NCBI RefSeq assembly: GCF_018881975.1
Contig: NZ_JACVPJ010000003.1
Coordinates: 248,001 to 312,000 of the forward strand
Source: Polynucleobacter sp. JS-Safj-400b-B2
GTDB taxonomy: Bacteria; Pseudomonadota; Gammaproteobacteria; Burkholderiales; Burkholderiaceae
Direction: 5' to 3'
Length of the DNA stretch: 64,000 nucleotides
Of this stretch, positions 1-64,000 are shown in pieces. The notes under the pieces were generated by a model that saw only the letters and a program-made list of their open reading frames with translations, was not told the DNA's origin and made no database searches. Each line of letters opens with the position of its first letter. Position 1 is the first letter of the stretch. A program made the position numbers and the translations under genes.

Positions 1-42
1 TATGCCAAATCAGTAAAGCGCTACGAATCAGAACACAACTAA
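1..42 (+). CDS. 3' end of an upstream gene (partial)
   Basis: The first reading frame is open from the window edge to a TAA at 40-42 and would encode a 13-residue C-terminus ending in SEHN. The next gene starts two bases later, so the two are probably translationally linked. Because the next gene is a lipid A acyltransferase, this could be the end of a paralogous acyltransferase or another envelope gene, but the tail is too short to identify. Confidence 0.4.
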   Translation, partial: YAKSVKRYESEHN

Positions 43-43
43 T

Positions 44-943
44 TTGCTTAAGTCATTATTGAACTACCTGGGAGTTGGTTTTCTTGCGCTCCTTGCAATA
101 CTCCCATACAAGCTTTTAGTTTCTATTGGCTATAGCCTTGGCTATATAGCCGCTCGCATTCCGAGCGATAGAAATCGAGTAGTTAAAACAAATCTCCATT
201 TATGTTTTCCAAAATTAAACGCAACCGAAATAGATGATCTTGCCAAGGAGCATTGGCGATTGCTTGGGCGGAGCCTAGTAGAAAAAAGTATTATCTGGTG
301 CGGCAGCTCAAAACAGCTCAGCAATATGATTGAAGTGAGATCAGCAGTAGATCTCTCCAGCAAAAAACCGCGCATCCTTGTCAACATGCATTTCACAGGC
401 ATTGAGGGCAGCATTATTTTGAGCGCTCTTTCCAAAGAAAAGCATTGGCCGCGCACTTCTGGTTTTTTTCAAAGAATGAAAAATCCATTCTTCAATAAAA
501 AGATTATTGATTGGCGCAATCGTTTTGGCGGCAACTCCATTGATCGACAAGGCAATGCGAAGGCAATCATTCGAGAAATTCGCAATGGAGACTTCATCAT
601 CATTGCGCCCGATATTGATCTTGGCCTCAAAGATTCTGAATTTGTCCCTTTTTTTGGAATTCAGACCAACACCATCACTACCATCTCCCGTTTGGCAAAA
701 ATTACTGGTGCCGATGTTTGCTTGATGACCACCACATTAAAGCCCGATGAATCTGGCTATCTTTGCGAAATTAGAAAGCCTATAGAAAACTTTCCAGGGA
801 TAGACCCTAAGACAGATACAGCACGCCTGAATCAATATTTTGAAACTGAAATTCGTCTGAGGCCGGCCGAATACTACTGGGTACACAAGCGCTTCAAAAA
901 CCCACCAGATAGCGGCCCAAGCCCCTATAGCGCTTCTAAATAA
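44..943 (+). CDS. lpxL: Lipid A biosynthesis acyltransferase (LpxL/HtrB family)
   Basis: A 299-residue inner-membrane acyltransferase that would add a secondary acyl chain to a lipid A precursor. One hydrophobic helix near residues 10-35 anchors the N-terminus. The catalytic HX4E motif is seen as His116 to Glu121, and the C-terminus carries the family signature YYWVHKRF. Length fits the family (about 290-310). The start is TTG at 44, two bases after the previous stop, which suggests coupling. Whether it is the LpxL- or LpxM-type enzyme cannot be decided here. Confidence 0.85.
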   Translation: MLKSLLNYLGVGFLALLAILPYKLLVSIGYSLGYIAARIPSDRNRVVKTNLHLCFPKLNATEIDDLAKEHWRLLGRSLVEKSIIWCGSSKQLSNMIEVRSAVDLSSKKPRILVNMHFTGIEGSIILSALSKEKHWPRTSGFFQRMKNPFFNKKIIDWRNRFGGNSIDRQGNAKAIIREIRNGDFIIIAPDIDLGLKDSEFVPFFGIQTNTITTISRLAKITGADVCLMTTTLKPDESGYLCEIRKPIENFPGIDPKTDTARLNQYFETEIRLRPAEYYWVHKRFKNPPDSGPSPYSASK

Positions 944-968
944 AGGTCATTTGTCCTATCATTGAGGG

Positions 969-1721
969 ATGACCGAACGTATTGGGCTATTTGCCGATCT
1001 CCACAGTAATTTAGAAGCCTTTGAAGCCTGCATGGCTCGGGCAGAAGAGCTTGGCGTAACGCGCATGGTATTTAATGGTGACCTTGTAGGCTACAATGCC
1101 GACCCGGTGGCGGTCATTGATCGCATCGCATCGCTCGTGGAAGATAAAAAAGCCATTGCTATCCTAGGCAATCATGATGAGGCTATTTTTAAAGATAGTC
1201 GTGATCAAATGAATGCGAATGCTAACGCCGCAATTGATTGGACTAAGTCACAACTAAAAAAACATCATGTAGATTTTCTTAAGAATCTTCCGCTCATAGT
1301 TCAAGAAGAAAATATCTGCTTTGTGCACGCCTCAGCACACAATCCATCTGACTGGAATTACATTACTGACAGCATGAGTGCATGGCAATGCGCACAAAAC
1401 TCTGGGAAAAGCTATACCTTTGTTGGTCATGCGCACGAGCAAGCGCTTTTTTATCAAAGTGCCGTTGGGAAATTGATTCGCTTTGCACCACACCCTGGCG
1501 ACGAAATACCCGTACTTCACCATCGACAATGGGTAGGCGTTGTAGGTTCGCTTGGTCAGCCCAGAGATGGCAATCCTGAAGCATGCTTTGCCGTATTTGA
1601 ACCCGAGTCTGAAGTTCTCACGTTTCATCGCGAAGCCTACGACTACTTTACCGCCGCAGATAAAGTGCGTCGCGCCGGTCTGCCAGAAGACCTGGCAAAT
1701 CGCCTTATTACCGGCAAATAA
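969..1721 (+). CDS. Calcineurin-like metallophosphoesterase (YfcE/MJ0936-type)
   Basis: A 250-residue cytosolic phosphoesterase with the full set of two-metal ligands: Asp10/His12 in ADLHSN, Asp38 in NGDLVG, Asn68-His69-Asp70 in GNHDE, His120 in VHAS, and His154/His156 in GHAH. The family hydrolyses phosphomonoesters or diesters; the substrate is unknown. A GAGGG just before the ATG supports the start. It sits 5 bp upstream of a Ser/Thr kinase gene on the same strand, so a kinase/phosphatase pairing is possible, though this fold is not a typical PPM or PPP protein phosphatase. Confidence 0.85.
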   Translation: MTERIGLFADLHSNLEAFEACMARAEELGVTRMVFNGDLVGYNADPVAVIDRIASLVEDKKAIAILGNHDEAIFKDSRDQMNANANAAIDWTKSQLKKHHVDFLKNLPLIVQEENICFVHASAHNPSDWNYITDSMSAWQCAQNSGKSYTFVGHAHEQALFYQSAVGKLIRFAPHPGDEIPVLHHRQWVGVVGSLGQPRDGNPEACFAVFEPESEVLTFHREAYDYFTAADKVRRAGLPEDLANRLITGK

Positions 1722-1726
1722 AATTA

Positions 1727-3145
1727 ATGGCAATCAATACAGATATTGAAGCAGTAGACGATATATTCCAAGAGGGCAAAGTAGTAGACGGGTTTGTCTT
1801 AGGCAAGGAAGTGCATCGCGGAGGTATGGCTAGTCTCTTTTCGGCAACGAAAGAAGGTGTAGATATACCCATTCTGCTAAAAATTCCACGCGTTGGCAAA
1901 GACCAGCCCGTGGAAAGCTTGATCGGCTTTGAAACCGAACTTACGATCTTGCGCTCACTAAAAAGTCCCTATGTACCTAAATACTTAGGATCTGGCAATA
2001 TGGCTACGCGTCCATATATTGCAATGGAAAGAGTTGAAGGTCGCCCGCTAGAGGACTACATCAAAGAAGGAAAAGTATTTACGATTGATGAAGTTGTTCG
2101 CATTGGCGCAGATCTTGCGCAAGCCGTTCAGTCTTTGCACTCACAAGATGCTATTCACTTAGATATCAAACCTGAAAATATTTTGGTCGATGACAAAGGT
2201 AAGCTAACGCTCATTGATTTTGGTCTATCGCACCACGCCCGATATCCCGATTTGCTTGCTGAGGAAATGCGCAAAGGTGTTGGGTCGGCACCATACATTT
2301 CTCCAGAACAAGTAGTTGGAATTCGCTCAGATTCTCGTAGCGACATATTCTCAATTGGCGCAATCATGTATGAATTGCTGACCGGTGAGCTACCGTTTGG
2401 CAACCCCCAAACAATGAGCGGTCTGCGCAAAAGAATGTGGGCCGAAGCATTTCCTCCGCGCGCCATTCGCAGAGAAATCCCTCGCTGGTTACAAGAGGTA
2501 GTACTCAGATGCTTAGAACCGCGGGCTGCAGATCGTTATCAAAGTGCTGCGCGTTTACGACAAGTTTTACGAGACCCAGAGGGTATTACGCTCACTGAGC
2601 GCGCTGACCGAGTTGAGCCGCCTAGCTTTTGGCAAAACCTCAAAGGTATGTTCAAGGCTGCGGGCTACGAGCCCTCCCCAAGCCCGCGCCCCAGCATGGG
2701 CAATTTTGATGCGCCGCTAATGATTGCTGCGATTGATACTCGCCAGTCGGGTGAAGGCTTACGTGAACGCATGCAAAATACTGCGAAGAACTTACTTCAT
2801 GCCTACCCTGAGAGTCGCTTGGTTTGTATCAGCACTATTAGCAGCACACCCACCTTCGAGGGCAATCAAGAAAATGAAACTGCGAGTGGCATTGTGCGCG
2901 GCCATTTAGTACAGCTGATGGATTGGGCAAAACCACTTAAGCTACCGCCAGAAAGAATTTCTTATCACGTACTAGAGGCCCTTGATCCGGCCTCTCGAAT
3001 CGTGGAGTTTGCTAAAGATAATGACGCTTCTCTTATCTTGATTGGAGCATCACATAAGCTACCAAACAAGGTAACGCCTTGGAGAACTTCCATGACTAAG
3101 ATTGTCGAGGAAGCCCCCTGCAGCGTGCATATTGTCAGGACTTAA
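1727..3145 (+). CDS. Ser/Thr protein kinase with C-terminal universal stress (UspA) domain
   Basis: A 472-residue two-domain protein. Residues 23-290 form a Hanks-type kinase: glycine-rich loop HRGGMASLF, Lys52 in LLKIPR, Glu71, catalytic loop HLDIKPEN (Asp146, Asn151), DFG at 164-166 and SPEQ in the P+1 region. The usual HRD is HLD, so this is a non-RD kinase. After a Pro/Ser-rich linker, residues from about 330 to the end match a UspA fold, ending in an LILIGASHK-type nucleotide-binding segment and SVHIVRT. No transmembrane segment is seen, so it is cytosolic. Targets are unknown. Confidence 0.85.
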   Translation: MAINTDIEAVDDIFQEGKVVDGFVLGKEVHRGGMASLFSATKEGVDIPILLKIPRVGKDQPVESLIGFETELTILRSLKSPYVPKYLGSGNMATRPYIAMERVEGRPLEDYIKEGKVFTIDEVVRIGADLAQAVQSLHSQDAIHLDIKPENILVDDKGKLTLIDFGLSHHARYPDLLAEEMRKGVGSAPYISPEQVVGIRSDSRSDIFSIGAIMYELLTGELPFGNPQTMSGLRKRMWAEAFPPRAIRREIPRWLQEVVLRCLEPRAADRYQSAARLRQVLRDPEGITLTERADRVEPPSFWQNLKGMFKAAGYEPSPSPRPSMGNFDAPLMIAAIDTRQSGEGLRERMQNTAKNLLHAYPESRLVCISTISSTPTFEGNQENETASGIVRGHLVQLMDWAKPLKLPPERISYHVLEALDPASRIVEFAKDNDASLILIGASHKLPNKVTPWRTSMTKIVEEAPCSVHIVRT

Positions 3146-3147
3146 AC

Positions 3148-4475
3148 TCAGCGCATTTTGTCTTGCTTTTGATCCAAGATGAGCTCAGGCTCTTGCGCCT
3201 CAATCCAGTTATCTCGATTGAGCACGCTAGTTAATTGCTTTTGGTCTAGTTCACCAGTCCACTTAGCAACCACAATAGTGGCCACGCCATTGCCAACCAA
3301 ATTAGTTAATGCCCGTGCCTCGGACATAAAGCGATCAATGCCCAAGATAATCGCTAAACCTGCAACCGGCACATCTCCGACAGCAGAAAGAGTGGCGGCC
3401 AACACAATAAATCCGCTACCAGTTACACCTGCAGCGCCTTTAGATGTTAGTAACAGAACCAGCAAAAGTGTGACCTCTTGCATGAGTGTCATAGGCGTAT
3501 TGGTTGCTTGTGCAATAAATACTGCGGCCATAGTGAGATAAATAGAAGTGCCATCTAGGTTGAATGAATATCCTGTTGGAATGACGAGACCAACACAGGT
3601 TTTCTTGGCGCCCAATAGCTCCATTTTTTCCATCATGCGCGGCAAGACAGATTCAGAAGATGAAGTCCCCAAAACAATTAATAGCTCTTCTTTAATGTAG
3701 CGAACGAATTTAAAAATATTAAACCCATTAAATCGCGCAATAAGCCCTAAGACAATAAATACAAAGAGCAAGCAGGTTAAATAAAACGCACCCATTAATT
3801 TGCCCAATGAGAACAAAGAGCTTATGCCATATTTACCAATAGTGAATGACATTGCGCCAAAAGCGCCAATAGGCGCAAACTTCATGATGACGCCAATCAT
3901 GTCAAAAAGAACGTGTGATGATTTTTCAATTAAGTCAAACACCAATGTTCCGCGACCGCCGAACTTATGCAGTGCAAATCCAAACAATATTGCAATGAAA
4001 AGGACTTGCAAAATTTCACCCTTAGCAAATGCATCTACTGCACTGCTCGGGATGATGTTCATTAAGAAATCGGTGGTGGTGCCCATCTTCCCCGGCCCGG
4101 TATATGCAGCAATTCCTTTCGTGTCCAAACTTGCTGGATCGATGTTCATACCCGCACCTGGCTGGAGCAGATTAACCACGACCAACCCCACTACCAAAGC
4201 AATGCTACTCACGATCTCAAAATACAAAAGGGCTAGTCCGCCCGTTTTACCAACCTTCTTCATATCTTCCATGCCGGCGATACCAAGCACAACCGTACAG
4301 AAAATAATGGGGGCAATTAACATCTTGATGCCTTTAATGAAGGCATCGCCAAAAGGCTTCATTTCTGTACCTAAGCTAGGGTAAAAATGGCCCAATAAAA
4401 CACCAATTAGAACTGCTGTAAGTACTTGAAAATAAAGGATTTTATAAAAAGGTGGTTTTTTAATGTAACGGTCAT
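3148..4475 (-). CDS. dctA: C4-dicarboxylate:cation symporter DctA, N-terminal frame interrupted
   Basis: A sodium/dicarboxylate symporter (DAACS family) importing succinate, fumarate and malate, with 8 or more hydrophobic helices and the late motif [12 protein letters not shown]. The uninterrupted frame ends upstream at 4395 (a TTG) and gives 415 residues, lacking the first helix. The same frame stays open further and reads [20 protein letters not shown], a typical DctA N-terminus, but contains no ATG/GTG/TTG. An ATG at 4475 with a good AAAGGA ribosome site lies in another frame; one extra A in the A6 run (T6 at 4456-4461) would join them into 442 residues, the family length. Either a sequencing slip or a real slippage site. 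Confidence 0.85.
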
Positions 4476-4549
4476 TTCGATATCCTTTATTTAGTTATTA
4501 GCAGGTATTTTTCATCTCGGCTGATGACATATTAACTCTAGGCTAGGAA

Positions 4550-5314
4550 ATGGCCTTCATATTGGATAATGCAGGGATGGAAGAAAAAGTACGCGTCTCA
4601 AAATTACTCTCAGAGCTAGGTCTTTGCTCACGTCGAGAAGCAGACTCTTATATTGAGCAAGGTTTAGTGACCGTAGATGGCGAAGTAGTCAATGAGCTGG
4701 GTACGCGTGCGTACCGCCATCAAAAGATTGAATTGCAATCGGGCGCCAAAGCGCAACAAGCATCCCGCATCACCGTCATCCTTAACAAGCCTGTTGGTTA
4801 TATCTCTCACTATGACGATGAACAGGAATACCAACCAGCTGCTTCCTTGATCACACCCGAAAACTACTTTGCCAGCCCGATGGATAAGGGCAGAAACCCT
4901 CGCTTTAACACTAAAGGGTTGGCGCCTGCAGGTCGCCTAGATATTGACTCCACAGGCATGCTGGTCCTGACTCAGGATGGTCGCATTGCCAAATTATTGA
5001 TTGGCGAAAATAGTCCCATTGAAAAAGAATATTTAGTACGCGTTGAGGGACTACTTTCTTTCGAAGATTTGGATCGCCTACGTCATGGCCTATCGCTTGA
5101 TGGTGTGGAGCTCAAACCCGCACAAGTTAGCTGGCAAAACGAAGATCAACTTCGCTTTGTGTTGCGAGAAGGTCGTAAACGTCAAATTCGTCGGATGTGT
5201 GAAATGGTGGGCCTTAAAGTTTTAGGGCTAAAGCGCGTCAGAATGGGTCGTATCTCCCTAGGTCCGCTACCTCCGGGTCAATGGCGCTATGTAAGGCCTG
5301 AAGAGCAGTTCTGA
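4550..5314 (+). CDS. rluF: Ribosomal large-subunit pseudouridine synthase (RluB/RluE/RluF group)
   Basis: A 254-residue rRNA pseudouridine synthase. An N-terminal S4 RNA-binding domain (about residues 12-60, VSKLLSELGLCSRREAD) is followed by the RsuA/RluB catalytic domain with GRLDIDSTGML, whose Asp is the nucleophile, and the EGRKRQIRRM motif. The domain pattern resembles RluF, which modifies U2604 of 23S rRNA, but RluB or RluE cannot be excluded. An alternative ATG at 4577 would drop nine poorly conserved residues. A putative -10 for the next gene lies just after its stop. Confidence 0.8.
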   Translation: MAFILDNAGMEEKVRVSKLLSELGLCSRREADSYIEQGLVTVDGEVVNELGTRAYRHQKIELQSGAKAQQASRITVILNKPVGYISHYDDEQEYQPAASLITPENYFASPMDKGRNPRFNTKGLAPAGRLDIDSTGMLVLTQDGRIAKLLIGENSPIEKEYLVRVEGLLSFEDLDRLRHGLSLDGVELKPAQVSWQNEDQLRFVLREGRKRQIRRMCEMVGLKVLGLKRVRMGRISLGPLPPGQWRYVRPEEQF

Positions 5315-5329
5315 ACGGCCTCGCACCCT

Positions 5330-5335
5330 TATAAT
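5330..5335 (+). promoter_or_regulatory. Putative -10 element upstream of prfC
   Basis: A perfect TATAAT lies 36 bp before the proposed AUU start of prfC. No clear -35 is visible. Transcription would begin near 5342, giving a very short leader, which matters because no Shine-Dalgarno is visible for prfC. Confidence 0.4.
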
Positions 5336-5365
5336 TGCGTCCGAACCTAGATTAATCAGCGCAGA

Positions 5366-7000
5366 ATTCCCATCGAAACTCTTATCTCCAGCACTCCAGG
5401 CGCAGAAGTACTTAGACGCCGTAGCTTTGCCATCATCTCTCACCCAGATGCAGGCAAAACGACGCTTACTGAAAAATTATTGCTTTACGCAGGAGCTATT
5501 CAAATTGCAGGGAGCGTTAAAGCTCGCAAAGCAAGTCGTCACGCAACATCTGACTGGATGGAGATTGAAAAGCAACGGGGTATTTCAGTAGCGAGCTCGG
5601 TAATGCAGATGGAGTACCGCGATTGCATCATTAACTTATTGGATACACCTGGGCACCAAGACTTCTCGGAAGATACCTATCGAGTTCTTACTGCTGTTGA
5701 TTCAGCACTTATGGTGATCGATGCTGCTAATGGCGTTGAATCTCAAACCCTACGCTTGCTTGAAGTTTGCCGTGCACGCAACACACCTATCGTCACATTC
5801 ATTAATAAGATGGATCGTGAGGTCAAGCCTCCGATGGAGTTAATGGATGAGATTGAAACAGCGCTTGGCATTGAAGTAGTCCCTTTTACTTGGCCAGTAG
5901 GTATGGGCAAATCTTTTGCGGGTGTTATCGATATTGCCAACATGCGTATGCGGATGTTTAAAGCAGGCGAAGATCGTGTGACTGAAGATTCTCACGCTGT
6001 AGTTGATGTGCATGATCCAGCCCTTAAAGAGCGGCTTGGTACTGACCTTGAAATTGCTTTGACTGAAGTAGAGCTCATCAAAGAAGCGATGCCTGCATTT
6101 AATCTTGAGGCCTTCTTGGCAGGCCGTCAGTCACCCGTTTTCTTTGGCTCTGCGATCAATAACTTTGGCGTGCGCGAGATTCTCAACACATTAGTTGAGC
6201 TTGCGCCATCACCAGGATCGCGCAAAGCACTGCAAAGGGAAGTAAGCCCTGCAGAAAATAAATTCTCAGCGGTAGTGTTCAAGATTCAAGCAAACATGGA
6301 TCCAGCACACCGCGACCGTGTTGCTTTTCTACGTATCTGCTCTGGGCATTTTCAGCGCGGCATGAAATTAAAGATTTGCCGAAATGGTAAAGAGGTGCGC
6401 ACCAATAATGCACTTTCATTTTTGTCACAAAGGCGCGATATTTTGGATGAAGCCTTTCCAGGTGACATCATCGGCCTCCCCAATCATGGCTTACTGCGCC
6501 TAGGTGATACCCTGACCGAAGGTGAGCAATTGCAATTTACTGGCTTGCCATTCTTTGCTCCAGAAATTTTCCGCATGGTTGAGTCTGCAGATCCATTGCG
6601 CTCAAAACAATTGCGCACTGGACTAATGCAATTGGGAGAAGAGGGTGCAATTCAGGTCTTTAGGCCTATGGCCGGTGGCACCATGTTGCTTGGCGCGTTT
6701 GGCCAACTTCAATTTGAAGTGGTGAGCCATCGCCTTCAGACGGAATATGGCGCAGAAGTGCGTCTTCTACCAGCCCGCTATAACTTGGCACGCTGGGTTA
6801 GCTCGGATGATCCTGTGGCGTTGAAAAAATTTACCCAAGAAAATATCCACCGTATGGCCGAAGATGTGGTGGGAGCGTCTGTATTCTTGGCGTCACACAA
6901 ATCAGAACTAGACGTTGCCCAACAACGCTGGGAGTCTATTCAATTCCATGCCCTCAGAGAGCATGCCGGTCTAATTTATCAATCCGATTTGGCTGGTTAA
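5366..7000 (+). CDS. prfC: Peptide chain release factor 3 (RF3), non-canonical start
   Basis: A translational GTPase that recycles RF1/RF2 from the ribosome. G1 SHPDAGKTTL, G2/switch region RGISVASSVM, G3 DTPGHQDFSEDT and G4 NKMD are all present. The first ATG/GTG/TTG in frame is the TTG at 5480, which would remove the whole P-loop, so it cannot be the true start. The frame is open back to a TAG at 5348, and the conserved-looking N-terminus PIETLISSTPGAEVLRRRS is encoded there. The only plausible initiators are AUU at 5366 (544 residues) or AUU at 5351 (549). Either a genuine AUU start, as in infC, or a base error. Confidence 0.9.
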   Translation: MPIETLISSTPGAEVLRRRSFAIISHPDAGKTTLTEKLLLYAGAIQIAGSVKARKASRHATSDWMEIEKQRGISVASSVMQMEYRDCIINLLDTPGHQDFSEDTYRVLTAVDSALMVIDAANGVESQTLRLLEVCRARNTPIVTFINKMDREVKPPMELMDEIETALGIEVVPFTWPVGMGKSFAGVIDIANMRMRMFKAGEDRVTEDSHAVVDVHDPALKERLGTDLEIALTEVELIKEAMPAFNLEAFLAGRQSPVFFGSAINNFGVREILNTLVELAPSPGSRKALQREVSPAENKFSAVVFKIQANMDPAHRDRVAFLRICSGHFQRGMKLKICRNGKEVRTNNALSFLSQRRDILDEAFPGDIIGLPNHGLLRLGDTLTEGEQLQFTGLPFFAPEIFRMVESADPLRSKQLRTGLMQLGEEGAIQVFRPMAGGTMLLGAFGQLQFEVVSHRLQTEYGAEVRLLPARYNLARWVSSDDPVALKKFTQENIHRMAEDVVGASVFLASHKSELDVAQQRWESIQFHALREHAGLIYQSDLAG

Positions 7001-7001
7001 T

Positions 7002-7030
7002 TAGGGCAGTTCATTTTCTAGATTGCCCTA
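7002..7030. terminator. Hairpin between convergent genes
   Basis: Inverted repeat TAGGGCA (7002-7008) / TGCCCTA (7024-7030) with a 15-nt AT-rich loop lies between the prfC stop and the end of the convergent lipoprotein gene. It has no long T-tract, so terminator function is only likely from position. Confidence 0.4.
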
Positions 7031-7034
7031 TTGG

Positions 7035-7295
7035 TTAACGCGTTGTTTTGCAATCAAAGACGACAACGAGCTGACTATCGCTACTTCTAAATGAGGCAAC
7101 CTTGCCATACTGGGCGCAATAGGCGCTAGCCTTCTGAGTTAACTGGTCGATTGACTCACCGCTGCTATTGAGAAAAGTCACGTGATTTGTATCTGATGCA
7201 TCGGTATACACCGCAGCACAAGCTCCCAGCATAGATATACAGGCTAGGCTCAAGATAAAAATTTTCATCGATGCATTCATGTAAGGATCTTTCAT
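7035..7295 (-). CDS. Small secreted lipoprotein, unknown function
   Basis: An 86-residue ORF with a lipobox. The signal sequence is clearest from an internal Met (about 7268): MKIFILSLACISMLGAC, where the Cys would be lipidated. The mature part of about 60 residues has two further Cys (AYCAQYG and VFDCKTTR) that could pair. No known family is recognised. The true start may be any of three Met codons at residues 1, 6 or 10. It is followed 7 bp upstream by a DUF2798 gene on the same strand. Confidence 0.6.
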   Translation of the reverse strand: MKDPYMNASMKIFILSLACISMLGACAAVYTDASDTNHVTFLNSSGESIDQLTQKASAYCAQYGKVASFRSSDSQLVVVFDCKTTR

Positions 7296-7302
7296 ATTAA
7301 AT

Positions 7303-7539
7303 TTAAGGCTTATTAAAACCTAGCGCTTTCATAAGCTGTGCAGTTATTTTGCTGGCTAACGGCTTGTATATCAAGATGCAAACAATCGCTACTGGATAAG
7401 CTACCAGCCACACGTCAAGCCAAACCCAGAAGAAATTTTCTGTAAGGCCAGCTCGAACAAATGTAGTGGCTAGAGTAATGCTCAAAGACATTAAGCAGCC
7501 CATGACTAAGGCAAAAATAAGGTTGGGTAGATTGATCAT
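7303..7539 (-). CDS. DUF2798 small membrane protein
   Basis: A 78-residue protein of two transmembrane helices (about residues 5-28 and 38-62) with the pattern of the DUF2798 family, including a conserved FxxWL segment between the helices. Function of the family is unknown. Likely co-transcribed with the lipoprotein gene downstream (7-bp gap). Confidence 0.65.
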   Translation of the reverse strand: MINLPNLIFALVMGCLMSLSITLATTFVRAGLTENFFWVWLDVWLVAYPVAIVCILIYKPLASKITAQLMKALGFNKP

Positions 7540-7667
7540 GACATCATCATAGCGTCTGCGCTTGTTAACTGTTATTCTGGACTGTGATCACTATTGTGCG
7601 CCCTAGACAGGGGAATCTCTTGAGAAAGTCTTTGAGATTCATCATTCCATTACTCTAGGAAAACTCC

Positions 7668-7850
7668 ATGGCTGTAGGCCAAAATCAAAGAACCAGAAAA
7701 AATGACTCTATGCTCACCAAGACAGGAAAAGCCCGCTTAGGGCCCCTGAATGCAGCACAGCTTACTAAGTTATTAGAATCAAGCACTAAGCCTAAAGAAA
7801 AAGGCAAAATTTTACGAGCACTTAAGAAACGTCCAGCTGTTGCCGCATAA
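7668..7850 (+). CDS. Small basic conserved-type protein
   Basis: A 60-residue lysine-rich protein with no hydrophobic segment. It begins MAVGQNQRTRKND and ends LRALKKRPAVAA. It is bracketed by its own AAACTCC-ATG region and a strong downstream terminator, which argues that it is a real monocistronic gene. The overall charge suggests nucleic-acid or ribosome association, but this is inference. No family name is assigned. Confidence 0.6.
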   Translation: MAVGQNQRTRKNDSMLTKTGKARLGPLNAAQLTKLLESSTKPKEKGKILRALKKRPAVAA

Positions 7851-7852
7851 TT

Positions 7853-7889
7853 AAAAAGCCCCGCCAATCAAATAAGCGGGGCTTTTTAA
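7853..7889 (+). terminator. Rho-independent terminator
   Basis: Perfect stem AAAAAGCCCCGC / GCGGGGCTTTTT with an 11-nt loop, placed directly after the 60-residue gene. Symmetric A and T tracts make it bidirectional, so it may also stop read-through from the DMT transporter gene on the other strand. Confidence 0.9.
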
Positions 7890-7917
7890 TTTCAGCACCT
7901 CAATAGACTGGGTACTT

Positions 7918-8796
7918 CTAAACTCTTTTAACCAGCATTCTTTTTCCAAGGATGACTGTCGATACGACTAGCATGGCAAAGATTAAATTCATTACCGTAA
8001 GCGAATCATCAAGCAAAATGCTAGCGGCCACTAGCGTGCAAAAAGGTTGAATCAACTGTACTTGGCTAACCCTCGCAATACCACCAACCGCAAGCCCCTC
8101 GTACCAAAAGAAGAAGCCCAGAAACATTGGGAACAAACTCAGGTAAATAAAACTAGTCCAAGCAATAGCTCCTGCAGCTATGTAATCTGGACTGTAAGTA
8201 AGCCAAGTCATCAAAATATTTACTGGCAATGAAATAACCAGGGCCCAAGAAATGACGGCGCGAGGATTCATCTTTCTGGAGAGCTCGCCACCCTCAACAT
8301 AACCAATACATGCACTGATTCCGCCAAGAACTAGAAGGCCATCAATATAAGTAAAGCTGCCGGCGTTTTTTAGTAAGGCATACATCACAACTAAGCCCGC
8401 GCCCAGCAGGGATACCAACCAAAATCCTAAGGAGGGACGCTCTTTAAAGCGAAGAACTCCAATAACTGTTGTAGCGAGCGGCATCATCCCCAAGATGACT
8501 GCGCCATGTGACGAGGATCCATGGGCCATGGCTACGGTAGTAAAGATGGGAAATCCGAATACTACGCCTAGGGCAATGACTACAAATTTTATAAAATCGA
8601 CTTTGCCAGGTATAGGCTCTTTTTTATAAATAAGATACGCCAACGCAACAAGCCCAGCTAAAGTTGCCCTACCGTAAGCAATGAAATAGGGGTCAAAACT
8701 TAAAACAGCAATCTTGCTAACTGGCAGCGTTAAGCTAAAAATCAGGATGCCGATAAACCCAATCAGCATTCCCTTGCTTTCTTTATTCACCGTCAC
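7918..8796 (-). CDS. EamA/DMT-superfamily transporter
   Basis: A 292-residue integral membrane protein with about ten helices in two EamA halves, each with the Pro- and Gly-rich helix starts typical of drug/metabolite transporters (for example FSLTLPVSKIAVLS near the N-terminus). Family members export amino acids, nucleotides or metabolites; the substrate cannot be read from sequence. It is divergent from the MOSC gene with about 70 bp between starts. Confidence 0.8.
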   Translation of the reverse strand: MTVNKESKGMLIGFIGILIFSLTLPVSKIAVLSFDPYFIAYGRATLAGLVALAYLIYKKEPIPGKVDFIKFVVIALGVVFGFPIFTTVAMAHGSSSHGAVILGMMPLATTVIGVLRFKERPSLGFWLVSLLGAGLVVMYALLKNAGSFTYIDGLLVLGGISACIGYVEGGELSRKMNPRAVISWALVISLPVNILMTWLTYSPDYIAAGAIAWTSFIYLSLFPMFLGFFFWYEGLAVGGIARVSQVQLIQPFCTLVAASILLDDSLTVMNLIFAMLVVSTVILGKRMLVKRV

Positions 8797-8823
8797 CCTT
8801 TATCTAATAGTGGATTAATTGTA

Positions 8824-8852
8824 TTAACAATCCTCAATGCACGGGTTATAAT
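8824..8852 (+). promoter_or_regulatory. Sigma-70-type promoter for the MOSC gene cluster
   Basis: TTAACA (8824-8829), 17-bp spacer, TATAAT (8847-8852). Transcription would start near 8859, only about 10 nt before the ATG at 8868, so the mRNA would have a very short leader. Confidence 0.7.
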
Positions 8853-8867
8853 ATGTAAGCAATTCTT

Positions 8868-9371
8868 ATGAAATCGACCGCCCATATTCAAGCCATTTAT
8901 CTTGCTACCTCTGCAGGTGCGCCAATGCAATCTGTTAGTCATGCCAAAGTCAATGCTGGCCTGGGTATTGAAGGTGATCGTTATGCCCTAGGTATAGGTG
9001 CATTTTCAGCCGTCCAGCCAATAAAAGTAAGGCATATCAGCCTAATAGCCTTATCAGGCATTGAGATAGCAAATGACTGGCTAATGGCTGGCGATGAACC
9101 CGCCTTTGACGGAGCGGAAACACGCCGCAATATCGTGCTTGAAGACATTACCGCTGAGGAGTTAAATGCACTAGTAGGGCGGTCGTTTCAACTGGGCAGC
9201 CTACAACTATTGGGCACCGAGCTTTGTACCCCCTGTGAGCGGCCCGCCCAGCTATTGAGCAGACCTAGCTTCATGGAGGCATTTGAAAGACGGGGCGGCA
9301 TTAGAGCCAAGATCCTTAATTCGGGAACTCTTGCTGTTGGTGACAAACTATTCCAACAAAATGGAAAGTGA
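8868..9371 (+). CDS. MOSC domain protein
   Basis: A 167-residue stand-alone MOSC domain, the fold related to the C-terminus of molybdenum cofactor sulfurase. The invariant Cys lies in the segment TELCTPCERPAQLL. Family members bind Moco-associated sulfur or reduce N-hydroxylated compounds; the exact role here is unknown. First gene of a run MOSC - GNAT - histidine phosphatase - MipA on the plus strand with short gaps. Confidence 0.8.
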   Translation: MKSTAHIQAIYLATSAGAPMQSVSHAKVNAGLGIEGDRYALGIGAFSAVQPIKVRHISLIALSGIEIANDWLMAGDEPAFDGAETRRNIVLEDITAEELNALVGRSFQLGSLQLLGTELCTPCERPAQLLSRPSFMEAFERRGGIRAKILNSGTLAVGDKLFQQNGK

Positions 9372-9372
9372 C

Positions 9373-9768
9373 ATGATTGCATACCGCAACGATGCATTCA
9401 TTACTGCTGAGCAAGCTATTGATCTGTATAAGCGCTCTACTCTTGGTGAGCGGCGCCCAATTCACAATGTCCAAACATTTGAGGCCATGCTCAAAAATGC
9501 AAATCTCACAGTTACTGCGTGGGATGGGGCAAAGCTCGTAGGCATTTCTCGCTCGCTAACGGATTTTTCTTATGTAGCCTATCTTGCGGATTTAGCAGTT
9601 GACGAACAATATCAACGCTCTGGTATTGGCAAACAGCTCATTGAAGAAACCAAAGTGCTACTAGGCCCTGAATGCATGATTGTGCTTTTGGCAGCACCCA
9701 AGGCAAATGATTACTACGAACATATTGGTTTTGAGCACAATCCACGTGCTTGGACTCTCAAAAAATAA
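9373..9768 (+). CDS. GNAT-family N-acetyltransferase
   Basis: A compact 131-residue acetyltransferase. The acetyl-CoA motif A is seen as LAVDEQYQRSGIGKQLI, and the C-terminal LLAAPKANDYYEHIGFE segment matches motif B. The frame is open further upstream inside the MOSC gene, but ATG 9373, one base after the MOSC stop and preceded by GGAAAG, gives the best start; ATG 9361 is an alternative. The substrate is unknown. Confidence 0.8.
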   Translation: MIAYRNDAFITAEQAIDLYKRSTLGERRPIHNVQTFEAMLKNANLTVTAWDGAKLVGISRSLTDFSYVAYLADLAVDEQYQRSGIGKQLIEETKVLLGPECMIVLLAAPKANDYYEHIGFEHNPRAWTLKK

Positions 9769-9789
9769 TTAAGTCTTTATCATTGCCGC

Positions 9790-10434
9790 ATGACTATTAC
9801 TCGATTTTGTTTAGTGCGCCATGGTGAAACCGACTGGAATGCAGCACGCCGCCTGCAAGGTCATACTGATATCGATCTAAATACTAGAGGCCTCGCCCAA
9901 GCAAATCAAATGGCGCATGCCCTCAAAAGAATCAATTTGCAGTTTGATGTTTTATACACGAGTGATCTCCAGCGTGCAGCCAAGACCGCTAGAGCTATCG
10001 AAGCATTATTTAAAACATCGGCAATAACTAATTCAGCCCTGAGAGAGCGACATCTTGGTGCATTACAAGGGCTGACTACCGATGAGGCTCCAATACGCGA
10101 GCCAGAGCTTTGGAAGTCTCACCTCAGCAGAAATATTGAAGAGCGCTTAGGTGATGGTGAAAGTATTCGGCAATTTGCAAATCGCATTGAAACTGCGCTT
10201 GAAAAAATTCGAGTGCAACACTCAGGTAAAACTATTTTGCTGGTAAGTCATGGCGGTGCATTAGACATGATGTACAGACTTGCAAGTAATCAGCCATTGC
10301 ATGAAGAAAAAGCAGTTGCAGTGCCCAATGCTTCGCTTAACTGGATTAGCCATGATGGACATGCATGGAAGGTGGATGGCTGGGGTGATACAAGCCACCT
10401 TGAAGACTTGGCCTTAGATAATCTAGATCTCTAG
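9790..10434 (+). CDS. Histidine phosphatase (phosphoglycerate-mutase-like)
   Basis: A 214-residue member of histidine phosphatase branch 1. The phosphorylated His is in LVRHGETDWN (His11), followed by Arg in TSDLQRAAKTA and the second catalytic His in LLVSHGGALD. It lacks the insertions of cofactor-dependent phosphoglycerate mutase and is closer to small phosphatases such as CobC/PhoE. The metabolite substrate cannot be told. Confidence 0.8.
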   Translation: MTITRFCLVRHGETDWNAARRLQGHTDIDLNTRGLAQANQMAHALKRINLQFDVLYTSDLQRAAKTARAIEALFKTSAITNSALRERHLGALQGLTTDEAPIREPELWKSHLSRNIEERLGDGESIRQFANRIETALEKIRVQHSGKTILLVSHGGALDMMYRLASNQPLHEEKAVAVPNASLNWISHDGHAWKVDGWGDTSHLEDLALDNLDL

Positions 10435-10450
10435 AGTCTATGATCTACGC

Positions 10451-11221
10451 ATGAAATTACTTTCCCTGGTAACTGCACTTTTTATTGCTTCTTTGGCGTG
10501 CAATCCTGGCTATGCAATGACTGACGTCCCAGATGAGCTACCAGATCGTATTGTGGGAAATATCGGCGCAGCTTTTTATACCTCTAATTTACACATTGGG
10601 ACTGAAGGCACTCAGTCCCTAGTCTTACCTTATGCCTTCGCTGACTATCAACGTTTATTTGTTCGCATTGATGAAGTGGGTGTTAAGACTTTTAAGATGG
10701 GTTATGGCTACTTTGAGGTAATCGGAAAAGTAAATTTAGATACCTATAAAGTGAAGTCCTCGATTAATGGAAACTCAATTAATCGAAGCGATCCAATTCC
10801 TTTAGGACTAGGAACTTTTCAAGAAACACCTATTGGCGGATTTTTTATAAACGCCTATCACGACTTTGGAAAGTCAAAAGGGGCGCTATATGAATTTTTA
10901 TATTTCGCCGAGCTTGAAACCTACAAAAAAGTGATGATCTACCCTCAAATTGGCATAGAACGGCAATCTAGTCAGTATGCCAATTATTACTATGGCATCA
11001 ACCCTGGGGAGTCGAGCCTGACTGGCTATGCAGCCTATAGCGCTCCAGCAACAAACAACCTCATGGCAGGCCTAGTAGTAGAAATTCCGGTAGTGGATAA
11101 CTGGTATATCAATATTTATGGCAAGCGCAAATGGATGGGTGGTGGAATCAATAACAGTCCCGTCATGAATCGCTCATTTCAAGGCAATATTTTTATGGCG
11201 CTTGCTTATCGCTTTGAGTAG
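10451..11221 (+). CDS. MipA/OmpV-family outer membrane protein
   Basis: A 256-residue exported protein with a signal peptide (about residues 1-22, cut near GYA-MT) and a beta-rich remainder that ends in the outer-membrane signature AYRFE with a penultimate Phe. The pattern fits MipA/OmpV proteins, which occur as outer membrane scaffolds or small-molecule-inducible porins. Its ligand is unknown. It ends the plus-strand run that starts with the MOSC gene. Confidence 0.7.
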   Translation: MKLLSLVTALFIASLACNPGYAMTDVPDELPDRIVGNIGAAFYTSNLHIGTEGTQSLVLPYAFADYQRLFVRIDEVGVKTFKMGYGYFEVIGKVNLDTYKVKSSINGNSINRSDPIPLGLGTFQETPIGGFFINAYHDFGKSKGALYEFLYFAELETYKKVMIYPQIGIERQSSQYANYYYGINPGESSLTGYAAYSAPATNNLMAGLVVEIPVVDNWYINIYGKRKWMGGGINNSPVMNRSFQGNIFMALAYRFE

Positions 11222-11274
11222 GCAGAAGAAATAGGCTGCCTGTTAGAGACTATTTATTTTGATCTGATGCGATC

Positions 11275-12009
11275 TTAAAAAGACATTGCCAGGATGGAAA
11301 GTCCTGAGATCAACATGACCAGCTCCATGAGCAATAAAAATTTCTTCTCAGGCAACGCCAAGACAATTTTTTTGGAAAAAATGGAGCCAGCCAAAACACA
11401 GCTTCCAATCAATAGACCTTGAATAATAGCCATTGTGTTGAGAAAACCTAACTGGTGAAAAGTAATGCCTTTAGTAAACAAGATTGATAACGTACTAGCT
11501 GCCTCAGTACCCAGGAAAGCCCCTTTGCTTAAGCCATAAGCCAAAAAGAAAGGTGTATTAATAGCGCCTGTAGTAGCAACAATGCCGGTCAAATACCCAA
11601 TACCAGCCCCGACGAGAGCCATCTGCCAAAGCTTTAAGTAAAAATTCTTTTTGCGCATCCAACGACGAATCGGAATGAGTAATATTAAAAATATTCCTAG
11701 TGTTATTTCAATTAGGCGCTCGTCAAGCTGCACTAGAGTATTAACACCAAGCACGGTAAATGGAATTGCCGTCAGGCCATAGACAAAGCAAACTCGCCAT
11801 TGAATGACACTCCACCACAAGAAAATACGCGAAAGATTTGCTACGGTAGCTACCAAAGCTATTACCGGGATTGCCTGGATGGGTCCATAAAAATAAACTA
11901 GGGCGGGCATTAATATGATGGTGGTTCCAAAGCCAATGACGCCACCCAATACGCCGGCACCTAGCCCGAGAGAGCCGAGTACTAGAGCCTGCAAAATAAG
12001 ATCAGACAA
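11275..12009 (-). CDS. TauE/SafE-family membrane exporter
   Basis: A 244-residue membrane protein with about eight helices and two TauE/SafE repeats. The N-terminal glycine-rich helix GAGVLGGVIGFGTTIILMPA and the mirrored GIGYLTGIVATTGAINTP are typical. Members export sulfite, sulfoacetate or similar anions. A second member of the family lies at 58.3 kb. Confidence 0.8.
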   Translation of the reverse strand: MSDLILQALVLGSLGLGAGVLGGVIGFGTTIILMPALVYFYGPIQAIPVIALVATVANLSRIFLWWSVIQWRVCFVYGLTAIPFTVLGVNTLVQLDERLIEITLGIFLILLIPIRRWMRKKNFYLKLWQMALVGAGIGYLTGIVATTGAINTPFFLAYGLSKGAFLGTEAASTLSILFTKGITFHQLGFLNTMAIIQGLLIGSCVLAGSIFSKKIVLALPEKKFLLLMELVMLISGLSILAMSF

Positions 12010-12041
12010 ACTTGCTTATCTCAATTATTTTTTTAGAAATA

Positions 12042-12194
12042 TCAGCGCCCCTGGCAGGCTAGAGGCATTTCCCATAGCGGTTTATCTTGTGAATAGTTGC
12101 AGTTCACTCCGTCAGGAGAAGTGGTGCTGGCGAGACAACCATTCAGCAGTAGGGCAAAGAAAATGACAGCTAAAGTTAGGGAAATTTTTCTCAT
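12042..12194 (-). CDS. 50-residue lipoprotein
   Basis: A short gene found by eye. From ATG at 12194 it reads a signal sequence (MRKISLTLAVIFFALLLNGC) with lipobox LNGC, then a 30-residue mature tail with two Cys (VNCNYS, PLACQGR) that could form a disulfide. It sits 1 bp after the MAPEG gene in the other direction and 32 bp before the TauE gene. No family recognised. Start is supported by the signal peptide. Confidence 0.6.
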   Translation of the reverse strand: MRKISLTLAVIFFALLLNGCLASTTSPDGVNCNYSQDKPLWEMPLACQGR

Positions 12195-12195
12195 A

Positions 12196-12594
12196 TCATC
12201 CAACCAAGGCATATAGAGCCCATCCTAAGTTCAAAGCAACCAATGCAATGAGTGTGTAAAAAGTAAATTTCATTCCCAAAACACGTTTACTGAAATCTGG
12301 CGGGGGCGTATTAATGCCCTTTGCATGGATCAAGCGCCCAATAATGAGTGCGATACCCGGAATGGCGACTAACAACCATGGGGCACCATTTAGCTCAAGA
12401 CACGCAATTAAGATGATGCCAAATGGTACATATTCCGCGAAGTTGCCCTGAGCGCGAATAGCTCGTTCTAGGTCATCATGACCACCGCTTCCTAGGCCGA
12501 CTTTATTTTTTCTTCTTAGGCCAATGACAGCAAATGAGAGCTTGATAAAAATAATCGTTAATACAGATGCAATGATTGAGGTCATTAAGAGCAT
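12196..12594 (-). CDS. MAPEG-family membrane protein
   Basis: A 132-residue protein with four transmembrane helices. The MAPEG signature is visible as RRKNKVGLGSGGHDDLERAIRAQGNFAEYVPFG (positions about 28-60), where the ERxxRAxxNxxE core binds glutathione in eukaryotic relatives. Function in bacteria is mostly unknown; glutathione transferase or peroxidase activity is possible. It lies 10 bp after the dehalogenase-like gene and probably shares its transcript. Confidence 0.8.
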   Translation of the reverse strand: MLLMTSIIASVLTIIFIKLSFAVIGLRRKNKVGLGSGGHDDLERAIRAQGNFAEYVPFGIILIACLELNGAPWLLVAIPGIALIIGRLIHAKGINTPPPDFSKRVLGMKFTFYTLIALVALNLGWALYALVG

Positions 12595-12604
12595 GGATAT
12601 TTCC

Positions 12605-13288
12605 TTAGATAACTTCTAATACTTGACTTAAAGAATTGCCTTCATAGTTTGGTTTTTCCCCAATCTCTTCAAAGGGGTGGCTTTGCCGATTAACCCAAAA
12701 GACGTCAAATCCATACCACTTTGCTGCCAGAGCATCCCAAGCATTACTCGATACGAAGAGAATATCTTCTTTCTTAACTAGAAATGCTTTTAATAGTAAT
12801 TGATAGGCCTGTGGAGCCGTTTTAAATAAACGCACATCTTCAATAGTGACTACTTTATCTAGGTAAGGGTCTAAGCCGTTACTCTGCACCACAGTAGCCA
12901 ACATTTCTCTGCTGCCATTGGACAATATCGCTGTTGAAATTCCCTTTTGTTTTATTGTCTTCAGTACATTAAGGCTATCTTCAAAGCCAGTAAGCTTTGC
13001 ATACTGATCCATGAGACGTTTTTCGTATTGCGCAGTGAGATCTAGGCCCATACGCTTACAGACATAACGCAATGAACGAATGGTTAGCTCCCAAAATGGA
13101 AGATAGTGCTTACTACCATTTGGGTTTGGGTCACTCATGGTGACAAGTCTGGTGTATTCAATTTGGCGATCGCGCCACATTAAGGCAAAGGCCTGCCCAT
13201 GGCCTGGAAATAACTCTTCCGCTAGCTGCCCCATAGAATACACATCAAACAATGTGCCGTAGGCATCAAAAGCTATGAGCTTGTACAT
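12605..13288 (-). CDS. HAD-superfamily hydrolase, type II haloacid dehalogenase-like
   Basis: A 227-residue HAD enzyme. Nucleophile Asp8 is in AFDAYGTLFD, motif II Ser in ILSNGS, and motif III/IV in LFVSSNAWDALAAKWYGF, the last closely matching L-2-haloacid dehalogenases, where SSN and Asp hold the substrate. Real substrates of such housekeeping copies are often unknown phosphate or halo-acids. It ends the peroxiredoxin-HAD-MAPEG minus-strand cluster with gaps of about 7-10 bp. Confidence 0.8.
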   Translation of the reverse strand: MYKLIAFDAYGTLFDVYSMGQLAEELFPGHGQAFALMWRDRQIEYTRLVTMSDPNPNGSKHYLPFWELTIRSLRYVCKRMGLDLTAQYEKRLMDQYAKLTGFEDSLNVLKTIKQKGISTAILSNGSREMLATVVQSNGLDPYLDKVVTIEDVRLFKTAPQAYQLLLKAFLVKKEDILFVSSNAWDALAAKWYGFDVFWVNRQSHPFEEIGEKPNYEGNSLSQVLEVI

Positions 13289-13295
13289 ACAGCCC

Positions 13296-13856
13296 CTAAC
13301 TCTGCTGACTTTTCAGATAATCCATTACCCAGGCTGGATCACTATCGCTTGGGAAGATGGGGTAGTGAACGGCTTCAATCACGCCATGATTGGCAATTAA
13401 TGTCACGCGCTTTAATAAAGTCATCCCGGCCGCCACAAAGGTTGGCATATTCAATGCTTTTTGAAATTGATAACCTTCATCGCTGACTACTGGAAATGGT
13501 AGATGGAGTCTATCGGCCATCTCCTTTTGATATTCAGTAGACTGAACACTTAAACCCACTACCTCCGCACCCAATGCTTGGAGCTCTTGATAGTGGTCTC
13601 TAAATGAACAACTCTGGGGCGTACAACCTCTTGCTCCAGGAATTTGATCCCAACCATCGGGCAATGCAACACTAGGCTGCCCAGTCATTGGATAACAGTA
13701 AATCACCAACTTACCCTTAATATCGCCAAAATGAATGCTCTGGCCATTAGTGGCAATTAAAGAAACATTAGGCAAACTCATCCCCTTCAAGTGATTGGTC
13801 GAGCCATCATCTTGAGGAATGGGTAGGCCTGTTGGAAGCTGATTGAGATTTGTCAT
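13296..13856 (-). CDS. Peroxiredoxin (AhpC/TSA-like)
   Basis: A 186-residue thioredoxin-fold peroxidase. The likely active-site region is GARGCTPQSCSFRDHY, with Cys in a CTPQSC arrangement five residues apart, as in atypical 2-Cys (PrxQ/BCP-like) enzymes; the expected T/S-x-x-C and a later FPVVSD segment are present. It would reduce peroxides in the cytoplasm with a thioredoxin-type donor. It is divergent from katG, so this neighbourhood carries two peroxide-removal genes. Confidence 0.75.
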   Translation of the reverse strand: MTNLNQLPTGLPIPQDDGSTNHLKGMSLPNVSLIATNGQSIHFGDIKGKLVIYCYPMTGQPSVALPDGWDQIPGARGCTPQSCSFRDHYQELQALGAEVVGLSVQSTEYQKEMADRLHLPFPVVSDEGYQFQKALNMPTFVAAGMTLLKRVTLIANHGVIEAVHYPIFPSDSDPAWVMDYLKSQQS

Positions 13857-14015
13857 TAGTTGATTCTATACAAAATAAAGCCGGCGGTAAGCTTAGAGAA
13901 TCAATGTATCTGCCTGGAGCTATTTTGGTGCTTCCTGCTGTTTCCGGACCAGGTCCTCAATGGGCGTGAAATGCAGTTATCAGTTTATTCGATCAATAAG
14001 ATCATATTAATTCGG

Positions 14016-14044
14016 TTGACTGCTTTTCATCTTGGGGACAATAT
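14016..14044 (+). promoter_or_regulatory. katG: Possible katG promoter in the 302-bp gap
   Basis: TTGACT (14016-14021), 17-bp spacer, CAATAT (14039-14044), about 115 bp before katG. The -35 is good, the -10 weak, as often seen for activator-dependent promoters; OxyR control would be expected but no clear OxyR pattern was identified. The rest of the gap 13857-14158 shows no gene. Confidence 0.4.
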
Positions 14045-14149
14045 GACTTAATAAGCAAAGAAAACCGTCAAGCACACAGACTTTCTTTAGCTTTATCGGG
14101 TAGCCTGAACGGCGCACATTAGTAAATCTAAATTATTTTTACCTATTAG

Positions 14150-16312
<2,163 letters not shown>

Positions 16313-16362
16313 CGTTATTGCAAGGCAGTACAAAGGGGCGGATGATTGCCTTTTTATCAACC

Positions 16363-16438
16363 AAAGCCACCTGCGGGTGTTTTTGGTTTTTCTTAGTGGC
16401 CTGAAATGAATTTGACCAAGGCTATAGTAGCTCTAGCC
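16363..16438 (-). repeat. Decayed tRNA-Phe 3'-end/terminator copy 1
   Basis: Hairpin CCACC-TGC-GGGTG with T-tract (16363-16384), then 16390-16415 matches the 26-nt core at 29261-29286 at about 18 of 26 positions by eye, nearly all differences being G/C to A/T. The arm CCAAGGCT follows. The TPR gene stops immediately after it. This is the farthest recognisable copy from the tRNA. Confidence 0.6.
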
Positions 16439-16885
16439 CTACTTCTTAGACTTGTATTTTTTTATAGCCTCTTTTAAATCCGAATATTCCTCGCATCCAA
16501 AAGTACAGGCTTTATCCAATCTCGCTAGAAGCGCCTCAGCACCCGGCAAATCATTATTGATTAACTTAAGTTTTCCGTAATACTCAAGAGCGCCACGGTG
16601 ATTGGGGTCTATTTTCAATGCAGCTTGATAATATTTTTCTGCGCCTACCAAATCAGGCGGCTGTTTTTTTCGAAGACTATAACCAAGCAAATTATTCCAA
16701 TCGGCGGAGCTTGTGTCATTCGCAGACTGCAGTTGCTGTATTGCTTGATCATATTTTTCGGCTTTAATGCTTGCCCTAGCTTGAGTGAGCCATGCCGGAT
16801 CTTGTTTGGTCGGGGCAGTATCGGCCGCATGAGATGAACCAACGATTGAAAGGAACAATATAAGTGCTGGGAGTATTCTTTTCAT
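16439..16885 (-). CDS. Exported TPR-repeat protein
   Basis: A 148-residue protein with a signal peptide (about residues 1-20, ending SHA-AD) and two to three tetratricopeptide repeats between residues 35 and 115 (for example YYQAALKIDPNHRGALEYYG). A Cys pair in DKACTFGCEEY lies near the C-terminus. TPR proteins act as protein-protein scaffolds; the partner is unknown. It probably lies in the periplasm. Its stop codon abuts tRNA-derived copy 1. Confidence 0.75.
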   Translation of the reverse strand: MKRILPALILFLSIVGSSHAADTAPTKQDPAWLTQARASIKAEKYDQAIQQLQSANDTSSADWNNLLGYSLRKKQPPDLVGAEKYYQAALKIDPNHRGALEYYGKLKLINNDLPGAEALLARLDKACTFGCEEYSDLKEAIKKYKSKK

Positions 16886-17163
16886 TTGCAGGCCTTTGGT
16901 TAAGAATCTTTTAATGTCGTAAAAACTTTATTTCTATGCTAGGGTACCAACACGGCAAGAGTTGATCGGAAAAAATGAGGAATGAAGATTTTGCGATTGC
17001 TAGCTGTAAGTTGGAAAGCAGAAAACTTCTTACTTATCGTTTCCTCTAATGTCTGCTTGACCATTCTCGTATTCACTTTATAAGCTTTACTTCGATAGAG
17101 ATGTTCTGCAGCACACATAGCGGCCAGCCAATAGCCTGATTAACTAAGGAGCCTAGACTACCT

Positions 17164-17553
17164 TCAATCCTTATCGGCATATTGCATTTCGCCATTCCCA
17201 AATGACCAGTTTTCTTTGCTCACCTCAATCAAGTTGATAAAGACGTCTTGAGGTCTGACTTTCAGGTCTTGAACTAAAGCCTCACAAATAGCTTTAAATA
17301 AACTCTTTTTTAGATCCGTAGATCTACCAAAGCTGATAGTTGCCTGAATAAAAATAATCCCATCTGAGTATTCAATCCCCAAATAACTTTTTGGAATATT
17401 CAATTCTGATCCGTCGTGTCTAGTGATGATCTGAAACTTGTCGTCTTCAGGAACGTTGATTTGCTCTCGCATCACGTTATAGACAATATTGCCGACTTGC
17501 TGTGCAAAGCTTTCGGGGTATTTTTTACTTAAATCAATTCTGACCAATGGCAT
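17164..17553 (-). CDS. Tautomerase / MIF-superfamily protein
   Basis: A 129-residue protein beginning MPLVRIDLSKKYP. The Pro after Met is the general base in this superfamily. Two ATG codons are adjacent; the second (17553) is chosen because it exposes Pro1 and has GGAG seven bases upstream. The length suggests a fused or trimeric MIF-like form rather than a 62-residue 4-oxalocrotonate tautomerase. The substrate is unknown. The 278-bp gap on its left (16886-17163) shows no gene. Confidence 0.75.
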   Translation of the reverse strand: MPLVRIDLSKKYPESFAQQVGNIVYNVMREQINVPEDDKFQIITRHDGSELNIPKSYLGIEYSDGIIFIQATISFGRSTDLKKSLFKAICEALVQDLKVRPQDVFINLIEVSKENWSFGNGEMQYADKD

Positions 17554-17624
17554 CATTATTCTCCTTAGCCCTTACCTTCTTATATTGCTCTAGCAACTGC
17601 TGTCTAGCTTAACGCGCGCCCAAT

Positions 17625-17648
17625 AAAAAACCACCCTAAGGTGGTTAT
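17625..17648 (-). terminator. tRNA-Phe-type terminator hairpin, copy 2
   Basis: Hairpin AACCACC-CTAA-GGTGGTT flanked by A and T tracts, the same hairpin as the one after tRNA-Phe (29232-29255) with one loop change. The tRNA part is not recognisable here. It ends the lipoprotein gene. Confidence 0.75.
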
Positions 17649-18137
17649 TTATTTTTGAGCTGTCTTAATAAAGACTGTCTCACTAATCTTATCAAAAGCA
17701 TTTTGATAGATGACCGGATCTAGTATCGGAGTGTCGTTTTCACCAGAGCCAAACACACCTCCACCACGCGTTTTATCAACAAAATTTAAACGGACGCGGG
17801 ATTTCTTGGGGCCTACTGCTTCTACCGCCACCGTCACTACTGTCTTTTGTTCTGAGCCTGAAACTGGAATGGGTAGCATGCCTATGAAATAAACGCTGCC
17901 GCTAGTGCCCTTTGCAGGTGACTGCGCGGTAATGAACCCTGTTTCAAAACTGGCAGACCCGATGATGTATCCCAAATCCTGAAGAACTGACAAAGAAGAA
18001 TCAAACGAAGTTTTTTTATCTACGTCAAAGTTTTTTGCCTGAATCGCCTGAATTTCAAGAGAGGTCAACTGGGGCTTTGCCGGCCCTGAAGAGCAAGCAC
18101 TCAAAAATGAAAGCAAAAAAATACCGGTGATGGCCAA
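17649..18137 (-). CDS. Lipoprotein of unknown function
   Basis: A 162-residue predicted lipoprotein: signal MAITGIFLLSFLSAC with lipobox LSAC, then a mature domain starting SSGPAKPQLTSLE. A glycine-rich tract (TRGGGVFGSGEND) lies near residue 125. No named family is recognised. It is a single-gene module between terminator copies 2 and 3. Confidence 0.6.
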   Translation of the reverse strand: MAITGIFLLSFLSACSSGPAKPQLTSLEIQAIQAKNFDVDKKTSFDSSLSVLQDLGYIIGSASFETGFITAQSPAKGTSGSVYFIGMLPIPVSGSEQKTVVTVAVEAVGPKKSRVRLNFVDKTRGGGVFGSGENDTPILDPVIYQNAFDKISETVFIKTAQK

Positions 18138-18203
18138 TAAGGATTCTATTATCCATGAAATTTAATGCCATTATTGATAATTAAATTACCTGCCTTCTGC
18201 AAT

Positions 18204-18260
18204 AAAGAACCACCTGAAGGTGGTTTTGGTGTCTTTAAATGGCCTCAGGCAGAACCTAAG
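18204..18260 (-). repeat. Decayed tRNA-Phe 3'-end/terminator copy 3
   Basis: Hairpin AACCACC-TGAA-GGTGGTT (18204-18227) followed by a weak match to the tRNA 3' end (about 12 of 19 positions by eye). The glycosyltransferase stop codon (18245) falls inside it, so the coding end and the repeat overlap. Confidence 0.55.
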
Positions 18261-18943
18261 ATTACGTTCTCAAGCGATTCTTCCTGGGCATGACTTTTTT
18301 CTAAATCCCGTGCCCGTGAAGTTTCATGGGAATATTTCAAAAAGTTTTCTCGATGCCTTCTGTAGAACAAAAGCCCCTCTTTAATGCTAGTCACCGAGGC
18401 GCCTTGTTCAAGCATCCTATCCCAAAGGTTCCAATCTTCTTGAGGATGGATGCCATCTTTATATCTTTTTTTATAGCCAATTTTTTGCCCAAATGCTGTG
18501 CGGTACATCATTGACCCGTGATGCTGCTCTTGACGATCCCAATAAAGGTCGCCCTGATAAGGCACGGTCTCACCGGGCACCCGATCTAATATTTCTTCTT
18601 TTAATTCGCCTGTTACAACAATGTCATAGGTAACAATATCGGTGCTAGCATTTGATAACAGCTCAATTGCATCTGAACGTAACCAGTTATCGGCGCCTAT
18701 GAAGAGTACGTATTCTGTGTCGATTTGAGACAGTATGTTCTGAAAGTTATCTACAACCCCCAAATTTTCATGCCTTAGTATGTACTCAATATCAGGATAT
18801 AGGTCTGGCAAATGACCGCAATCTAACCCGCCATCATCAACAAATAGAATCTTTTCGGGACGAATAGTTTGTGAAAGCAGGGACTCAATGCAATGGGCTG
18901 CAAGGTGCCCGTACCTAAATGAGGCAATAACGACAGTAATCAT
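18245..18943 (-). CDS. Family 2 glycosyltransferase
   Basis: A 232-residue GT-A fold enzyme: N-terminal MITVVIASFRYGHLAAHCIES nucleotide-sugar site, then ILFVDDGG and FIGADNWL, where the Asp residues would bind the metal and sugar nucleotide. A later QEDWNLWDRML segment resembles the acceptor/base ED motif. No membrane helix is seen. It would decorate a surface glycan; donor and acceptor are unknown. A single-gene module between repeat copies 3 and 4. Confidence 0.8.
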   Translation of the reverse strand: MITVVIASFRYGHLAAHCIESLLSQTIRPEKILFVDDGGLDCGHLPDLYPDIEYILRHENLGVVDNFQNILSQIDTEYVLFIGADNWLRSDAIELLSNASTDIVTYDIVVTGELKEEILDRVPGETVPYQGDLYWDRQEQHHGSMMYRTAFGQKIGYKKRYKDGIHPQEDWNLWDRMLEQGASVTSIKEGLLFYRRHRENFLKYSHETSRARDLEKSHAQEESLENVILGSA

Positions 18944-19007
18944 ATTGAGTCGGATTAGAGCATAAAACTATGACATTGGTACTCATTAAATCTAGGCCAG
19001 TCAAAAT

Positions 19008-19090
19008 GAAAAGCTGCCCAAAGGTGGTTTTGGTGACTCTTAGTGGCTTGGGGCGAAACCAAACCATGGCCGAGAATGCTTAATCCAACC
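19008..19090 (-). repeat. Decayed tRNA-Phe 3'-end/terminator copy 4
   Basis: Imperfect hairpin ending in AAAGGTGGTTTT (19008-19031), then 19037-19062 matches the 26-nt core at about 19 of 26 positions by eye. A CCATGGCC arm resembling the CCA(A/G)GGCC arms of other copies follows. Confidence 0.6.
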
Positions 19091-19122
19091 CCCTTAATAA
19101 GCACCGCAATGAAACCAGTGAA

Positions 19123-19521
19123 TTATTTCAGATCCCTCAGAGCGATTAAGAGCGGGTGGTCAGCAGGAAAATTCATATTCTCAACGGCTACTGCTATTTC
19201 GGGTAATTTTTTAGCCACTTCTTCACTACCCTGAAAAACCATAGTCCACTTACTAAAGCTTCTATGTTCAATTGGCCTTGACTCTACGAGGTGAATATTT
19301 TTATGCCTAGTATCTTTTTGAATTTTTTCCCATAGCTCTTCAATCTGAACCCTTGGTCCTTCAATAACCTGACCAAAGCGATTATTTTCAAAAATCAAAG
19401 CGCCCGTTACCCCCAAGCTCGTATTTCTTAAATAGGAGTGATAAAGCAAACGCATCAAGCCTAGAAAGGACATTTCTTGGGTAGGCTCACTCACATACGT
19501 TAATTCAGTCAACTGGGTCAT
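19123..19521 (-). CDS. BLUF-domain blue-light sensor
   Basis: A 132-residue stand-alone BLUF protein. The flavin-binding triad is in place: Tyr9 (LTYVSE), Asn33 (RNTSLGVTGALI) and Gln51 (FGQVIEG), matching the spacing of known photoreceptors. The later RPIEHRSFSKWTMVF segment is also typical. It binds FAD and signals blue light to an unknown partner, since no output domain is fused. A single-gene module between copies 4 and 5. Confidence 0.9.
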   Translation of the reverse strand: MTQLTELTYVSEPTQEMSFLGLMRLLYHSYLRNTSLGVTGALIFENNRFGQVIEGPRVQIEELWEKIQKDTRHKNIHLVESRPIEHRSFSKWTMVFQGSEEVAKKLPEIAVAVENMNFPADHPLLIALRDLK

Positions 19522-19596
19522 AAAGTTCTAATATATAGAAATATCTAAATTAACACAGGCAATATCAATAATTCCTCACGATCAGTAGTGACAAAT

Positions 19597-19680
19597 AAAA
19601 AACCACCCGAAGGTGGTTTTGGCCATTCTTGATTGCCCAGGGCGAAATCGACCAAGGCCTCAGGAGACTCGCATCCTACC
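19597..19680 (-). repeat. tRNA-Phe 3'-end/terminator copy 5
   Basis: A hairpin identical to that after tRNA-Phe (19597-19620). Core 19626-19651 matches at about 22 of 26 positions. The following arm CCAAGGCCT and a short stem AGGA/TCCT resemble copies at 26.5 and 28.3 kb. The antitoxin gene ends just after it. Confidence 0.7.
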
Positions 19681-19686
19681 TCTAGA

Positions 19687-19905
19687 CTACTTCCAGCTAA
19701 GGTTCAATTTCTTATGCGAAGTGGCACAATCTCTCAAATAGAGATTAATGAGGCTTTGATAAGGAATGCCAACTTCTTCTGATATAGATTTGAAGTAGCT
19801 TACTGAATCCTCGTCCAATCTAATGGTTATAGGCTTCTTTAGCATAGAAGCATATGGGTTTTTACGAGCCTTTGAGAAATCATATTCTTTACGCATCTTC
19901 ATCAC
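19687..19905 (-). CDS. BrnA-like antitoxin
   Basis: A 72-residue protein with a ribbon-helix-helix-like segment, KPITIRLDEDSVSYFKS...GIPYQSLINLYLRDC, as in BrnA/CopG antitoxins. It follows the toxin gene with a 2-bp gap, the usual toxin-first BrnTA order. It would bind BrnT and repress the operon through its DNA-binding domain. Confidence 0.8.
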   Translation of the reverse strand: MMKMRKEYDFSKARKNPYASMLKKPITIRLDEDSVSYFKSISEEVGIPYQSLINLYLRDCATSHKKLNLSWK

Positions 19906-19907
19906 CT

Positions 19908-20186
19908 TTAATAAGCTTTTGACTCTTTAGGGGTTGCCTTACGAGCCGAAATAATACGAACGACATTACCCTCGCTTCGATAACAATGGCAAACCAAAAT
20001 CACACGAAGTGAATGGCTTACTCCCAGCAAAATAAATCTGTCTTCATTCTCCGAATGATCGGGATCGGAAATCAACTTAGCGCTTTCATCATAAAACACA
20101 GATTTCGCCTCTTCAAAAGAAATGCCGTGTTTCTTCAGATTAGCTGAAGCTTTTTTGGGTTCCCATTCAAATCGCAATAAAGTCAT
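19908..20186 (-). CDS. BrnT-family ribonuclease toxin
   Basis: A BrnT (DUF497) toxin: [22 protein letters not shown] and later [24 protein letters not shown], where the Arg, His and Glu positions expected for the RelE-like RNase fold are present. The frame could start at 20201, but the palindromic operator overlaps that segment, so ATG at 20186 (92 residues) is preferred. The module lies between tRNA-derived copies 5 and 6, where toxin-antitoxin pairs often stabilise islands. Confidence 0.85.
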
Positions 20187-20202
20187 ATGTACATTGTACA
20201 TA
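20186..20202. promoter_or_regulatory. Palindromic operator at the brnT start
   Basis: TATGTACATTGTACATA is a perfect 8-bp inverted repeat around one central base, at the 5' end of the toxin gene. Placement fits autoregulation by the ribbon-helix-helix antitoxin. Confidence 0.65.
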
Positions 20203-20269
20203 CATCAATTGGAGCAAGCAACTGGGGTTAAAAATCCTAATTCACTCAACCATTCCGTCGGACCAAATG

Positions 20270-20353
20270 AAAAAACCACCCGAAGGTGGTTTTAGTGTTT
20301 CTTGGTGGCCCGGGGCGGAATCGAACCACCGACACAAGGATTTTCAAATATCC
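20270..20353 (-). repeat. tRNA-Phe 3'-half/terminator copy 6 (longest copy)
   Basis: A hairpin identical to that of tRNA-Phe (20270-20293). Positions 20299-20347 are 49 nt identical to the tRNA-Phe 3' end, from beyond CCA through the T arm into the anticodon loop. The 5' half of the tRNA is absent, so it is not a functional tRNA. Confidence 0.9.
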
Positions 20354-20669
20354 TCCGATAGACCGCTTTCGCTTTGATTTCAAGGGCTTGAGCCACCAGC
20401 CTCAACTTGTCTAAAAATTGTGCATCCTTGTGCTGGTCAAATTTGGCAATGAAATCAGAATCTTGCGAGGGGCTATTTTTCTGTGCGCACAGATTGTGTT
20501 GCCATATCCTTCCACTCAACTGCCATAGTGTCTTGTAATGTCGTTTAAAACGACATCTATCGTTAATTATCGCGGCAACTTTTACTTTGATAGCCTTATA
20601 TGCGTATATACGCATATATGAGATGTCTTTTTAAAGGACGTTTCAGTAAGCGTCTATTACATCGACGCT
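20354..20669. other. Gene-poor spacer with palindromes
   Basis: No convincing gene. A minus-strand frame of 107 codons crosses the spacer and reads into the tRNA fragment; it could hold the tail of a dead gene. The right part holds ATGTCGTTTAAAACGACAT (20538-20556), ATATGCGTATATACGCATAT (20598-20617) and an imperfect GTC..GAC repeat (20625-20639), related to elements at 23.2, 23.4 and 26.4 kb. Confidence 0.6.
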
Positions 20670-20681
20670 TAAATTGCTGTT

Positions 20682-21695
20682 TTAGTAATAACTAAGCGGC
20701 TCAGTTTTGCCCCAGAAGATTTTGTAGGAATAAATGGTGTATCCGATAATAGTTGGTAGCACAATTACAGCGCCCCAAAATATTACCCATAATGACTCTG
20801 TAGCGGAAGCCGCTTCCCAGATTGTCATTTTGTCCACGACGATATAAGGAAACATGCTGTAAGCAATTCCTAAAAAAGCCAGAACAAAGATGGCTACGCT
20901 TAGGGCAAAAGGAATCCAAACTGCCGCTGGCTTATCTCTTTGCATTTTTATCAAGTTCAAATCAATTAAGACAAAACACGCCAGGGTCAGAACTGGAAAA
21001 GGAAGTAAGAAAAAGATATTAGGAAGGTTAAACCACTTAGCCGCAATCGCTGAACTAAAGAATGGTGTCGCCACAGAAATAATCCCAACACCTAGCGCCG
21101 TTAATAAGAGGCATTTTCTTGCCCAGCCAACAGCCTTAAGTTGTAACTCGCCAGACGTCTTCATAATCAGCCAGCTGGCTCCTAATAGAGCATATCCAGC
21201 AGGCAGACAAAGCGCCACGATGAAAGAAAATATCCAACCTAAGTAGCCCGAATCAAAACCAATCACCTCTCTACCAACCATCACACCTTGGGATGCCGCC
21301 GCCAAGAAACTACCAAAAAAGAATAAAAAATTCCAGACTGCCTTCTGGCTCAAATGTGCTTTTGCGCGAAAGTCAAAAGATACGCCTCGCAATATTAAGC
21401 CGGCCAACATGATGCCCACAGGCAAATAAAGCTCGGTCAGAATGATTCCATGTGCCATTGGAAAGGCAATCAAGAGTACGCCAACTCCAAGCACTAACCA
21501 CGTTTCATTCGCATCCCAAAAAGGGCCGATTGATGAAATCATGATGTCTTTTTCAGAATCGCTTGCCTGATTTAATAAGATGCCAACGCCTAGGTCATAT
21601 CCGTCCAGAACAACATAAGCGACCATAGCAATGCCCATTGCAACCAAAAAGAAAAGTGGCAACCAACCCGATGGTTCAGATAAATTAGGAATCAT
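20682..21695 (-). CDS. cydB: Cytochrome bd-type quinol oxidase subunit II
   Basis: A 337-residue membrane subunit with about eight helices. It opens with a family-typical helix containing VLDGYDLGVGILL and continues GPFWDANETWLVLGVG, the best conserved CydB segment. It pairs with CydA two bases upstream to form a high-affinity terminal oxidase that uses quinol to reduce oxygen to water without pumping protons. It lies 3' in the operon and is followed by the palindrome spacer. No separate CydX peptide is evident. Confidence 0.93.
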   Translation of the reverse strand: MIPNLSEPSGWLPLFFLVAMGIAMVAYVVLDGYDLGVGILLNQASDSEKDIMISSIGPFWDANETWLVLGVGVLLIAFPMAHGIILTELYLPVGIMLAGLILRGVSFDFRAKAHLSQKAVWNFLFFFGSFLAAASQGVMVGREVIGFDSGYLGWIFSFIVALCLPAGYALLGASWLIMKTSGELQLKAVGWARKCLLLTALGVGIISVATPFFSSAIAAKWFNLPNIFFLLPFPVLTLACFVLIDLNLIKMQRDKPAAVWIPFALSVAIFVLAFLGIAYSMFPYIVVDKMTIWEAASATESLWVIFWGAVIVLPTIIGYTIYSYKIFWGKTEPLSYY

Positions 21696-21697
21696 GT

Positions 21698-23050
21698 TTA
21701 TGCTCCGGCAATGCTGTTGGTCAAGCCTGATTTTTGCCCATCAATAATATGCACAGGATTAGTTTGTCTTGCCAAATAAAAAACCACCCAAATGTAAGAA
21801 ACAATGAGTCCCAAATAAAGTACTACGTACATCACCAAGGTTCCCAAAATCATATTAGTAGGCACTTTAGTAACTGCATCAGCCGTTTTTAGGACTCCAC
21901 TAACAAGATAGGGCTGTCTACCAATTTCAGTCACGTACCAACCAGCAAGCACTCCTAGCCAACCAGAAAATGTCATAACGTTTAGAGCTTTTAAGAACCA
22001 CCTTGGTAATTCTTTACTTTTTCTGGTCAGATAAAAGCCAATGCCTGCAGTAAAGAGCATCAACATACCAATGCCGACCATAATGCGAAAAGCAAAAAAC
22101 ACGGGCTTAACTGGTGGAGTAGCGCCAGGGAAGGCATCTAAACCTTTCACCTCTCCATCTAATGAGTGGGTCAAATATAAAGATGCCAGCTTTGGAATGG
22201 CTATTTCATATTGATTAGCTTTAAGGCTTTCATCGGGTATGGCAAATAAAACCGCAGGGGCACCTTTTGTTGTTTCCCAAATTCCCTCCATTGCCGCCAC
22301 TTTTACAGGCTGATACTCTAACGTATTTAGGCCATGCAAATCACCAAGCACAATTTGAAATGGTGTCAATACAACCGCTACAGACATTGCTAACTTAATC
22401 AGGGCTCGGTTGCCAGAAAGATTAATGCCCTTTAAATATCGATAAGCAGAAATGCCTGCAATTAAAAATGTTACCGTCAAAAATGAGGCTGTCATCATAT
22501 GGAACAAGCGATAGGGCATCGAAGGATTAAAGACAATCTCAATCCAACTGGTCGCATGTGCTTGTCCATTGATCATCACAAACCCTTGTGGAGTTTGCAT
22601 CCATGAATCTAATGCAATGATCCAAAATGCTGAAAGCGAAGTACCGAAAGCAACTAGAAATGTGGCGACAGTATGAGCCCTTTGAGAGACTCGCTTAGAG
22701 CCAAACAACATGATTCCTAAAAAAGTTGCCTCAAGAAAGAATGCGGATAAAACCTCATAACCCAGTAATGGCCCTGCGATATTGCCTACAGCCTCCATAT
22801 ATCCAGGCCAATTGGTTCCAAACTGAAAGCTCATCGTAATGCCACTAACAACACCCAGAGCAAAAGTTAAGGCAAATATCTTGACCCAGAATTGATAAGC
22901 ATCACTCCATATCGAATCGCCTGTTTTATTAAATTTAACTTTGAAATAGAAGAGTACCCACCCCAATGCAATGGATATCGTTGGGAAAAGAATATGAAAG
23001 GTCATATTCGAAGCAAATTGAATTCTGCTCAAAATAAGCGTATCAAGCAT
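21698..23050 (-). CDS. cydA: Cytochrome bd-type quinol oxidase subunit I
   Basis: A 450-residue haem-bearing subunit. Haem ligands are visible: His19 (MTFHILFP, haem b595 side), His184 (YRLFHMM, haem b558) and a late Met in PTNMILGT. Glu99 in GYEV and Glu107 line the proton path. The Q-loop is short, as in the cyanide-insensitive CioA branch, so this could also be called cioA. It would support growth at low oxygen or under haem-copper oxidase inhibition. Flanking palindromes at 20.6 and 23.2 kb suggest that cydAB moved as a unit. Confidence 0.93.
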   Translation of the reverse strand: MLDTLILSRIQFASNMTFHILFPTISIALGWVLFYFKVKFNKTGDSIWSDAYQFWVKIFALTFALGVVSGITMSFQFGTNWPGYMEAVGNIAGPLLGYEVLSAFFLEATFLGIMLFGSKRVSQRAHTVATFLVAFGTSLSAFWIIALDSWMQTPQGFVMINGQAHATSWIEIVFNPSMPYRLFHMMTASFLTVTFLIAGISAYRYLKGINLSGNRALIKLAMSVAVVLTPFQIVLGDLHGLNTLEYQPVKVAAMEGIWETTKGAPAVLFAIPDESLKANQYEIAIPKLASLYLTHSLDGEVKGLDAFPGATPPVKPVFFAFRIMVGIGMLMLFTAGIGFYLTRKSKELPRWFLKALNVMTFSGWLGVLAGWYVTEIGRQPYLVSGVLKTADAVTKVPTNMILGTLVMYVVLYLGLIVSYIWVVFYLARQTNPVHIIDGQKSGLTNSIAGA

Positions 23051-23169
23051 TTAATTACCTCTTATTGATAGATTACCTAAATTATTATGCTCTTTACTTT
23101 CATGGCTTGCTGAGCCTGACTTAATAGTCTTTTTCTCAACATGACGATTGAAATGAAAGTGCTAATAGC

Positions 23170-23235
23170 CATATATGCGTATATATAAGATGTCCTTTTA
23201 ACGGACGCTCGAGTCTGCGTCGCTTAAATCGACAC
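23170..23235. repeat. Palindrome cluster B, upstream of cydA
   Basis: In order: ATATGCGTATATA-type repeat (23170-23187), TGTCCTTTTAACGGACG (23191-23207) and GCGTCGCTTAAATCGACAC (23217-23235). The same three elements in the same order occur downstream of cydB at 20598-20669, so the pair brackets the cyd operon. Confidence 0.7.
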
Positions 23236-23241
23236 TTGAAG

Positions 23242-23418
23242 TTAAAGCTCTTTATATTTCTTACCCAACTTCTCAGGATTGCCATTTCCATAAAGACACC
23301 ACTGCTTAATTTCTTCGGTGAGCTGTTCAATATCCTTCATCTTCAGATTTCTAAAGTCTTCAAGCCCAATAGACCCAGTCTGTCTTAATTTCTCTAGAGC
23401 TTCTTTTAATGCCTTCAT
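23242..23418 (-). CDS. 58-residue protein of unknown function
   Basis: A short gene read by eye from ATG 23418 to TAA 23242. The predicted protein is highly charged and helical, starting MKALKEALEKLRQTGSIGLEDF and continuing ...EEIKQWCLYGNGNPEKLGKKY (residues about 36-56). It contains one Cys and no signal peptide. It stands alone between palindrome cluster B and the palindrome at 23443-23459. No family recognised. Confidence 0.5.
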   Translation of the reverse strand: MKALKEALEKLRQTGSIGLEDFRNLKMKDIEQLTEEIKQWCLYGNGNPEKLGKKYKEL

Positions 23419-23442
23419 ATGAGTTTTAGATAATGCCGAATT

Positions 23443-23459
23443 TGTCGTTTAAAACGACA
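23443..23459. repeat. TGTCGTTTAAAACGACA palindrome C
   Basis: Perfect 8-bp arms around one base; identical copies lie within 20538-20556 and 26337-26355. It lies about 50 bp beyond the end of the YeeE gene. Confidence 0.75.
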
Positions 23460-23508
23460 TCGCGAGTTAAGGCGTAGCGAGAGCCAACTACAAAGCTCTC
23501 GCATACCT

Positions 23509-24039
23509 TCAAAGTCCTTTTTTCTCAAACCAGCGAAACATACCAAGAGTAATCAACGCGAATACTACGGCAACAACCCATTGATTAACGCCAAGAGTCT
23601 CGGGTAATCCAATCTTTCCTAAGTCGGCCCAAGCAAGCACCGTTGATTTAAAGAATGGATACATTTGGGCATAAATTCCTGCGCCAACTACCATGCCAAT
23701 AACTCCAAAGATTGCAGTCCAGCGACCTTCACCCACTGCGCCTACTGAGGTGCCAGGACAATAGCCCAAGACTGCCCAACCTACCCCAAACAATGCGCCG
23801 CCCACCAAAATGCCACCAACATTCATTGCTTTAAGGCTCAATGTAATAAGCCCCATCTCATGCAAAGCCAAGATGCCAAACATTCCGACAACAATAGCTG
23901 AGAGCATAAATTTAAAAATCGTCATGTCTTTTAATAACAATGCGGCAACTTGCTTGTCATAGCGTAGAACACGCCCTTTTTGTAATAAGAAACCAAAGAT
24001 AACGCCAGTTGCTAATCCTAATAGTTGATCTATAGACAT
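23509..24039 (-). CDS. YeeE/YedE-family membrane protein (second half-type, DUF6691-like)
   Basis: A 176-residue, five-helix membrane protein. A central WAVLGYCPGTSVGAVGEGRW segment carries the conserved Cys of YeeE/YedE proteins, which in characterised relatives passes thiosulfate or sulfur through the membrane. It follows its partner YeeE/YedE gene with a 2-bp gap, so the two likely form one transporter from split halves. Confidence 0.8.
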   Translation of the reverse strand: MSIDQLLGLATGVIFGFLLQKGRVLRYDKQVAALLLKDMTIFKFMLSAIVVGMFGILALHEMGLITLSLKAMNVGGILVGGALFGVGWAVLGYCPGTSVGAVGEGRWTAIFGVIGMVVGAGIYAQMYPFFKSTVLAWADLGKIGLPETLGVNQWVVAVVFALITLGMFRWFEKKGL

Positions 24040-24041
24040 GA

Positions 24042-24596
24042 TTAGCTTGCCTTTCTGTACATGAAGTTTGCGACGATGACGCCAAAACCAAAGAACATGG
24101 CTAATGCGACAAAAGAACTTACGGATAACTGCATCATGCCGCTCAGTCCATGTCCACTAGGACAGCCATCAGCTAAGCGAGCGCCAATCATTGCCACGAT
24201 GCCACCAACAAAAGCAAATACAGCACGCTTTGGAACTGAAGAGCCAAAACGTTTTTCCCATAATGGTGGCAAGCTTTCTAACTTAAAACTGCCATCCATT
24301 TTTGAGGAAAGCAATGCGCCAAAGAAGATGCCAATCACCATGAGAAATTGCCAATCAATAACAACTTTTTCTTTTGCGTAATAAACATTTTGTGCAACAT
24401 AACTGGGGTCTACCACTTGAACTGCTAGACCTGCCGCGCGAACAAAAGTAGTTGATGCCCCCAAATAGGTAGACTTGCCCATATAAATGGTAGTCAGGTA
24501 TACAGAAACAATAGCCAGTACTCCAACTAAGGCACCTGTCAAATAGGGACTCCACCCTTTAGAGCTAGATGCTCTAGTTTGTTCTGGATTGATCAT
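24042..24596 (-). CDS. YeeE/YedE-family membrane protein (first half)
   Basis: A 184-residue membrane protein with about four helices and the family segment GARLADGCPSGHGLSG, whose Cys is the predicted sulfur-relay residue. It is translated just after the DUF2892 gene and just before the second YeeE/YedE half. The trio probably imports a sulfur compound such as thiosulfate. The upstream FNR-like box suggests control by a Crp/Fnr protein. Confidence 0.8.
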   Translation of the reverse strand: MINPEQTRASSSKGWSPYLTGALVGVLAIVSVYLTTIYMGKSTYLGASTTFVRAAGLAVQVVDPSYVAQNVYYAKEKVVIDWQFLMVIGIFFGALLSSKMDGSFKLESLPPLWEKRFGSSVPKRAVFAFVGGIVAMIGARLADGCPSGHGLSGMMQLSVSSFVALAMFFGFGVIVANFMYRKAS

Positions 24597-24641
24597 CGTA
24601 AATCCTTATTAGTGATTTGCTTGTTAGCTGTTGGCAAAAGA

Positions 24642-24854
24642 TTACTTAGAACAACTGCCATTGCCACGGCCAGCGCCACAAGAATTGATTCCCAAGATTG
24701 GATACATTGGGCAGAACTTAAATAAGCCAGTTGCCAAAGGAATAATTCCAATCCAGCCCCATACGCCAACCACATTGCTTGCGGCTAAACCAACTAAGAC
24801 CAGTCCAACAGAGATGCGTAGTACGCGATCGATACGGCCAACATTACATTTCAT
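24642..24854 (-). CDS. DUF2892 small membrane protein
   Basis: A 70-residue protein opening MKCNVGRIDRVLRISVGL, the DUF2892 signature also found at the C-terminus of rhodanese YgaP. Two helices follow, then FCPMYPILGINSCG with two Cys. Such proteins often accompany rhodanese or YeeE systems and may handle sulfane sulfur at the membrane. It is the first gene of the YeeE operon. Confidence 0.8.
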   Translation of the reverse strand: MKCNVGRIDRVLRISVGLVLVGLAASNVVGVWGWIGIIPLATGLFKFCPMYPILGINSCGAGRGNGSCSK

Positions 24855-24915
24855 ATAACCCCCATTAATTATTATTTTTGCTTTGTTAAGACTATGCTCA
24901 TAAGCACCAAGCCAT

Positions 24916-24929
24916 TTGATCTATATCAA
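24916..24929. promoter_or_regulatory. Perfect FNR-type box
   Basis: TTGATCTATATCAA matches the consensus TTGAT-N4-ATCAA exactly and lies 62 bp upstream of the DUF2892 start, a position typical for class II or nearby activation. The linked Crp/Fnr gene at 25.7 kb is the obvious candidate regulator. Confidence 0.7.
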
Positions 24930-24953
24930 TAACTTGTCTGCATTGAGCGGTGT

Positions 24954-24973
24954 TACCACCCGAAGGTGGCTTC
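24954..24973 (-). terminator. tRNA-Phe-type terminator hairpin, isolated copy
   Basis: CCACC-CGAA-GGTGG has the same stem and loop as the tRNA-Phe terminator but lacks the long A/T tracts and has no tRNA core beside it. It lies after the Met-rich protein gene and may mark another old module border. Confidence 0.45.
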
Positions 24974-24991
24974 TACCCACGCTCAACTGAT

Positions 24992-25369
24992 TTATCCGCA
25001 GTTTCTGCCCGACATCATTTGCGGGCCATGTCCTGCTGGCAAAGTAATGCCTTTTTCTTTGGCGCGCTTTTCCATCTCTGTATGTGTAGCTGTCATGATT
25101 GCTTGCCGCTCTTCTACTGTCTTGGCATCAATCATCTTGTCCATCATGGCCAGTCTTTCGGCAGGAGTCATCAACTCACGCATAATTTTCATGTTGGCGT
25201 TTTGCCCCATCATCTGACCTTGCATCATTTGGCCGCGCATCATGCCTGGGCCCATGCCATTACCCATTGGACCTGGCTGAGCATAGGCTACAGCCAATCC
25301 AAGACCCATGACAGTGGCAACGCTAATTGCAATTTTGTTTACAGTTTTCATTTTGAATTTCCTATTCAT
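24992..25369 (-). CDS. Met/His-rich exported protein
   Basis: A 125-residue protein with a signal peptide (MKTVNKIAISVATVMGLGLA, cut near YAQ; the true start may be the second Met). The mature part holds a Met-rich block (MGNGMGPGMMRGQMM) followed by a helical region with LMTPAERLAMMDKMIDAKT, similar in style to Spy/CpxP-like or copper-binding periplasmic proteins. Met clusters often bind Cu(I) or Ag(I). It follows the heavy-metal-associated protein gene by 4 bp. Confidence 0.7.
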   Translation of the reverse strand: MNRKFKMKTVNKIAISVATVMGLGLAVAYAQPGPMGNGMGPGMMRGQMMQGQMMGQNANMKIMRELMTPAERLAMMDKMIDAKTVEERQAIMTATHTEMEKRAKEKGITLPAGHGPQMMSGRNCG

Positions 25370-25373
25370 TTAG

Positions 25374-25652
25374 TTAGTTACAGCAACAACTTGTGCCACT
25401 CTTACAAGAACCACTCTTAGCCTTTGCTTGAGGCGATGCATCAGAACTGATCTTTGCGGGATAACCATCCTCTTCTAATGCCGCAATAATCTCTTTTACC
25501 TGTTGCGAGATATTGCCTTCAACCTTGACTGCGCCAGAGGCAAGATCTACCTCAACCTTTTGCACCCCAGCAATTGAATTAATGGCTTTTTCAACATGCT
25601 TTACGCAAGCACCACAAGTCATTCCACTTACCGTTAAATTGATTGTTTCCAT
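25374..25652 (-). CDS. Heavy-metal-associated (CopZ/MerP-like) protein with Cys-rich tail
   Basis: A 92-residue HMA-domain protein. The metal site is GMTCGACVKHVEKA near the N-terminus. Unusually, about 20 residues follow the HMA fold, ending SGSCKSGTSCCCN, adding four Cys that could bind more metal or sulfur. It would shuttle Cu(I) or a similar soft metal, probably in the cytosol because no signal peptide is seen. It is divergent from the Crp/Fnr gene. Confidence 0.85.
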   Translation of the reverse strand: METINLTVSGMTCGACVKHVEKAINSIAGVQKVEVDLASGAVKVEGNISQQVKEIIAALEEDGYPAKISSDASPQAKAKSGSCKSGTSCCCN

Positions 25653-25703
25653 ACCAACCTCCTTTGTATGAATTGATTATTCGCTCAATCATCCAAAGAG
25701 CGT

Positions 25704-25717
25704 ATGATTTAAATCAT
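25704..25717. promoter_or_regulatory. FNR-like palindrome between divergent genes
   Basis: ATGATTTAAATCAT is a perfect palindrome with FNR-type architecture (ATGAT-N4-ATCAT) ending right at the start codon of the Crp/Fnr gene and 50 bp from the divergent HMA gene. Likely autoregulation. Confidence 0.55.
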
Positions 25718-26323
25718 ATGGACATCTATATTCCTGAACTGCTAAAGGAGCTCCTGCCCAAAGGACTATTGGGGCAATGTCATGCCCATCACTTTGAAAA
25801 AGGTGATTACCTTTTCCATCAGGGCAAAAAACCTGAATACATGTTCTTTATTGTTTCGGGCGAAGCTGTTCTTACGAGAATCAGTAGCCATGGAGAGCCC
25901 ACTACATTACAAAGATGTAAGGGTGGCTTTGTCAGTGAAGCCAGTTTGTTAGTAGATGCTTATCACTGTGATGCTATTGCGACTCACAATGGACAAGCGA
26001 TCACGCTACCCATTAAATCTTTAAGAGAAGCACTCGCCGATAGCAAGTTCTCAATGAAATGGGTGCAGTTGCTAAGCAAAGAGATCATGCGCCTTCGAAC
26101 ACAATCTGAACGATTGGGACTCAAAGACATTCGCAGTAAATTAATTCATCTGATTGAGACCGAAGGCAAACAAGGCGTATTGACACTTCAGTCTGATTTC
26201 AAATCCATGGCTTCAGAGATCGGCGTTACGCATGAGGCGTTATATAGGGCTATCGCCACATTAGAAAAAGAAGGTCTACTAGAAAAACATCCTGATTCCT
26301 TGGAATTGCTAAAGAAAAAATAA
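25718..26323 (+). CDS. Crp/Fnr-family transcription regulator
   Basis: A 201-residue regulator with an N-terminal cyclic-nucleotide-type beta domain (residues 20-115) and a C-terminal winged helix (150-195). The recognition helix THEALYRAIA has Glu and Arg at the spacing of FNR (E-x3-R), consistent with a TTGAT/ATGAT half-site. It lacks the four-Cys cluster of FNR but has three Cys (GQC, QRC, YHC) that might sense redox or sulfur. ATG 25718 is chosen over the longer frame from 25643, which would overlap the divergent gene. It is the only plus-strand gene in the island. Confidence 0.85.
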   Translation: MDIYIPELLKELLPKGLLGQCHAHHFEKGDYLFHQGKKPEYMFFIVSGEAVLTRISSHGEPTTLQRCKGGFVSEASLLVDAYHCDAIATHNGQAITLPIKSLREALADSKFSMKWVQLLSKEIMRLRTQSERLGLKDIRSKLIHLIETEGKQGVLTLQSDFKSMASEIGVTHEALYRAIATLEKEGLLEKHPDSLELLKKK

Positions 26324-26336
26324 TACTCAAGAGGTA

Positions 26337-26452
26337 ATGTCGTTTAAAACGACATCTCAAGCACCGACCCTAGATGAGTGTCGCTTAAATCGACACTTGA
26401 CCACTACAGGGATGTCAAATCCCCCGTTCATTAAGCGTCCTTTAAAAGGACG
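26337..26452. repeat. Palindrome cluster D
   Basis: Three inverted repeats in 116 bp: ATGTCGTTTAAAACGACAT (26337-26355), GTGTCGCTTAAATCGACAC (26378-26396) and CGTCCTTTAAAAGGACG (26436-26452). All share GTC(C/G)...(G/C)GAC arms with a TTTAAA-type centre. The cluster closes the YeeE-Crp block. No gene is seen in 26324-26595. Confidence 0.75.
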
Positions 26453-26538
26453 ATTCAATATGGAGATATCTGGGAGAAATGGTGACTGACCGCGGCTGAC
26501 ACTAGAGATTCTATGGGCCAACTCTAATGCTTCAAGAA

Positions 26539-26591
26539 TTCTTGGTGGCCCAGGGCGGAATCGACCAGGGCCTAGGATGTCAAATCCTTGA
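26539..26591 (-). repeat. tRNA-Phe 3'-end copy 7
   Basis: Core 26539-26564 matches the tRNA-Phe 3' end at 25 of 26 positions. The arm then changes to CCAGGGCCT followed by a stem AGGAT/ATCCT, unlike tRNA-Phe. No terminator hairpin is attached; palindrome cluster D takes that place. Confidence 0.75.
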
Positions 26592-26595
26592 GGCA

Positions 26596-27201
26596 TTAAT
26601 GGGTATGCCCTTGCTTATTCATTGGCATCTGACCATTCATCATTTTCTGATGTTGCTTGATCATGTCGCCATGCCCATCAGGATGACAAAACTCATGATC
26701 CAAGTTATCACTCATTTGATGAGCATTGGTACCTTTGTATCCCAGAATACCTGGATCAAGCATGCCGGCAATCATGGCGATGTGTCCAAAAACCAAGAAC
26801 AAAGCAACACAGATCGCATGAATTTTTAGCTTACCCATTTGATCTAGTGCTCGATTAACCAAACCGAACTCTTGTAGGGCAATCCAGATCAGCGGTAATC
26901 CTGCGATGACATAAGTGCTAACAGCGATTACATCAATCACTGTTCTCCACTCGCCTGCCTGTGTAATAGGAATAATGGCGTTAGTCACAATGTAGTAAAT
27001 GATCCCAACAAAGTAAACACCCACAGCAATCCCAGAAAAGCGATTGAGGTAATAAACAGCACCATCGAACTTGCGAGTGAAGAGTAGATATAACTCAGTG
27101 ATAGCTAGGGTTTCGGCCAAAACAATTGGTATGGCCATAAAAATAATTAAATTCCAAGGCTGGTTAACAGCCAATAACTCCATGTAGTGAGTCATGTTCA
27201 T
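26596..27201 (-). CDS. Membrane protein with His/Met-rich C-terminus
   Basis: A 201-residue protein with five to six helices and a C-terminal tail rich in His and Met (HQMSDNLDHEFCHPDGHGDM, then QHQKMMNGQMPMNKQGHTH), a likely metal-binding extension. The helix region resembles the poorly described DUF6803-type permease-like proteins, but that assignment is weak. Close to another His-rich gene upstream (68-bp gap), it suggests a metal-related module. Confidence 0.55.
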   Translation of the reverse strand: MNMTHYMELLAVNQPWNLIIFMAIPIVLAETLAITELYLLFTRKFDGAVYYLNRFSGIAVGVYFVGIIYYIVTNAIIPITQAGEWRTVIDVIAVSTYVIAGLPLIWIALQEFGLVNRALDQMGKLKIHAICVALFLVFGHIAMIAGMLDPGILGYKGTNAHQMSDNLDHEFCHPDGHGDMIKQHQKMMNGQMPMNKQGHTH

Positions 27202-27269
27202 TGTGTTTCTCCAAAATATAAGCGTGACTAGGTGTCACAAATCAAACTAACTTGTATTACTAAATTAGC

Positions 27270-27608
27270 CTAGACTTTTGGAGGTTTATAGATAAAGTTG
27301 ATCATTGGCTGGAGAACCAATAATGAGCCTGTTGAAGGTGGGGCTTGGGTTGAGGCTATCGATAACTCAATACTCAATATTGGAATAACGACTAAGCCTA
27401 AACAGCACTGATAACTATCGCCATGGCAAGGTTGATTGGTATTTGTATCGTGAGAATTGCTCACTACCTCATCACAATGATGGGCTGAGTTATCGGCAAC
27501 AGTAACCTGATGTTGAGCCTGTTCAACCGATAAATCGATAGGCATCACTGCCGCATGAATCAAGCTGGCAAATAGACTAAAGCAAAGGGCGATACATATC
27601 CTTCTCAT
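27270..27608 (-). CDS. Exported Cys/His-containing protein, unknown
   Basis: A 112-residue protein with a signal peptide (about residues 1-19, MRRICIALCFSLFASLIHAA). The mature part contains HHCDEV and QPCHGDSYQCCLGLVV, giving four Cys and several His, and a second hydrophobic stretch around residues 72-95. It resembles small metal-resistance-operon proteins in composition only. It begins 20 bp from terminator copy 8. Confidence 0.5.
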   Translation of the reverse strand: MRRICIALCFSLFASLIHAAVMPIDLSVEQAQHQVTVADNSAHHCDEVVSNSHDTNTNQPCHGDSYQCCLGLVVIPILSIELSIASTQAPPSTGSLLVLQPMINFIYKPPKV

Positions 27609-27633
27609 AATTCCATTCTACGCCCTACAAATG

Positions 27634-27710
27634 AAAAAACCACCCGAAGGTGGTTTTGGTGTTTCTTGGTGGCCCGGGGCGGAATCGAACCAAATCGAGG
27701 ATGTCCAATC
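27634..27710 (-). repeat. tRNA-Phe 3'-end/terminator copy 8
   Basis: Positions 27634-27691 match 29232-29289 of the tRNA-Phe locus except one base in the spacer (G for A). Beyond it a stem AGGAT/ATCCT remains but the loop differs. The DUF1003 stop codon at 27711 directly touches the repeat. Confidence 0.9.
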
Positions 27711-28226
27711 CTATCTTCTATAGCCATCTAATTTCTCGCTCAAAGCCTCAACCGCCTTAGTTAAAGCATAAAGCTCTTTTTCTTTCATCATGTCGATCTT
27801 TTGATGAAGTAATTCGATTTCTAGCTCTGCTTTTACATTGACTTCAAAGTCGTTATTGGCATGTTGCCGATCTATCTCTGAGAGTCTATTCTGACTCATC
27901 ATGATTGCTGGCGCTGTATAAGCCGCTTGAAATGACAGCATTAAATTCAAAAGAATGAAAGGGTATGGATCCCAAACATTGGCACTATTTACAGAGTTAT
28001 AAGAAATCCAACCCAAAATACAAACGCTTTGAATAATGATGAACTTCCAAGAGCCCACCGTTCTTGCTACCGCATCCGATATTTTTTGCCCAACAGTCAA
28101 TGGTCCTATGGGTTGCTCGACATGGGCTGTAATTTGGGTCGGCAGTCCTTGGCGATGCCTTTTTCTGTGGGCACGCAAAGCGTCTAAAACTTGAAGTTCT
28201 TGATTGGTAGGTATGGCTGTAGTCAT
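27711..28226 (-). CDS. DUF1003 membrane protein
   Basis: A 171-residue protein of the DUF1003 family: AVARTVGSWKFIIIQSVCIL begins the first helix, the second helix follows DPYPFILLNLMLSFQAAY, then MMSQNRLSEIDRQHANNDFEVN and a C-terminal coiled coil (about residues 125-168). Function unknown. A single-gene module bounded by tRNA-derived copies 8 and 9. Confidence 0.85.
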   Translation of the reverse strand: MTTAIPTNQELQVLDALRAHRKRHRQGLPTQITAHVEQPIGPLTVGQKISDAVARTVGSWKFIIIQSVCILGWISYNSVNSANVWDPYPFILLNLMLSFQAAYTAPAIMMSQNRLSEIDRQHANNDFEVNVKAELEIELLHQKIDMMKEKELYALTKAVEALSEKLDGYRR

Positions 28227-28268
28227 GGGGCTCTCCTAGTGTGCTTTCTGTACTCTACGCCCATAAAA

Positions 28269-28350
28269 GAAAATAGCCCAACAAGTGGGCTATTGAGATT
28301 CTTGGTGGCCCGGGGCGGAATCGGCCAGGGCCAGGGTTTCGAGATCCTTA
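28269..28350 (-). repeat. tRNA-Phe 3'-end copy 9 with a different terminator
   Basis: Core 28299-28323 is identical to the tRNA-Phe 3' end for 25 nt. The downstream hairpin is not the usual one: ATAGCCCA-ACAAG-TGGGCTAT (28273-28293). On the other side the arm is CCAGGGCC, as in copy 7, followed by a GGGT/ATCC stem. Confidence 0.85.
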
Positions 28351-28356
28351 AAGCTA

Positions 28357-29169
28357 CTAATGGCTATCCTGGCTTGAATGTTGCCCATATAAAACAAGTA
28401 AAGCCGCTACGACTGGAATGGTAGTGGCAAACATAGCTATTCCCGATCCCGCGAGATTAATCGGAGATGGATCAAGCAAAATAGGTCTCAACATCTGTGG
28501 CACTTCAAATATTAGATACAACAAAATGGGTAATAAAAAGAAATTGGGTGTTTTAGGTTTCGATATAAATTCCATTGCCTTAGCACTATTCGCAATCAAC
28601 CCAACTAATGCCGTAAAGAAACTGGTTAACACAAACCAACCAATAAAATTCTGAAGTGGGACACCAAAGTAAGCGCCTCCATTAGGCCAGACCCACAACC
28701 CTCGAACGGTTGATTGAAAGGGGTCATTTGAAAAATCATGAGTAGTCATGGCAAGGGCGGCAAAAATGGCGACGCCTATTAATCTAAGCCCAGTTACCCT
28801 GGTTGATAAACCGCCAATCACTGCCCTACCCATAATGAAGCAGGTATAGCCAAGAGGAAAATAAATCAACATAGCCATTGGCGGCACACCTAGAACTAAG
28901 GGTCCACTGAGACCTTCTGGGTAGTAATAGAGTCCATACAAAAATTGGAAATTAACGCCAAGTACTTCAGTAAAGTAGCCAGTCAACCAGGTGACAAGAA
29001 ATATCTTGATGGTAGTCGGCCGTCCCGCCCACATACTGCAGTGGATTAAACATAAAGCAACCGCCATATTTGAAACGGCATATGTGATTAACGGAGAATG
29101 ATATGAGAACGGATAAAGGCCGGCAATCAAGCAAAGTAATAGCAAGATCCAGCATGTGATTAGCTTCAT
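28357..29169 (-). CDS. Carotenoid biosynthesis-type membrane protein (DUF422/CruF-like)
   Basis: A 270-residue protein with seven to eight helices. The family segments GYFTEVLGVN, YYYPEGLSGP, VLGVPPMAMLIYFPLGY and HDFSNDPF match DUF422 proteins, which include CruF carotenoid hydratases and the bisanhydrobacterioruberin hydratase CruF/CYR group. No other carotenoid genes are visible here, so the substrate is open. It is the module next to the tRNA, hence the most recent in a serial-insertion model. Confidence 0.75.
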   Translation of the reverse strand: MKLITCWILLLLCLIAGLYPFSYHSPLITYAVSNMAVALCLIHCSMWAGRPTTIKIFLVTWLTGYFTEVLGVNFQFLYGLYYYPEGLSGPLVLGVPPMAMLIYFPLGYTCFIMGRAVIGGLSTRVTGLRLIGVAIFAALAMTTHDFSNDPFQSTVRGLWVWPNGGAYFGVPLQNFIGWFVLTSFFTALVGLIANSAKAMEFISKPKTPNFFLLPILLYLIFEVPQMLRPILLDPSPINLAGSGIAMFATTIPVVAALLVLYGQHSSQDSH

Positions 29170-29231
29170 TTGAGACTCCCCATTGATTAGTTACATTTTT
29201 AGCATAGATATATTTCCTAAGGGCCCAAATT

Positions 29232-29255
29232 AAAAAACCACCCGAAGGTGGTTTT
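29232..29255 (-). terminator. tRNA-Phe terminator (parent hairpin)
   Basis: AAAAAACCACC-CGAA-GGTGGTTTT lies 10 nt after the tRNA CCA end. It is the parent form of the hairpins at 16.4, 17.6, 18.2, 19.0, 19.6, 20.3, 25.0 and 27.6 kb. Confidence 0.9.
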
Positions 29256-29264
29256 GGTATTTCT

Positions 29265-29340
29265 TGGTGGCCCGGGGCGGAATCGAACCACCGACACAAG
29301 GATTTTCAATCCTCTGCTCTACCGACTGAGCTACCAGGCC
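29265..29340 (-). tRNA. tRNA-Phe (GAA)
   Basis: A complete 76-nt cloverleaf with encoded CCA. The acceptor stem GGCCTGG pairs with CCGGGCC (one G-T wobble); D arm AGCTCAGTCGGTAGAGC; anticodon stem GAGGA/TCCTT with loop TTGAAAA, giving anticodon GAA; T stem GGTGG/CCGCC with loop TTCGATT; discriminator A. It is the integration target implied by the partial copies to its left. Confidence 0.97.
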
Positions 29341-29350
29341 AAGACTGAGA

Positions 29351-29356
29351 ATTATA
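29351..29356 (-). promoter_or_regulatory. -10 element of tRNA-Phe
   Basis: On the minus strand TATAAT lies 10 bp before the tRNA 5' end, so transcription would begin a few bases before the mature tRNA. The -35 is not clear. Confidence 0.55.
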
Positions 29357-29454
29357 ACGAATTGGCTTGGGGTTTCATGAAATTTCCCTGGAGTGCCCTT
29401 GAATGACTGATTTTTATGAATCCTTCAGGGCGCGCACCCTGATTAAATGGGCTT

Positions 29455-30138
29455 TTAGCCTTCACCCTTATTGCGGGAAGTATCAATTCCCAGAGCCTTC
29501 AGTTTGCGATACAAGTGTGTTCTCTCTAAGCCCGTGTACTCTGAAATCTTGGTCATGCTGCCGCCCATGATTTGCATTTGATGCTCAAAATACGCTTTCT
29601 CAAACAAATCTCTTGCCTCCCTAAGGGGAAGGTCGTAATAGGTTTTTGCAATTCCGCTGATGTGCTCGCCTTCAGCAGGCATATGCGCAGTCTCAACAGC
29701 GGCCTGCTTTGGTGCGGTTATTGCGCTTGAACTTGAATGCACGGCTCGCTCTTGTTCTGGCTCTACATACTTCGGAGAACTCTCTAAAGCCTTGCTTACC
29801 GTCTTCAAAAGTTTTTGTAAGGCAATTGGCTTTTCTAAAAAGTTGAGCGCACCAATACGCGTAGCCTCAACAGCAGTATCAATTGTTGCGTGGCCAGACA
29901 TCATCACTACAGGCATCGTGAGCTGACCTGTGTTGGACCACTCTTTTAATAAAGTAATGCCATCTGTATCAGGCATCCAAATATCTAGCAAAACAAGGTC
30001 GGGGCGCATTTGCTCGCGAATAGTGCGCGCCTGAATGGCGCTCTCTGCAGAGTAGACGGTATGGCCTTCATCAGTGAGGATCTCATTGAGAAGCTCACGA
30101 ATTCCCATCTCGTCATCAACCACCAAAATACTAGCCAT
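29455..30138 (-). CDS. ntrX: Response regulator NtrX-type, lacking the AAA+ domain
   Basis: A 227-residue regulator with a receiver domain (residues 3-118; Asp8, Asp9, phospho-acceptor Asp52, Lys in LEKP) and a C-terminal Fis-type helix-turn-helix (about 185-220, ISEYTGLERTHLYRKLKALG). Full NtrX has an AAA+ sigma-54-activating domain between them; here only a 60-residue linker is present, so it cannot activate sigma-54 polymerase in the usual way. It lies 2 bp after ntrY. Confidence 0.9.
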   Translation of the reverse strand: MASILVVDDEMGIRELLNEILTDEGHTVYSAESAIQARTIREQMRPDLVLLDIWMPDTDGITLLKEWSNTGQLTMPVVMMSGHATIDTAVEATRIGALNFLEKPIALQKLLKTVSKALESSPKYVEPEQERAVHSSSSAITAPKQAAVETAHMPAEGEHISGIAKTYYDLPLREARDLFEKAYFEHQMQIMGGSMTKISEYTGLERTHLYRKLKALGIDTSRNKGEG

Positions 30139-30140
30139 GC

Positions 30141-32444
30141 TTAGACTGCCTCTTTTGCTAGATTCATAAACAATATCGACACTTGCGCACCAATTACTTC
30201 CTCATTCTGCATACGGTTCCGAATTTCAATTCTGGCGGCATGGTCGTCAATGATTTTCTTGACTACTGCCAAACCCAATCCCGTACCCTTACTTTTTGTA
30301 GTTACATAAGGTTCAAATGCCCTTGCCAATATCTTAGCTGGAAATCCAATACCACTATCACTTATTGTTAATCGCACAGCGTTTTGAACTACGCCATTGT
30401 GCTCACCATACGGCACTAACTCGGTTTTAACCTCTACAGGACTGCTAGGACGAGGTCCTTCTAGCGTGGCATCTTGGGCATTTTGTAATAAGTTATGAAT
30501 AACTTGTCTTAGCTGCGTAGGGTCGCCCATGATTTCTGGGCAATTTGGATCTAACTGTGTTTTCAAGGGGCTGCCCTCATAAAGACCCAAAATCTCAGAG
30601 GTAAGTGTATTGATAGAAACTGGTTTTAGTTGTGGTGTTGGCGTCTTCGCAAAATCTCTGAAATCATTCACCATTTCTTTCATGGCTTGCACTTGTCCAA
30701 TAATGGTTTCGGTGCTGCGATTGATCATTTCTTCTTGTTCTGGACTCAACTTGCCTGCAAGCTTATGCTGCAATCTTTCGGCTGAGAGCTGAATTGGCGT
30801 TAAGGGGTTCTTAATTTCATGCGCAAGGCGTCTTGCTACCTCGCTCCAAGCAATTGATCTCTGCGCGCTTACAACGTCTGTAATGTCATCAAAAACGACC
30901 ATGCGCAAATCACCCGTAAGCTCTGTGCCGCGCACAAACAAGGTAACGCCTAATTCGTTTTCAAATTCATTCGTACTATGTAATTGAATTTGTTTTTGCC
31001 ATACCGGCGCAGTGTTTTGCGTAGATTTTTGCTCGCCCTCGCCAACTACTGCAAGCTTCATGGTTGCAAAGCCCTCTCTAATAGCCCCCTCAAATTCCTG
31101 CAATGCAGGGTTGCTACTAAGGGGTTTGCCATCAAGGTGGGTGAGGTCTTGTTTAAAGATTCTGTCTGCACCTGCATTGCTAGATACAACGTTGTAATTT
31201 TTATCAAAAATACATACACCTGCAGTAAGACTTCCCAATACACGCTCTAAGAACGCCTTGGATTCTTGCAAAGATGAACGGGTATCTGCCAACTGCCTAG
31301 TCATGACATTAAATTGCCGCGTAAGCATACCCAGCTCATCGCCAGTATCCAACTCTGGCTTAGGCGACAAATCACCCTGCGCAACTGCCTGGGTACCTCT
31401 TAAAAGCATCAACAGGGGTCGAGCAAGCTGCCTGCCCAGCATGAGGGCCAAAGTAATCGCCACGAATACCGCAAAGAAAAGGGTCAGCGTTAATGTGCCC
31501 ACAAACATCTTACGTAGACCAGTGCGTCCCAAAGCCTTCTCTTGATACTCGCTATATGCAGATTCAACTGCATAGATGTTTTTAGCTAAGGGCGCCGGAA
31601 TGTAACGCACCAGCTGCAAGAAATACTTGTCTTCTACCTCTTTGCCAGAATCTAGTTTGCTATTAATGGGCTTTTTACGAACAATCGGAACAATGGCTCT
31701 AATTCGATAGCCACGCTGCCCGCCATCCATCTCAATTTGATCTAGAAAGGTGACACCCTTCTTCTTAAATGCCTCTGCAACTACCTCGGCACTAGGTGCA
31801 GGGAAGTATTTTTTTGGCTTTACCTCACTGGTTAAGATCAAAGTGCGCTGCATATTAAAAAGGCTGACCTCTTGAATGCCAAATTGATTGCGAATTTTCA
31901 TAACGGTGGCAGCAACCTGCTCAGACGTCGTGCCCGAAGGAGTTTGCACAATCTGTTCGGCAATGAAGTTTCCCTCACCCAAAATCTCTTCTTGGGCCAC
32001 CCGTAAAGTAACGCGCCCCAACTCCAAGCCTGAGTTAAGGGCCGTCTCTACTTTGACGTCAAACCAAGTCTCAATACTGCGAGACACGAACTGTAATGAA
32101 ACGCCATACAAAATTAAACCCGGAACAATTCCAACCAAAGCAAAAATCATGGCTAACTTTGCTATTAAACGCGTACCGAAGTGCCCTCGATACCATCGCA
32201 CGGCAATTACAACCACCAAAATCAAGATAACTAAAGTTAGGCAAATTCCAATCACCACATTTGCGGCGTATAACCAAATAAAGTAATTATCAAAGAATTC
32301 TGTGTTGGATGAGGCAATTGCCAATAGAACTAAAAGCAATAAAGCAAAGGCGCCAATTATTCCGATCGTGACTGGAATAATTTTTTTGCTCCAAGCCTTG
32401 GATGTAAAAAAGCCTGGGTCCAGCATGGCCGCTATCGATATCAT
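30141..32444 (-). CDS. ntrY: Sensor histidine kinase NtrY
   Basis: A 767-residue membrane kinase: two N-terminal helices, a third after about residue 90, an extracytoplasmic region, another helix near 330, HAMP, PAS, then the H-box RRLAHEIKNPLTPIQLS and the ATPase domain with DSGIGFP and GTGLGLAVV. It phosphorylates the adjacent NtrX-type regulator, and in related bacteria the pair answers nitrogen or redox state. The start overlaps the DUF4390 stop by 4 bp (ATGA), indicating coupling. Confidence 0.92.
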   Translation of the reverse strand: MISIAAMLDPGFFTSKAWSKKIIPVTIGIIGAFALLLLVLLAIASSNTEFFDNYFIWLYAANVVIGICLTLVILILVVVIAVRWYRGHFGTRLIAKLAMIFALVGIVPGLILYGVSLQFVSRSIETWFDVKVETALNSGLELGRVTLRVAQEEILGEGNFIAEQIVQTPSGTTSEQVAATVMKIRNQFGIQEVSLFNMQRTLILTSEVKPKKYFPAPSAEVVAEAFKKKGVTFLDQIEMDGGQRGYRIRAIVPIVRKKPINSKLDSGKEVEDKYFLQLVRYIPAPLAKNIYAVESAYSEYQEKALGRTGLRKMFVGTLTLTLFFAVFVAITLALMLGRQLARPLLMLLRGTQAVAQGDLSPKPELDTGDELGMLTRQFNVMTRQLADTRSSLQESKAFLERVLGSLTAGVCIFDKNYNVVSSNAGADRIFKQDLTHLDGKPLSSNPALQEFEGAIREGFATMKLAVVGEGEQKSTQNTAPVWQKQIQLHSTNEFENELGVTLFVRGTELTGDLRMVVFDDITDVVSAQRSIAWSEVARRLAHEIKNPLTPIQLSAERLQHKLAGKLSPEQEEMINRSTETIIGQVQAMKEMVNDFRDFAKTPTPQLKPVSINTLTSEILGLYEGSPLKTQLDPNCPEIMGDPTQLRQVIHNLLQNAQDATLEGPRPSSPVEVKTELVPYGEHNGVVQNAVRLTISDSGIGFPAKILARAFEPYVTTKSKGTGLGLAVVKKIIDDHAARIEIRNRMQNEEVIGAQVSILFMNLAKEAV

Positions 32445-33022
32445 CGCTTGATTAGATTAGGGCCAGTAGAGGAAAATGGAAAACGATACCAATCGCTTGA
32501 AACATTCCAATCGCGATTGTTGAGCGCATTTACTTGGAATGGTTTTGGTAGCTTGCTGAGATCCAGGTTCATGCGCATACTGGCTGTATACGATTTGCTT
32601 GGGTCTAGTTGAGAGCCTTCCATGACTCGCCATCCACCAATACTGCCCACTGCTTGCAATGCCTCAGACATCGTTTTGGCAGAAAAAGTAAATCCTTCTG
32701 AAGCAATCCGATACTGCTGTGTCAGTGGCTGATAAGACAAGCGTGTTTGCCTTTGTACTAAGGCAGGTTTTTCATCAAACCAATACCAGCGCGATCTTGT
32801 TAAATCAAACTCCGTTTGGAAATATAAGACCACACCTTTTTGGACAGCATCCTCCAATCCTGGGGATAACTCAATCTGAAAAGAAGCATTAAGAAGCCAG
32901 TCGCTATCCACCTTCTCTAACTCAAAGGATTTAAGCTTGATGCCTTCTGCACTAACGGTTGTTGAAAAAATACCCAACACCATCAAGAACAAAAAGAGAA
33001 ATTGTTTAATGCTTCGGCTCAT
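32441..33022 (-). CDS. DUF4390 exported protein
   Basis: A 193-residue protein with a signal peptide (about 1-25, ending VSA-EG). The rest is beta-rich and matches DUF4390, a betaproteobacterial family nearly always found between rsmB and ntrY. Function unknown. The order rsmB-DUF4390-ntrY-ntrX is a conserved backbone operon. Confidence 0.85.
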   Translation of the reverse strand: MSRSIKQFLFLFLMVLGIFSTTVSAEGIKLKSFELEKVDSDWLLNASFQIELSPGLEDAVQKGVVLYFQTEFDLTRSRWYWFDEKPALVQRQTRLSYQPLTQQYRIASEGFTFSAKTMSEALQAVGSIGGWRVMEGSQLDPSKSYTASMRMNLDLSKLPKPFQVNALNNRDWNVSSDWYRFPFSSTGPNLIKR

Positions 33023-33025
33023 GGC

Positions 33026-34336
33026 CTATTTTTTCTTAAACAAAGCATAGTAAAAACCGTCATTTAGCTCACCAGGCAAAAGCTGACCTGGAGCGCCTAA
33101 TCGTACCGCATCGGGATGTTGCTCAGCAAACCAGATTGCCTGCTCCTCCCCCTCCTCAGGAAATATTGAACAAGTGACGTATAAAAGATCGCCCCCAACT
33201 TTGAGCATTTTCCATGCTTGCTGCAAAATCGCTCGCTGTCTTTCTTGAAGGGCCTTGATATCTGCTTCGCGCCTGAGAAAAGGAATATCGGGGTGGCGAG
33301 AGACTATTCCAGAGGCTGAACAGGGGGCATCCAGCAGAATTTTGTCAAAAAGAATGCCATCCCACCATGCACCTTTTGAGGCATCTCCGCGCAAAACTTG
33401 TACCTTTTCAGAATGCAAGCGCAGACGATCTAAGTTGCCCCCAATTTTCCCGATCCGCTCGCCATCTAACTCTAGCGCTCTCATTGAACAATCTGCGAGC
33501 TCCAATAGATGCGCTGTTTTTCCACCAGGAGCAGCGCAAGCATCAAGCACCAAGTCTCCCCCCTGAGGGTTTAATAAGACTGCAGCTAGCTGAGCGCCCG
33601 CATCCTGAACAGATACGGCGGCGCTATAAAAACCAGGTAGGTCAGATACGGGCACTGCTTCAGGCAATAAGAGGGCCGAATTTAATTGAATGCCCGCCAA
33701 TTCATCTATTGGCTTAGATGAAATTCCACTCTCAGATAACAGAGATTGATATTGCTCACGAGTGTATTGCGTTTGATTGACGCGCAAAATTAATGGCGCG
33801 CGCTTGGCTTGTTGAAACAAAATCGATTGCCACATCTTGGAATAATTGCGCTTGAGATTTACTCGCCACCAAGCCGGCACATACATTGGGATTGGATCGG
33901 GTGGAAAACGTTTCTCGCCCTCTGGCGGCTGAACCAATAGACTTACCTTGCGCAGAACTGCATTCACTAAACCTTTGGCATACATAGTGGGGTCATATTC
34001 GCCGCATGCCTTCACCGACTGATCAACAATCGTATGCGCTGGATAACCTTTGCCCTCGGTTGTGTCTTGTAAAAATAAAGCAATTGCAACACTTAACAAA
34101 TGATCCACCTCGGGAGGCGGCGTCTTTGGAATAAATTGCTTAATCAACTCATGTGAGCGCACCCATTTGCGAAGAGCATCGAAGGTCAAGCTCTGAACAA
34201 TCGGCCGCTCATGGGCTTCTAGTTGGTCCAAAACTTCCGTGAGCGATCTTCCGCTCATCACCTCGCTAATGGCTTGTGCAGCAATTGTGATTGCTTCAGA
34301 AAGCGGGAGACTGCGTGGTGTTTTTTGATCAGTCAA
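33026..34336 (-). CDS. rsmB: 16S rRNA (cytosine-967-C5) methyltransferase
   Basis: A 436-residue enzyme with an N-terminal NusB-like RNA-binding domain (about 10-150) and a Rossmann SAM-dependent domain. SAM site LDACAAPGGKTAHLLEL, the catalytic Cys pair in LLDAPCSASG and YVTCSIFPEE. It methylates C967 of 16S rRNA. It lies 4 bp from DUF4390 and 2 bp from htpX, so these genes form one long transcript with def and fmt. Confidence 0.95.
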   Translation of the reverse strand: MTDQKTPRSLPLSEAITIAAQAISEVMSGRSLTEVLDQLEAHERPIVQSLTFDALRKWVRSHELIKQFIPKTPPPEVDHLLSVAIALFLQDTTEGKGYPAHTIVDQSVKACGEYDPTMYAKGLVNAVLRKVSLLVQPPEGEKRFPPDPIPMYVPAWWRVNLKRNYSKMWQSILFQQAKRAPLILRVNQTQYTREQYQSLLSESGISSKPIDELAGIQLNSALLLPEAVPVSDLPGFYSAAVSVQDAGAQLAAVLLNPQGGDLVLDACAAPGGKTAHLLELADCSMRALELDGERIGKIGGNLDRLRLHSEKVQVLRGDASKGAWWDGILFDKILLDAPCSASGIVSRHPDIPFLRREADIKALQERQRAILQQAWKMLKVGGDLLYVTCSIFPEEGEEQAIWFAEQHPDAVRLGAPGQLLPGELNDGFYYALFKKK

Positions 34337-34337
34337 A

Positions 34338-35204
34338 TTAATTTGCTCCGGGATAAGTCCCGTTTTTAGCCATACTCATTAAGCGTGCTACGCGCTCTTC
34401 AGTAGGTGGGTGAGTAGAAAAAAGTTGCGCAAGACCGCCGCCACTTAAGGGATTGAGAATCATCATCTGTGCCGTTTCAGGATGTTGTTCAACTGCTTGA
34501 AACGGAATGCCTTGCGCATAGTTATGAATCTTCTCCAATGCATGTGCGAGCGCCTCGGGATCAGCGCTGATTTCTGCACCGCCTCGATCAGCCTCATACT
34601 CTCTTGCACGCGAAATACTCATTTGAATCAAGCTCGCGGCTATCGGCGCCAAAATTGCTACCATCAAGCTAGCAATTGGATTATTGGGGCGACCCTCTGA
34701 ATCTCTCCCGCCAAAGAACATAGCAAAGTTAGCCAATGCCGAAATGGCTCCGGCCATAGTAGCCGCAACAGTCGAAATCAAAATATCACGATGACGAACA
34801 TGCGCTAACTCATGCGCCATTACGCCACGCAATTCACGGTTAGAGAGAATTTTCAGGATACCTGTGGTTGCAGCAACAGAAGCATTATCTGGATTGCGCC
34901 CGGTTGCAAACGCATTAGGAGCATCCTCGTCAATCAGGAATACTTTGGGCATTGGTAGGCCAGCCTTCTCCGATAGCTCTTTAACTAGGCCATAAAACTG
35001 GGGTGCCGATCTTTCGTCAACCTGCTGCGCATTGGTCATTTTTAAGACCATAGTGTCAGAAAACCAATAACTAAAAAAGTTCATGCCAACAGCCATGAGC
35101 AATCCCAGCAACATGCCCTGCTCGCCACCTAACATACCACCAACCACAATAAATAGAGCGGTAATCGCCGCCATCAAAACAGCAGTCTTTGCAAAATTAA
35201 ACAT
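34338..35204 (-). CDS. htpX: Membrane protease HtpX
   Basis: A 288-residue zinc metalloprotease of the inner membrane. The HEXXH site is His131-Glu132...His135 (AHELAHVRH), with the third ligand Glu in [11 protein letters not shown]. Two N-terminal helices and two central helices flank the catalytic region. It degrades damaged membrane proteins together with FtsH. 2-bp gaps on both sides. Confidence 0.95.
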
Positions 35205-35206
35205 CT

Positions 35207-36205
35207 CTACTCCTTTGCTTCAAAGCGCAACAATTTTTCACCACCGCCCATCGACTGCAGGCACGTTTTGGCATCTATTTTTTTTCCACCAGGTTTTTGC
35301 ATTTCAAAAACCTCGAGAACCCCTTCACCACACTGAATATATACGCCATTACTGCTAAACCCCAGGACATCGCCTGCATTGCCGAATGGGCTTACAGCTT
35401 GATTTTCTGCAAGCCTGGAGCTCCAAAACTTTATTGCGGTCCCATTGCAATTGCTGCTTGCCCCTGGAAAGGGATTAAAAGCTCGAATGCGTTGATCAAT
35501 TTCTTTAGCGCTTAGCGCCCAATTAATCTCGGCCTCGCTCTTCAGAATTTTTTCAGCGTAGGTAATGCCATTTGTTTCTTGTGGCACTCGAGTTAGTTTT
35601 TTATCTTGCTGTAAGTCGTTTAAAACATCAACAATGAGCTTAGAGCCGAGGTGTGCCAATCGATCATGCAAGCTTGTACTATTTTCATCTTTAGCAATTT
35701 CAATATCTGCAACTAATACAACATCTCCAGTATCTAAGCCGGCATCCATTTGCATAATGCAAACACCCGTTTTTAAATCGCCTGATTCAATGGCTCGCTG
35801 AATTGGTGCAGCGCCTCGCCAACGAGGCAGCAATGAGGCGTGAATATTAAAGCTGCCGTATCTACCAGCCCTCTCGCTAATGTTTAAAATTTCTTGGGGC
35901 AAGATCAAGCCATAAGCAACCACTACCATGGCATCAAACTCAATTGAGGATAGGCTCTCATAAGCAACCTGTGCCTGAGTTTGTTTTTGTGAATCGCTAC
36001 TGTTACGCCTCAAGGTTTCTGGCTGCATCACCGGAATACTATTTTGCAAGGCAAACTCTTTAACGGGGCTGAGTTGCAAGTGCATACCTCTGCCAGCGCG
36101 ACGATCAGGCTGCGTTAAAGCTAACACGATTTCATGGCCAGCATCAAAGATTGCACGCATTGCTTGTGCAGCAAACTCAGGGGTTCCAGCAAAGACAATT
36201 TTCAT
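35207..36205 (-). CDS. fmt: Methionyl-tRNA formyltransferase
   Basis: A 332-residue enzyme that formylates initiator Met-tRNA using 10-formyl-tetrahydrofolate. The N-terminal motif [14 protein letters not shown] and the catalytic region [20 protein letters not shown] (with the later [10 protein letters not shown] Asp) are clear, followed by the C-terminal OB domain from about residue 220. It pairs with peptide deformylase encoded 8 bp upstream. Confidence 0.95.
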
Positions 36206-36213
36206 TGGTGCGC

Positions 36214-36729
36214 TTAGCGCTGACTCTCTAACTCTTTAGCGCGCTTCTTCATTTTTTGCGAGATACGAGTTCTTTTAAGTATTGATAAATACTCAACAAA
36301 TACTTTTCCTTGCAAATGGTCTAACTCATGCTGAAGACAAACAGCCAACAATCCATCGGCAGTGATTTCAAATTCTTTGCCATCAACGTCCAAAGCCTTC
36401 ACTCGGATCTCAGACGGTCTTTCAACTTCGTCATAAAAATCAGGAACCGATAAACAGCCTTCACGCCATGCCTTAGTTTCAGGACTTGCCCAAATAATTT
36501 CCGGGTTTATGAAAACCATCAATTCATTTTGTTCGTCAGATACATCAATCACCACGATGCGCTCATGAACATCTACCTGAGTTGCCGCCAGACCAACACC
36601 TGGTGCCTCATACATAGTCTCTGCCATATCAGTAACAATTTTCTGAATACGCGCATCAACCTTGGCAACAGGTTTGGCAACCTTGTGCAAGCGGGGATCT
36701 GGATAACAAAGGACGGTTAATAAAGCCAT
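36214..36729 (-). CDS. def: Peptide deformylase
   Basis: A 171-residue Fe/Zn enzyme that removes the N-formyl group from nascent proteins. All three motifs are present: [15 protein letters not shown] and QHELDHLQG, giving Cys and two His as metal ligands. The frame extends to a TTG at 36744, but ATG 36729 starts at the conserved [14 protein letters not shown]. Confidence 0.95.
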
Positions 36730-36800
36730 ATAAGAATTATCCAACAGAGCTATCAGTCTGTCCTGATTGCTCTAATTTCCCCACAAGACAAAATTGTTTT

Positions 36801-37475
36801 ATGCAAATATCACCCAAGCCAAAACCCGTTACCCGAATCGATCGTGGAAGCCCTCACTACCCACATCGTCTCCAGGATTTATACGATCCCCCAGCCTCAC
36901 TCTATATATATGGCGATATTGGCCTTTTAAAGATGCCGATGATTGCCATCGTAGGCTCTAGAAACGCCAGTCAAGAGGGCCTGAAAAATGCCCGCCTATT
37001 TGCACAAGCGCTCTCAAAAACAGGTGTGATGATCGTTTCTGGCCTTGCAAAAGGCATTGATAGCGCCGCCCACCAAGCTACGATTGAGATTGGGCCCAAT
37101 CATTTCACCACAGCCATACTGGGTAACGGCCTAGATGTTGTTTACCCCCGTCAAAACATTGCTCTGTCCAAAGCCATTAGCCAGCAAGGCCTCTTGATAT
37201 CAGAATTTCCCTTAGGGGTAGGGCCAAAACCCTGGCATTTTCCGAAGCGCAATCGCATTATTGCTGCGCTCTCAGTGGGTGTGGTGGTGGTAGAGGCGGC
37301 AGAAAAATCGGGATCCTTAATTACTGCTCGCTTAGCTGCAGATCTCGGCAGGGAGGTTTTTGCGCTTCCAGGGCCTATCCATAGCGTCAATTCTGCTGGC
37401 TGCCATCTGCTTATTCAGCAAGGGGCGAAGTTAGCTTTTAGACCGAACGATGTTCTTGAAGAACTTTGTTTTTAA
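36801..37475 (+). CDS. dprA: DNA-processing protein DprA (short form)
   Basis: A 224-residue DprA/Smf Rossmann core that loads RecA on single-stranded DNA during natural transformation. The family segments IAIVGSRNASQEG, SGLAKGIDSAAH, GNGLDVVYPRQN, SEFPLGVGP and FPKRNRIIAAL are present. It is much shorter than typical 360-residue forms: the N-terminal SAM-like and C-terminal winged-helix domains are missing. It is divergent from def. Confidence 0.9.
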   Translation: MQISPKPKPVTRIDRGSPHYPHRLQDLYDPPASLYIYGDIGLLKMPMIAIVGSRNASQEGLKNARLFAQALSKTGVMIVSGLAKGIDSAAHQATIEIGPNHFTTAILGNGLDVVYPRQNIALSKAISQQGLLISEFPLGVGPKPWHFPKRNRIIAALSVGVVVVEAAEKSGSLITARLAADLGREVFALPGPIHSVNSAGCHLLIQQGAKLAFRPNDVLEELCF

Positions 37476-37699
37476 GCAAGAACCTGCATTTAAATGGCCT
37501 AGAAGAGGGTTTTATGCTAAAAACTCCTGATTTCAACCCTCCCAAAACAAGCAAAAAATAGGGGTTTTTGGACTTTTATCAATTTATCGGTTAATAATAA
37601 AAAAGGGGTAAGTGATTGGTCAGGCCTGATTTTGGTTTAAATTGGCCATCCGTTTTATCCCAAAAAACATCATTTCTAGCTCAAATTTAGGCAAAACGC

Positions 37700-40372
37700 G
37701 TGGCAACTAAAGCAACTACCAAAAAAAGTATCTCAAAGACCCCCACCGTGGATCAACCTAAGGCGCTCATCATTGCGGAGAAGCCCTCTGTTGCCAATGA
37801 CATTGCCAAGGCCTTGGGCGGCTTTACGAAGTATGAAGATTATTTTGAGAGTGATGAATTCTTAATTTCTTCTGCAGTGGGTCATTTATTAGAAATTGCC
37901 GCCCCTGAAGAGTTTGATGTAAAACGTGGCAAATGGTCCTTTGCTAATTTGCCTGTAGTGCCCCCTTACTTTGATTTGCGTCCAATCGCAAAAACTGAGT
38001 CGCGCCTCAAGGTCCTTCAAAAACTCATTAAGCGCAAAGATGTTACCGGCCTCATTAATGCCTGCGACGCAGGGCGCGAGGGTGAATTAATTTTCCGTTT
38101 AATTGCGCAACATGCAAAAGCATCGCAATCCATTAAACGTCTGTGGCTGCAATCGATGACGCCGGCAGCAATTCGCGAAGGCTTTACGAACTTGCGTACC
38201 GATGAAGATATGAAGCCGCTTGCTGATGCTGCACGTTGCCGCTCAGAGGCAGACTGGTTGGTCGGCATTAATGGTACGCGTGCTATGACAGCCTTTAATA
38301 GCAAGAGTGGCGGTTTCTTCTTAACAACCGTAGGCCGCGTACAGACTCCAACCCTTTCTATTGTGGTTGAACGTGAAGAGCTGATACGTAAGTTTGTTTC
38401 TAAAGACTATTGGGAAGTAAAGGCTGAATTTATCGCCGCTGCTGGCATCTATGAAGGCCGTTGGTTTGACCCGAAATTTAAAAAAGATGTTGCAGAACCC
38501 GATGCGCGTGAGAACCGTCTGTGGAGCGAAGCAGCAGCACAAAGCATTGTGGCGGCATGTCGCGGCAAAAAAGCAAACGTCACCGAAGAAGCCAAGCCTG
38601 CCACACAGCTTGCCCCTCAATTATTTGATTTAACGAGCTTGCAACGTGAGGCAAATGCACGCTTTGGTTTCTCTGCAAAAAATACATTGGGTCTTGCACA
38701 AGCTTTATACGAACGCCACAAGGTATTAACCTACCCGCGTACCGATGCAAAAGCGCTGCCAGAGGACTACCTCGATACCGTCAAGCAAACCATGGAAAAT
38801 CTTGCTGAACATTCGCAAGACTATCGTGCCTTTGCTAAGCAAATTCTTAAAGGTGATCCAAAAGATCCGAAAGCTAAAGCAGGCTATGGCTGGGTCAAAC
38901 CAAACAAACGAATTTTTGATAACTCTAAAATTTCTGATCACTTTGCGATTATTCCAACTTTAGAAACGCCCAAGAACTTAAGTGAACCTGAGGCCAAGCT
39001 ATACGACTTGGTAGTGCGTCGCTTCTTGGCAGTGTTTTATCCTGCTGCAGAGTTTCGCGTGACAACACGCATTACCGAGGTTTCTGGGCATCACTTCAAA
39101 ACCGAGGGTCGCGTTCTTGTAAACCCTGGTTGGTTAACCGTGTACGGCAAGTCCATTCAAGCAGATGATGAGCTGGTTCCGGTTCAAGAGGGCGAGTCAG
39201 TGCAAACAGAATCTATTGCCGCCGTACCTTTAAAAACCAAACCTCCTGCACGCTATACAGAAGCAACCTTGCTCTCTGCGATGGAAAGCGCCGGGAAATG
39301 GGTTGATGATGATGAGATGCGCGAAGCCATGGCTGAAAAAGGCTTGGGTACCCCTGCAACACGTGCTGCGATCATTGAAGGTTTGCTGGCTGAAAAATAC
39401 ATGGTGCGTGAAGCCCGTGAACTCATTCCAACTGCAAAAGCATTTCAGCTAATGACATTATTGCGCGGCCTTGACGTAGAAGAACTAACGCGTCCTGACC
39501 TAACCGGTAGCTGGGAAAATAAGCTGTCACTCATCGAGCAGGGCAAGATGAATCGTGACACCTTCATGCAAGAAATTGCACAAATGACTCAACGTATAGT
39601 CAAACGCGCCAAAGAATACGATAGCGATACTATTCCTGGCGACTATGCCACAATGACCACGCCATGCCCACACTGTAAGGGTCCGGTTAAAGAGAACTAT
39701 CGCCGCTTTGCTTGTGAAAAGTGTGGTTTTACTATCAGCAAGACACCTGGCGGACGCGCCTTTGAATATCCTGAGGTTGAAGAGTTATTGAGTGAGAAAA
39801 CTATCGGGCCTTTACAAGGATTCCGCAGCAAAATGGGGCGCCCATTCGCTGCCATTATTAAGTTAAGCGAAATACCAGAGGACGATAAAGATTATCCGAA
39901 TGCTGGCTTTAAGCTTGAGTTTGATTTTGGTAATGCACAAGACGACGAAACGGAAGCTGTTGATTTTACGGGACGCTTGGCATTGGGTGTCTGTCCAAAG
40001 TGCTCTGGTGCAGTGTATGAAGATGGCATGCGTTACGTTTGTGAGAACAATACTGGCCCTAGTAAGTCATGTGATTTCAAAACTGGAAAAGTCGTTTTAC
40101 AGCAAGAGGTTTCAGCAGAGCAAGTTCAGAAATTATTGAAAGAAGGCAAGACAGATCTTCTGACAAACTTTAAGTCAAACCGCACTGGGCGTGGCTTTAA
40201 GGCCTATTTGGCCTTGGATTCTACTGGGAAAATTGGTTTTGAATTTGAGGCCAAAGCCCCTAAAGCTGAAGGTGCTGCTCCCGCAAAGAAACGTGCTGGC
40301 GCTAGCGCTGCTACCAAATCTGCAGCTAAACCAAAGCGCGCAAGCAAAGCAAAATCATCCTCTAGTAGCTGA
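37700..40372 (+). CDS. topB: Type IA DNA topoisomerase (topoisomerase III-like)
   Basis: An 890-residue type IA topoisomerase that relaxes or decatenates DNA. The Toprim domain spans about residues 22-145 (LIIAEKPSVAND, DAGREGE 123-129). The active-site Tyr345 is in LTYPRTDA. Two C-terminal four-Cys zinc ribbons follow (CPHC...CEKC; CPKC...C), then a Lys/Ala/Ser-rich tail (about 845-890) likely to bind DNA. Sequence style is TopB rather than TopA. Start is GTG 37700. The last 169 bp overlap the convergent oxidoreductase gene. The 224-bp gap before it shows no gene. Confidence 0.9.
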   Translation: MATKATTKKSISKTPTVDQPKALIIAEKPSVANDIAKALGGFTKYEDYFESDEFLISSAVGHLLEIAAPEEFDVKRGKWSFANLPVVPPYFDLRPIAKTESRLKVLQKLIKRKDVTGLINACDAGREGELIFRLIAQHAKASQSIKRLWLQSMTPAAIREGFTNLRTDEDMKPLADAARCRSEADWLVGINGTRAMTAFNSKSGGFFLTTVGRVQTPTLSIVVEREELIRKFVSKDYWEVKAEFIAAAGIYEGRWFDPKFKKDVAEPDARENRLWSEAAAQSIVAACRGKKANVTEEAKPATQLAPQLFDLTSLQREANARFGFSAKNTLGLAQALYERHKVLTYPRTDAKALPEDYLDTVKQTMENLAEHSQDYRAFAKQILKGDPKDPKAKAGYGWVKPNKRIFDNSKISDHFAIIPTLETPKNLSEPEAKLYDLVVRRFLAVFYPAAEFRVTTRITEVSGHHFKTEGRVLVNPGWLTVYGKSIQADDELVPVQEGESVQTESIAAVPLKTKPPARYTEATLLSAMESAGKWVDDDEMREAMAEKGLGTPATRAAIIEGLLAEKYMVREARELIPTAKAFQLMTLLRGLDVEELTRPDLTGSWENKLSLIEQGKMNRDTFMQEIAQMTQRIVKRAKEYDSDTIPGDYATMTTPCPHCKGPVKENYRRFACEKCGFTISKTPGGRAFEYPEVEELLSEKTIGPLQGFRSKMGRPFAAIIKLSEIPEDDKDYPNAGFKLEFDFGNAQDDETEAVDFTGRLALGVCPKCSGAVYEDGMRYVCENNTGPSKSCDFKTGKVVLQQEVSAEQVQKLLKEGKTDLLTNFKSNRTGRGFKAYLALDSTGKIGFEFEAKAPKAEGAAPAKKRAGASAATKSAAKPKRASKAKSSSSS

Positions 40373-41442
40373 GCTGTAATCAGCTTAGCCGCTAGAGCGG
40401 ACCACAAAATCCCTCGCGACCCTAGGGCTGTGGCTAAAAATATTCCTGATCGCTGAGTAAGTGCGCCAATAATTGGCAAACGATCACCTGCGACACAGCG
40501 AACACCAACAAATTCTCCAGCCTTTGTTAATGAAGCAAGATCGCCATCTGGATAGCTCAATAAGCTCCTCGCTTGCTCGCGATTGAAGTCATCACTCGCC
40601 TCTCTGGGGGCAAGATCGTCCTCACCTTCATCAAAGCTTGAGCCAACAATCCATTGATAGCTACCGTCATCAAGCCGTTTGGCAGGCAAGCAATACCCAT
40701 CACCGGAGATGCCAACTTTGGGTAGCTTTTCGATCCAAGGGCTACCTTCTGAATCTTCTTTGATCTTAAAAATACTCAGTTGGCCGCGTACCGGCCTTAA
40801 GGGCAGACGAATACCAATAGTGCCCATTAAGGCTTTGGCCTCCATGGCGCAAGCCACCACAACCTTATTTGCTATAGCGATCATTTGACCTGAAGCGTTG
40901 AGTAAATGCCATCGATTGCCGTGAGCCTCTAGATGCTCAACTCGCGCACTCCACAGACAGGTTAGACGCTCATGATCTTGTAACAAGCGCTTGCTTGCTT
41001 CAGGCAAATTTAAGCCGGCGCCGCGCGGCAACCAAACTCCGCTTTGCTTAATTCCACAAACTTTTGCTGCCTCTTGAGCATCCATGGCAATAGCCATGTC
41101 TTGATCCAATCCCAATGAGAGAAGAAGGCTCGTTACTTCTGCATGATCAAAAGTTTTATCTTTTTTAGTCGGCTGAAATATTCCATGCTGCTGCCAAACA
41201 TTTTTCCAGCGCGCTTCGGCCAGCAAGAATGCAATGCGCGTTAAGCGCAGTAAGCGCGGTGCGCCTTTGCCAATATGGGGATGTGCAATGGCGTATGAAT
41301 GGCTTGAGCAGGCGGTAGCTGGGGCAGGGGCGGCATCAATAATACAAACAGCTTTGCCGCGCTCGAGCAATTCATTTGCAATTGCTGCGCCACAAATGCC
41401 CGCCCCAATCACCACTATGTCATGGTGTTGGGGTTCGGTCAT
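40204..41442 (-). CDS. FAD-dependent oxidoreductase, MnmC C-terminal domain-like
   Basis: A 412-residue flavoprotein: FAD-binding IVVIGAGICGAAIANEL at the N-terminus and a C-terminal VGVRCVAGDRLPIIGA...ATALGSRGILWSALAA match the oxidase half of MnmC, which demodifies cmnm5 on tRNA wobble U34. The methyltransferase half of MnmC is not fused here; it may be encoded elsewhere. Related DAO-family oxidases remain possible. Its last 56 codons are antisense to the low-complexity tail of topB. Confidence 0.75.
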   Translation of the reverse strand: MTEPQHHDIVVIGAGICGAAIANELLERGKAVCIIDAAPAPATACSSHSYAIAHPHIGKGAPRLLRLTRIAFLLAEARWKNVWQQHGIFQPTKKDKTFDHAEVTSLLLSLGLDQDMAIAMDAQEAAKVCGIKQSGVWLPRGAGLNLPEASKRLLQDHERLTCLWSARVEHLEAHGNRWHLLNASGQMIAIANKVVVACAMEAKALMGTIGIRLPLRPVRGQLSIFKIKEDSEGSPWIEKLPKVGISGDGYCLPAKRLDDGSYQWIVGSSFDEGEDDLAPREASDDFNREQARSLLSYPDGDLASLTKAGEFVGVRCVAGDRLPIIGALTQRSGIFLATALGSRGILWSALAAKLITAQLLEDDFALLARFGLAADLVAALAPARFFAGAAPSALGALASNSKPIFPVESKAK

Positions 41443-41490
41443 TGAATAGATCTAGATAAAACCTTGGTTGCTACTAAAGGCTTTAATGGC

Positions 41491-43356
41491 TTAAGCATTC
41501 AAGCGTTGTTCGATCTTAGAACGAGTTTCTTTCATCTCTTTTGGTAAACGATCGCCAAGGTGTTCAAACAATTCTGTATGAAGCTTGAGCTCGTTTTTCC
41601 AATCATCAACCGCAACGTGAATTGCTTTTGCAAACTTCTCTGCAGAGTAGTCGAGGCCATTCCACTGAAGGTCAGCATGCTCTGGGCAGATGCCAAATGG
41701 TGTTTCTTTACCACTTGCCTTGCCTTCTGCACGACCCAAAATCCAAGAAAGAACGCGCATGTTTTCACCAAAGCCAGGCCATACGAACTTGCCATTCTCA
41801 TCTTTGCGGAACCAGTTCACACAGTAGATCTTTGGCAATACTGCGCCTTCGGCCTCAAGCTTCTTACCAATATTGAGCCAATGCTGGAAATAGTCACTCA
41901 TGTTGTAACCAGCAAATGCAATCATTGCAAATGGGTCACGACGTACAACGCCAATTTGCCCTGTAATTGCTGCAGTAGTTTCTGAACCCAACGTTGCAGC
42001 CATGTAAACGCCCTCAACCCAATCACGCGCCTCGCTAACCAAAGGCACTGTATTTGAGCGGCGACCACCAAACAAGAATGCATCAATTGGAACACCTGCA
42101 GGATCGTCCCAATTTGGATCAACCGCTGGGTTGTTGGTTGCAGCAACTGTAAAGCGTGAGTTTGGATGTGCAGCCTTGCGTCCAGCAACTCCATCAGCAG
42201 GAGTCCAGTCTTTGCCTTGCCAATCAATCAAATGTGCTGGAGGTGTTTCAGTCAAGCCTTCCCACCAAATATCACCATCATCAGTCAAACCAACGTTAGT
42301 GAAAATCACATCCTGGTTAAGAGAGTCGATACAGTTTTGGTTTGTTTGACGGTTTGTTCCTGGAGCCACGCCAAAGTAACCAGACTCTGGGTTGATTGCA
42401 AACAAACGGGTTTTACCAGTAACAGGGTCTTTGCGTGGTTTGATCCATGCAATGTCATCGCCAATGGTGGTTACTTTCCAGCCCTCAAATCCTGCCGGAG
42501 GAATCATCATGGAGAAGTTTGTTTTGCCACATGCAGATGGGAATGCAGCTGCGATGTGATATTTCTTACCCTCGGGTGAGGTTACGCCCAAGATCAACAT
42601 ATGCTCAGCTAACCAACCTTGCTCACGACCCATGTTCGAAGCGATGCGCAGCGCGAAACATTTTTTACCCAACAATGCGTTGCCGCCGTAGCCCGAACCA
42701 AATGACCAAATCTCGCGAGTTTCTGGGTAGTGAACAATATATTTGTTCTTATTGTTAGGCCATGCAACATCTTTTTCGCCAACAGCTAAAGGCTTACCAA
42801 CCGTGTGAATGCAAGGAACAAACTCACCGTCAGCACCCAGCTGATCAATCACCGCTTTACCCATACGAGTCATGAGACGCATATTGATGGCAACGTAAGG
42901 ACTGTCAGACAATTCAACGCCGATGTGAGCAATTGGCGAGCCAATTGGGCCCATTGAAAACGGCACCACATACATTGTTCTACCGCGCATGCAACCATCA
43001 AACAGTGGGTTCAATGTTGCGCGCATTTCGCTTGGCTCTACCCAATTATTAGTTGGGCCAGCATCTTCTTTCTTTGCCGAACAAATAAATGTGCGATCCT
43101 CAACACGCGCCACATCCTCGGGATCAGATAACGCTAAAAATGAATTTTTACGTTTAGCAGGGTTAAGCCGCTTAAATACACCCGCTTTAACCAACAACTC
43201 GCATAGCTCGTCGTACTCGGCTTGCGAACCATCACACCAGTGAATAGCATCTGGTTTGGTAAGGGCGGCTACTTCGCCAACCCATTCAATTAAACGTTTG
43301 TTTTTTACGTAAGCTGCCGCATTTACATTAGTCTGGCCGCCGGTTGTTGAAGTCAT
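41491..43356 (-). CDS. pckG: Phosphoenolpyruvate carboxykinase (GTP)
   Basis: A 621-residue GTP-dependent PEPCK linking oxaloacetate and PEP in gluconeogenesis. The kinase P-loop [13 protein letters not shown] with the mobile-loop Cys, the metal site DDIAWIKP, and [14 protein letters not shown] are all present. Length matches the GTP class (about 600-620), not the ATP class. Monocistronic by its surroundings. Confidence 0.97.
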
Positions 43357-43444
43357 ATATTTCCCTATGAAGATTAAATTTTAATCTTTCGATTTTAACA
43401 TTTTGGTCATATTTTCGGTGTAACGACAACACAGAGCAAACCCT

Positions 43445-44809
43445 TTACTTACCAATACAGAATTGGCTGAAGATTTTGCCCAAAAGATCATCTGGAAGGA
43501 GTTTTCCGGTAATTTCACCGAGGTGTTTTTGGGCCAAAGAGAGCTCTTCTGCGAATAATTCGAGTGAATTGTTGCCATTTGCTGCAAATTGCTCTGATTT
43601 TTCAATGTGCTCGGCTGCTCGCTCAATACAGTCCAAATGCCTTCTGCGGGCCAAAATAGCACCTTCTTGAGGTCCGGACCAGCCCACAAACTCCAAAATC
43701 CTCCGCTTTAACTCCTCAATTCCAACCCCGGTTTTAGCGGAAATTAATAAAGCCTCATCTTTTGCTATTTTTGACGACTCCTGCAGCAAATCTGCCTTAT
43801 TAATAACCTCGAGTACCGCGCATTTTGGGGATAATTCTTTCAAAATCTGGGTTTTTAGGTCGTCTTGTTGCGCGCCCATCTGAGAATCAGTCAAAAAAAT
43901 TACTACATCCGCCAAGCGGATGGCATCCCATGACCTCTCAATACCCTTTGCCTCCACAACATCCATCGTATCGCGCAAGCCTGCCGTATCAATAATGTGC
44001 ATAGGCACGCCTTCGATGGTGATGCTTTCCTTAACACGATCTCGGGTTGTTCCTGCTATAGGGGTAACAATAGCCACATCCTCTCCAGCCAAGCGATTCA
44101 GAAGGGAACTTTTTCCAACATTGGGCGCCCCAGCAAGTACCAGCTGAATACCATCACGCAGAATTTTTCCTTGCTTGGCGCCCGCGCGCAGGGCCTGTAA
44201 TTTTTCCTTGACTGCAGCTAGGCGCTGACGTGCCTGCGCGTTTTCTAAAAATTCGATTTCTTCTTCAGGGAAGTCCAAGGTGGACTCAACCAATATGCGA
44301 AGTTGGGTGATTTCTTCAATCAAATTATTGATGTCATCAGAAAAAGCGCCCTGCAAGGAGCGCGCCGCGCCGCGCACAGCAGCCTCGCTTTGCGCATCAA
44401 TTAAATCGGCAATTGCCTCTGCCTGAGTTAAGTCAATCTTGTTGTTTAGATAAGCGCGCAGGGTAAATTCACCCGGCTCTGCAATAACTAGCCCCTCAAC
44501 TTTGCCTAGCTCGAGGCAACGCTTCATCACCAACTCAAGAAGCTGGGGGCCGCCATGACACTGAAGCTCTAAAACATCTTCACCCGTAAAGGATGCGGGG
44601 CCAACAAAGAAAATTGCAATGAGCTGATCAATGGCTTGACCATGTTCATCACACAAGGTTAAAAGATTCGCCTGTCTTGGGGAAAGTTTTTTTTGAAAGA
44701 GGGCGCTTGCAAGCCCACTCAAATTTTGTCCGCTGATACGAACAACGCCGACGCCAGCTTTGCCGGGTGCAGTAGCGACAGCAATGATTGGCAACTTTCT
44801 CGTCATCAT
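43445..44809 (-). CDS. mnmE: tRNA modification GTPase MnmE
   Basis: A 454-residue GTPase that with MnmG modifies the wobble uridine of tRNAs. It has an N-terminal folate-binding domain (1-120), helical domain, and inserted G domain with AGAPNVGKSSLLN (P-loop), GTTRDRVKE (G2), DTAGLR (G3) and NKAD (G4). The C-terminus FCIGK carries the catalytic C-x-G-K motif. Start is one of two adjacent ATGs. It ends the rpmH-rnpA-yidD-yidC-mnmE cluster. Confidence 0.97.
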   Translation of the reverse strand: MMTRKLPIIAVATAPGKAGVGVVRISGQNLSGLASALFQKKLSPRQANLLTLCDEHGQAIDQLIAIFFVGPASFTGEDVLELQCHGGPQLLELVMKRCLELGKVEGLVIAEPGEFTLRAYLNNKIDLTQAEAIADLIDAQSEAAVRGAARSLQGAFSDDINNLIEEITQLRILVESTLDFPEEEIEFLENAQARQRLAAVKEKLQALRAGAKQGKILRDGIQLVLAGAPNVGKSSLLNRLAGEDVAIVTPIAGTTRDRVKESITIEGVPMHIIDTAGLRDTMDVVEAKGIERSWDAIRLADVVIFLTDSQMGAQQDDLKTQILKELSPKCAVLEVINKADLLQESSKIAKDEALLISAKTGVGIEELKRRILEFVGWSGPQEGAILARRRHLDCIERAAEHIEKSEQFAANGNNSLELFAEELSLAQKHLGEITGKLLPDDLLGKIFSQFCIGK

Positions 44810-44848
44810 TGCTGTCTACTTATTACAAGCTTTTATGTGGCACGCAAA

Positions 44849-46522
44849 TTACTTAGCGGGCTTTTTTCCAAACATCTGATTAATCTGCCACTGTTGTGCG
44901 ATAGACAGAAGGTTATTAGTAACCCAATATAAAACCAAGCCAGCAGGAAAGAAAAAGAACATGATTGAAAAGACAATCGGCATGTACATCATTACTTTTG
45001 CCTGAATTGGGTCTGGTGGTGTTGGATTCAACTTAGTTTGCACAAACATGGAGACAGCCATAATGACCGGCAAAATGTAATACGGATCAGGCACTGAAAG
45101 ATCGTGAATCCACAAAATCCATGGCGCTCCACGCATCTCTACTGAAGACAATAAAACCCAATACAAAGAAATAAATACTGGGATCTGGATGACGACCGGC
45201 AAGCAACCACCCACTGGGTTGATTTTTTCCTTGCGATACATCTCCATCATTGCCTGATTGAGCTTTTGCGGTTCACCCTTGTATTGCTCCTTCATAGCCA
45301 CTAGGCGCGGCTGCACCTCCTTCATGCGAGCCATTGACTTGTAACTTGCGGCCGATAGGGGGAAGAACGCCAGCTTAATTAATATGGTCAACAGGATTAT
45401 TGACCAGCCCCAATTACCAACATAACCATGAATTTTTTCTAGCAACCAGAAAATAGGTTTGGCTATGATTGTGAGGTAACCATAATCTTTGAGCAATTCA
45501 AAGCCTGGAGCGATCGTCTCCAAAACTTTTTCCTCTTGAGGTCCAATAAATAATCTGGCTTTTTCTACAACAGTTGATCCTGGTGCAACCACACCAAGTG
45601 GTGTTTGAATACCAATGCGATACAAGCCATTGTCTATTCTTCCAGCATAAATGTCCCGCGTATCTTTGTCCCCTGGAATCCAGGCGCTAGCAAAATAGTG
45701 TTGCACCATGGCGACCCAAGCAGGCTCACCAGCAGCAACTTGCGTTGGAATGGTAATTTTATTTTTATCTATTGCTGAGAATTCGAGCTTATTGAACTTT
45801 TCTTTATCTGTATAGGCTGCGGGTCCAGTAAAAGTGCTGGCTGAGAAGGCGCCACCAAATGGGCCAATTTTTTGCTCTTGCGTAGCATCGCGCACAATTT
45901 CTGTGTAAAGAACAATGGGGTTTGGGTTGTTTGTTGTTTGTGTAACGCGATGGCCAACATCAACAACATAACTGCCAGGATTTAGGATGAAAGTTTTTTC
46001 AAGTTTGACGCCATTACGCTCGCTAGCAAAAATAGCAAATGGCCTGCCGGAACCATCTTTTCCTGACTCTACCAATTTGAATGTACTTGTGTGATTTGGA
46101 AGATCGTTATTGTTTAAAGAAATTAAACCGGAGCGTGCAAAGTATTTGTGTGTCGGGGTGTATTGAAAGAGTTCGACTGGGTTTTTCTCGGCAGTTAACT
46201 CCTTTAACAACCTGGCATCAGTTACGTTTGCTCCGCTAGAGCTGATTTCAAGCGCTAGAACGTCATTTTGTAGGGTGAATTTTTCTGCGTTTTCAATGGC
46301 CCCACCATTTACAACTGGGGTTATGGCAACCACTGGGGATCCTGAGATTTGGGTAGGCACATCAACCTTGTTGCTCGAAGCGGCCTTATCCGCAACTACC
46401 GCGGTGCTTGCTGGTGCTCCACCAAACAAGGACGGCTTGCCTTCATGAACCTGCCAATTGTTGTAGAGCATGAGACCCGACATCGAGAATACTGCCCAAA
46501 GAATTGTTTTTTTAAAGTCCAT
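44849..46522 (-). CDS. yidC: Membrane protein insertase YidC
   Basis: A 557-residue insertase that places proteins in the inner membrane with or without SecYEG. One N-terminal helix (residues 5-22), a large periplasmic beta domain (about 60-340), then five conserved helices with LKLAFFPLSAASYKSMARMK-type C1 loop and NPVGGCLPVVIQIPVFISLY. The C-terminal tail is short. 6-bp gap from yidD. Confidence 0.96.
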   Translation of the reverse strand: MDFKKTILWAVFSMSGLMLYNNWQVHEGKPSLFGGAPASTAVVADKAASSNKVDVPTQISGSPVVAITPVVNGGAIENAEKFTLQNDVLALEISSSGANVTDARLLKELTAEKNPVELFQYTPTHKYFARSGLISLNNNDLPNHTSTFKLVESGKDGSGRPFAIFASERNGVKLEKTFILNPGSYVVDVGHRVTQTTNNPNPIVLYTEIVRDATQEQKIGPFGGAFSASTFTGPAAYTDKEKFNKLEFSAIDKNKITIPTQVAAGEPAWVAMVQHYFASAWIPGDKDTRDIYAGRIDNGLYRIGIQTPLGVVAPGSTVVEKARLFIGPQEEKVLETIAPGFELLKDYGYLTIIAKPIFWLLEKIHGYVGNWGWSIILLTILIKLAFFPLSAASYKSMARMKEVQPRLVAMKEQYKGEPQKLNQAMMEMYRKEKINPVGGCLPVVIQIPVFISLYWVLLSSVEMRGAPWILWIHDLSVPDPYYILPVIMAVSMFVQTKLNPTPPDPIQAKVMMYMPIVFSIMFFFFPAGLVLYWVTNNLLSIAQQWQINQMFGKKPAK

Positions 46523-46528
46523 TTACAT

Positions 46529-46771
46529 TCACTTAAGTTGGTGTATTGTATCTTTTACAGCAGGATCATAACCGCCGTGTGACCATGGGTTACAGCGCAA
46601 AATGCGCCACACCGTCAGCCCAAAGCTTTTAATGAGTCCGTAGTGACTAAAGCAGTCACAAGCATATTGCGAACAACTGGGTACGTATTTGCAGCGCATC
46701 CCCAAATAAGGGCTTAAGGCTAGTTGATATATCTTTACTAACCTTATAGCCACATTATTTAAGGTGCGCAC
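46529..46771 (-). CDS. yidD: Membrane protein insertion efficiency factor YidD
   Basis: An 80-residue basic protein with the family core YLGMRCKYVPSCSQYACDCF and CNPWSHGGYDP. It assists insertion of membrane proteins near SecYEG-YidC. One base separates its start from the rnpA stop. Confidence 0.95.
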   Translation of the reverse strand: MRTLNNVAIRLVKIYQLALSPYLGMRCKYVPSCSQYACDCFSHYGLIKSFGLTVWRILRCNPWSHGGYDPAVKDTIHQLK

Positions 46772-46772
46772 C

Positions 46773-47090
46773 TTAAATTAGCCCCGAAATCTGAGAGCGC
46801 AAAATTTCTTTTTCTTTTTTTCTGAGTCTGCCTCGAGTCTCACGGCCAATTGGTTTTTTAAGCTTAACCACAACATCTTTATTTAATGTGTTGGCTTGAG
46901 CCGTCCAAACCAATTCGCGGATCATCCGCTTTAGGCGATTTCGATCAACCGCTCTTTTGGCTAACTTCTTTGCTACCGCAACACCCAAGTCAGGCTTAGC
47001 GCCCTCTTGAATAGAGGCAGCATACATTCCCCAATATAAACTTGTTTTGGGGCGTGCTTTTAGTAATTCAGAAATCCTTGCGCTATTCAA
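46773..47090 (-). CDS. rnpA: Ribonuclease P protein component
   Basis: A 105-residue basic protein that helps RNase P RNA process tRNA 5' ends. The RNR signature is seen as KLAKRAVDRNRLKRMIRE. It starts with TTG at 47090, eight bases after the rpmH stop. Confidence 0.93.
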   Translation of the reverse strand: MNSARISELLKARPKTSLYWGMYAASIQEGAKPDLGVAVAKKLAKRAVDRNRLKRMIRELVWTAQANTLNKDVVVKLKKPIGRETRGRLRKKEKEILRSQISGLI

Positions 47091-47098
47091 TGGCTAAA

Positions 47099-47233
47099 TT
47101 AAACAGCCAAACGCTTGCGGCCTTTTGCACGACGTGCATTTAAAACTGCGCGTCCGCTCTTGGTTTTCATGCGAATACGGAAACCGTGTGTGCGCTTGCG
47201 ACGGGTTACTGAGGGTTGGTAAGTTCTTTTCAT
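47099..47233 (-). CDS. rpmH: 50S ribosomal protein L34
   Basis: A 44-residue ribosomal protein read by eye: [18 protein letters not shown] at the N-terminus and KGRKRLAV at the end, the expected L34 termini and length. It is the first gene of the leftward cluster beside the origin. Confidence 0.97.
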
Positions 47234-47311
47234 GTTCGATCCCTGGAAAACCAAGTATTTTCCTTGTTGCAGAGCAAAAGGTCAATCCATCTTGACGAAT
47301 ATGTAGGTGTT

Positions 47312-47420
47312 TTTCTCTATTTTTTTATAAATTACTCTTAAATCATTAATTTAAATAGAGATTTTCTTATTATTCACAAGTTATCCACAGCTTTTCCACG
47401 TTTTTGTTGCTTGTGGATAA
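47312..47420. other. Putative oriC (AT-rich unwinding region and DnaA boxes)
   Basis: Between divergent rpmH and dnaA. A very AT-rich stretch (about 47312-47370) is followed by TTATTCACA (47370-47378), a perfect DnaA box TTATCCACA (47381-47389), and a reverse perfect box TGTGGATAA (47412-47420). Gene orientation diverges here. Three boxes are few for a complete origin; the cluster after dnaA may also take part. Confidence 0.7.
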
Positions 47421-47455
47421 CTTTGGAGCATCGCTACAATGGATCCTCCAAAAAT

Positions 47456-48883
47456 ATGAGCAACTTACACAATCCCCCCGCCTTGAATTCAATTAGCCCA
47501 CTGGGGTTTTGGGATGATGCCATTGGCACCCTGTCCCGCGAACTGTCACCCCAACAGTTTAAAACATGGATTCAGCCCCTTACGCTATTGTCTTTTATTG
47601 AAAGTGATGACTTACTAACAATAGGAGCCCCCAATCGTTTTAAGCTAGATTGGACCAAAAAGACTTTTGCTGACCGATTCCAAGAGTTGGCCTCCCAGTA
47701 CTTTGGGCGCCCTATTAATGTCGGTTTTACTTTGGCTGTTGAGGGTGGCGCCACAAACCCAACACCCGCCACAGATATAGGTGAGCCTATACAAAAACCG
47801 GTCTTGGTCGAGTCTGTAGAGCCCAGCATTTCAGTTGAAGAAAATGCTTTCGAGATAGAAGACCATTCCAAACTCAACCCAAACCTTACTTTTGATACTT
47901 TTGTAACTGGTAAAGCCAATCAATTAGCCAGGGCGGCATCCATTCAGGTGGCGCACAACCCCGGCACATCCTATAACCCAATGTTTTTGTATGGCGGCGT
48001 TGGATTGGGTAAGACGCACTTGATTCACGCTATTGGGAACCACCTCTTAAAAGAGAAGCCAAGCGCCCGAATTCGTTACATTCATGCCGAACAGTATGTT
48101 TCAGACGTAGTCCGAGCCTACCAACAAAAGGCTTTTGACCGTTTTAAGCGCTACTATCACTCGCTGGATTTGTTATTAATTGATGATATTCAGTTCTTTA
48201 GCGGCAAATCTAGAACTCAAGAGGAATTTTTCTACGCCTTTGAGGCACTGCTGAGTAATAAAGCTCAGGTCATTATTACTAGCGACACCTACCCCAAAGA
48301 GATGGCGGGAATAGATGATCGCCTCATTTCACGCTTTGATTCGGGCTTAACGGTTGCGATTGAGCCGCCCGAGCTAGAGATGCGTGTAGCTATTTTGATG
48401 AAAAAGGCTATTAGTGAGGGCATTCCCATGAGTGAGGATGTTGCATTCTTTGTTGCTAAGCACTTGCGTTCAAATGTTCGCGAGCTAGAGGGGGCCTTGA
48501 GAAAGATTTTGGCTTTTGTGCGCTTTCACGGCCGTGAGGTAACGATTGATGTTGCTAGAACAGCCCTAAAAGACTTGTTGTCTATACAAAATCGGCAGAT
48601 TTCGGTAGATAACATCCAAAAGGCGGTTGCCGATTTTTACAGCATCAAGGTGGCCGATATGTACTCCAAAAAGCGTCCGGCAAACATTGCTAGACCGCGC
48701 CAGATCGCCATGTTTATGACCAAGGAGCTCACACAAAAGAGCCTTCCTGAGATCGGTGAGCTGTTTGGCGGAAGAGACCACACAACCGTTTTACACGCTG
48801 TTCGTAAGATTGCGGATGAGCGAGCTCATGATGGACAGTTGAATCACGAAATTCACGTTATCGAGCAGACCTTAAAAGCGTAA
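47456..48883 (+). CDS. dnaA: Chromosomal replication initiator DnaA
   Basis: A 475-residue AAA+ initiator. Domain I occupies about residues 10-90, a variable linker follows, then Walker [10 protein letters not shown], Walker [10 protein letters not shown], sensor segments, and the DNA-binding signature [11 protein letters not shown] near the C-terminus. The frame extends to a TTG at 47411 through a DnaA box; ATG 47456 is the better start, although its Shine-Dalgarno is weak. It would bind the boxes on both sides of the gene. Confidence 0.97.
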
Positions 48884-48891
48884 ATTTTGGG

Positions 48892-49090
48892 TGTGGATAG
48901 GTTTGTGGACAATCCTAGGGATAAGTTTGGGGATTAGTTGTGGATAAATTGTGGAAAGACTCGGCTTCATGCAAAAATAGGGTATTAAAGAAAAGTTATC
49001 CCCTTTTTATGCAATGCTTATACAAAAGTTTTCCACAGGTTTTTTAGCCTTCAATGTGTTGTTTTATAAAGGGTTTTTGACTTATCCACG
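48892..49090. promoter_or_regulatory. DnaA-box cluster between dnaA and dnaN
   Basis: Box-like sites: TGTGGATAG (48892), TGTGGACAA (48904), perfect TGTGGATAA (48939-48947), TGTGGAAAG (48950), TTATCCCCT (48996), TTTTCCACA (49029) and TTATCCACG (49082). The first four point one way, the last three the other, around an AT-rich centre. Confidence 0.75.
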
Positions 49091-49146
49091 GAATTTCAAG
49101 CCCTTATTACTATTACTACTAAGATATATACAAGGATTTAAAAGCA

Positions 49147-50262
49147 ATGCAACTCGTTAACACTTCTCGCGATAGCCTACTAAAACCCCTTCAGGTTGTT
49201 AGTGGAATTGTTGAACGTAGACACACACTGCCAATTTTGGCAAACCTGTTATTCAAAAAGGTTGGAGAGAAGGTCTCATTTATCTCAACTGATATTGAAA
49301 TTCAAATCACAACCAACGCGAATTTTGGTGTTGGTACTGAAGACGTTACAACCACTGTTGCTGCAAGAAAATTGTTAGACATCTTGCGTGCTTTACCAGA
49401 AGGCCCGGTATCTTTAAACCTTAAAGATAACAAGATGGTTGTTCAAAGCGGTAAGAGTCGATTCTCTTTGCAAACATTATCGGCAACGGAGTTTCCGGTA
49501 ATGCAAAGTGTTGGTGAGGTCACAGCTGCTTGGAAGATGTCGCAAAAAAGTTTCCGTCAATTAATCAGCCAAGTTCATTTTTCAATGGCTCAGCAAGACA
49601 TTCGTTACTACTTGAACGGTATGTTATTGGTGATTGAAGGTAAGGAAGTGGTTGCTGTAGCAACCGACGGACATCGTCTTGCTTACTCACAAGTTGAGTT
49701 GACTGAAGCGCCATCTGGTTCTGGTCAAAAGCAAGAAATTATTATTCCTCGTAAAACGATTCTAGAGTGCCAGCACTTGCTTGAAGACTCTGAGGAGTCT
49801 TTAGAAATTAGTTTGACCGCAAACCAGGTGAAATTTTCATTTGGTGATATCGAATTAATTTCAAAATTAGTTGAAGGTAAATTCCCAGATTTCCAACGAG
49901 TAATTCCTAAAGGGCAAAAGAATTCGCTGGTGGTTGGGCGCGACGCGTTGCAATCTGCACTTCAGCGTGCCGCTATTTTGACAACAGATAAATTTAAGGG
50001 TGTGCGTTTTTCTTTGTCCCCTAATCGCATCACAATTCAATCAACCAATGCCGAACAAGAAGAGGCTCAAGAAGAGATTGAAACTGAATATGCGGGCGAT
50101 TCTGTAGAGATTGGATTTAACGTCAGCTATTTGCTAGATGTTTTGTCAAACCTCAAAAATGAAAAAATTCAAATTAGTTTGGGTGATGCAAACAGTAGCG
50201 CTGTGATTACTCTGCCTGGCTCAGAGAGCTTCAAGTATGTTGTGATGCCAATGCGTATTTAA
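49147..50262 (+). CDS. dnaN: DNA polymerase III beta sliding clamp
   Basis: A 371-residue clamp with three similar domains of about 120 residues; the C-terminus ends YVVMPMRI, as is typical. It tethers polymerases to DNA. It starts MQLVNTSRDSLLKPLQ and lies downstream of the DnaA-box cluster. 11-bp gap to gyrB. Confidence 0.97.
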   Translation: MQLVNTSRDSLLKPLQVVSGIVERRHTLPILANLLFKKVGEKVSFISTDIEIQITTNANFGVGTEDVTTTVAARKLLDILRALPEGPVSLNLKDNKMVVQSGKSRFSLQTLSATEFPVMQSVGEVTAAWKMSQKSFRQLISQVHFSMAQQDIRYYLNGMLLVIEGKEVVAVATDGHRLAYSQVELTEAPSGSGQKQEIIIPRKTILECQHLLEDSEESLEISLTANQVKFSFGDIELISKLVEGKFPDFQRVIPKGQKNSLVVGRDALQSALQRAAILTTDKFKGVRFSLSPNRITIQSTNAEQEEAQEEIETEYAGDSVEIGFNVSYLLDVLSNLKNEKIQISLGDANSSAVITLPGSESFKYVVMPMRI

Positions 50263-50267
50263 CTTAG

Positions 50268-52772
<2,505 letters not shown>

Positions 52773-52775
52773 TTT

Positions 52776-53270
52776 ATGACATCCAAAAAATTGAAACCAC
52801 CTAAAGTGGACAGATCCGCCATTGTTGTCAAGACTTCACCCATTCATGGGAAAGGTGTTTTTGTTGTCAAGCCCATCAAAAAGGGCCAAGCAATCATTGA
52901 ATACAAAGGCGAACGTATCAGCTGGAAGTTGGCTGAGAAGCGTCACCCGCACGACCCCAAAGACCCTAATCACACCTTCTATTTTTCATTGGAAGATGGT
53001 CGCGTAATCGATGCCAAATACGGTGGCAATGCTGCTCGCTGGATTAACCATTCATGCAAACCAAGCTGCGAAACTCGCGAAGACAGTTTTGATCATAAGC
53101 CAAGAGTCTTTATTTATGCAAAGCGTGCTCTCAAAGTTGGTGAAGAGTTGTTTTATGACTATTCACTCGATATTGAGGGGAAGATTACTAAGCAAATGAA
53201 AAAAGATTACGCGTGTCGTTGTGGTGCAAAAAAGTGTCGTGGCACCATGCTTGCAATTAAAGATAAGTAA
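52776..53270 (+). CDS. SET-domain protein (putative lysine methyltransferase)
   Basis: A 164-residue SET protein. SAM-binding HGKGVFVVKPIKKGQ, the pseudo-knot NHSCKPSCET (with NAARWINHSC) and GEELFYDYSL are clear, followed by a post-SET-like Cys trio CRCGAKKC plus a preceding Cys that could bind zinc. Such proteins methylate Lys in eukaryotes; in bacteria targets are mostly unknown. It lies 3 bp after gyrB, suggesting co-transcription. Confidence 0.85.
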   Translation: MTSKKLKPPKVDRSAIVVKTSPIHGKGVFVVKPIKKGQAIIEYKGERISWKLAEKRHPHDPKDPNHTFYFSLEDGRVIDAKYGGNAARWINHSCKPSCETREDSFDHKPRVFIYAKRALKVGEELFYDYSLDIEGKITKQMKKDYACRCGAKKCRGTMLAIKDK

Positions 53271-53281
53271 AAATAATTTTC

Positions 53282-53497
53282 ATGTTGTTTGTAACAATTC
53301 AAGAGCTAGAAGCCGCTATCAATTATTGGCGGAGTCAGTCCCCATCAAAGGGTGACGAGTTGCGCCTTTGCCCAGAAGCCTCTGCGCTAGCCAAACCATA
53401 TGCGCTAATGATTGTCCAAGGAGCCCAAAGGGTTCCGGTAGATGTCTTAGACGAGTTGGCTCGTTCAGCAATCCAACAATATCAAAAAACCTCCTAA
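53282..53497 (+). CDS. DUF3717 protein
   Basis: A 71-residue protein (start ATG 53282) with the pattern ITIQELEAAINYWR...LCPEASALAKPYALMI of DUF3717, found in Burkholderiales. Function unknown. It sits between the SET gene and the ABC transporter cluster. Confidence 0.75.
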   Translation: MLFVTIQELEAAINYWRSQSPSKGDELRLCPEASALAKPYALMIVQGAQRVPVDVLDELARSAIQQYQKTS

Positions 53498-53603
53498 GCA
53501 CTTTTTATCTGCGACCCATTTATTGTTTAGGGTTATTGCTATATAAAGCTGGTCTATCTTGGGGTATTCTCATATTCTTGCTCCCAGGTAGGGGGTAGAG
53601 GGT

Positions 53604-54371
53604 ATGAGATTGCAAGAAACAATACTAAAAACAATTGGACTGGGTAAATCTTTTAAGGGATTTTCTGCGGTTACTGACGTGAATCTAGATGTCGCCCGAG
53701 GAACCATTCATGCGCTGATCGGACCCAACGGAGCGGGCAAGACCACCTGCTTTAACTTACTAACCAAGTTTTTGGAGCCAAGCAGTGGCCAAATCCTGTT
53801 TAATGGTTTTGATATCACCAAAGAGGCGCCCGCACAAATCGCACGCCGAGGTATTATTCGCTCTTTTCAAATTTCAGCAGTTTTTCCACACCTAACCGTG
53901 ATCGAAAATGTTCGTGTTGCACTGCAACGTGGATTGGGTACTGAATTTCATTTTTGGAAGTCCGGCGACTCTCTAAATGTGTTGAATGAGCGCGCCTTGG
54001 CACTTCTTCATGAAGTTGGTTTGGAAGACTTTGCCCATGTAGAGACTTTAAATCTGGCATATGGCCGAAAAAGGGCGCTTGAAATTGCAACCACTCTAGC
54101 TATGGAGCCCGAGCTAATGCTTTTGGATGAGCCCACACAGGGAATGGGGCACGAGGATGTAGAGCGTGTCACCGAATTAATTGATAGGGTGGCTAAGGGC
54201 CGCACTATCTTGATGGTTGAGCACAACATGAAGGTAGTTTCTTCTATTGCTGATCGTATTACCGTTCTGCAGCGAGGCTCGGTCTTGGCCGAGGGTTCTT
54301 ATCACGAGGTTTCCAATAATCCATTGGTTGTTGAGGCCTATATGGGAAGCCATGGGGGAGACAACCTATGA
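53604..54371 (+). CDS. livG: Branched-chain amino-acid-type ABC transporter ATPase LivG
   Basis: A 255-residue ATPase with Walker A IGPNGAGKTTCFN, a long insertion after helix 1 typical of LivG, LMLLDEPTQGMGHEDVE (Walker B) and LMVEHNMKVV (H-loop). The ABC signature is weak, reading NLAYGRKRALEIA rather than LSGGQ. A strong purine-rich ribosome site (GGGGGTAGAGGGT) precedes the ATG. It overlaps livF by 4 bp. Confidence 0.9.
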   Translation: MRLQETILKTIGLGKSFKGFSAVTDVNLDVARGTIHALIGPNGAGKTTCFNLLTKFLEPSSGQILFNGFDITKEAPAQIARRGIIRSFQISAVFPHLTVIENVRVALQRGLGTEFHFWKSGDSLNVLNERALALLHEVGLEDFAHVETLNLAYGRKRALEIATTLAMEPELMLLDEPTQGMGHEDVERVTELIDRVAKGRTILMVEHNMKVVSSIADRITVLQRGSVLAEGSYHEVSNNPLVVEAYMGSHGGDNL

Positions 54372-55072
54372 GCACCATGGCACTAGAGGTTAAAAACTTA
54401 GAGTCTTGGTACGGCGAGTCCCATATCTTGCACGGCGTTAATTTTGCAGTGCGCGATGGCGAGGTGGTTACTTTGCTTGGCAGAAATGGAGCTGGCCGAA
54501 GCACCATCCTTAAAACAATTCTAGGACTAACCAGCAAAAGAACTGGTTCGGTTGAGGTTTATGGAACACAAACCATAGCTTTGCCGACCTACAAAATTGC
54601 GCGCCTCGGGGTTGGTTTTTGTCCCGAAGAGCGTGGGATTTTTGCAAGCTTAAGTGCCGAAGAAAATTTATTACTTTTGCCGGAGATTGCGCCTGGTGGC
54701 ATGGGTTTGGATGAGATTTATGAAATGTTCCCAAACCTTTATGAGAGAAGAAATAGCCCTGGCACCCGCCTATCGGGTGGCGAGCAGCAAATGTTGGCAA
54801 TGGCGCGCATTTTAAGGACCGGTGCAAAGCTGTTGCTATTAGATGAGATTACCGAGGGGTTGGCCCCTGTAATTGTGCAAAAGCTTGGTGAGGTGGTAAC
54901 TAGTTTGCGCAAAAAGGGTTTCACCATTGTGTTGGTTGAACAAAACTTCCGCTTTGCTGCACCCTTGGCAGATCGTCATTATGTGGTTGAGCACGGAAAC
55001 GTGGTTGAGGTTGTAAATCAAAATGAGCTTGCTGAAAAAGCATCTCTTTTAAATGAGTATCTTGGTGTTTAG
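54368..55072 (+). CDS. livF: ABC transporter ATPase LivF with Arg in Walker A
   Basis: A 234-residue ATPase. Signature LSGGEQQMLAMARIL, Walker B LLLLDEITEGLAP and H-loop region LVEQNF are normal, but Walker A is GRNGAGRST with Arg (codon CGA at 54506) where Lys contacts the ATP phosphates. It overlaps LivG's gene by 4 bp and would form the second ATPase of the importer. Confidence 0.9.
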   Translation: MSTMALEVKNLESWYGESHILHGVNFAVRDGEVVTLLGRNGAGRSTILKTILGLTSKRTGSVEVYGTQTIALPTYKIARLGVGFCPEERGIFASLSAEENLLLLPEIAPGGMGLDEIYEMFPNLYERRNSPGTRLSGGEQQMLAMARILRTGAKLLLLDEITEGLAPVIVQKLGEVVTSLRKKGFTIVLVEQNFRFAAPLADRHYVVEHGNVVEVVNQNELAEKASLLNEYLGV

Positions 55073-55094
55073 TGCATTTCTATAGGAGACGGTA

Positions 55095-56318
55095 ATGAAG
55101 TTAAAGCAAATAACCGCGTGTCTGGTTGCGGCGACCATGTTTGGTTCAAACCCAGTTTTTGCGCAAAGCGCACCAAAGGTCAGTGGCGACGTAGTGAAGA
55201 TTGGCGTATTGACCGATCTTTCTTCAACCTATTCTGACTTGGCTGGCCCTGGTGCGGTGATTGCGGCTAAGATGGCAATTGCCGATTTTTCTAAAGACGG
55301 CACTGTTATTGGCAAGAAGACTGAGCTTGTTAGCGCCGACCACCAAAACAAGGCCGATATTGCTGCTAACAAAGCGCGTGAATGGTATGACAAAGACGGT
55401 GTAGACGTTATTGTTGAGTTGGTTTCAACCAACGTGGCTTTAGCGGTAATGGAAGTTGCTGAGCAAAAGAATAAGATTACTTTGGTTTCTGGTGCGGGCT
55501 CCTTAACTATTACCAATGAAAAATGCACCCCAAACAATGTACATTGGGCTTATGACACATATGCGCTGTCGAATGGCACAGGTAAGGCAGTTGTAAAACA
55601 GGGCAAAAAGAATTGGTACTTTATTACTGCCGACTATGCGTTCGGTGCTGCTCTTGAGAAAGATGCGACAGCTGTTGTAACTGCTAATGGCGGTAAAGTT
55701 TTAGGTACCAGCAAACACCCATTCCCTAATAGCGACTTTTCTTCCTACCTTTTAAAGGCGCAAGCTAGTGGAGCAGACGTGGTTGCCTTGGCAAATGCTG
55801 GTCAAGATACCATCAACACTGTTAAGCAAGCCTCTGAGTTTGGCATCAACAAAAAGCAAACGGTTGTTCCTTTGTTGATGTTTATCTCCGACGTGCATTC
55901 TTTGGGTCTGCCTGCCGCACAAGGCATGTACCTTACGGAGGGCTTCTATTGGGACAAGGATGACAAGACCCGCGCATTTTCCAAGCGCTTTATCTTGCAA
56001 CACAAGCGTATGCCAACCATGGTTCAAGCCGGTGTTTACTCATCCGTTCTTGCTTATTTAAATGCGGTTCAAAAAGCTGGTACAGACGATACACAGGCTG
56101 TAATGAAGGCGCTTAAATCAACCAACATCGATGACGGCCTCTTCAAGGGCAAGATTCGTGCGGATGGAAAGTTTGAGCATGACATGTATTTGTTGGAGGT
56201 GAAGAAGCCGGCTGACTCTAAGAGCCCGTGGGATTACTACAATGTGCGCGCGACGATCCCTGCTGCCGAAGCAACCTTGCCGCTTTCGCAATCGAAGTGC
56301 AAGTTAGTTAATAAGTAA
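55095..56318 (+). CDS. ABC transporter substrate-binding protein (LivJ/K type)
   Basis: A 407-residue periplasmic binding protein with a signal peptide (cut near VFAQ-SAPKV) and two Rossmann-like lobes. Pattern PKVSGDVVKIGVLTDLSSTYSD and the EFG/TMVQAGVYSSV region match type I periplasmic receptors for branched-chain amino acids, amides, urea or aromatic acids. Preceded by AGGAGAC. The ligand cannot be read from sequence. Confidence 0.9.
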   Translation: MKLKQITACLVAATMFGSNPVFAQSAPKVSGDVVKIGVLTDLSSTYSDLAGPGAVIAAKMAIADFSKDGTVIGKKTELVSADHQNKADIAANKAREWYDKDGVDVIVELVSTNVALAVMEVAEQKNKITLVSGAGSLTITNEKCTPNNVHWAYDTYALSNGTGKAVVKQGKKNWYFITADYAFGAALEKDATAVVTANGGKVLGTSKHPFPNSDFSSYLLKAQASGADVVALANAGQDTINTVKQASEFGINKKQTVVPLLMFISDVHSLGLPAAQGMYLTEGFYWDKDDKTRAFSKRFILQHKRMPTMVQAGVYSSVLAYLNAVQKAGTDDTQAVMKALKSTNIDDGLFKGKIRADGKFEHDMYLLEVKKPADSKSPWDYYNVRATIPAAEATLPLSQSKCKLVNK

Positions 56319-56336
56319 GAAATTTAGAAATCAAGA

Positions 56337-57257
56337 ATGTTTGAACTTCTCGGAATTACCCCTCAAGGGCTGGTGGCCCAGCTCTTGGTGGGGCTTATTA
56401 ATGGCTCGTTCTATGCCATATTGAGTTTGGGATTGGCCATTATTTTTGGCCTTCTCAACATCATTAATTTTGCACATGGTGCTCAATACACCATGGGTGC
56501 GTTTATTGCTTGGATTGGCTTAACTCAGATTAGCCAGTGGCTAGGCTTTCCTGATTTATCTATTAATTATTGGTTTGCATTAATTATTGTTCCGCTAGTG
56601 TTGGCGGGATTCGGTTTAATTCTTGAGCGTACTATGTTGCGCCGCCTGTATCACCTCGATCATTTGTATGGTTTATTGTTGACCTTCGGTCTAGCCCTAA
56701 TTATTGAAGGCATGTTCCGCCATTGGTATGGAATTTCTGGTGAAAGCTACCCTGCCCCTGAGTTATTGCAGGGAGCGATTCCTTTGGAGTCGCTCGGCAT
56801 CATCTTGCCAAAGTATCGCATCTGGGTTGTGGTCATTTCCATGACGGTATGTTTCTCAACTTGGTATGTCATTGAAAGAACGAAATTGGGTGCTTATTTG
56901 CGGGCTGGCACCGAAAATCCCAAATTGCTACAAGCCTTTGGTATCAATGTCCCGCTGATGATTTCTTTAGCCTACGCCTATGGCGTTGGGCTAGCAGGTT
57001 TTGCTGGTGTTTTAGCAGCCCCCATTTTCCAGGTGAACCCATTGATGGGTTCCAACCTCATCATTGTTGTTTTTGCTGTGGTGGTGATTGGCGGTATGGG
57101 CTCCATCATGGGCGCCATTTTGACTGGATTAGGATTGGGTCTTGTTGAGGGCCTTACCAAAGTCTTTTATCCAGAGGCTTCTGGCGTTGTGATTTTTGTG
57201 ATCATGGCAATTGTTTTGTTGATTCGTCCAGCCGGTTTATTTGGACGGGAGAAATAA
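56337..57257 (+). CDS. livH: ABC transporter permease LivH
   Basis: A 306-residue permease with about eight helices and the characteristic GLINGSFYAILSLGLAIIFGL...NFAHGAQYTMGAF start. The EAA-like loop GAYLRAGTENPKLLQAFGIN is present. Partner of LivM two bases downstream. Confidence 0.9.
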   Translation: MFELLGITPQGLVAQLLVGLINGSFYAILSLGLAIIFGLLNIINFAHGAQYTMGAFIAWIGLTQISQWLGFPDLSINYWFALIIVPLVLAGFGLILERTMLRRLYHLDHLYGLLLTFGLALIIEGMFRHWYGISGESYPAPELLQGAIPLESLGIILPKYRIWVVVISMTVCFSTWYVIERTKLGAYLRAGTENPKLLQAFGINVPLMISLAYAYGVGLAGFAGVLAAPIFQVNPLMGSNLIIVVFAVVVIGGMGSIMGAILTGLGLGLVEGLTKVFYPEASGVVIFVIMAIVLLIRPAGLFGREK

Positions 57258-57259
57258 AC

Positions 57260-58189
57260 ATGAATCCAAAAACAAAATTACTGTACTGCATCTTAATTCT
57301 GATTGCGCTGTTGTTGCCATTCCAGGATTTTATTTATCTTGTATTCGCAATGAAAGTGTTGTGTTTCGCTCTTTTTGCCTGCGCATTTAATCTACTACTT
57401 GGTTTTACGGGTCTATTGTCTTTTGGTCATGCCGCCTTCTTTGGAACCGCAGCTTATATTACAGCTTATTTTTGTAAAGAGGTTGGTTTATCCCCTGAGC
57501 TCGGCATTGTTCTCGGTATGCTTGGGTCGGGACTTCTTGGGTTCTTGATTGGCTCACTCGCCATTCGTAGGCAAGGTATTTATTTCGCAATGGTGACCCT
57601 GGCCCTGTCGCAAATGGTTTACTTCTTGGCTGTTCAATTGCCTTTTACTGGCGGGGAAGATGGAATTCAGGGTGTTCCTCGCGGCATGTTATTTGGTCTA
57701 ATCGACTTGAAAAATGACGTGGCGATGTATTGCTTTGTTTTGGCTGTTTTCTTATTTGGTTTTGCTGTGATCATGCGTGCAGTGCACTCTCCGTTCGGTC
57801 AGGTTCTGAAGGCAATCCGCGAAAACGAACCTCGAGCCATTTCTCTAGGCTACGATGTCGATCGATTTAAATTAATGTCTTTTGTAATTTCTGCCGCCCT
57901 TTCCGGGTTGGCTGGATCAATGAAGTCTCTGGTGTTCCAGTTGGCCACATTGACCGATGTTCATTGGCACATGTCAGGCGAGGTTGTGTTGATGACCTTG
58001 CTTGGTGGCATGGGAACCATACTTGGTCCTGTAGTAGGTGCCGGCATTGTTGTTGGTTTGCAAAACTATTTAGCAAACATTGGCTCTTGGAGTACGATTG
58101 CAACCGGATTCATTTTTGTGGTTTGTGTTTTAGCATTCCGTCGTGGCGTTGTTGGTGAGATTGCCGCGCACTTTAAAAACAAAAACTAA
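57260..58189 (+). CDS. livM: ABC transporter permease LivM
   Basis: A 309-residue permease: FNLLLGFTGLLSFGHAAFFG, then IRENEPRAISLGYDVDRFKL (cytosolic coupling loop) and MSGEVVLMTLLGGMGTILGP. Completes the LivGF-binding protein-LivHM importer. The operon order G-F-J-H-M is unusual relative to E. coli but common in Burkholderiales. Confidence 0.9.
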   Translation: MNPKTKLLYCILILIALLLPFQDFIYLVFAMKVLCFALFACAFNLLLGFTGLLSFGHAAFFGTAAYITAYFCKEVGLSPELGIVLGMLGSGLLGFLIGSLAIRRQGIYFAMVTLALSQMVYFLAVQLPFTGGEDGIQGVPRGMLFGLIDLKNDVAMYCFVLAVFLFGFAVIMRAVHSPFGQVLKAIRENEPRAISLGYDVDRFKLMSFVISAALSGLAGSMKSLVFQLATLTDVHWHMSGEVVLMTLLGGMGTILGPVVGAGIVVGLQNYLANIGSWSTIATGFIFVVCVLAFRRGVVGEIAAHFKNKN

Positions 58190-58271
58190 GTTTTTACTTT
58201 TCCTTTTATTATTTGATTTTTAGTGCGGCGCTATTAATTGCGCCGCACCCATTTAATTAAAAGAGACTCTC

Positions 58272-59048
58272 ATCGAATTTTCAATTTTCATATGGCCGCT
58301 GCTTTTGGCAACGGCTTTCTTTGCGGGTTTGGTGGATGCAGTGGCTGGCGGCGGCGGCTTGATTCAAGTGCCAGCTTTGTTTGCCGCGTATCCCGAGGCG
58401 CCCCCAGCAACCCTTCTTTCAACAAATAAAGTTTCCGCAGTTGGTGGAACTTTAAATGCCGCCAGAAAATATTTGCGGCACGTGTCATTGCCATGGGCAA
58501 TTGTTTTGCCAGCAATAATCGCCGGCTTTATTGGCTCTCTCATGGGCGCTAATGCAGTTAGTAATTTTCCTGCGGAGCCTTTACGTAAGGCACTGCCATT
58601 TGTCTTGCTATTTCTTTTGTTGTACACCTGGTTTCAGCCGTCGCTAGGAGAGGCGCATGCGCCAAAAATTCTTGGGCGCTTTCAACGGGCGAAAGGTGTG
58701 GTTCTTGGTTTAACCATCGGCTTTTATGATGGTTTTTTTGGCCCAGGGACTGGAAGCTTCTTATTGTTTGGGTTTGTGCGTTTTTTTGGTTTTGATTTCT
58801 TGCATGCATCAGCGGCAACAAAATTAGTAAACGTGGCAACCAATTTGGCAGCTATTTTGATGTTAGCTAGTCTTGGACAAATTAATTGGACTTTGGGAAT
58901 TGCAATGATGATTGCGAATATTGCTGGGAGTCAATTCGGTAGTCGACTTGCGATTAAACATGGCAGTGGTTTTGTAAGAAAAGCCTTTTTAGTTATTGTG
59001 AGTATGCTGATATTGAAATCAGCCTGGAATGCTTATTTCTCCAATTAA
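58272..59048 (+). CDS. TauE/SafE-family exporter, unusual start
   Basis: A membrane protein with about eight helices; N-terminal FAGLVDAVAGGGGLIQVPAL and the repeated GFYDGFFGPGTGSFLLFGF are strong TauE/SafE markers. The first usual start is TTG 58305, which cuts the first helix. The frame is open to a TAA at 58254, and AUC at 58272 would begin MEFSIFIWPLLLATAFF with an AAGAG seven bases before it. Either an AUC start, a base error, or TTG 58305 is used. Anion substrate unknown. Confidence 0.8.
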   Translation: MEFSIFIWPLLLATAFFAGLVDAVAGGGGLIQVPALFAAYPEAPPATLLSTNKVSAVGGTLNAARKYLRHVSLPWAIVLPAIIAGFIGSLMGANAVSNFPAEPLRKALPFVLLFLLLYTWFQPSLGEAHAPKILGRFQRAKGVVLGLTIGFYDGFFGPGTGSFLLFGFVRFFGFDFLHASAATKLVNVATNLAAILMLASLGQINWTLGIAMMIANIAGSQFGSRLAIKHGSGFVRKAFLVIVSMLILKSAWNAYFSN

Positions 59049-59099
59049 ATCAATTACTTAGAAATACTACATTTATTTCCTAGTTATTTTGATGAGTTT

Positions 59100-59115
59100 T
59101 GTTTCACGTGAAACA
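59100..59115. promoter_or_regulatory. parS site 1
   Basis: TGTTTCACGTGAAACA matches the chromosomal parS consensus exactly, 40 bp upstream of mnmG and 3.4 kb from parB. ParB would load here to spread and organise the origin region. Confidence 0.95.
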
Positions 59116-59154
59116 AACAAAATGCTATGATCATCGCCCTATCTAAGGCAAATC

Positions 59155-61077
59155 ATGCGTTATTCCAAAAGTTTCGATGTCATCGTAGTTGGCGGCGGTC
59201 ACGCTGGGACTGAAGCCGCCCTTGCATCCGCACGCATGGGTTGCGATACCTTGTTAATTACTCATAGCATTGAAAATCTTGGAGCTATGAGTTGTAATCC
59301 TTCTATTGGCGGGATTGGCAAAGGGCATTTAGTCAAAGAAATTGACGCAATGGGTGGTGCAATGGCGGCCGCTACAGATGAGGCTGGCATTCAGTTCAGA
59401 ATCCTCAATTCCAGTAAGGGTCCCGCTGTTCGAGCCACTCGCGCTCAGGGTGACCGAGTTTTATATAAGGCAGCCATTCGCCGTCGCCTAGAAAATCAGC
59501 CTAATTTGAGCCTCTTTCAGGCTGCAGTTGATGATTTATTGGTTAAGGGTGATGAGATCCGGGGTGTGGTGACGCAAATGGGCTTGGAGTTCATGGCCAA
59601 AAAGGTCGTGCTCACGGTTGGCACTTTCTTGGATGGAAAAATCCACGTTGGATTAAATAACTATTCCGGTGGGCGTGCTGGAGATCCTGCCGCAGTTTCC
59701 TTATCAGCTAGATTAAAAGAATTGAAGCTTCCGCAGGGAAGATTGAAGACTGGTACCCCACCTCGCATTGATGGTCGAACAATCGACTTTTCAGTCATGC
59801 TTGAGCAGCCTGGAGACTTAGATCCAGTGCCAGTATTTTCTTATTTGGGGCGCCCAGAGCAGCACCCGAAGCAGCTTCCTTGCTGGATTTCTCATACAAA
59901 CGAAAAGACTCACGACATTATTCGGGGTGGCTTGGACCGTTCACCGATGTATACGGGCGTTATTGGGGGTGTTGGCCCCCGCTACTGCCCTTCTATTGAA
60001 GATAAGATTCATCGTTTTGCCTCCAGAAACAGTCACCAGATCTTCTTAGAGCCAGAAGGCCTAACGACTAATGAGTTTTACCCCAATGGGATCTCTACCA
60101 GCCTGCCTTTTGATGTTCAGTGGGACCTGGTTCGCAGTATTCGTGGCATGGAGTCGGCAGTAATTGTCCGCCCTGGCTACGCGATTGAGTATGACTTCTT
60201 TGATCCACGTCAGCTCCGACACAGCCTAGAGACAAGGGTTATCGGCGGACTTTACTTTGCAGGCCAGATTAATGGCACAACGGGCTATGAAGAAGCTGCT
60301 GCTCAGGGCATGCTGGCCGGTATTAATGCTGGATTGGCAGCTAAAGGAAGAGAGCCTTGGTTACCAAAGCGCAGTGAGTCCTACATTGGTGTTTTAGTTG
60401 ATGACTTGATAACCCGAGGCGTTCAGGAGCCGTACCGTATGTTTACCAGCCGGGCCGAGTATCGTTTGAGCCTGCGCGAAGATAACGCAGATATGCGCTT
60501 AACCACCATTGGTCGAGAGCTTGGTTTGGTGGACGACTATCGTTGGGAAGTGTTTTGCAGAAAACAGGAGGCTGTTTCACGTGAAACATCTCGTTTGCAG
60601 AATATATGGATTGGGCCAAAACATGAGGCTGCTCCCCTGGTTTCCCAGTTATTGGGCCAGGACCTATCCCATGAATGCAGCTTAACCGAGTTATTGAGGC
60701 GCCCTGGCATTGCTTATGAGGCAATAACGGCTTTAGGTGATGGAATGTGGGCCCCAGAAACCCTGGATGATGATCTTGGTTTGGCTGCTCAAATTAGCGA
60801 CCAAGTAGAGATTTCCGTTAAATACCAAGGCTATATCGACCGTCAGGCGACAGAAATTGCTCGTCAAGAACACAATGAGTCTTTTCCTTTGCCTGAGACA
60901 CTAGATTATTCGCTGGTTGTTGGTTTATCTAAAGAGGTTCAACAAAAGCTCAATTTGCATAAACCTGAAACATTAGGACAGGCTGGTCGTATTTCCGGCG
61001 TTACTCCTGCAGCCCTTTCCCTCTTGTTGGTGCACCTTAAAAAAGGCTTGGGCCGCACCCAAGAAGCGCATGAGTGA
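59155..61077 (+). CDS. mnmG: tRNA uridine-5-carboxymethylaminomethyl enzyme MnmG
   Basis: A 640-residue FAD protein: [15 protein letters not shown] (FAD), [20 protein letters not shown], and [21 protein letters not shown]. It partners MnmE at 43.4-44.8 kb to modify wobble U34 of tRNAs. A perfect parS site lies within the coding region (60573-60588). Confidence 0.97.
60573..60588. promoter_or_regulatory. mnmG: parS site 2 inside mnmG
   Basis: A second TGTTTCACGTGAAACA, identical to site 1, located within the mnmG frame where it encodes VSRET-type residues. The protein tolerates it at a non-catalytic region. Two sites 1.47 kb apart. Confidence 0.95.
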
Positions 61078-61744
61078 AGGGTTGCTCGCCTTAGGAATTG
61101 AGGAGCTTGGCCTCGAACTAAGTACGACCAATATTGCTGATTTAGAGTTATTTTTGCAGGAAATGGGGCGCTGGAATCAGGTTCATAATCTCACAGCAAT
61201 TGAGGGTGAAAGAGACTCTATTAAGCTACATCTAATTGATTCCATTGCAGTTTTACCGGTACTACGGCAATTTCTGAAGGGCCCCTCACCCAAGATTGCA
61301 GACCTTGGTTCTGGTGGTGGGTTGCCGGCCATTCCGATTGCTATCGTTCAGTCAGAGTGGCGTCTTTCATTGATTGAGGCCATTCGCAAAAAGACTGCAT
61401 TCTTGCAGCATGTACGCGGTAAGCTAAAGCTTAAAAACATTGAAGTACTTTGTGAACGAGTAGAAGATGCTGCAGTGCAACAACCAGCGCAATTTGATGC
61501 AGTGATTTCTCGTGCATTTACTAATCTTGCACGTTTTTTAGAGTTGTCTTTGCCATTCTTGAAACCAGAAGGCCTGGTATTCGCAATGAAGTCCAAGCGT
61601 GCTGATGACGAAATGAAGGATGTTTGTATGGACGATTGGCGCCTAGTGGCTGATGAACCCCTTCATATACCTAATCTAGCGGTAGAGCGGCGCCTTTTGG
61701 TGCTGTCCCCCGTGAGAAAATCCACCTCCACCCCCTTAAGTTAA
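61070..61744 (+). CDS. rsmG: 16S rRNA (guanine-527-N7) methyltransferase
   Basis: A 224-residue SAM enzyme. NQVHNLTAI near residue 40 and the SAM loop [17 protein letters not shown] are typical; the RAF motif in [13 protein letters not shown] follows. It methylates G527 of 16S rRNA. The start overlaps the mnmG stop by 8 bp. Confidence 0.95.
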
Positions 61745-61758
61745 ATCAAAAAGTAGCC

Positions 61759-62529
61759 ATGGCCAAAATTTTCTGTATCGCAAATCAAAAAGGTGGTGTT
61801 GGTAAGACCACTACCGCTATTAATTTGGCAGCGGGTTTGGCTGGACTGAAACAGCGCGTTTTACTAGTAGACCTAGATCCCCAGGGCAATGCCACCATGG
61901 GCTCTGGCGTAGAAAAAGCAGATCTGAATAGTAGCGTTTATCAAGTGCTTATTGGTTTAGCTTCGGTAAAAGATTGTGCGCAACGTTGCGAAAGTTCTGG
62001 ATACGATGTGTTGCCCGCAAATCGCGATTTAGCTGGAGCAGAAATTGAGTTGGTTGACATCGATGCGCGCGAATCTCGCTTGAAAGATGCGCTCGCACAA
62101 GTTGCCAATGATTACGATTTTATTTTGATTGATTGTCCGCCGGCATTGTCATTACTAACGCTTAACGGATTGTGTGCAGCAAATGGCGTGATTGTTCCAA
62201 TGCAATGTGAATACTTTGCGCTGGAAGGTTTATCTGATTTGGTAAACACCATCAAACAAGTGCACGCAAATTTAAATCCGGATTTGGTCATTATTGGTTT
62301 GTTGCGCGTTATGTTTGATCCGCGCATGACTTTGCAGCAGCAGGTTTCTGATCAGTTGCTTGAGCACTTCGGCGATAAAGTATTTAAGACCATTATTCCG
62401 CGCAATGTACGACTTGCTGAGGCCCCTTCTTATGGGCTTCCAGGCGTAGCTTTTGATAAATCATCCCGTGGCGCAAAAGCCTATTTAGAGTTTGGCGCCG
62501 AGATGGTTGAGCGCATAAAACATATGTAA
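61759..62529 (+). CDS. parA: Chromosome-partitioning ATPase ParA (Soj)
   Basis: A 256-residue Walker-type ATPase with deviant Walker A QKGGVGKTTTAINLA, switch region LLVDLDPQGNATM and Walker B FILIDCPPAL. No N-terminal helix-turn-helix, so chromosomal type Ib-like. Works with ParB and the two parS sites upstream. Confidence 0.96.
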   Translation: MAKIFCIANQKGGVGKTTTAINLAAGLAGLKQRVLLVDLDPQGNATMGSGVEKADLNSSVYQVLIGLASVKDCAQRCESSGYDVLPANRDLAGAEIELVDIDARESRLKDALAQVANDYDFILIDCPPALSLLTLNGLCAANGVIVPMQCEYFALEGLSDLVNTIKQVHANLNPDLVIIGLLRVMFDPRMTLQQQVSDQLLEHFGDKVFKTIIPRNVRLAEAPSYGLPGVAFDKSSRGAKAYLEFGAEMVERIKHM

Positions 62530-62552
62530 TTTGCAGAAAGAAAATAAAGATC

Positions 62553-63443
62553 ATGGTTGTTATTAAGAAAAAAGGTTTAGGTAGGGGCCTTGAAGCTTTG
62601 CTTGGAGAAAAGACTCAGCAAGTAAGTCCGTCTACAGATATCAATCGTTTGCCGCTAACTGCTTTGCAAGCAGGCAAATATCAGCCGCGTCAAAAAATGG
62701 AGGCGGGTGCATTACAAGAGTTGGCAGAAAGCATTCGCGAGCAAGGTGTTATGCAGCCTTTGTTGGTGCGCTTGGTCGCCCCTGGTAAGTATGAAATTAT
62801 TGCGGGCGAGCGACGTTTTCGTGCAGCAACTATTGCGGGTTTAAAAGAAGTTCCAGTTTTGGTTTCGGGTGCCGATGATCAGGCTGCTGCTGCAATGGCT
62901 TTGGTAGAGAACATGCAGCGTGAGGATTTAAATCCTCTCGAAGAGTCCCAAGGATTAGCCAGATTGATTGAGGAGTTTGGTTTTACGCACGAACAGGCAG
63001 CAAAGGCAGTAGGCAAGTCTCGCAGCGCTATTACCAACTTATTGCGTCTTGCCCAGCTGGCAAAGCCAGTGCAAGCCATGTTATTGGCCGGTGATATTGA
63101 TATGGGCCATGCTCGCGCGCTTTTGCCGCTACCAGGTGCCAGCCAGGTGGCTTTGGCCCAAAAAATCTCTGCGCAGGGTTTGTCAGTTCGCGAAGCAGAG
63201 CGAATGACAGCCGCATTGGTAATTGCGGGAGGTCAAATTGGGGATAAAAAGTCTAAAAATAAGCCTGGCAAATCTTCGCAAAGTGCCGATCCAGACATGC
63301 AGCGTTTGACGCAAGAAATTGCAGATTTGATTGGTCTAAGCACAGAATTCAAGCTTAAAGGCAAGGGTGGAGAGCTCAGACTTCGGTTCAGTCAATTCGA
63401 TGAATTAGATTCCCTATTAAAAAAATTGGGTATTGAGTCCTAA
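62553..63443 (+). CDS. parB: Chromosome-partitioning protein ParB (Spo0J)
   Basis: A 296-residue protein: N-terminal basic start [13 protein letters not shown], the CTPase/box II motif AGERRFRAA, helix-turn-helix ([23 protein letters not shown]), and a C-terminal dimerisation region after a Lys/Ser-rich linker. Binds parS and CTP. 24-bp gap after parA. Confidence 0.96.
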
Positions 63444-63471
63444 ATTAGGTCGAAAAATGTCCCCAAATCCT

Positions 63472-63500
63472 TTGACATATTGCACTGCACACACTAAACT
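63472..63500 (+). promoter_or_regulatory. Promoter of the atp operon
   Basis: TTGACA (63472-63477), 17-bp spacer, TAAACT (63495-63500), just after parB and 13 bp before the atpI start, so the leader is very short. Confidence 0.75.
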
Positions 63501-63512
63501 TTCGGGGCTAAA

Positions 63513-64000
63513 TTGATTCCTCAAAAAAATCAATTTTCCGAAGTAGATGAGTGGGATGAGCCCGAAGAAGTTATCCGGGTTTACAGCAAAGAGGAAATTG
63601 TTGCGCTGCGGCAAAGCGATGCAACAAAGTACCGAGCCCTTTCACCGTGGAAAATTATTTTGGCCCAAGTGCTTGTTACCGCTATCAGCATGGTGTTTTG
63701 GTCATTTTTTGGGGAGTCCGTAAGGGTAAGCGTTTATACTCAGTCGGCCTTTTTAGGCGGTTTAATTAGCGTCTTGCCTACAACCTTGTTCTTAATTAGG
63801 TTGGAGTTAGCAAAGAAATCGCAAAGATTGAATCCGGGAAGATTTTTAGCTGCATTGGTTTCTGGCGAATTTATCAAAATCGTTGCGACCTTGATGTTGT
63901 TTGTAGGGATTGCGTATTACGTCCCAGGCGTGCTTTGGGTCCCATTGTTGGTGACTTATCTGCTTGTTTTGAAGTGCGTATGGCTAGCGTGGTTGTGGCG
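63513..64000 (+). CDS. atpI: ATP synthase subunit I (AtpI), cut by window end
   Basis: An open frame from TTG 63513 to the window edge. After an acidic hydrophilic N-terminus (about 45 residues) come four hydrophobic segments, with LSPWKIILAQVLVTAISMVF opening the first and LPTTLFLIRL the second, typical of AtpI-type proteins that help assemble the c-ring. The gene order parA-parB-atpI is the normal start of the ATP synthase operon in Burkholderiales. No ATG or GTG in frame precedes it. Confidence 0.85.
   Translation, partial: MIPQKNQFSEVDEWDEPEEVIRVYSKEEIVALRQSDATKYRALSPWKIILAQVLVTAISMVFWSFFGESVRVSVYTQSAFLGGLISVLPTTLFLIRLELAKKSQRLNPGRFLAALVSGEFIKIVATLMLFVGIAYYVPGVLWVPLLVTYLLVLKCVWLAWLW

Follow-up and report, generated by a model that had tools for sequence, protein, structure and literature searches.

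Small gene units bounded by tRNA-Phe-derived sites form a probable cassette-like array in Polynucleobacter

Integrons gather small gene cassettes, mostly in one orientation, at a docking site, and their integrase may act in trans. Another kind of gene collection is marked by repeats of tRNA 3' ends: the cited passages describe fGI-2 of Ca. Methylopumilus as an additive flexible genomic island with tRNA-Lys 3' repeats (PMC10872708), and islands of this kind are reported for Actinomarinales too (PMC7771536). Genomic islands of Polynucleobacter are treated in a source whose cited part leaves tRNA unmentioned (PMC5644125). No prior account of the array in this genus was found among the matches listed, an earlier mention being possible. 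The first-pass annotation of the locus studied here knew of no standard feature type that fits it; the additive islands (PMC10872708) and the tandem ssrA islands of Dehalococcoides (PMC3146451), as presented in the cited passages, are such precedents.

In the window (the whole 64-kb stretch of DNA analysed) ARAGORN found tRNA-Phe as the sole tRNA gene. The motif CCACCNNNNGGTGG, with at most one mismatch, occurs nine times in the window (0.87 expected), eight of them at the array locus, and nine occurrences were reached in none of 100 shuffles. A profile of the tRNA 3' site revealed seven sites, each of them on the minus strand, namely tRNA-Phe, with the site core starting at 29285, and six copies with cores at 28323, 27687, 26563, 20323, 19650 and 19061. 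They score from 57 down to 19 bits, the maximum in shuffled windows (n=5) being 10.1 bits. The copies had been taken for fragments of one kind, but two kinds were found: type A, with a derived left half, and type B, with the left half of tRNA-Phe.

29265..29340, minus strand: intact tRNA-Phe(gaa) (ARAGORN), the docking site; the site core is its 3' end from 29285 down
28300..28348, minus strand: type-A site, derived left half and core (profile, 41 bits)
27664..27712, minus strand: type-A site (profile, 55.7 bits)
26540..26588, minus strand: type-A site close to the consensus (profile, 54.6 bits)
20300..20353, minus strand: type-B site, left half as in tRNA-Phe (profile, 56.2 bits)
19627..19675, minus strand: type-A site with four core mismatches (profile, 31.7 bits)
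19038..19086, minus strand: eroded type-A site with six core mismatches (profile, 18.8 bits)

Thus six of the nine copies claimed in the first-pass annotation stand above noise. At 18.20 and 17.63 kb there is just a hairpin and no recognisable tRNA fragment, and the 16.37-kb copy, with 3.4 bits, falls below shuffled sequence; we therefore corrected the extent of the array to 19.04-29.34 kb. The proposed order of gene, tRNA fragment, terminator and next gene holds, and the single plus-strand gene of the array (25643-26323) agrees with the earlier strand count. The CCACC hairpin listed for the unit ends does recur, but the hairpin at 28.27 kb differs, none is present at the 26.54-kb border, and an exact copy (24956) sits within unit 4, away from any border. 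The sites bound the following units.

28324..29284, minus strand: unit 1, its own terminator (29238-29251) and a carotenoid-synthesis (Caroten_synth) gene (28357-29169)
27688..28322, minus strand: unit 2, a GCCCAC-type terminator and a DUF1003 gene (27711-28226)
26564..27686, minus strand: unit 3, a terminator, a small ORF (27270-27608) and a DUF6803 gene (26596-27201)
20324..26562, no single strand: unit 4 (6.2 kb), ending at the type-B site, with genes for a Crp-like regulator (25643-26323, plus strand), an HMA protein (25374-25652), Sulf_transp (24042-24596 and 23509-24039), CydA (21698-23050) and CydB (20682-21695)
19651..20322, minus strand: unit 5, a terminator, BrnT (19908-20201) and BrnA (19687-19905)
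19062..19649, minus strand: unit 6, a terminator and a BLUF gene (19123-19521)
16363..19037, minus strand: GT2, unassigned, tautomerase and TPR genes with CCACC hairpins and no site above noise; possibly an older, eroded stretch of the array

Most of these units have relatives in other genomes. Homologues of the DUF1003 unit measure 636 bp in G110 and G079 and 671 bp in G116, and the BLUF unit has a homologue of 589 bp in G072; the DUF6803 unit recurs in G023, unit 4 in G080 (98.5% identity) and the BrnT/BrnA unit in eight other regions. A search of 20 window array proteins detected no recombinase, and the window proteins searched include no transfer-gene family. By these searches the window units are att-flanked and free of recombinase and transfer genes, as in tandem cis-mobilizable elements.

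We applied the profile to 44 regions of 31 Polynucleobacter genomes (one genome per species). In these regions, one of which (G000 C7) has no site, 265 sites bound 222 units with a median of 1.1 kb. All 265 sites lie on one strand and none on the opposite one, the regions having been picked for having sites and turned to the majority strand. Wherever the region contains the tRNA, tRNA-Phe comes first in the array and its 3' end is exact (31 of 31 for both). The type-A pattern is present in 39 of 61 Polynucleobacter genomes and absent from all 337 genomes examined in 24 other genera. The array has the feature of additive flexible islands, a variable island at a fixed tRNA with cassettes carrying tRNA 3' repeats.

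The sites decay with distance from the tRNA in 21 of the 25 arrays (out of 28) that have at least three non-tRNA sites; a gradient as strong was obtained in none of 500 permutations. Indirectly, this gradient fits a polar array, in which the newest cassettes would stand at the docking site as in integrons. In G103, which has no array, the sequence directly after the tRNA is the one that follows the last site in G104, G107 and G081. The suggested accretion at the tRNA gains support from this downstream flank but not from the upstream one: the 700 bp 5' of tRNA-Phe in G103 show background identity (0.47) to the same three genomes. An empty-site match was absent in G105, the other single-site genome.

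Comparison of the two end types revealed distinct structures. The type-A ends (n=194) are not tRNA-like and share a consensus left half, AG(GA/AG)TnAGRCATCCTCGGCCCTGGT, with ATCCT exactly 15 or 16 bp ahead of the core in 125 of them; GGCCCTGG and CCCCGGGCC, read off this consensus, form a mirror pair around an 8-bp centre. The type-B ends (n=40) retain the tRNA half and mostly close larger units (median 4243 bp, against 975 bp for type-A-ended ones). Among units of 350-2000 bp, 109 of 152 hold a single ORF of at least 70 aa, and the longest forward ORF has its stop codon a median of 31.5 bp ahead of the core, so that the derived half-site starts roughly at the stop codon. Sites of the attC type are marked by RYYYAAC...GTTRRRY pairs; this signature occurs in one of the 265 sites and in two of 1000 random stretches, and an attC-type site was rejected. 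The core also seems unlike the dif motif of Xer-dependent elements. A hairpin in the half-site was considered and dismissed: among 85 sites selected for the second arm ATCCT, 27 have AGGAT and 24 have AGAGT as their first arm, and the base pairing is therefore not conserved.

Terminators were compared by class in 140 homologous unit pairs. The class agrees at the upstream edge in 64 pairs (control 21%) and at the downstream edge in 34 (control 19%), which argues that a terminator tends to travel with the gene downstream of it. Under another reading the repeats would be terminators or pieces of pseudo-tRNA, spread by duplication or gene conversion independently of unit borders. Such spread might account for the hairpin inside unit 4 and the fragment-less hairpins at 18.2 and 17.63 kb. 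We regard it as very improbable and reject duplication unrelated to borders, given that homologous units end at sites in different genomes, that the strand bias is 265 to 0 and that G103 has its downstream flank directly behind the tRNA.

Units appear to be exchanged one by one. In 138 of 140 homologous unit pairs between genomes no homologous neighbour is shared (a neighbour without a homologue being scored as unshared), and although the neighbours differ, the lengths of homologous units are mostly equal within a few bp. Units common to several genomes have no conserved position in the array. Measured against rpoB, unit similarity is above core similarity in 46 of 139 pairs; an earlier reference, the region 5' of the tRNA, yielded just 12 pairs. 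It should be noted that under looser clustering G106 and G030 have two adjoining units in common, at the far end. The cassette-like accretion proposed earlier is thus borne out as far as units differ between species in presence, order and neighbours, while the crossover itself is not pinned. As predicted, homology ends in the repeat zone, but at no one fixed point: in 36 close pairs (at least 93% identity, from 19 of 35 clusters) the breakpoints are scattered across half-site, core, terminator and beyond, over about 85 bp.

Because of this spread, homologous recombination is a live rival, albeit an unlikely one in our estimate. The half-site, core and terminator (about 85 bp) would serve as arms with which RecA swaps units from, for instance, transformation DNA, and no dedicated recombinase would be needed. 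Breakpoints across the entire repeat zone fit this reading, as do four array genomes without a common dedicated recombinase and the weak linkage of junction halves. Linkage was assessed at the 161 of 265 sites with at most three core mismatches and no tRNA-like half: half-site length is weakly linked to the terminator class of the same junction (p = 0.0099, one among many comparisons), a link not expected from one crossover within the core, and half-site bases show at most a weak link (103 of the 161 junctions). Homologous recombination leaves unexplained, however, the conserved half-site at about the stop codon of unrelated genes, the decay gradient from the tRNA and the net gain of DNA downstream of the tRNA seen by comparison with G103, and the blur of the breakpoints could also come from secondary terminator turnover.

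The absence of a visible recombinase holds for the searched proteins of the window array, including those of its own type-B unit (unit 4), but not for all relatives. A tyrosine recombinase of 188-225 aa is present in six type-B-ended units (in G025, G072, G079 and G110) and in one type-A-ended unit; most of these units also encode a larger partner protein (418-454 aa), which has no Pfam match. The six type-B units carry the recombinase within an att-bounded unit together with the tRNA half, as in integrative islands, and this two-recombinase module, found in some of the type-B islands, is probably their recombinase. A search with 41 queries revealed 18 recombinase-like ORFs in or beside arrays; only two of them lie in a type-A-ended unit (17 kb, G098b), and none could be tied to type A. 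In nine regions, chosen for having the recombinase, the short protein lies 2.3-9 kb upstream of tRNA-Phe. We did not take the module as the type-A enzyme because the short recombinase is absent near the tRNA in G023 and G113, and the larger partner has no relative in the genomes of G023, G113, G106 and G080. The source genome has 16 PF00589 matches of any type. Eight array genomes have 3 to 13 PF00589 genes each (three in each of the four just named), and the two conserved in all eight are probably XerC and XerD, judging from size and spread. Serine recombinases (PF00239) gave no match in four of nine genomes searched. Accordingly, no recombinase common to all hosts was seen among the PF00589 and PF00239 matches of the array genomes searched.

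The module raises a further alternative, namely that the units are ordinary tandem islands or cis-mobilizable remnants, that is, decayed recombinase islands moved with their neighbours or by type-B recombinases. The seven recombinase-bearing units are consistent with it, and there are precedents in Dehalococcoides (in the cited part of PMC3146451) and in the CIME literature. Moreover, in a set of 85 genomes, site copies are more numerous where a close relative of the G110 recombinase is present (median 6 vs 3, p = 0.038); yet 30 of the 73 without one still have at least five copies. Almost all recombinase-bearing units have ends unlike type A, type-A-ended units are the smaller ones, and same-length single-gene units recur at unlinked places, which is not expected from decay. 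We consider this alternative improbable.

The 108 cassette proteins examined (the longest ORF, of at least 80 aa, from one unit of up to 2.5 kb per cluster) match nine PADLOC families, all represented by a single member, as well as 65 PHROG families, the best 25 of which have at most three members; a defence or phage role of the cargo was rejected. Carriage by phages or plasmids was likewise rejected: IMG/VR held no exact match with two site patterns, and 50,697 phage and 72,556 plasmid records held no near match to the array.

With modest confidence, we favour a tRNA-anchored cassette array, in which small units are docked behind the tRNA-Phe 3' end by a recombinase acting in trans. Each unit consists, in the observed order, of a terminator, an upstream region, usually one gene and then the conserved half-site. 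It would travel in circular form, with an attachment site in which the end half-site is joined to a copy of the tRNA 3' end. Recombination inside the common T-arm/acceptor region would leave the tRNA whole and place the incoming unit's own terminator behind it; older units would be pushed outward, where their sites decay, and transient elements may supply the recombinase. Whether the array represents a second natural cassette system beside integrons, with a genus-wide pool of type-A units, terminators of their own and a dedicated trans-acting recombinase absent from many hosts, is a bolder proposal that we find doubtful.

Compared with integrons and CALIN (integrase-less cassette arrays, PMC11389934), the array has similarly small cassettes mostly in one orientation, an end site right after the gene, a docking site and possibly an integrase in trans, but its site is tRNA-derived and the window array has no detected integrase. 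Tycheposons are likewise tRNA-linked cargo elements of aquatic bacteria, although in the cited parts they measure 4-200 kb and carry a tyrosine recombinase (PMC10872708, PMC11389934). CIMEs, mentioned in a cited passage of PMC3146451, are also att-flanked units without recombination genes; they are thought to move with adjacent elements, whereas single Polynucleobacter units recur beside different neighbours. The Dehalococcoides ssrA islands share the tandem arrangement behind one RNA gene, insertion in the T-loop, a motif that flanks the repeat and deviates from the RNA gene, and the lack of an integrase in some islands; many of them, in the part cited, have a common serine-recombinase integration module at the left edge (PMC3146451), while the Polynucleobacter units are mostly small, usually one-gene units and the only module consists of tyrosine recombinases in large units. 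Additive islands resemble the array in strain-variable units that lie at a tRNA and range from one gene to many, 3'-end copies as marks and accessory cargo in aquatic small-genome bacteria, but the Methylopumilus repeat comprises the final 20 nt of the tRNA, and the cited passages contain no derived half-site, terminator linkage, decay gradient or unit-shuffling test (PMC10872708).

The comparison points to interspecies exchange, one small unit each time, in a widespread freshwater genus. If a type-A recombinase exists, this would be integron-like gene capture on another site; if there is none, standard repeat ends would suffice for a swappable gene store. Either way, the additive islands with tRNA repeats, so far a loosely described class, gain a defined unit, an end site and a testable polarity.

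The window (C28:248001-312000 of a 2.63 Mb Polynucleobacter genome in 37 contigs) contains six copies of the tRNA-Phe 3' end behind the tRNA gene. Below, a site is such a copy (core) together with the left half ahead of it, and a unit is the DNA between two sites, read away from the tRNA.

Features of the tRNA-Phe array in the window
29265-29340, minus strand: tRNA-Phe
Core starts 28323, 27687, 26563, 20323, 19650, 19061: six copies of the tRNA-Phe 3' end (profile search)
First of the six units between sites: carotenoid-synthesis gene
Second unit: DUF1003 gene
Third unit: small ORF and DUF6803 gene
Fourth unit, 6.2 kb: Crp-like regulator, HMA protein, Sulf_transp proteins, CydAB
Fifth unit: BrnT and BrnA
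Sixth unit: BLUF gene

The six copies scored between 56 and 19 bits against the profile, the lowest being farthest from the tRNA, while five shuffled windows gave at most 10.1 bits. The first-pass annotation had proposed a cassette-like array with more copies; the six beyond the tRNA were recovered, but those at 18.2, 17.63 and 16.37 kb proved to be bare hairpins or scored below noise. In the 6.2-kb unit, the palindrome GTCGTTTAAAACGAC occurs three times (20534-20554, 23438-23458 and 26333-26353), adjoining the gene of the Crp-like regulator and standing upstream of cydA; it is possibly the operator of this regulator.

The 24-nt core (at most 2 mismatches) was found in 114 of 121 Polynucleobacter genomes; the reversed control pattern was absent from the matches listed. 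Since the tRNA itself supplies one copy in a complete genome, the number of genomes with repeats is 92 (at least two copies), and 13 genomes had at least 10. In total, 44 array and secondary regions, including the window, were taken from 31 genomes on the basis of the presence of sites, and the profile made from them revealed 265 sites and no site in the reverse orientation. In all 31 regions holding tRNA-Phe, the tRNA gene is the leading element, with an exact 3' end. Short secondary arrays were located off tRNA-Phe (G058 C2:69000; G106 C1:588189 and 1188283; G030 C1:1323810; G078 C1:1570167; G081 C1:1488228-1500346; G010 C1:1582852; genome and contig numbers). Several of them open with a degenerate tRNA-Phe-like sequence, which could be a second docking site. 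At locus L147 (genome G117), the array start has two tRNA-Phe-like sequences 2.4 kb apart.

The sites comprise 31 tRNA genes, 40 type-B sites, in which the sequence left of the core is still that of the tRNA, and 194 type-A sites, i.e., all remaining non-tRNA sites, with a derived left half. The type-A consensus ahead of the core CGATTCCGCCCCGGGCCACCAAGAA is AG(GA/AG)TnAGRCATCCTCGGCCCTGGT; in 125/194 sites, ATCCT precedes the core by exactly 15 or 16 bp, and the exact motif is missing from 63. By its sequence, this left half resembles the anticodon arm of tRNA-Phe, diverged but with its spacing preserved. In the consensus, GGCCCTGG and CCCCGGGCC are mirror images separated by an 8-bp centre, an arrangement expected of the arms in a tyrosine-recombinase core. 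Of 398 genomes scanned for the type-A pattern, 39 contained it, all of them among the 61 Polynucleobacter genomes; the 337 genomes from 24 other genera of the same family had none. Units ended by type-B sites (n = 34) have a median length of 4243 bp and those ended by type-A sites (n = 188) of 975 bp; six regions are opened by a type-B site. The final residues of a window ORF (20292-20615, minus strand) are encoded by a type-B site, and ORFs ending likewise were found again at type-B sites in other genomes.

Comparison of the 222 units (median 1094 bp) indicates that they act like cassettes. Among units of 350-2000 bp, the longest ORF shares the strand of the tRNA in 118 of 144 (p = 3e-15), a single ORF of at least 70 aa is present in 109 of 152, and the longest forward ORF has its stop codon a median of 31.5 bp ahead of the core, so that the half-site starts about at the stop. 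Homologous units (101, in 35 clusters) mostly agree in length within a few bp (e.g., eight of 947-954 bp), with exceptions such as 2713 vs 3350 bp. Of 140 unit pairs from different genomes, 138 had no homologous neighbour in common, and the relative positions of homologous units were uncorrelated (rho 0.08; 38/300 permutations as high). The aligned parts of units were more similar than the rpoB regions of the same genomes in 46 of 139 pairs (by at least 3 points in 31), which points to the passage of some units between species. The 108 representative cassette proteins matched 147 Pfam families, the largest having at most six members.

In 21 of 25 arrays, core mismatches accumulate with distance from the tRNA (mean rho 0.46; 0/500 permutations as high); they average 0.56, 0.89, 1.42 and 2.81 in successive quarters. 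Genome G103 contains the tRNA site only, and its sequence 90-330 bp behind the core is 69-73% identical to that behind the last site of G104, G107 and G081, compared with only 45-47% to that behind their tRNA. This match concerns one flank: in the 700 bp on the upstream side of the tRNA, identity stays at the same background level (0.47). No such match was found in G105, the other single-site genome. In G106 and G030, the last site is directly followed by the sequence that in G104 comes after the gene standing behind the empty site; this gene could therefore be an old unit in its own right. If new units entered behind the tRNA and older ones shifted outward, the decay gradient and the downstream flank would be explained jointly.

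Averaged over homologous pairs, excess identity starts just behind the core at the upstream edge, with none to its left, and ends at the core at the downstream edge. The terminator class was the same in 64 of 140 pairs at the upstream edge (controls, 21%) and in 34 of 140 at the downstream edge (controls, 19%), suggesting that the terminator ahead of a gene tends to travel with that gene's unit. Such a terminator, when its unit is placed behind the tRNA, would stop transcription of the tRNA. Across 36 close pairs, the breakpoint posterior was distributed among core (0.23), terminator (0.26), beyond (0.33) and half-site (0.17) upstream, and among core (0.24), half-site (0.23), left of the half-site (0.12), terminator (0.21) and beyond (0.19) downstream. 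Such a spread speaks against one clean crossover: either terminators and half-sites turn over fast among many copies, or homologous recombination accounts for part of the exchange.

Six type-B-ended units (G025, G072, G079, G110) encode a 188-225 aa protein, barely more than the PF00589 catalytic domain in the two tested. Five of them add a 418-454 aa protein without a Pfam match (one tested) that resembles L133, a protein matching PF00589 below the family cut-off. Both units of G072 carry the pair, as does a 17-kb type-A-ended unit of G098b. This pair, recurrent across the genus, may represent a recombinase module. Neither protein was detected among the proteins searched from the window's type-B unit. 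In the array-bearing genomes G023, G113, G106 and G080, PF00589 matched just three genes per genome; two of the three are conserved in 8/8 genomes searched and are probably XerC and XerD. The larger module protein had no match in these four. Across the genus, this larger protein has matches in 76 of the 121 genomes, at many different loci and with identities mostly of 30-50%. For PF00239, four of the nine genomes searched gave no match. The short recombinase of G110 has relatives of at least 78% identity in 14 of 121 genomes, some of these lying elsewhere than at tRNA-Phe; two array-borne enzymes, from G072 and G079, share only 60% and 52% identity with it. Among 85 genomes of at least 95% completeness, carriers of a close relative had a median of 6 site copies vs 3 in non-carriers (p = 0.038), and 30 of 73 non-carriers had at least five. 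Given this distribution, type-B units are most simply explained by a recombinase acting in trans; for type-A units, this is only a hypothesis.

Upstream of tRNA-Phe at five loci (L258, L259, L260, L261 and L269, from G086, G070, G078, G034 and G075), there is a 188-225 aa tyrosine recombinase 3-9 kb away and, on the opposite strand, a weakly similar ORF of 404-413 aa; in G018, G033 and G090, the gene of the larger protein lies close upstream of the tRNA. Another element may be located there. In the genome of the window, short recombinase and larger partner stand a few kb apart at two places off the array (C35:34717-35280 and 38227-39384; C34:3782-4351 and 8691-9896).

Comparable systems are described in the portions consulted of papers on "Ca. 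Methylopumilus" (additive islands in which a 20-nt tRNA-Lys repeat recurs; PMC10872708), Actinomarinales (tRNA-targeted cassettes; PMC7771536), Alteromonas (additive islands; PMC5217437), Dehalococcoides (tandem ssrA islands; PMC3146451) and integron arrays lacking an integrase (CALINs; PMC11389934). Among the literature matches listed for the genus name, a scope outside which a 2017 paper on islands of the genus falls, none described a tRNA-Phe array in Polynucleobacter. Thus, the array is of a kind known from other bacteria, and its variant in Polynucleobacter is probably new.
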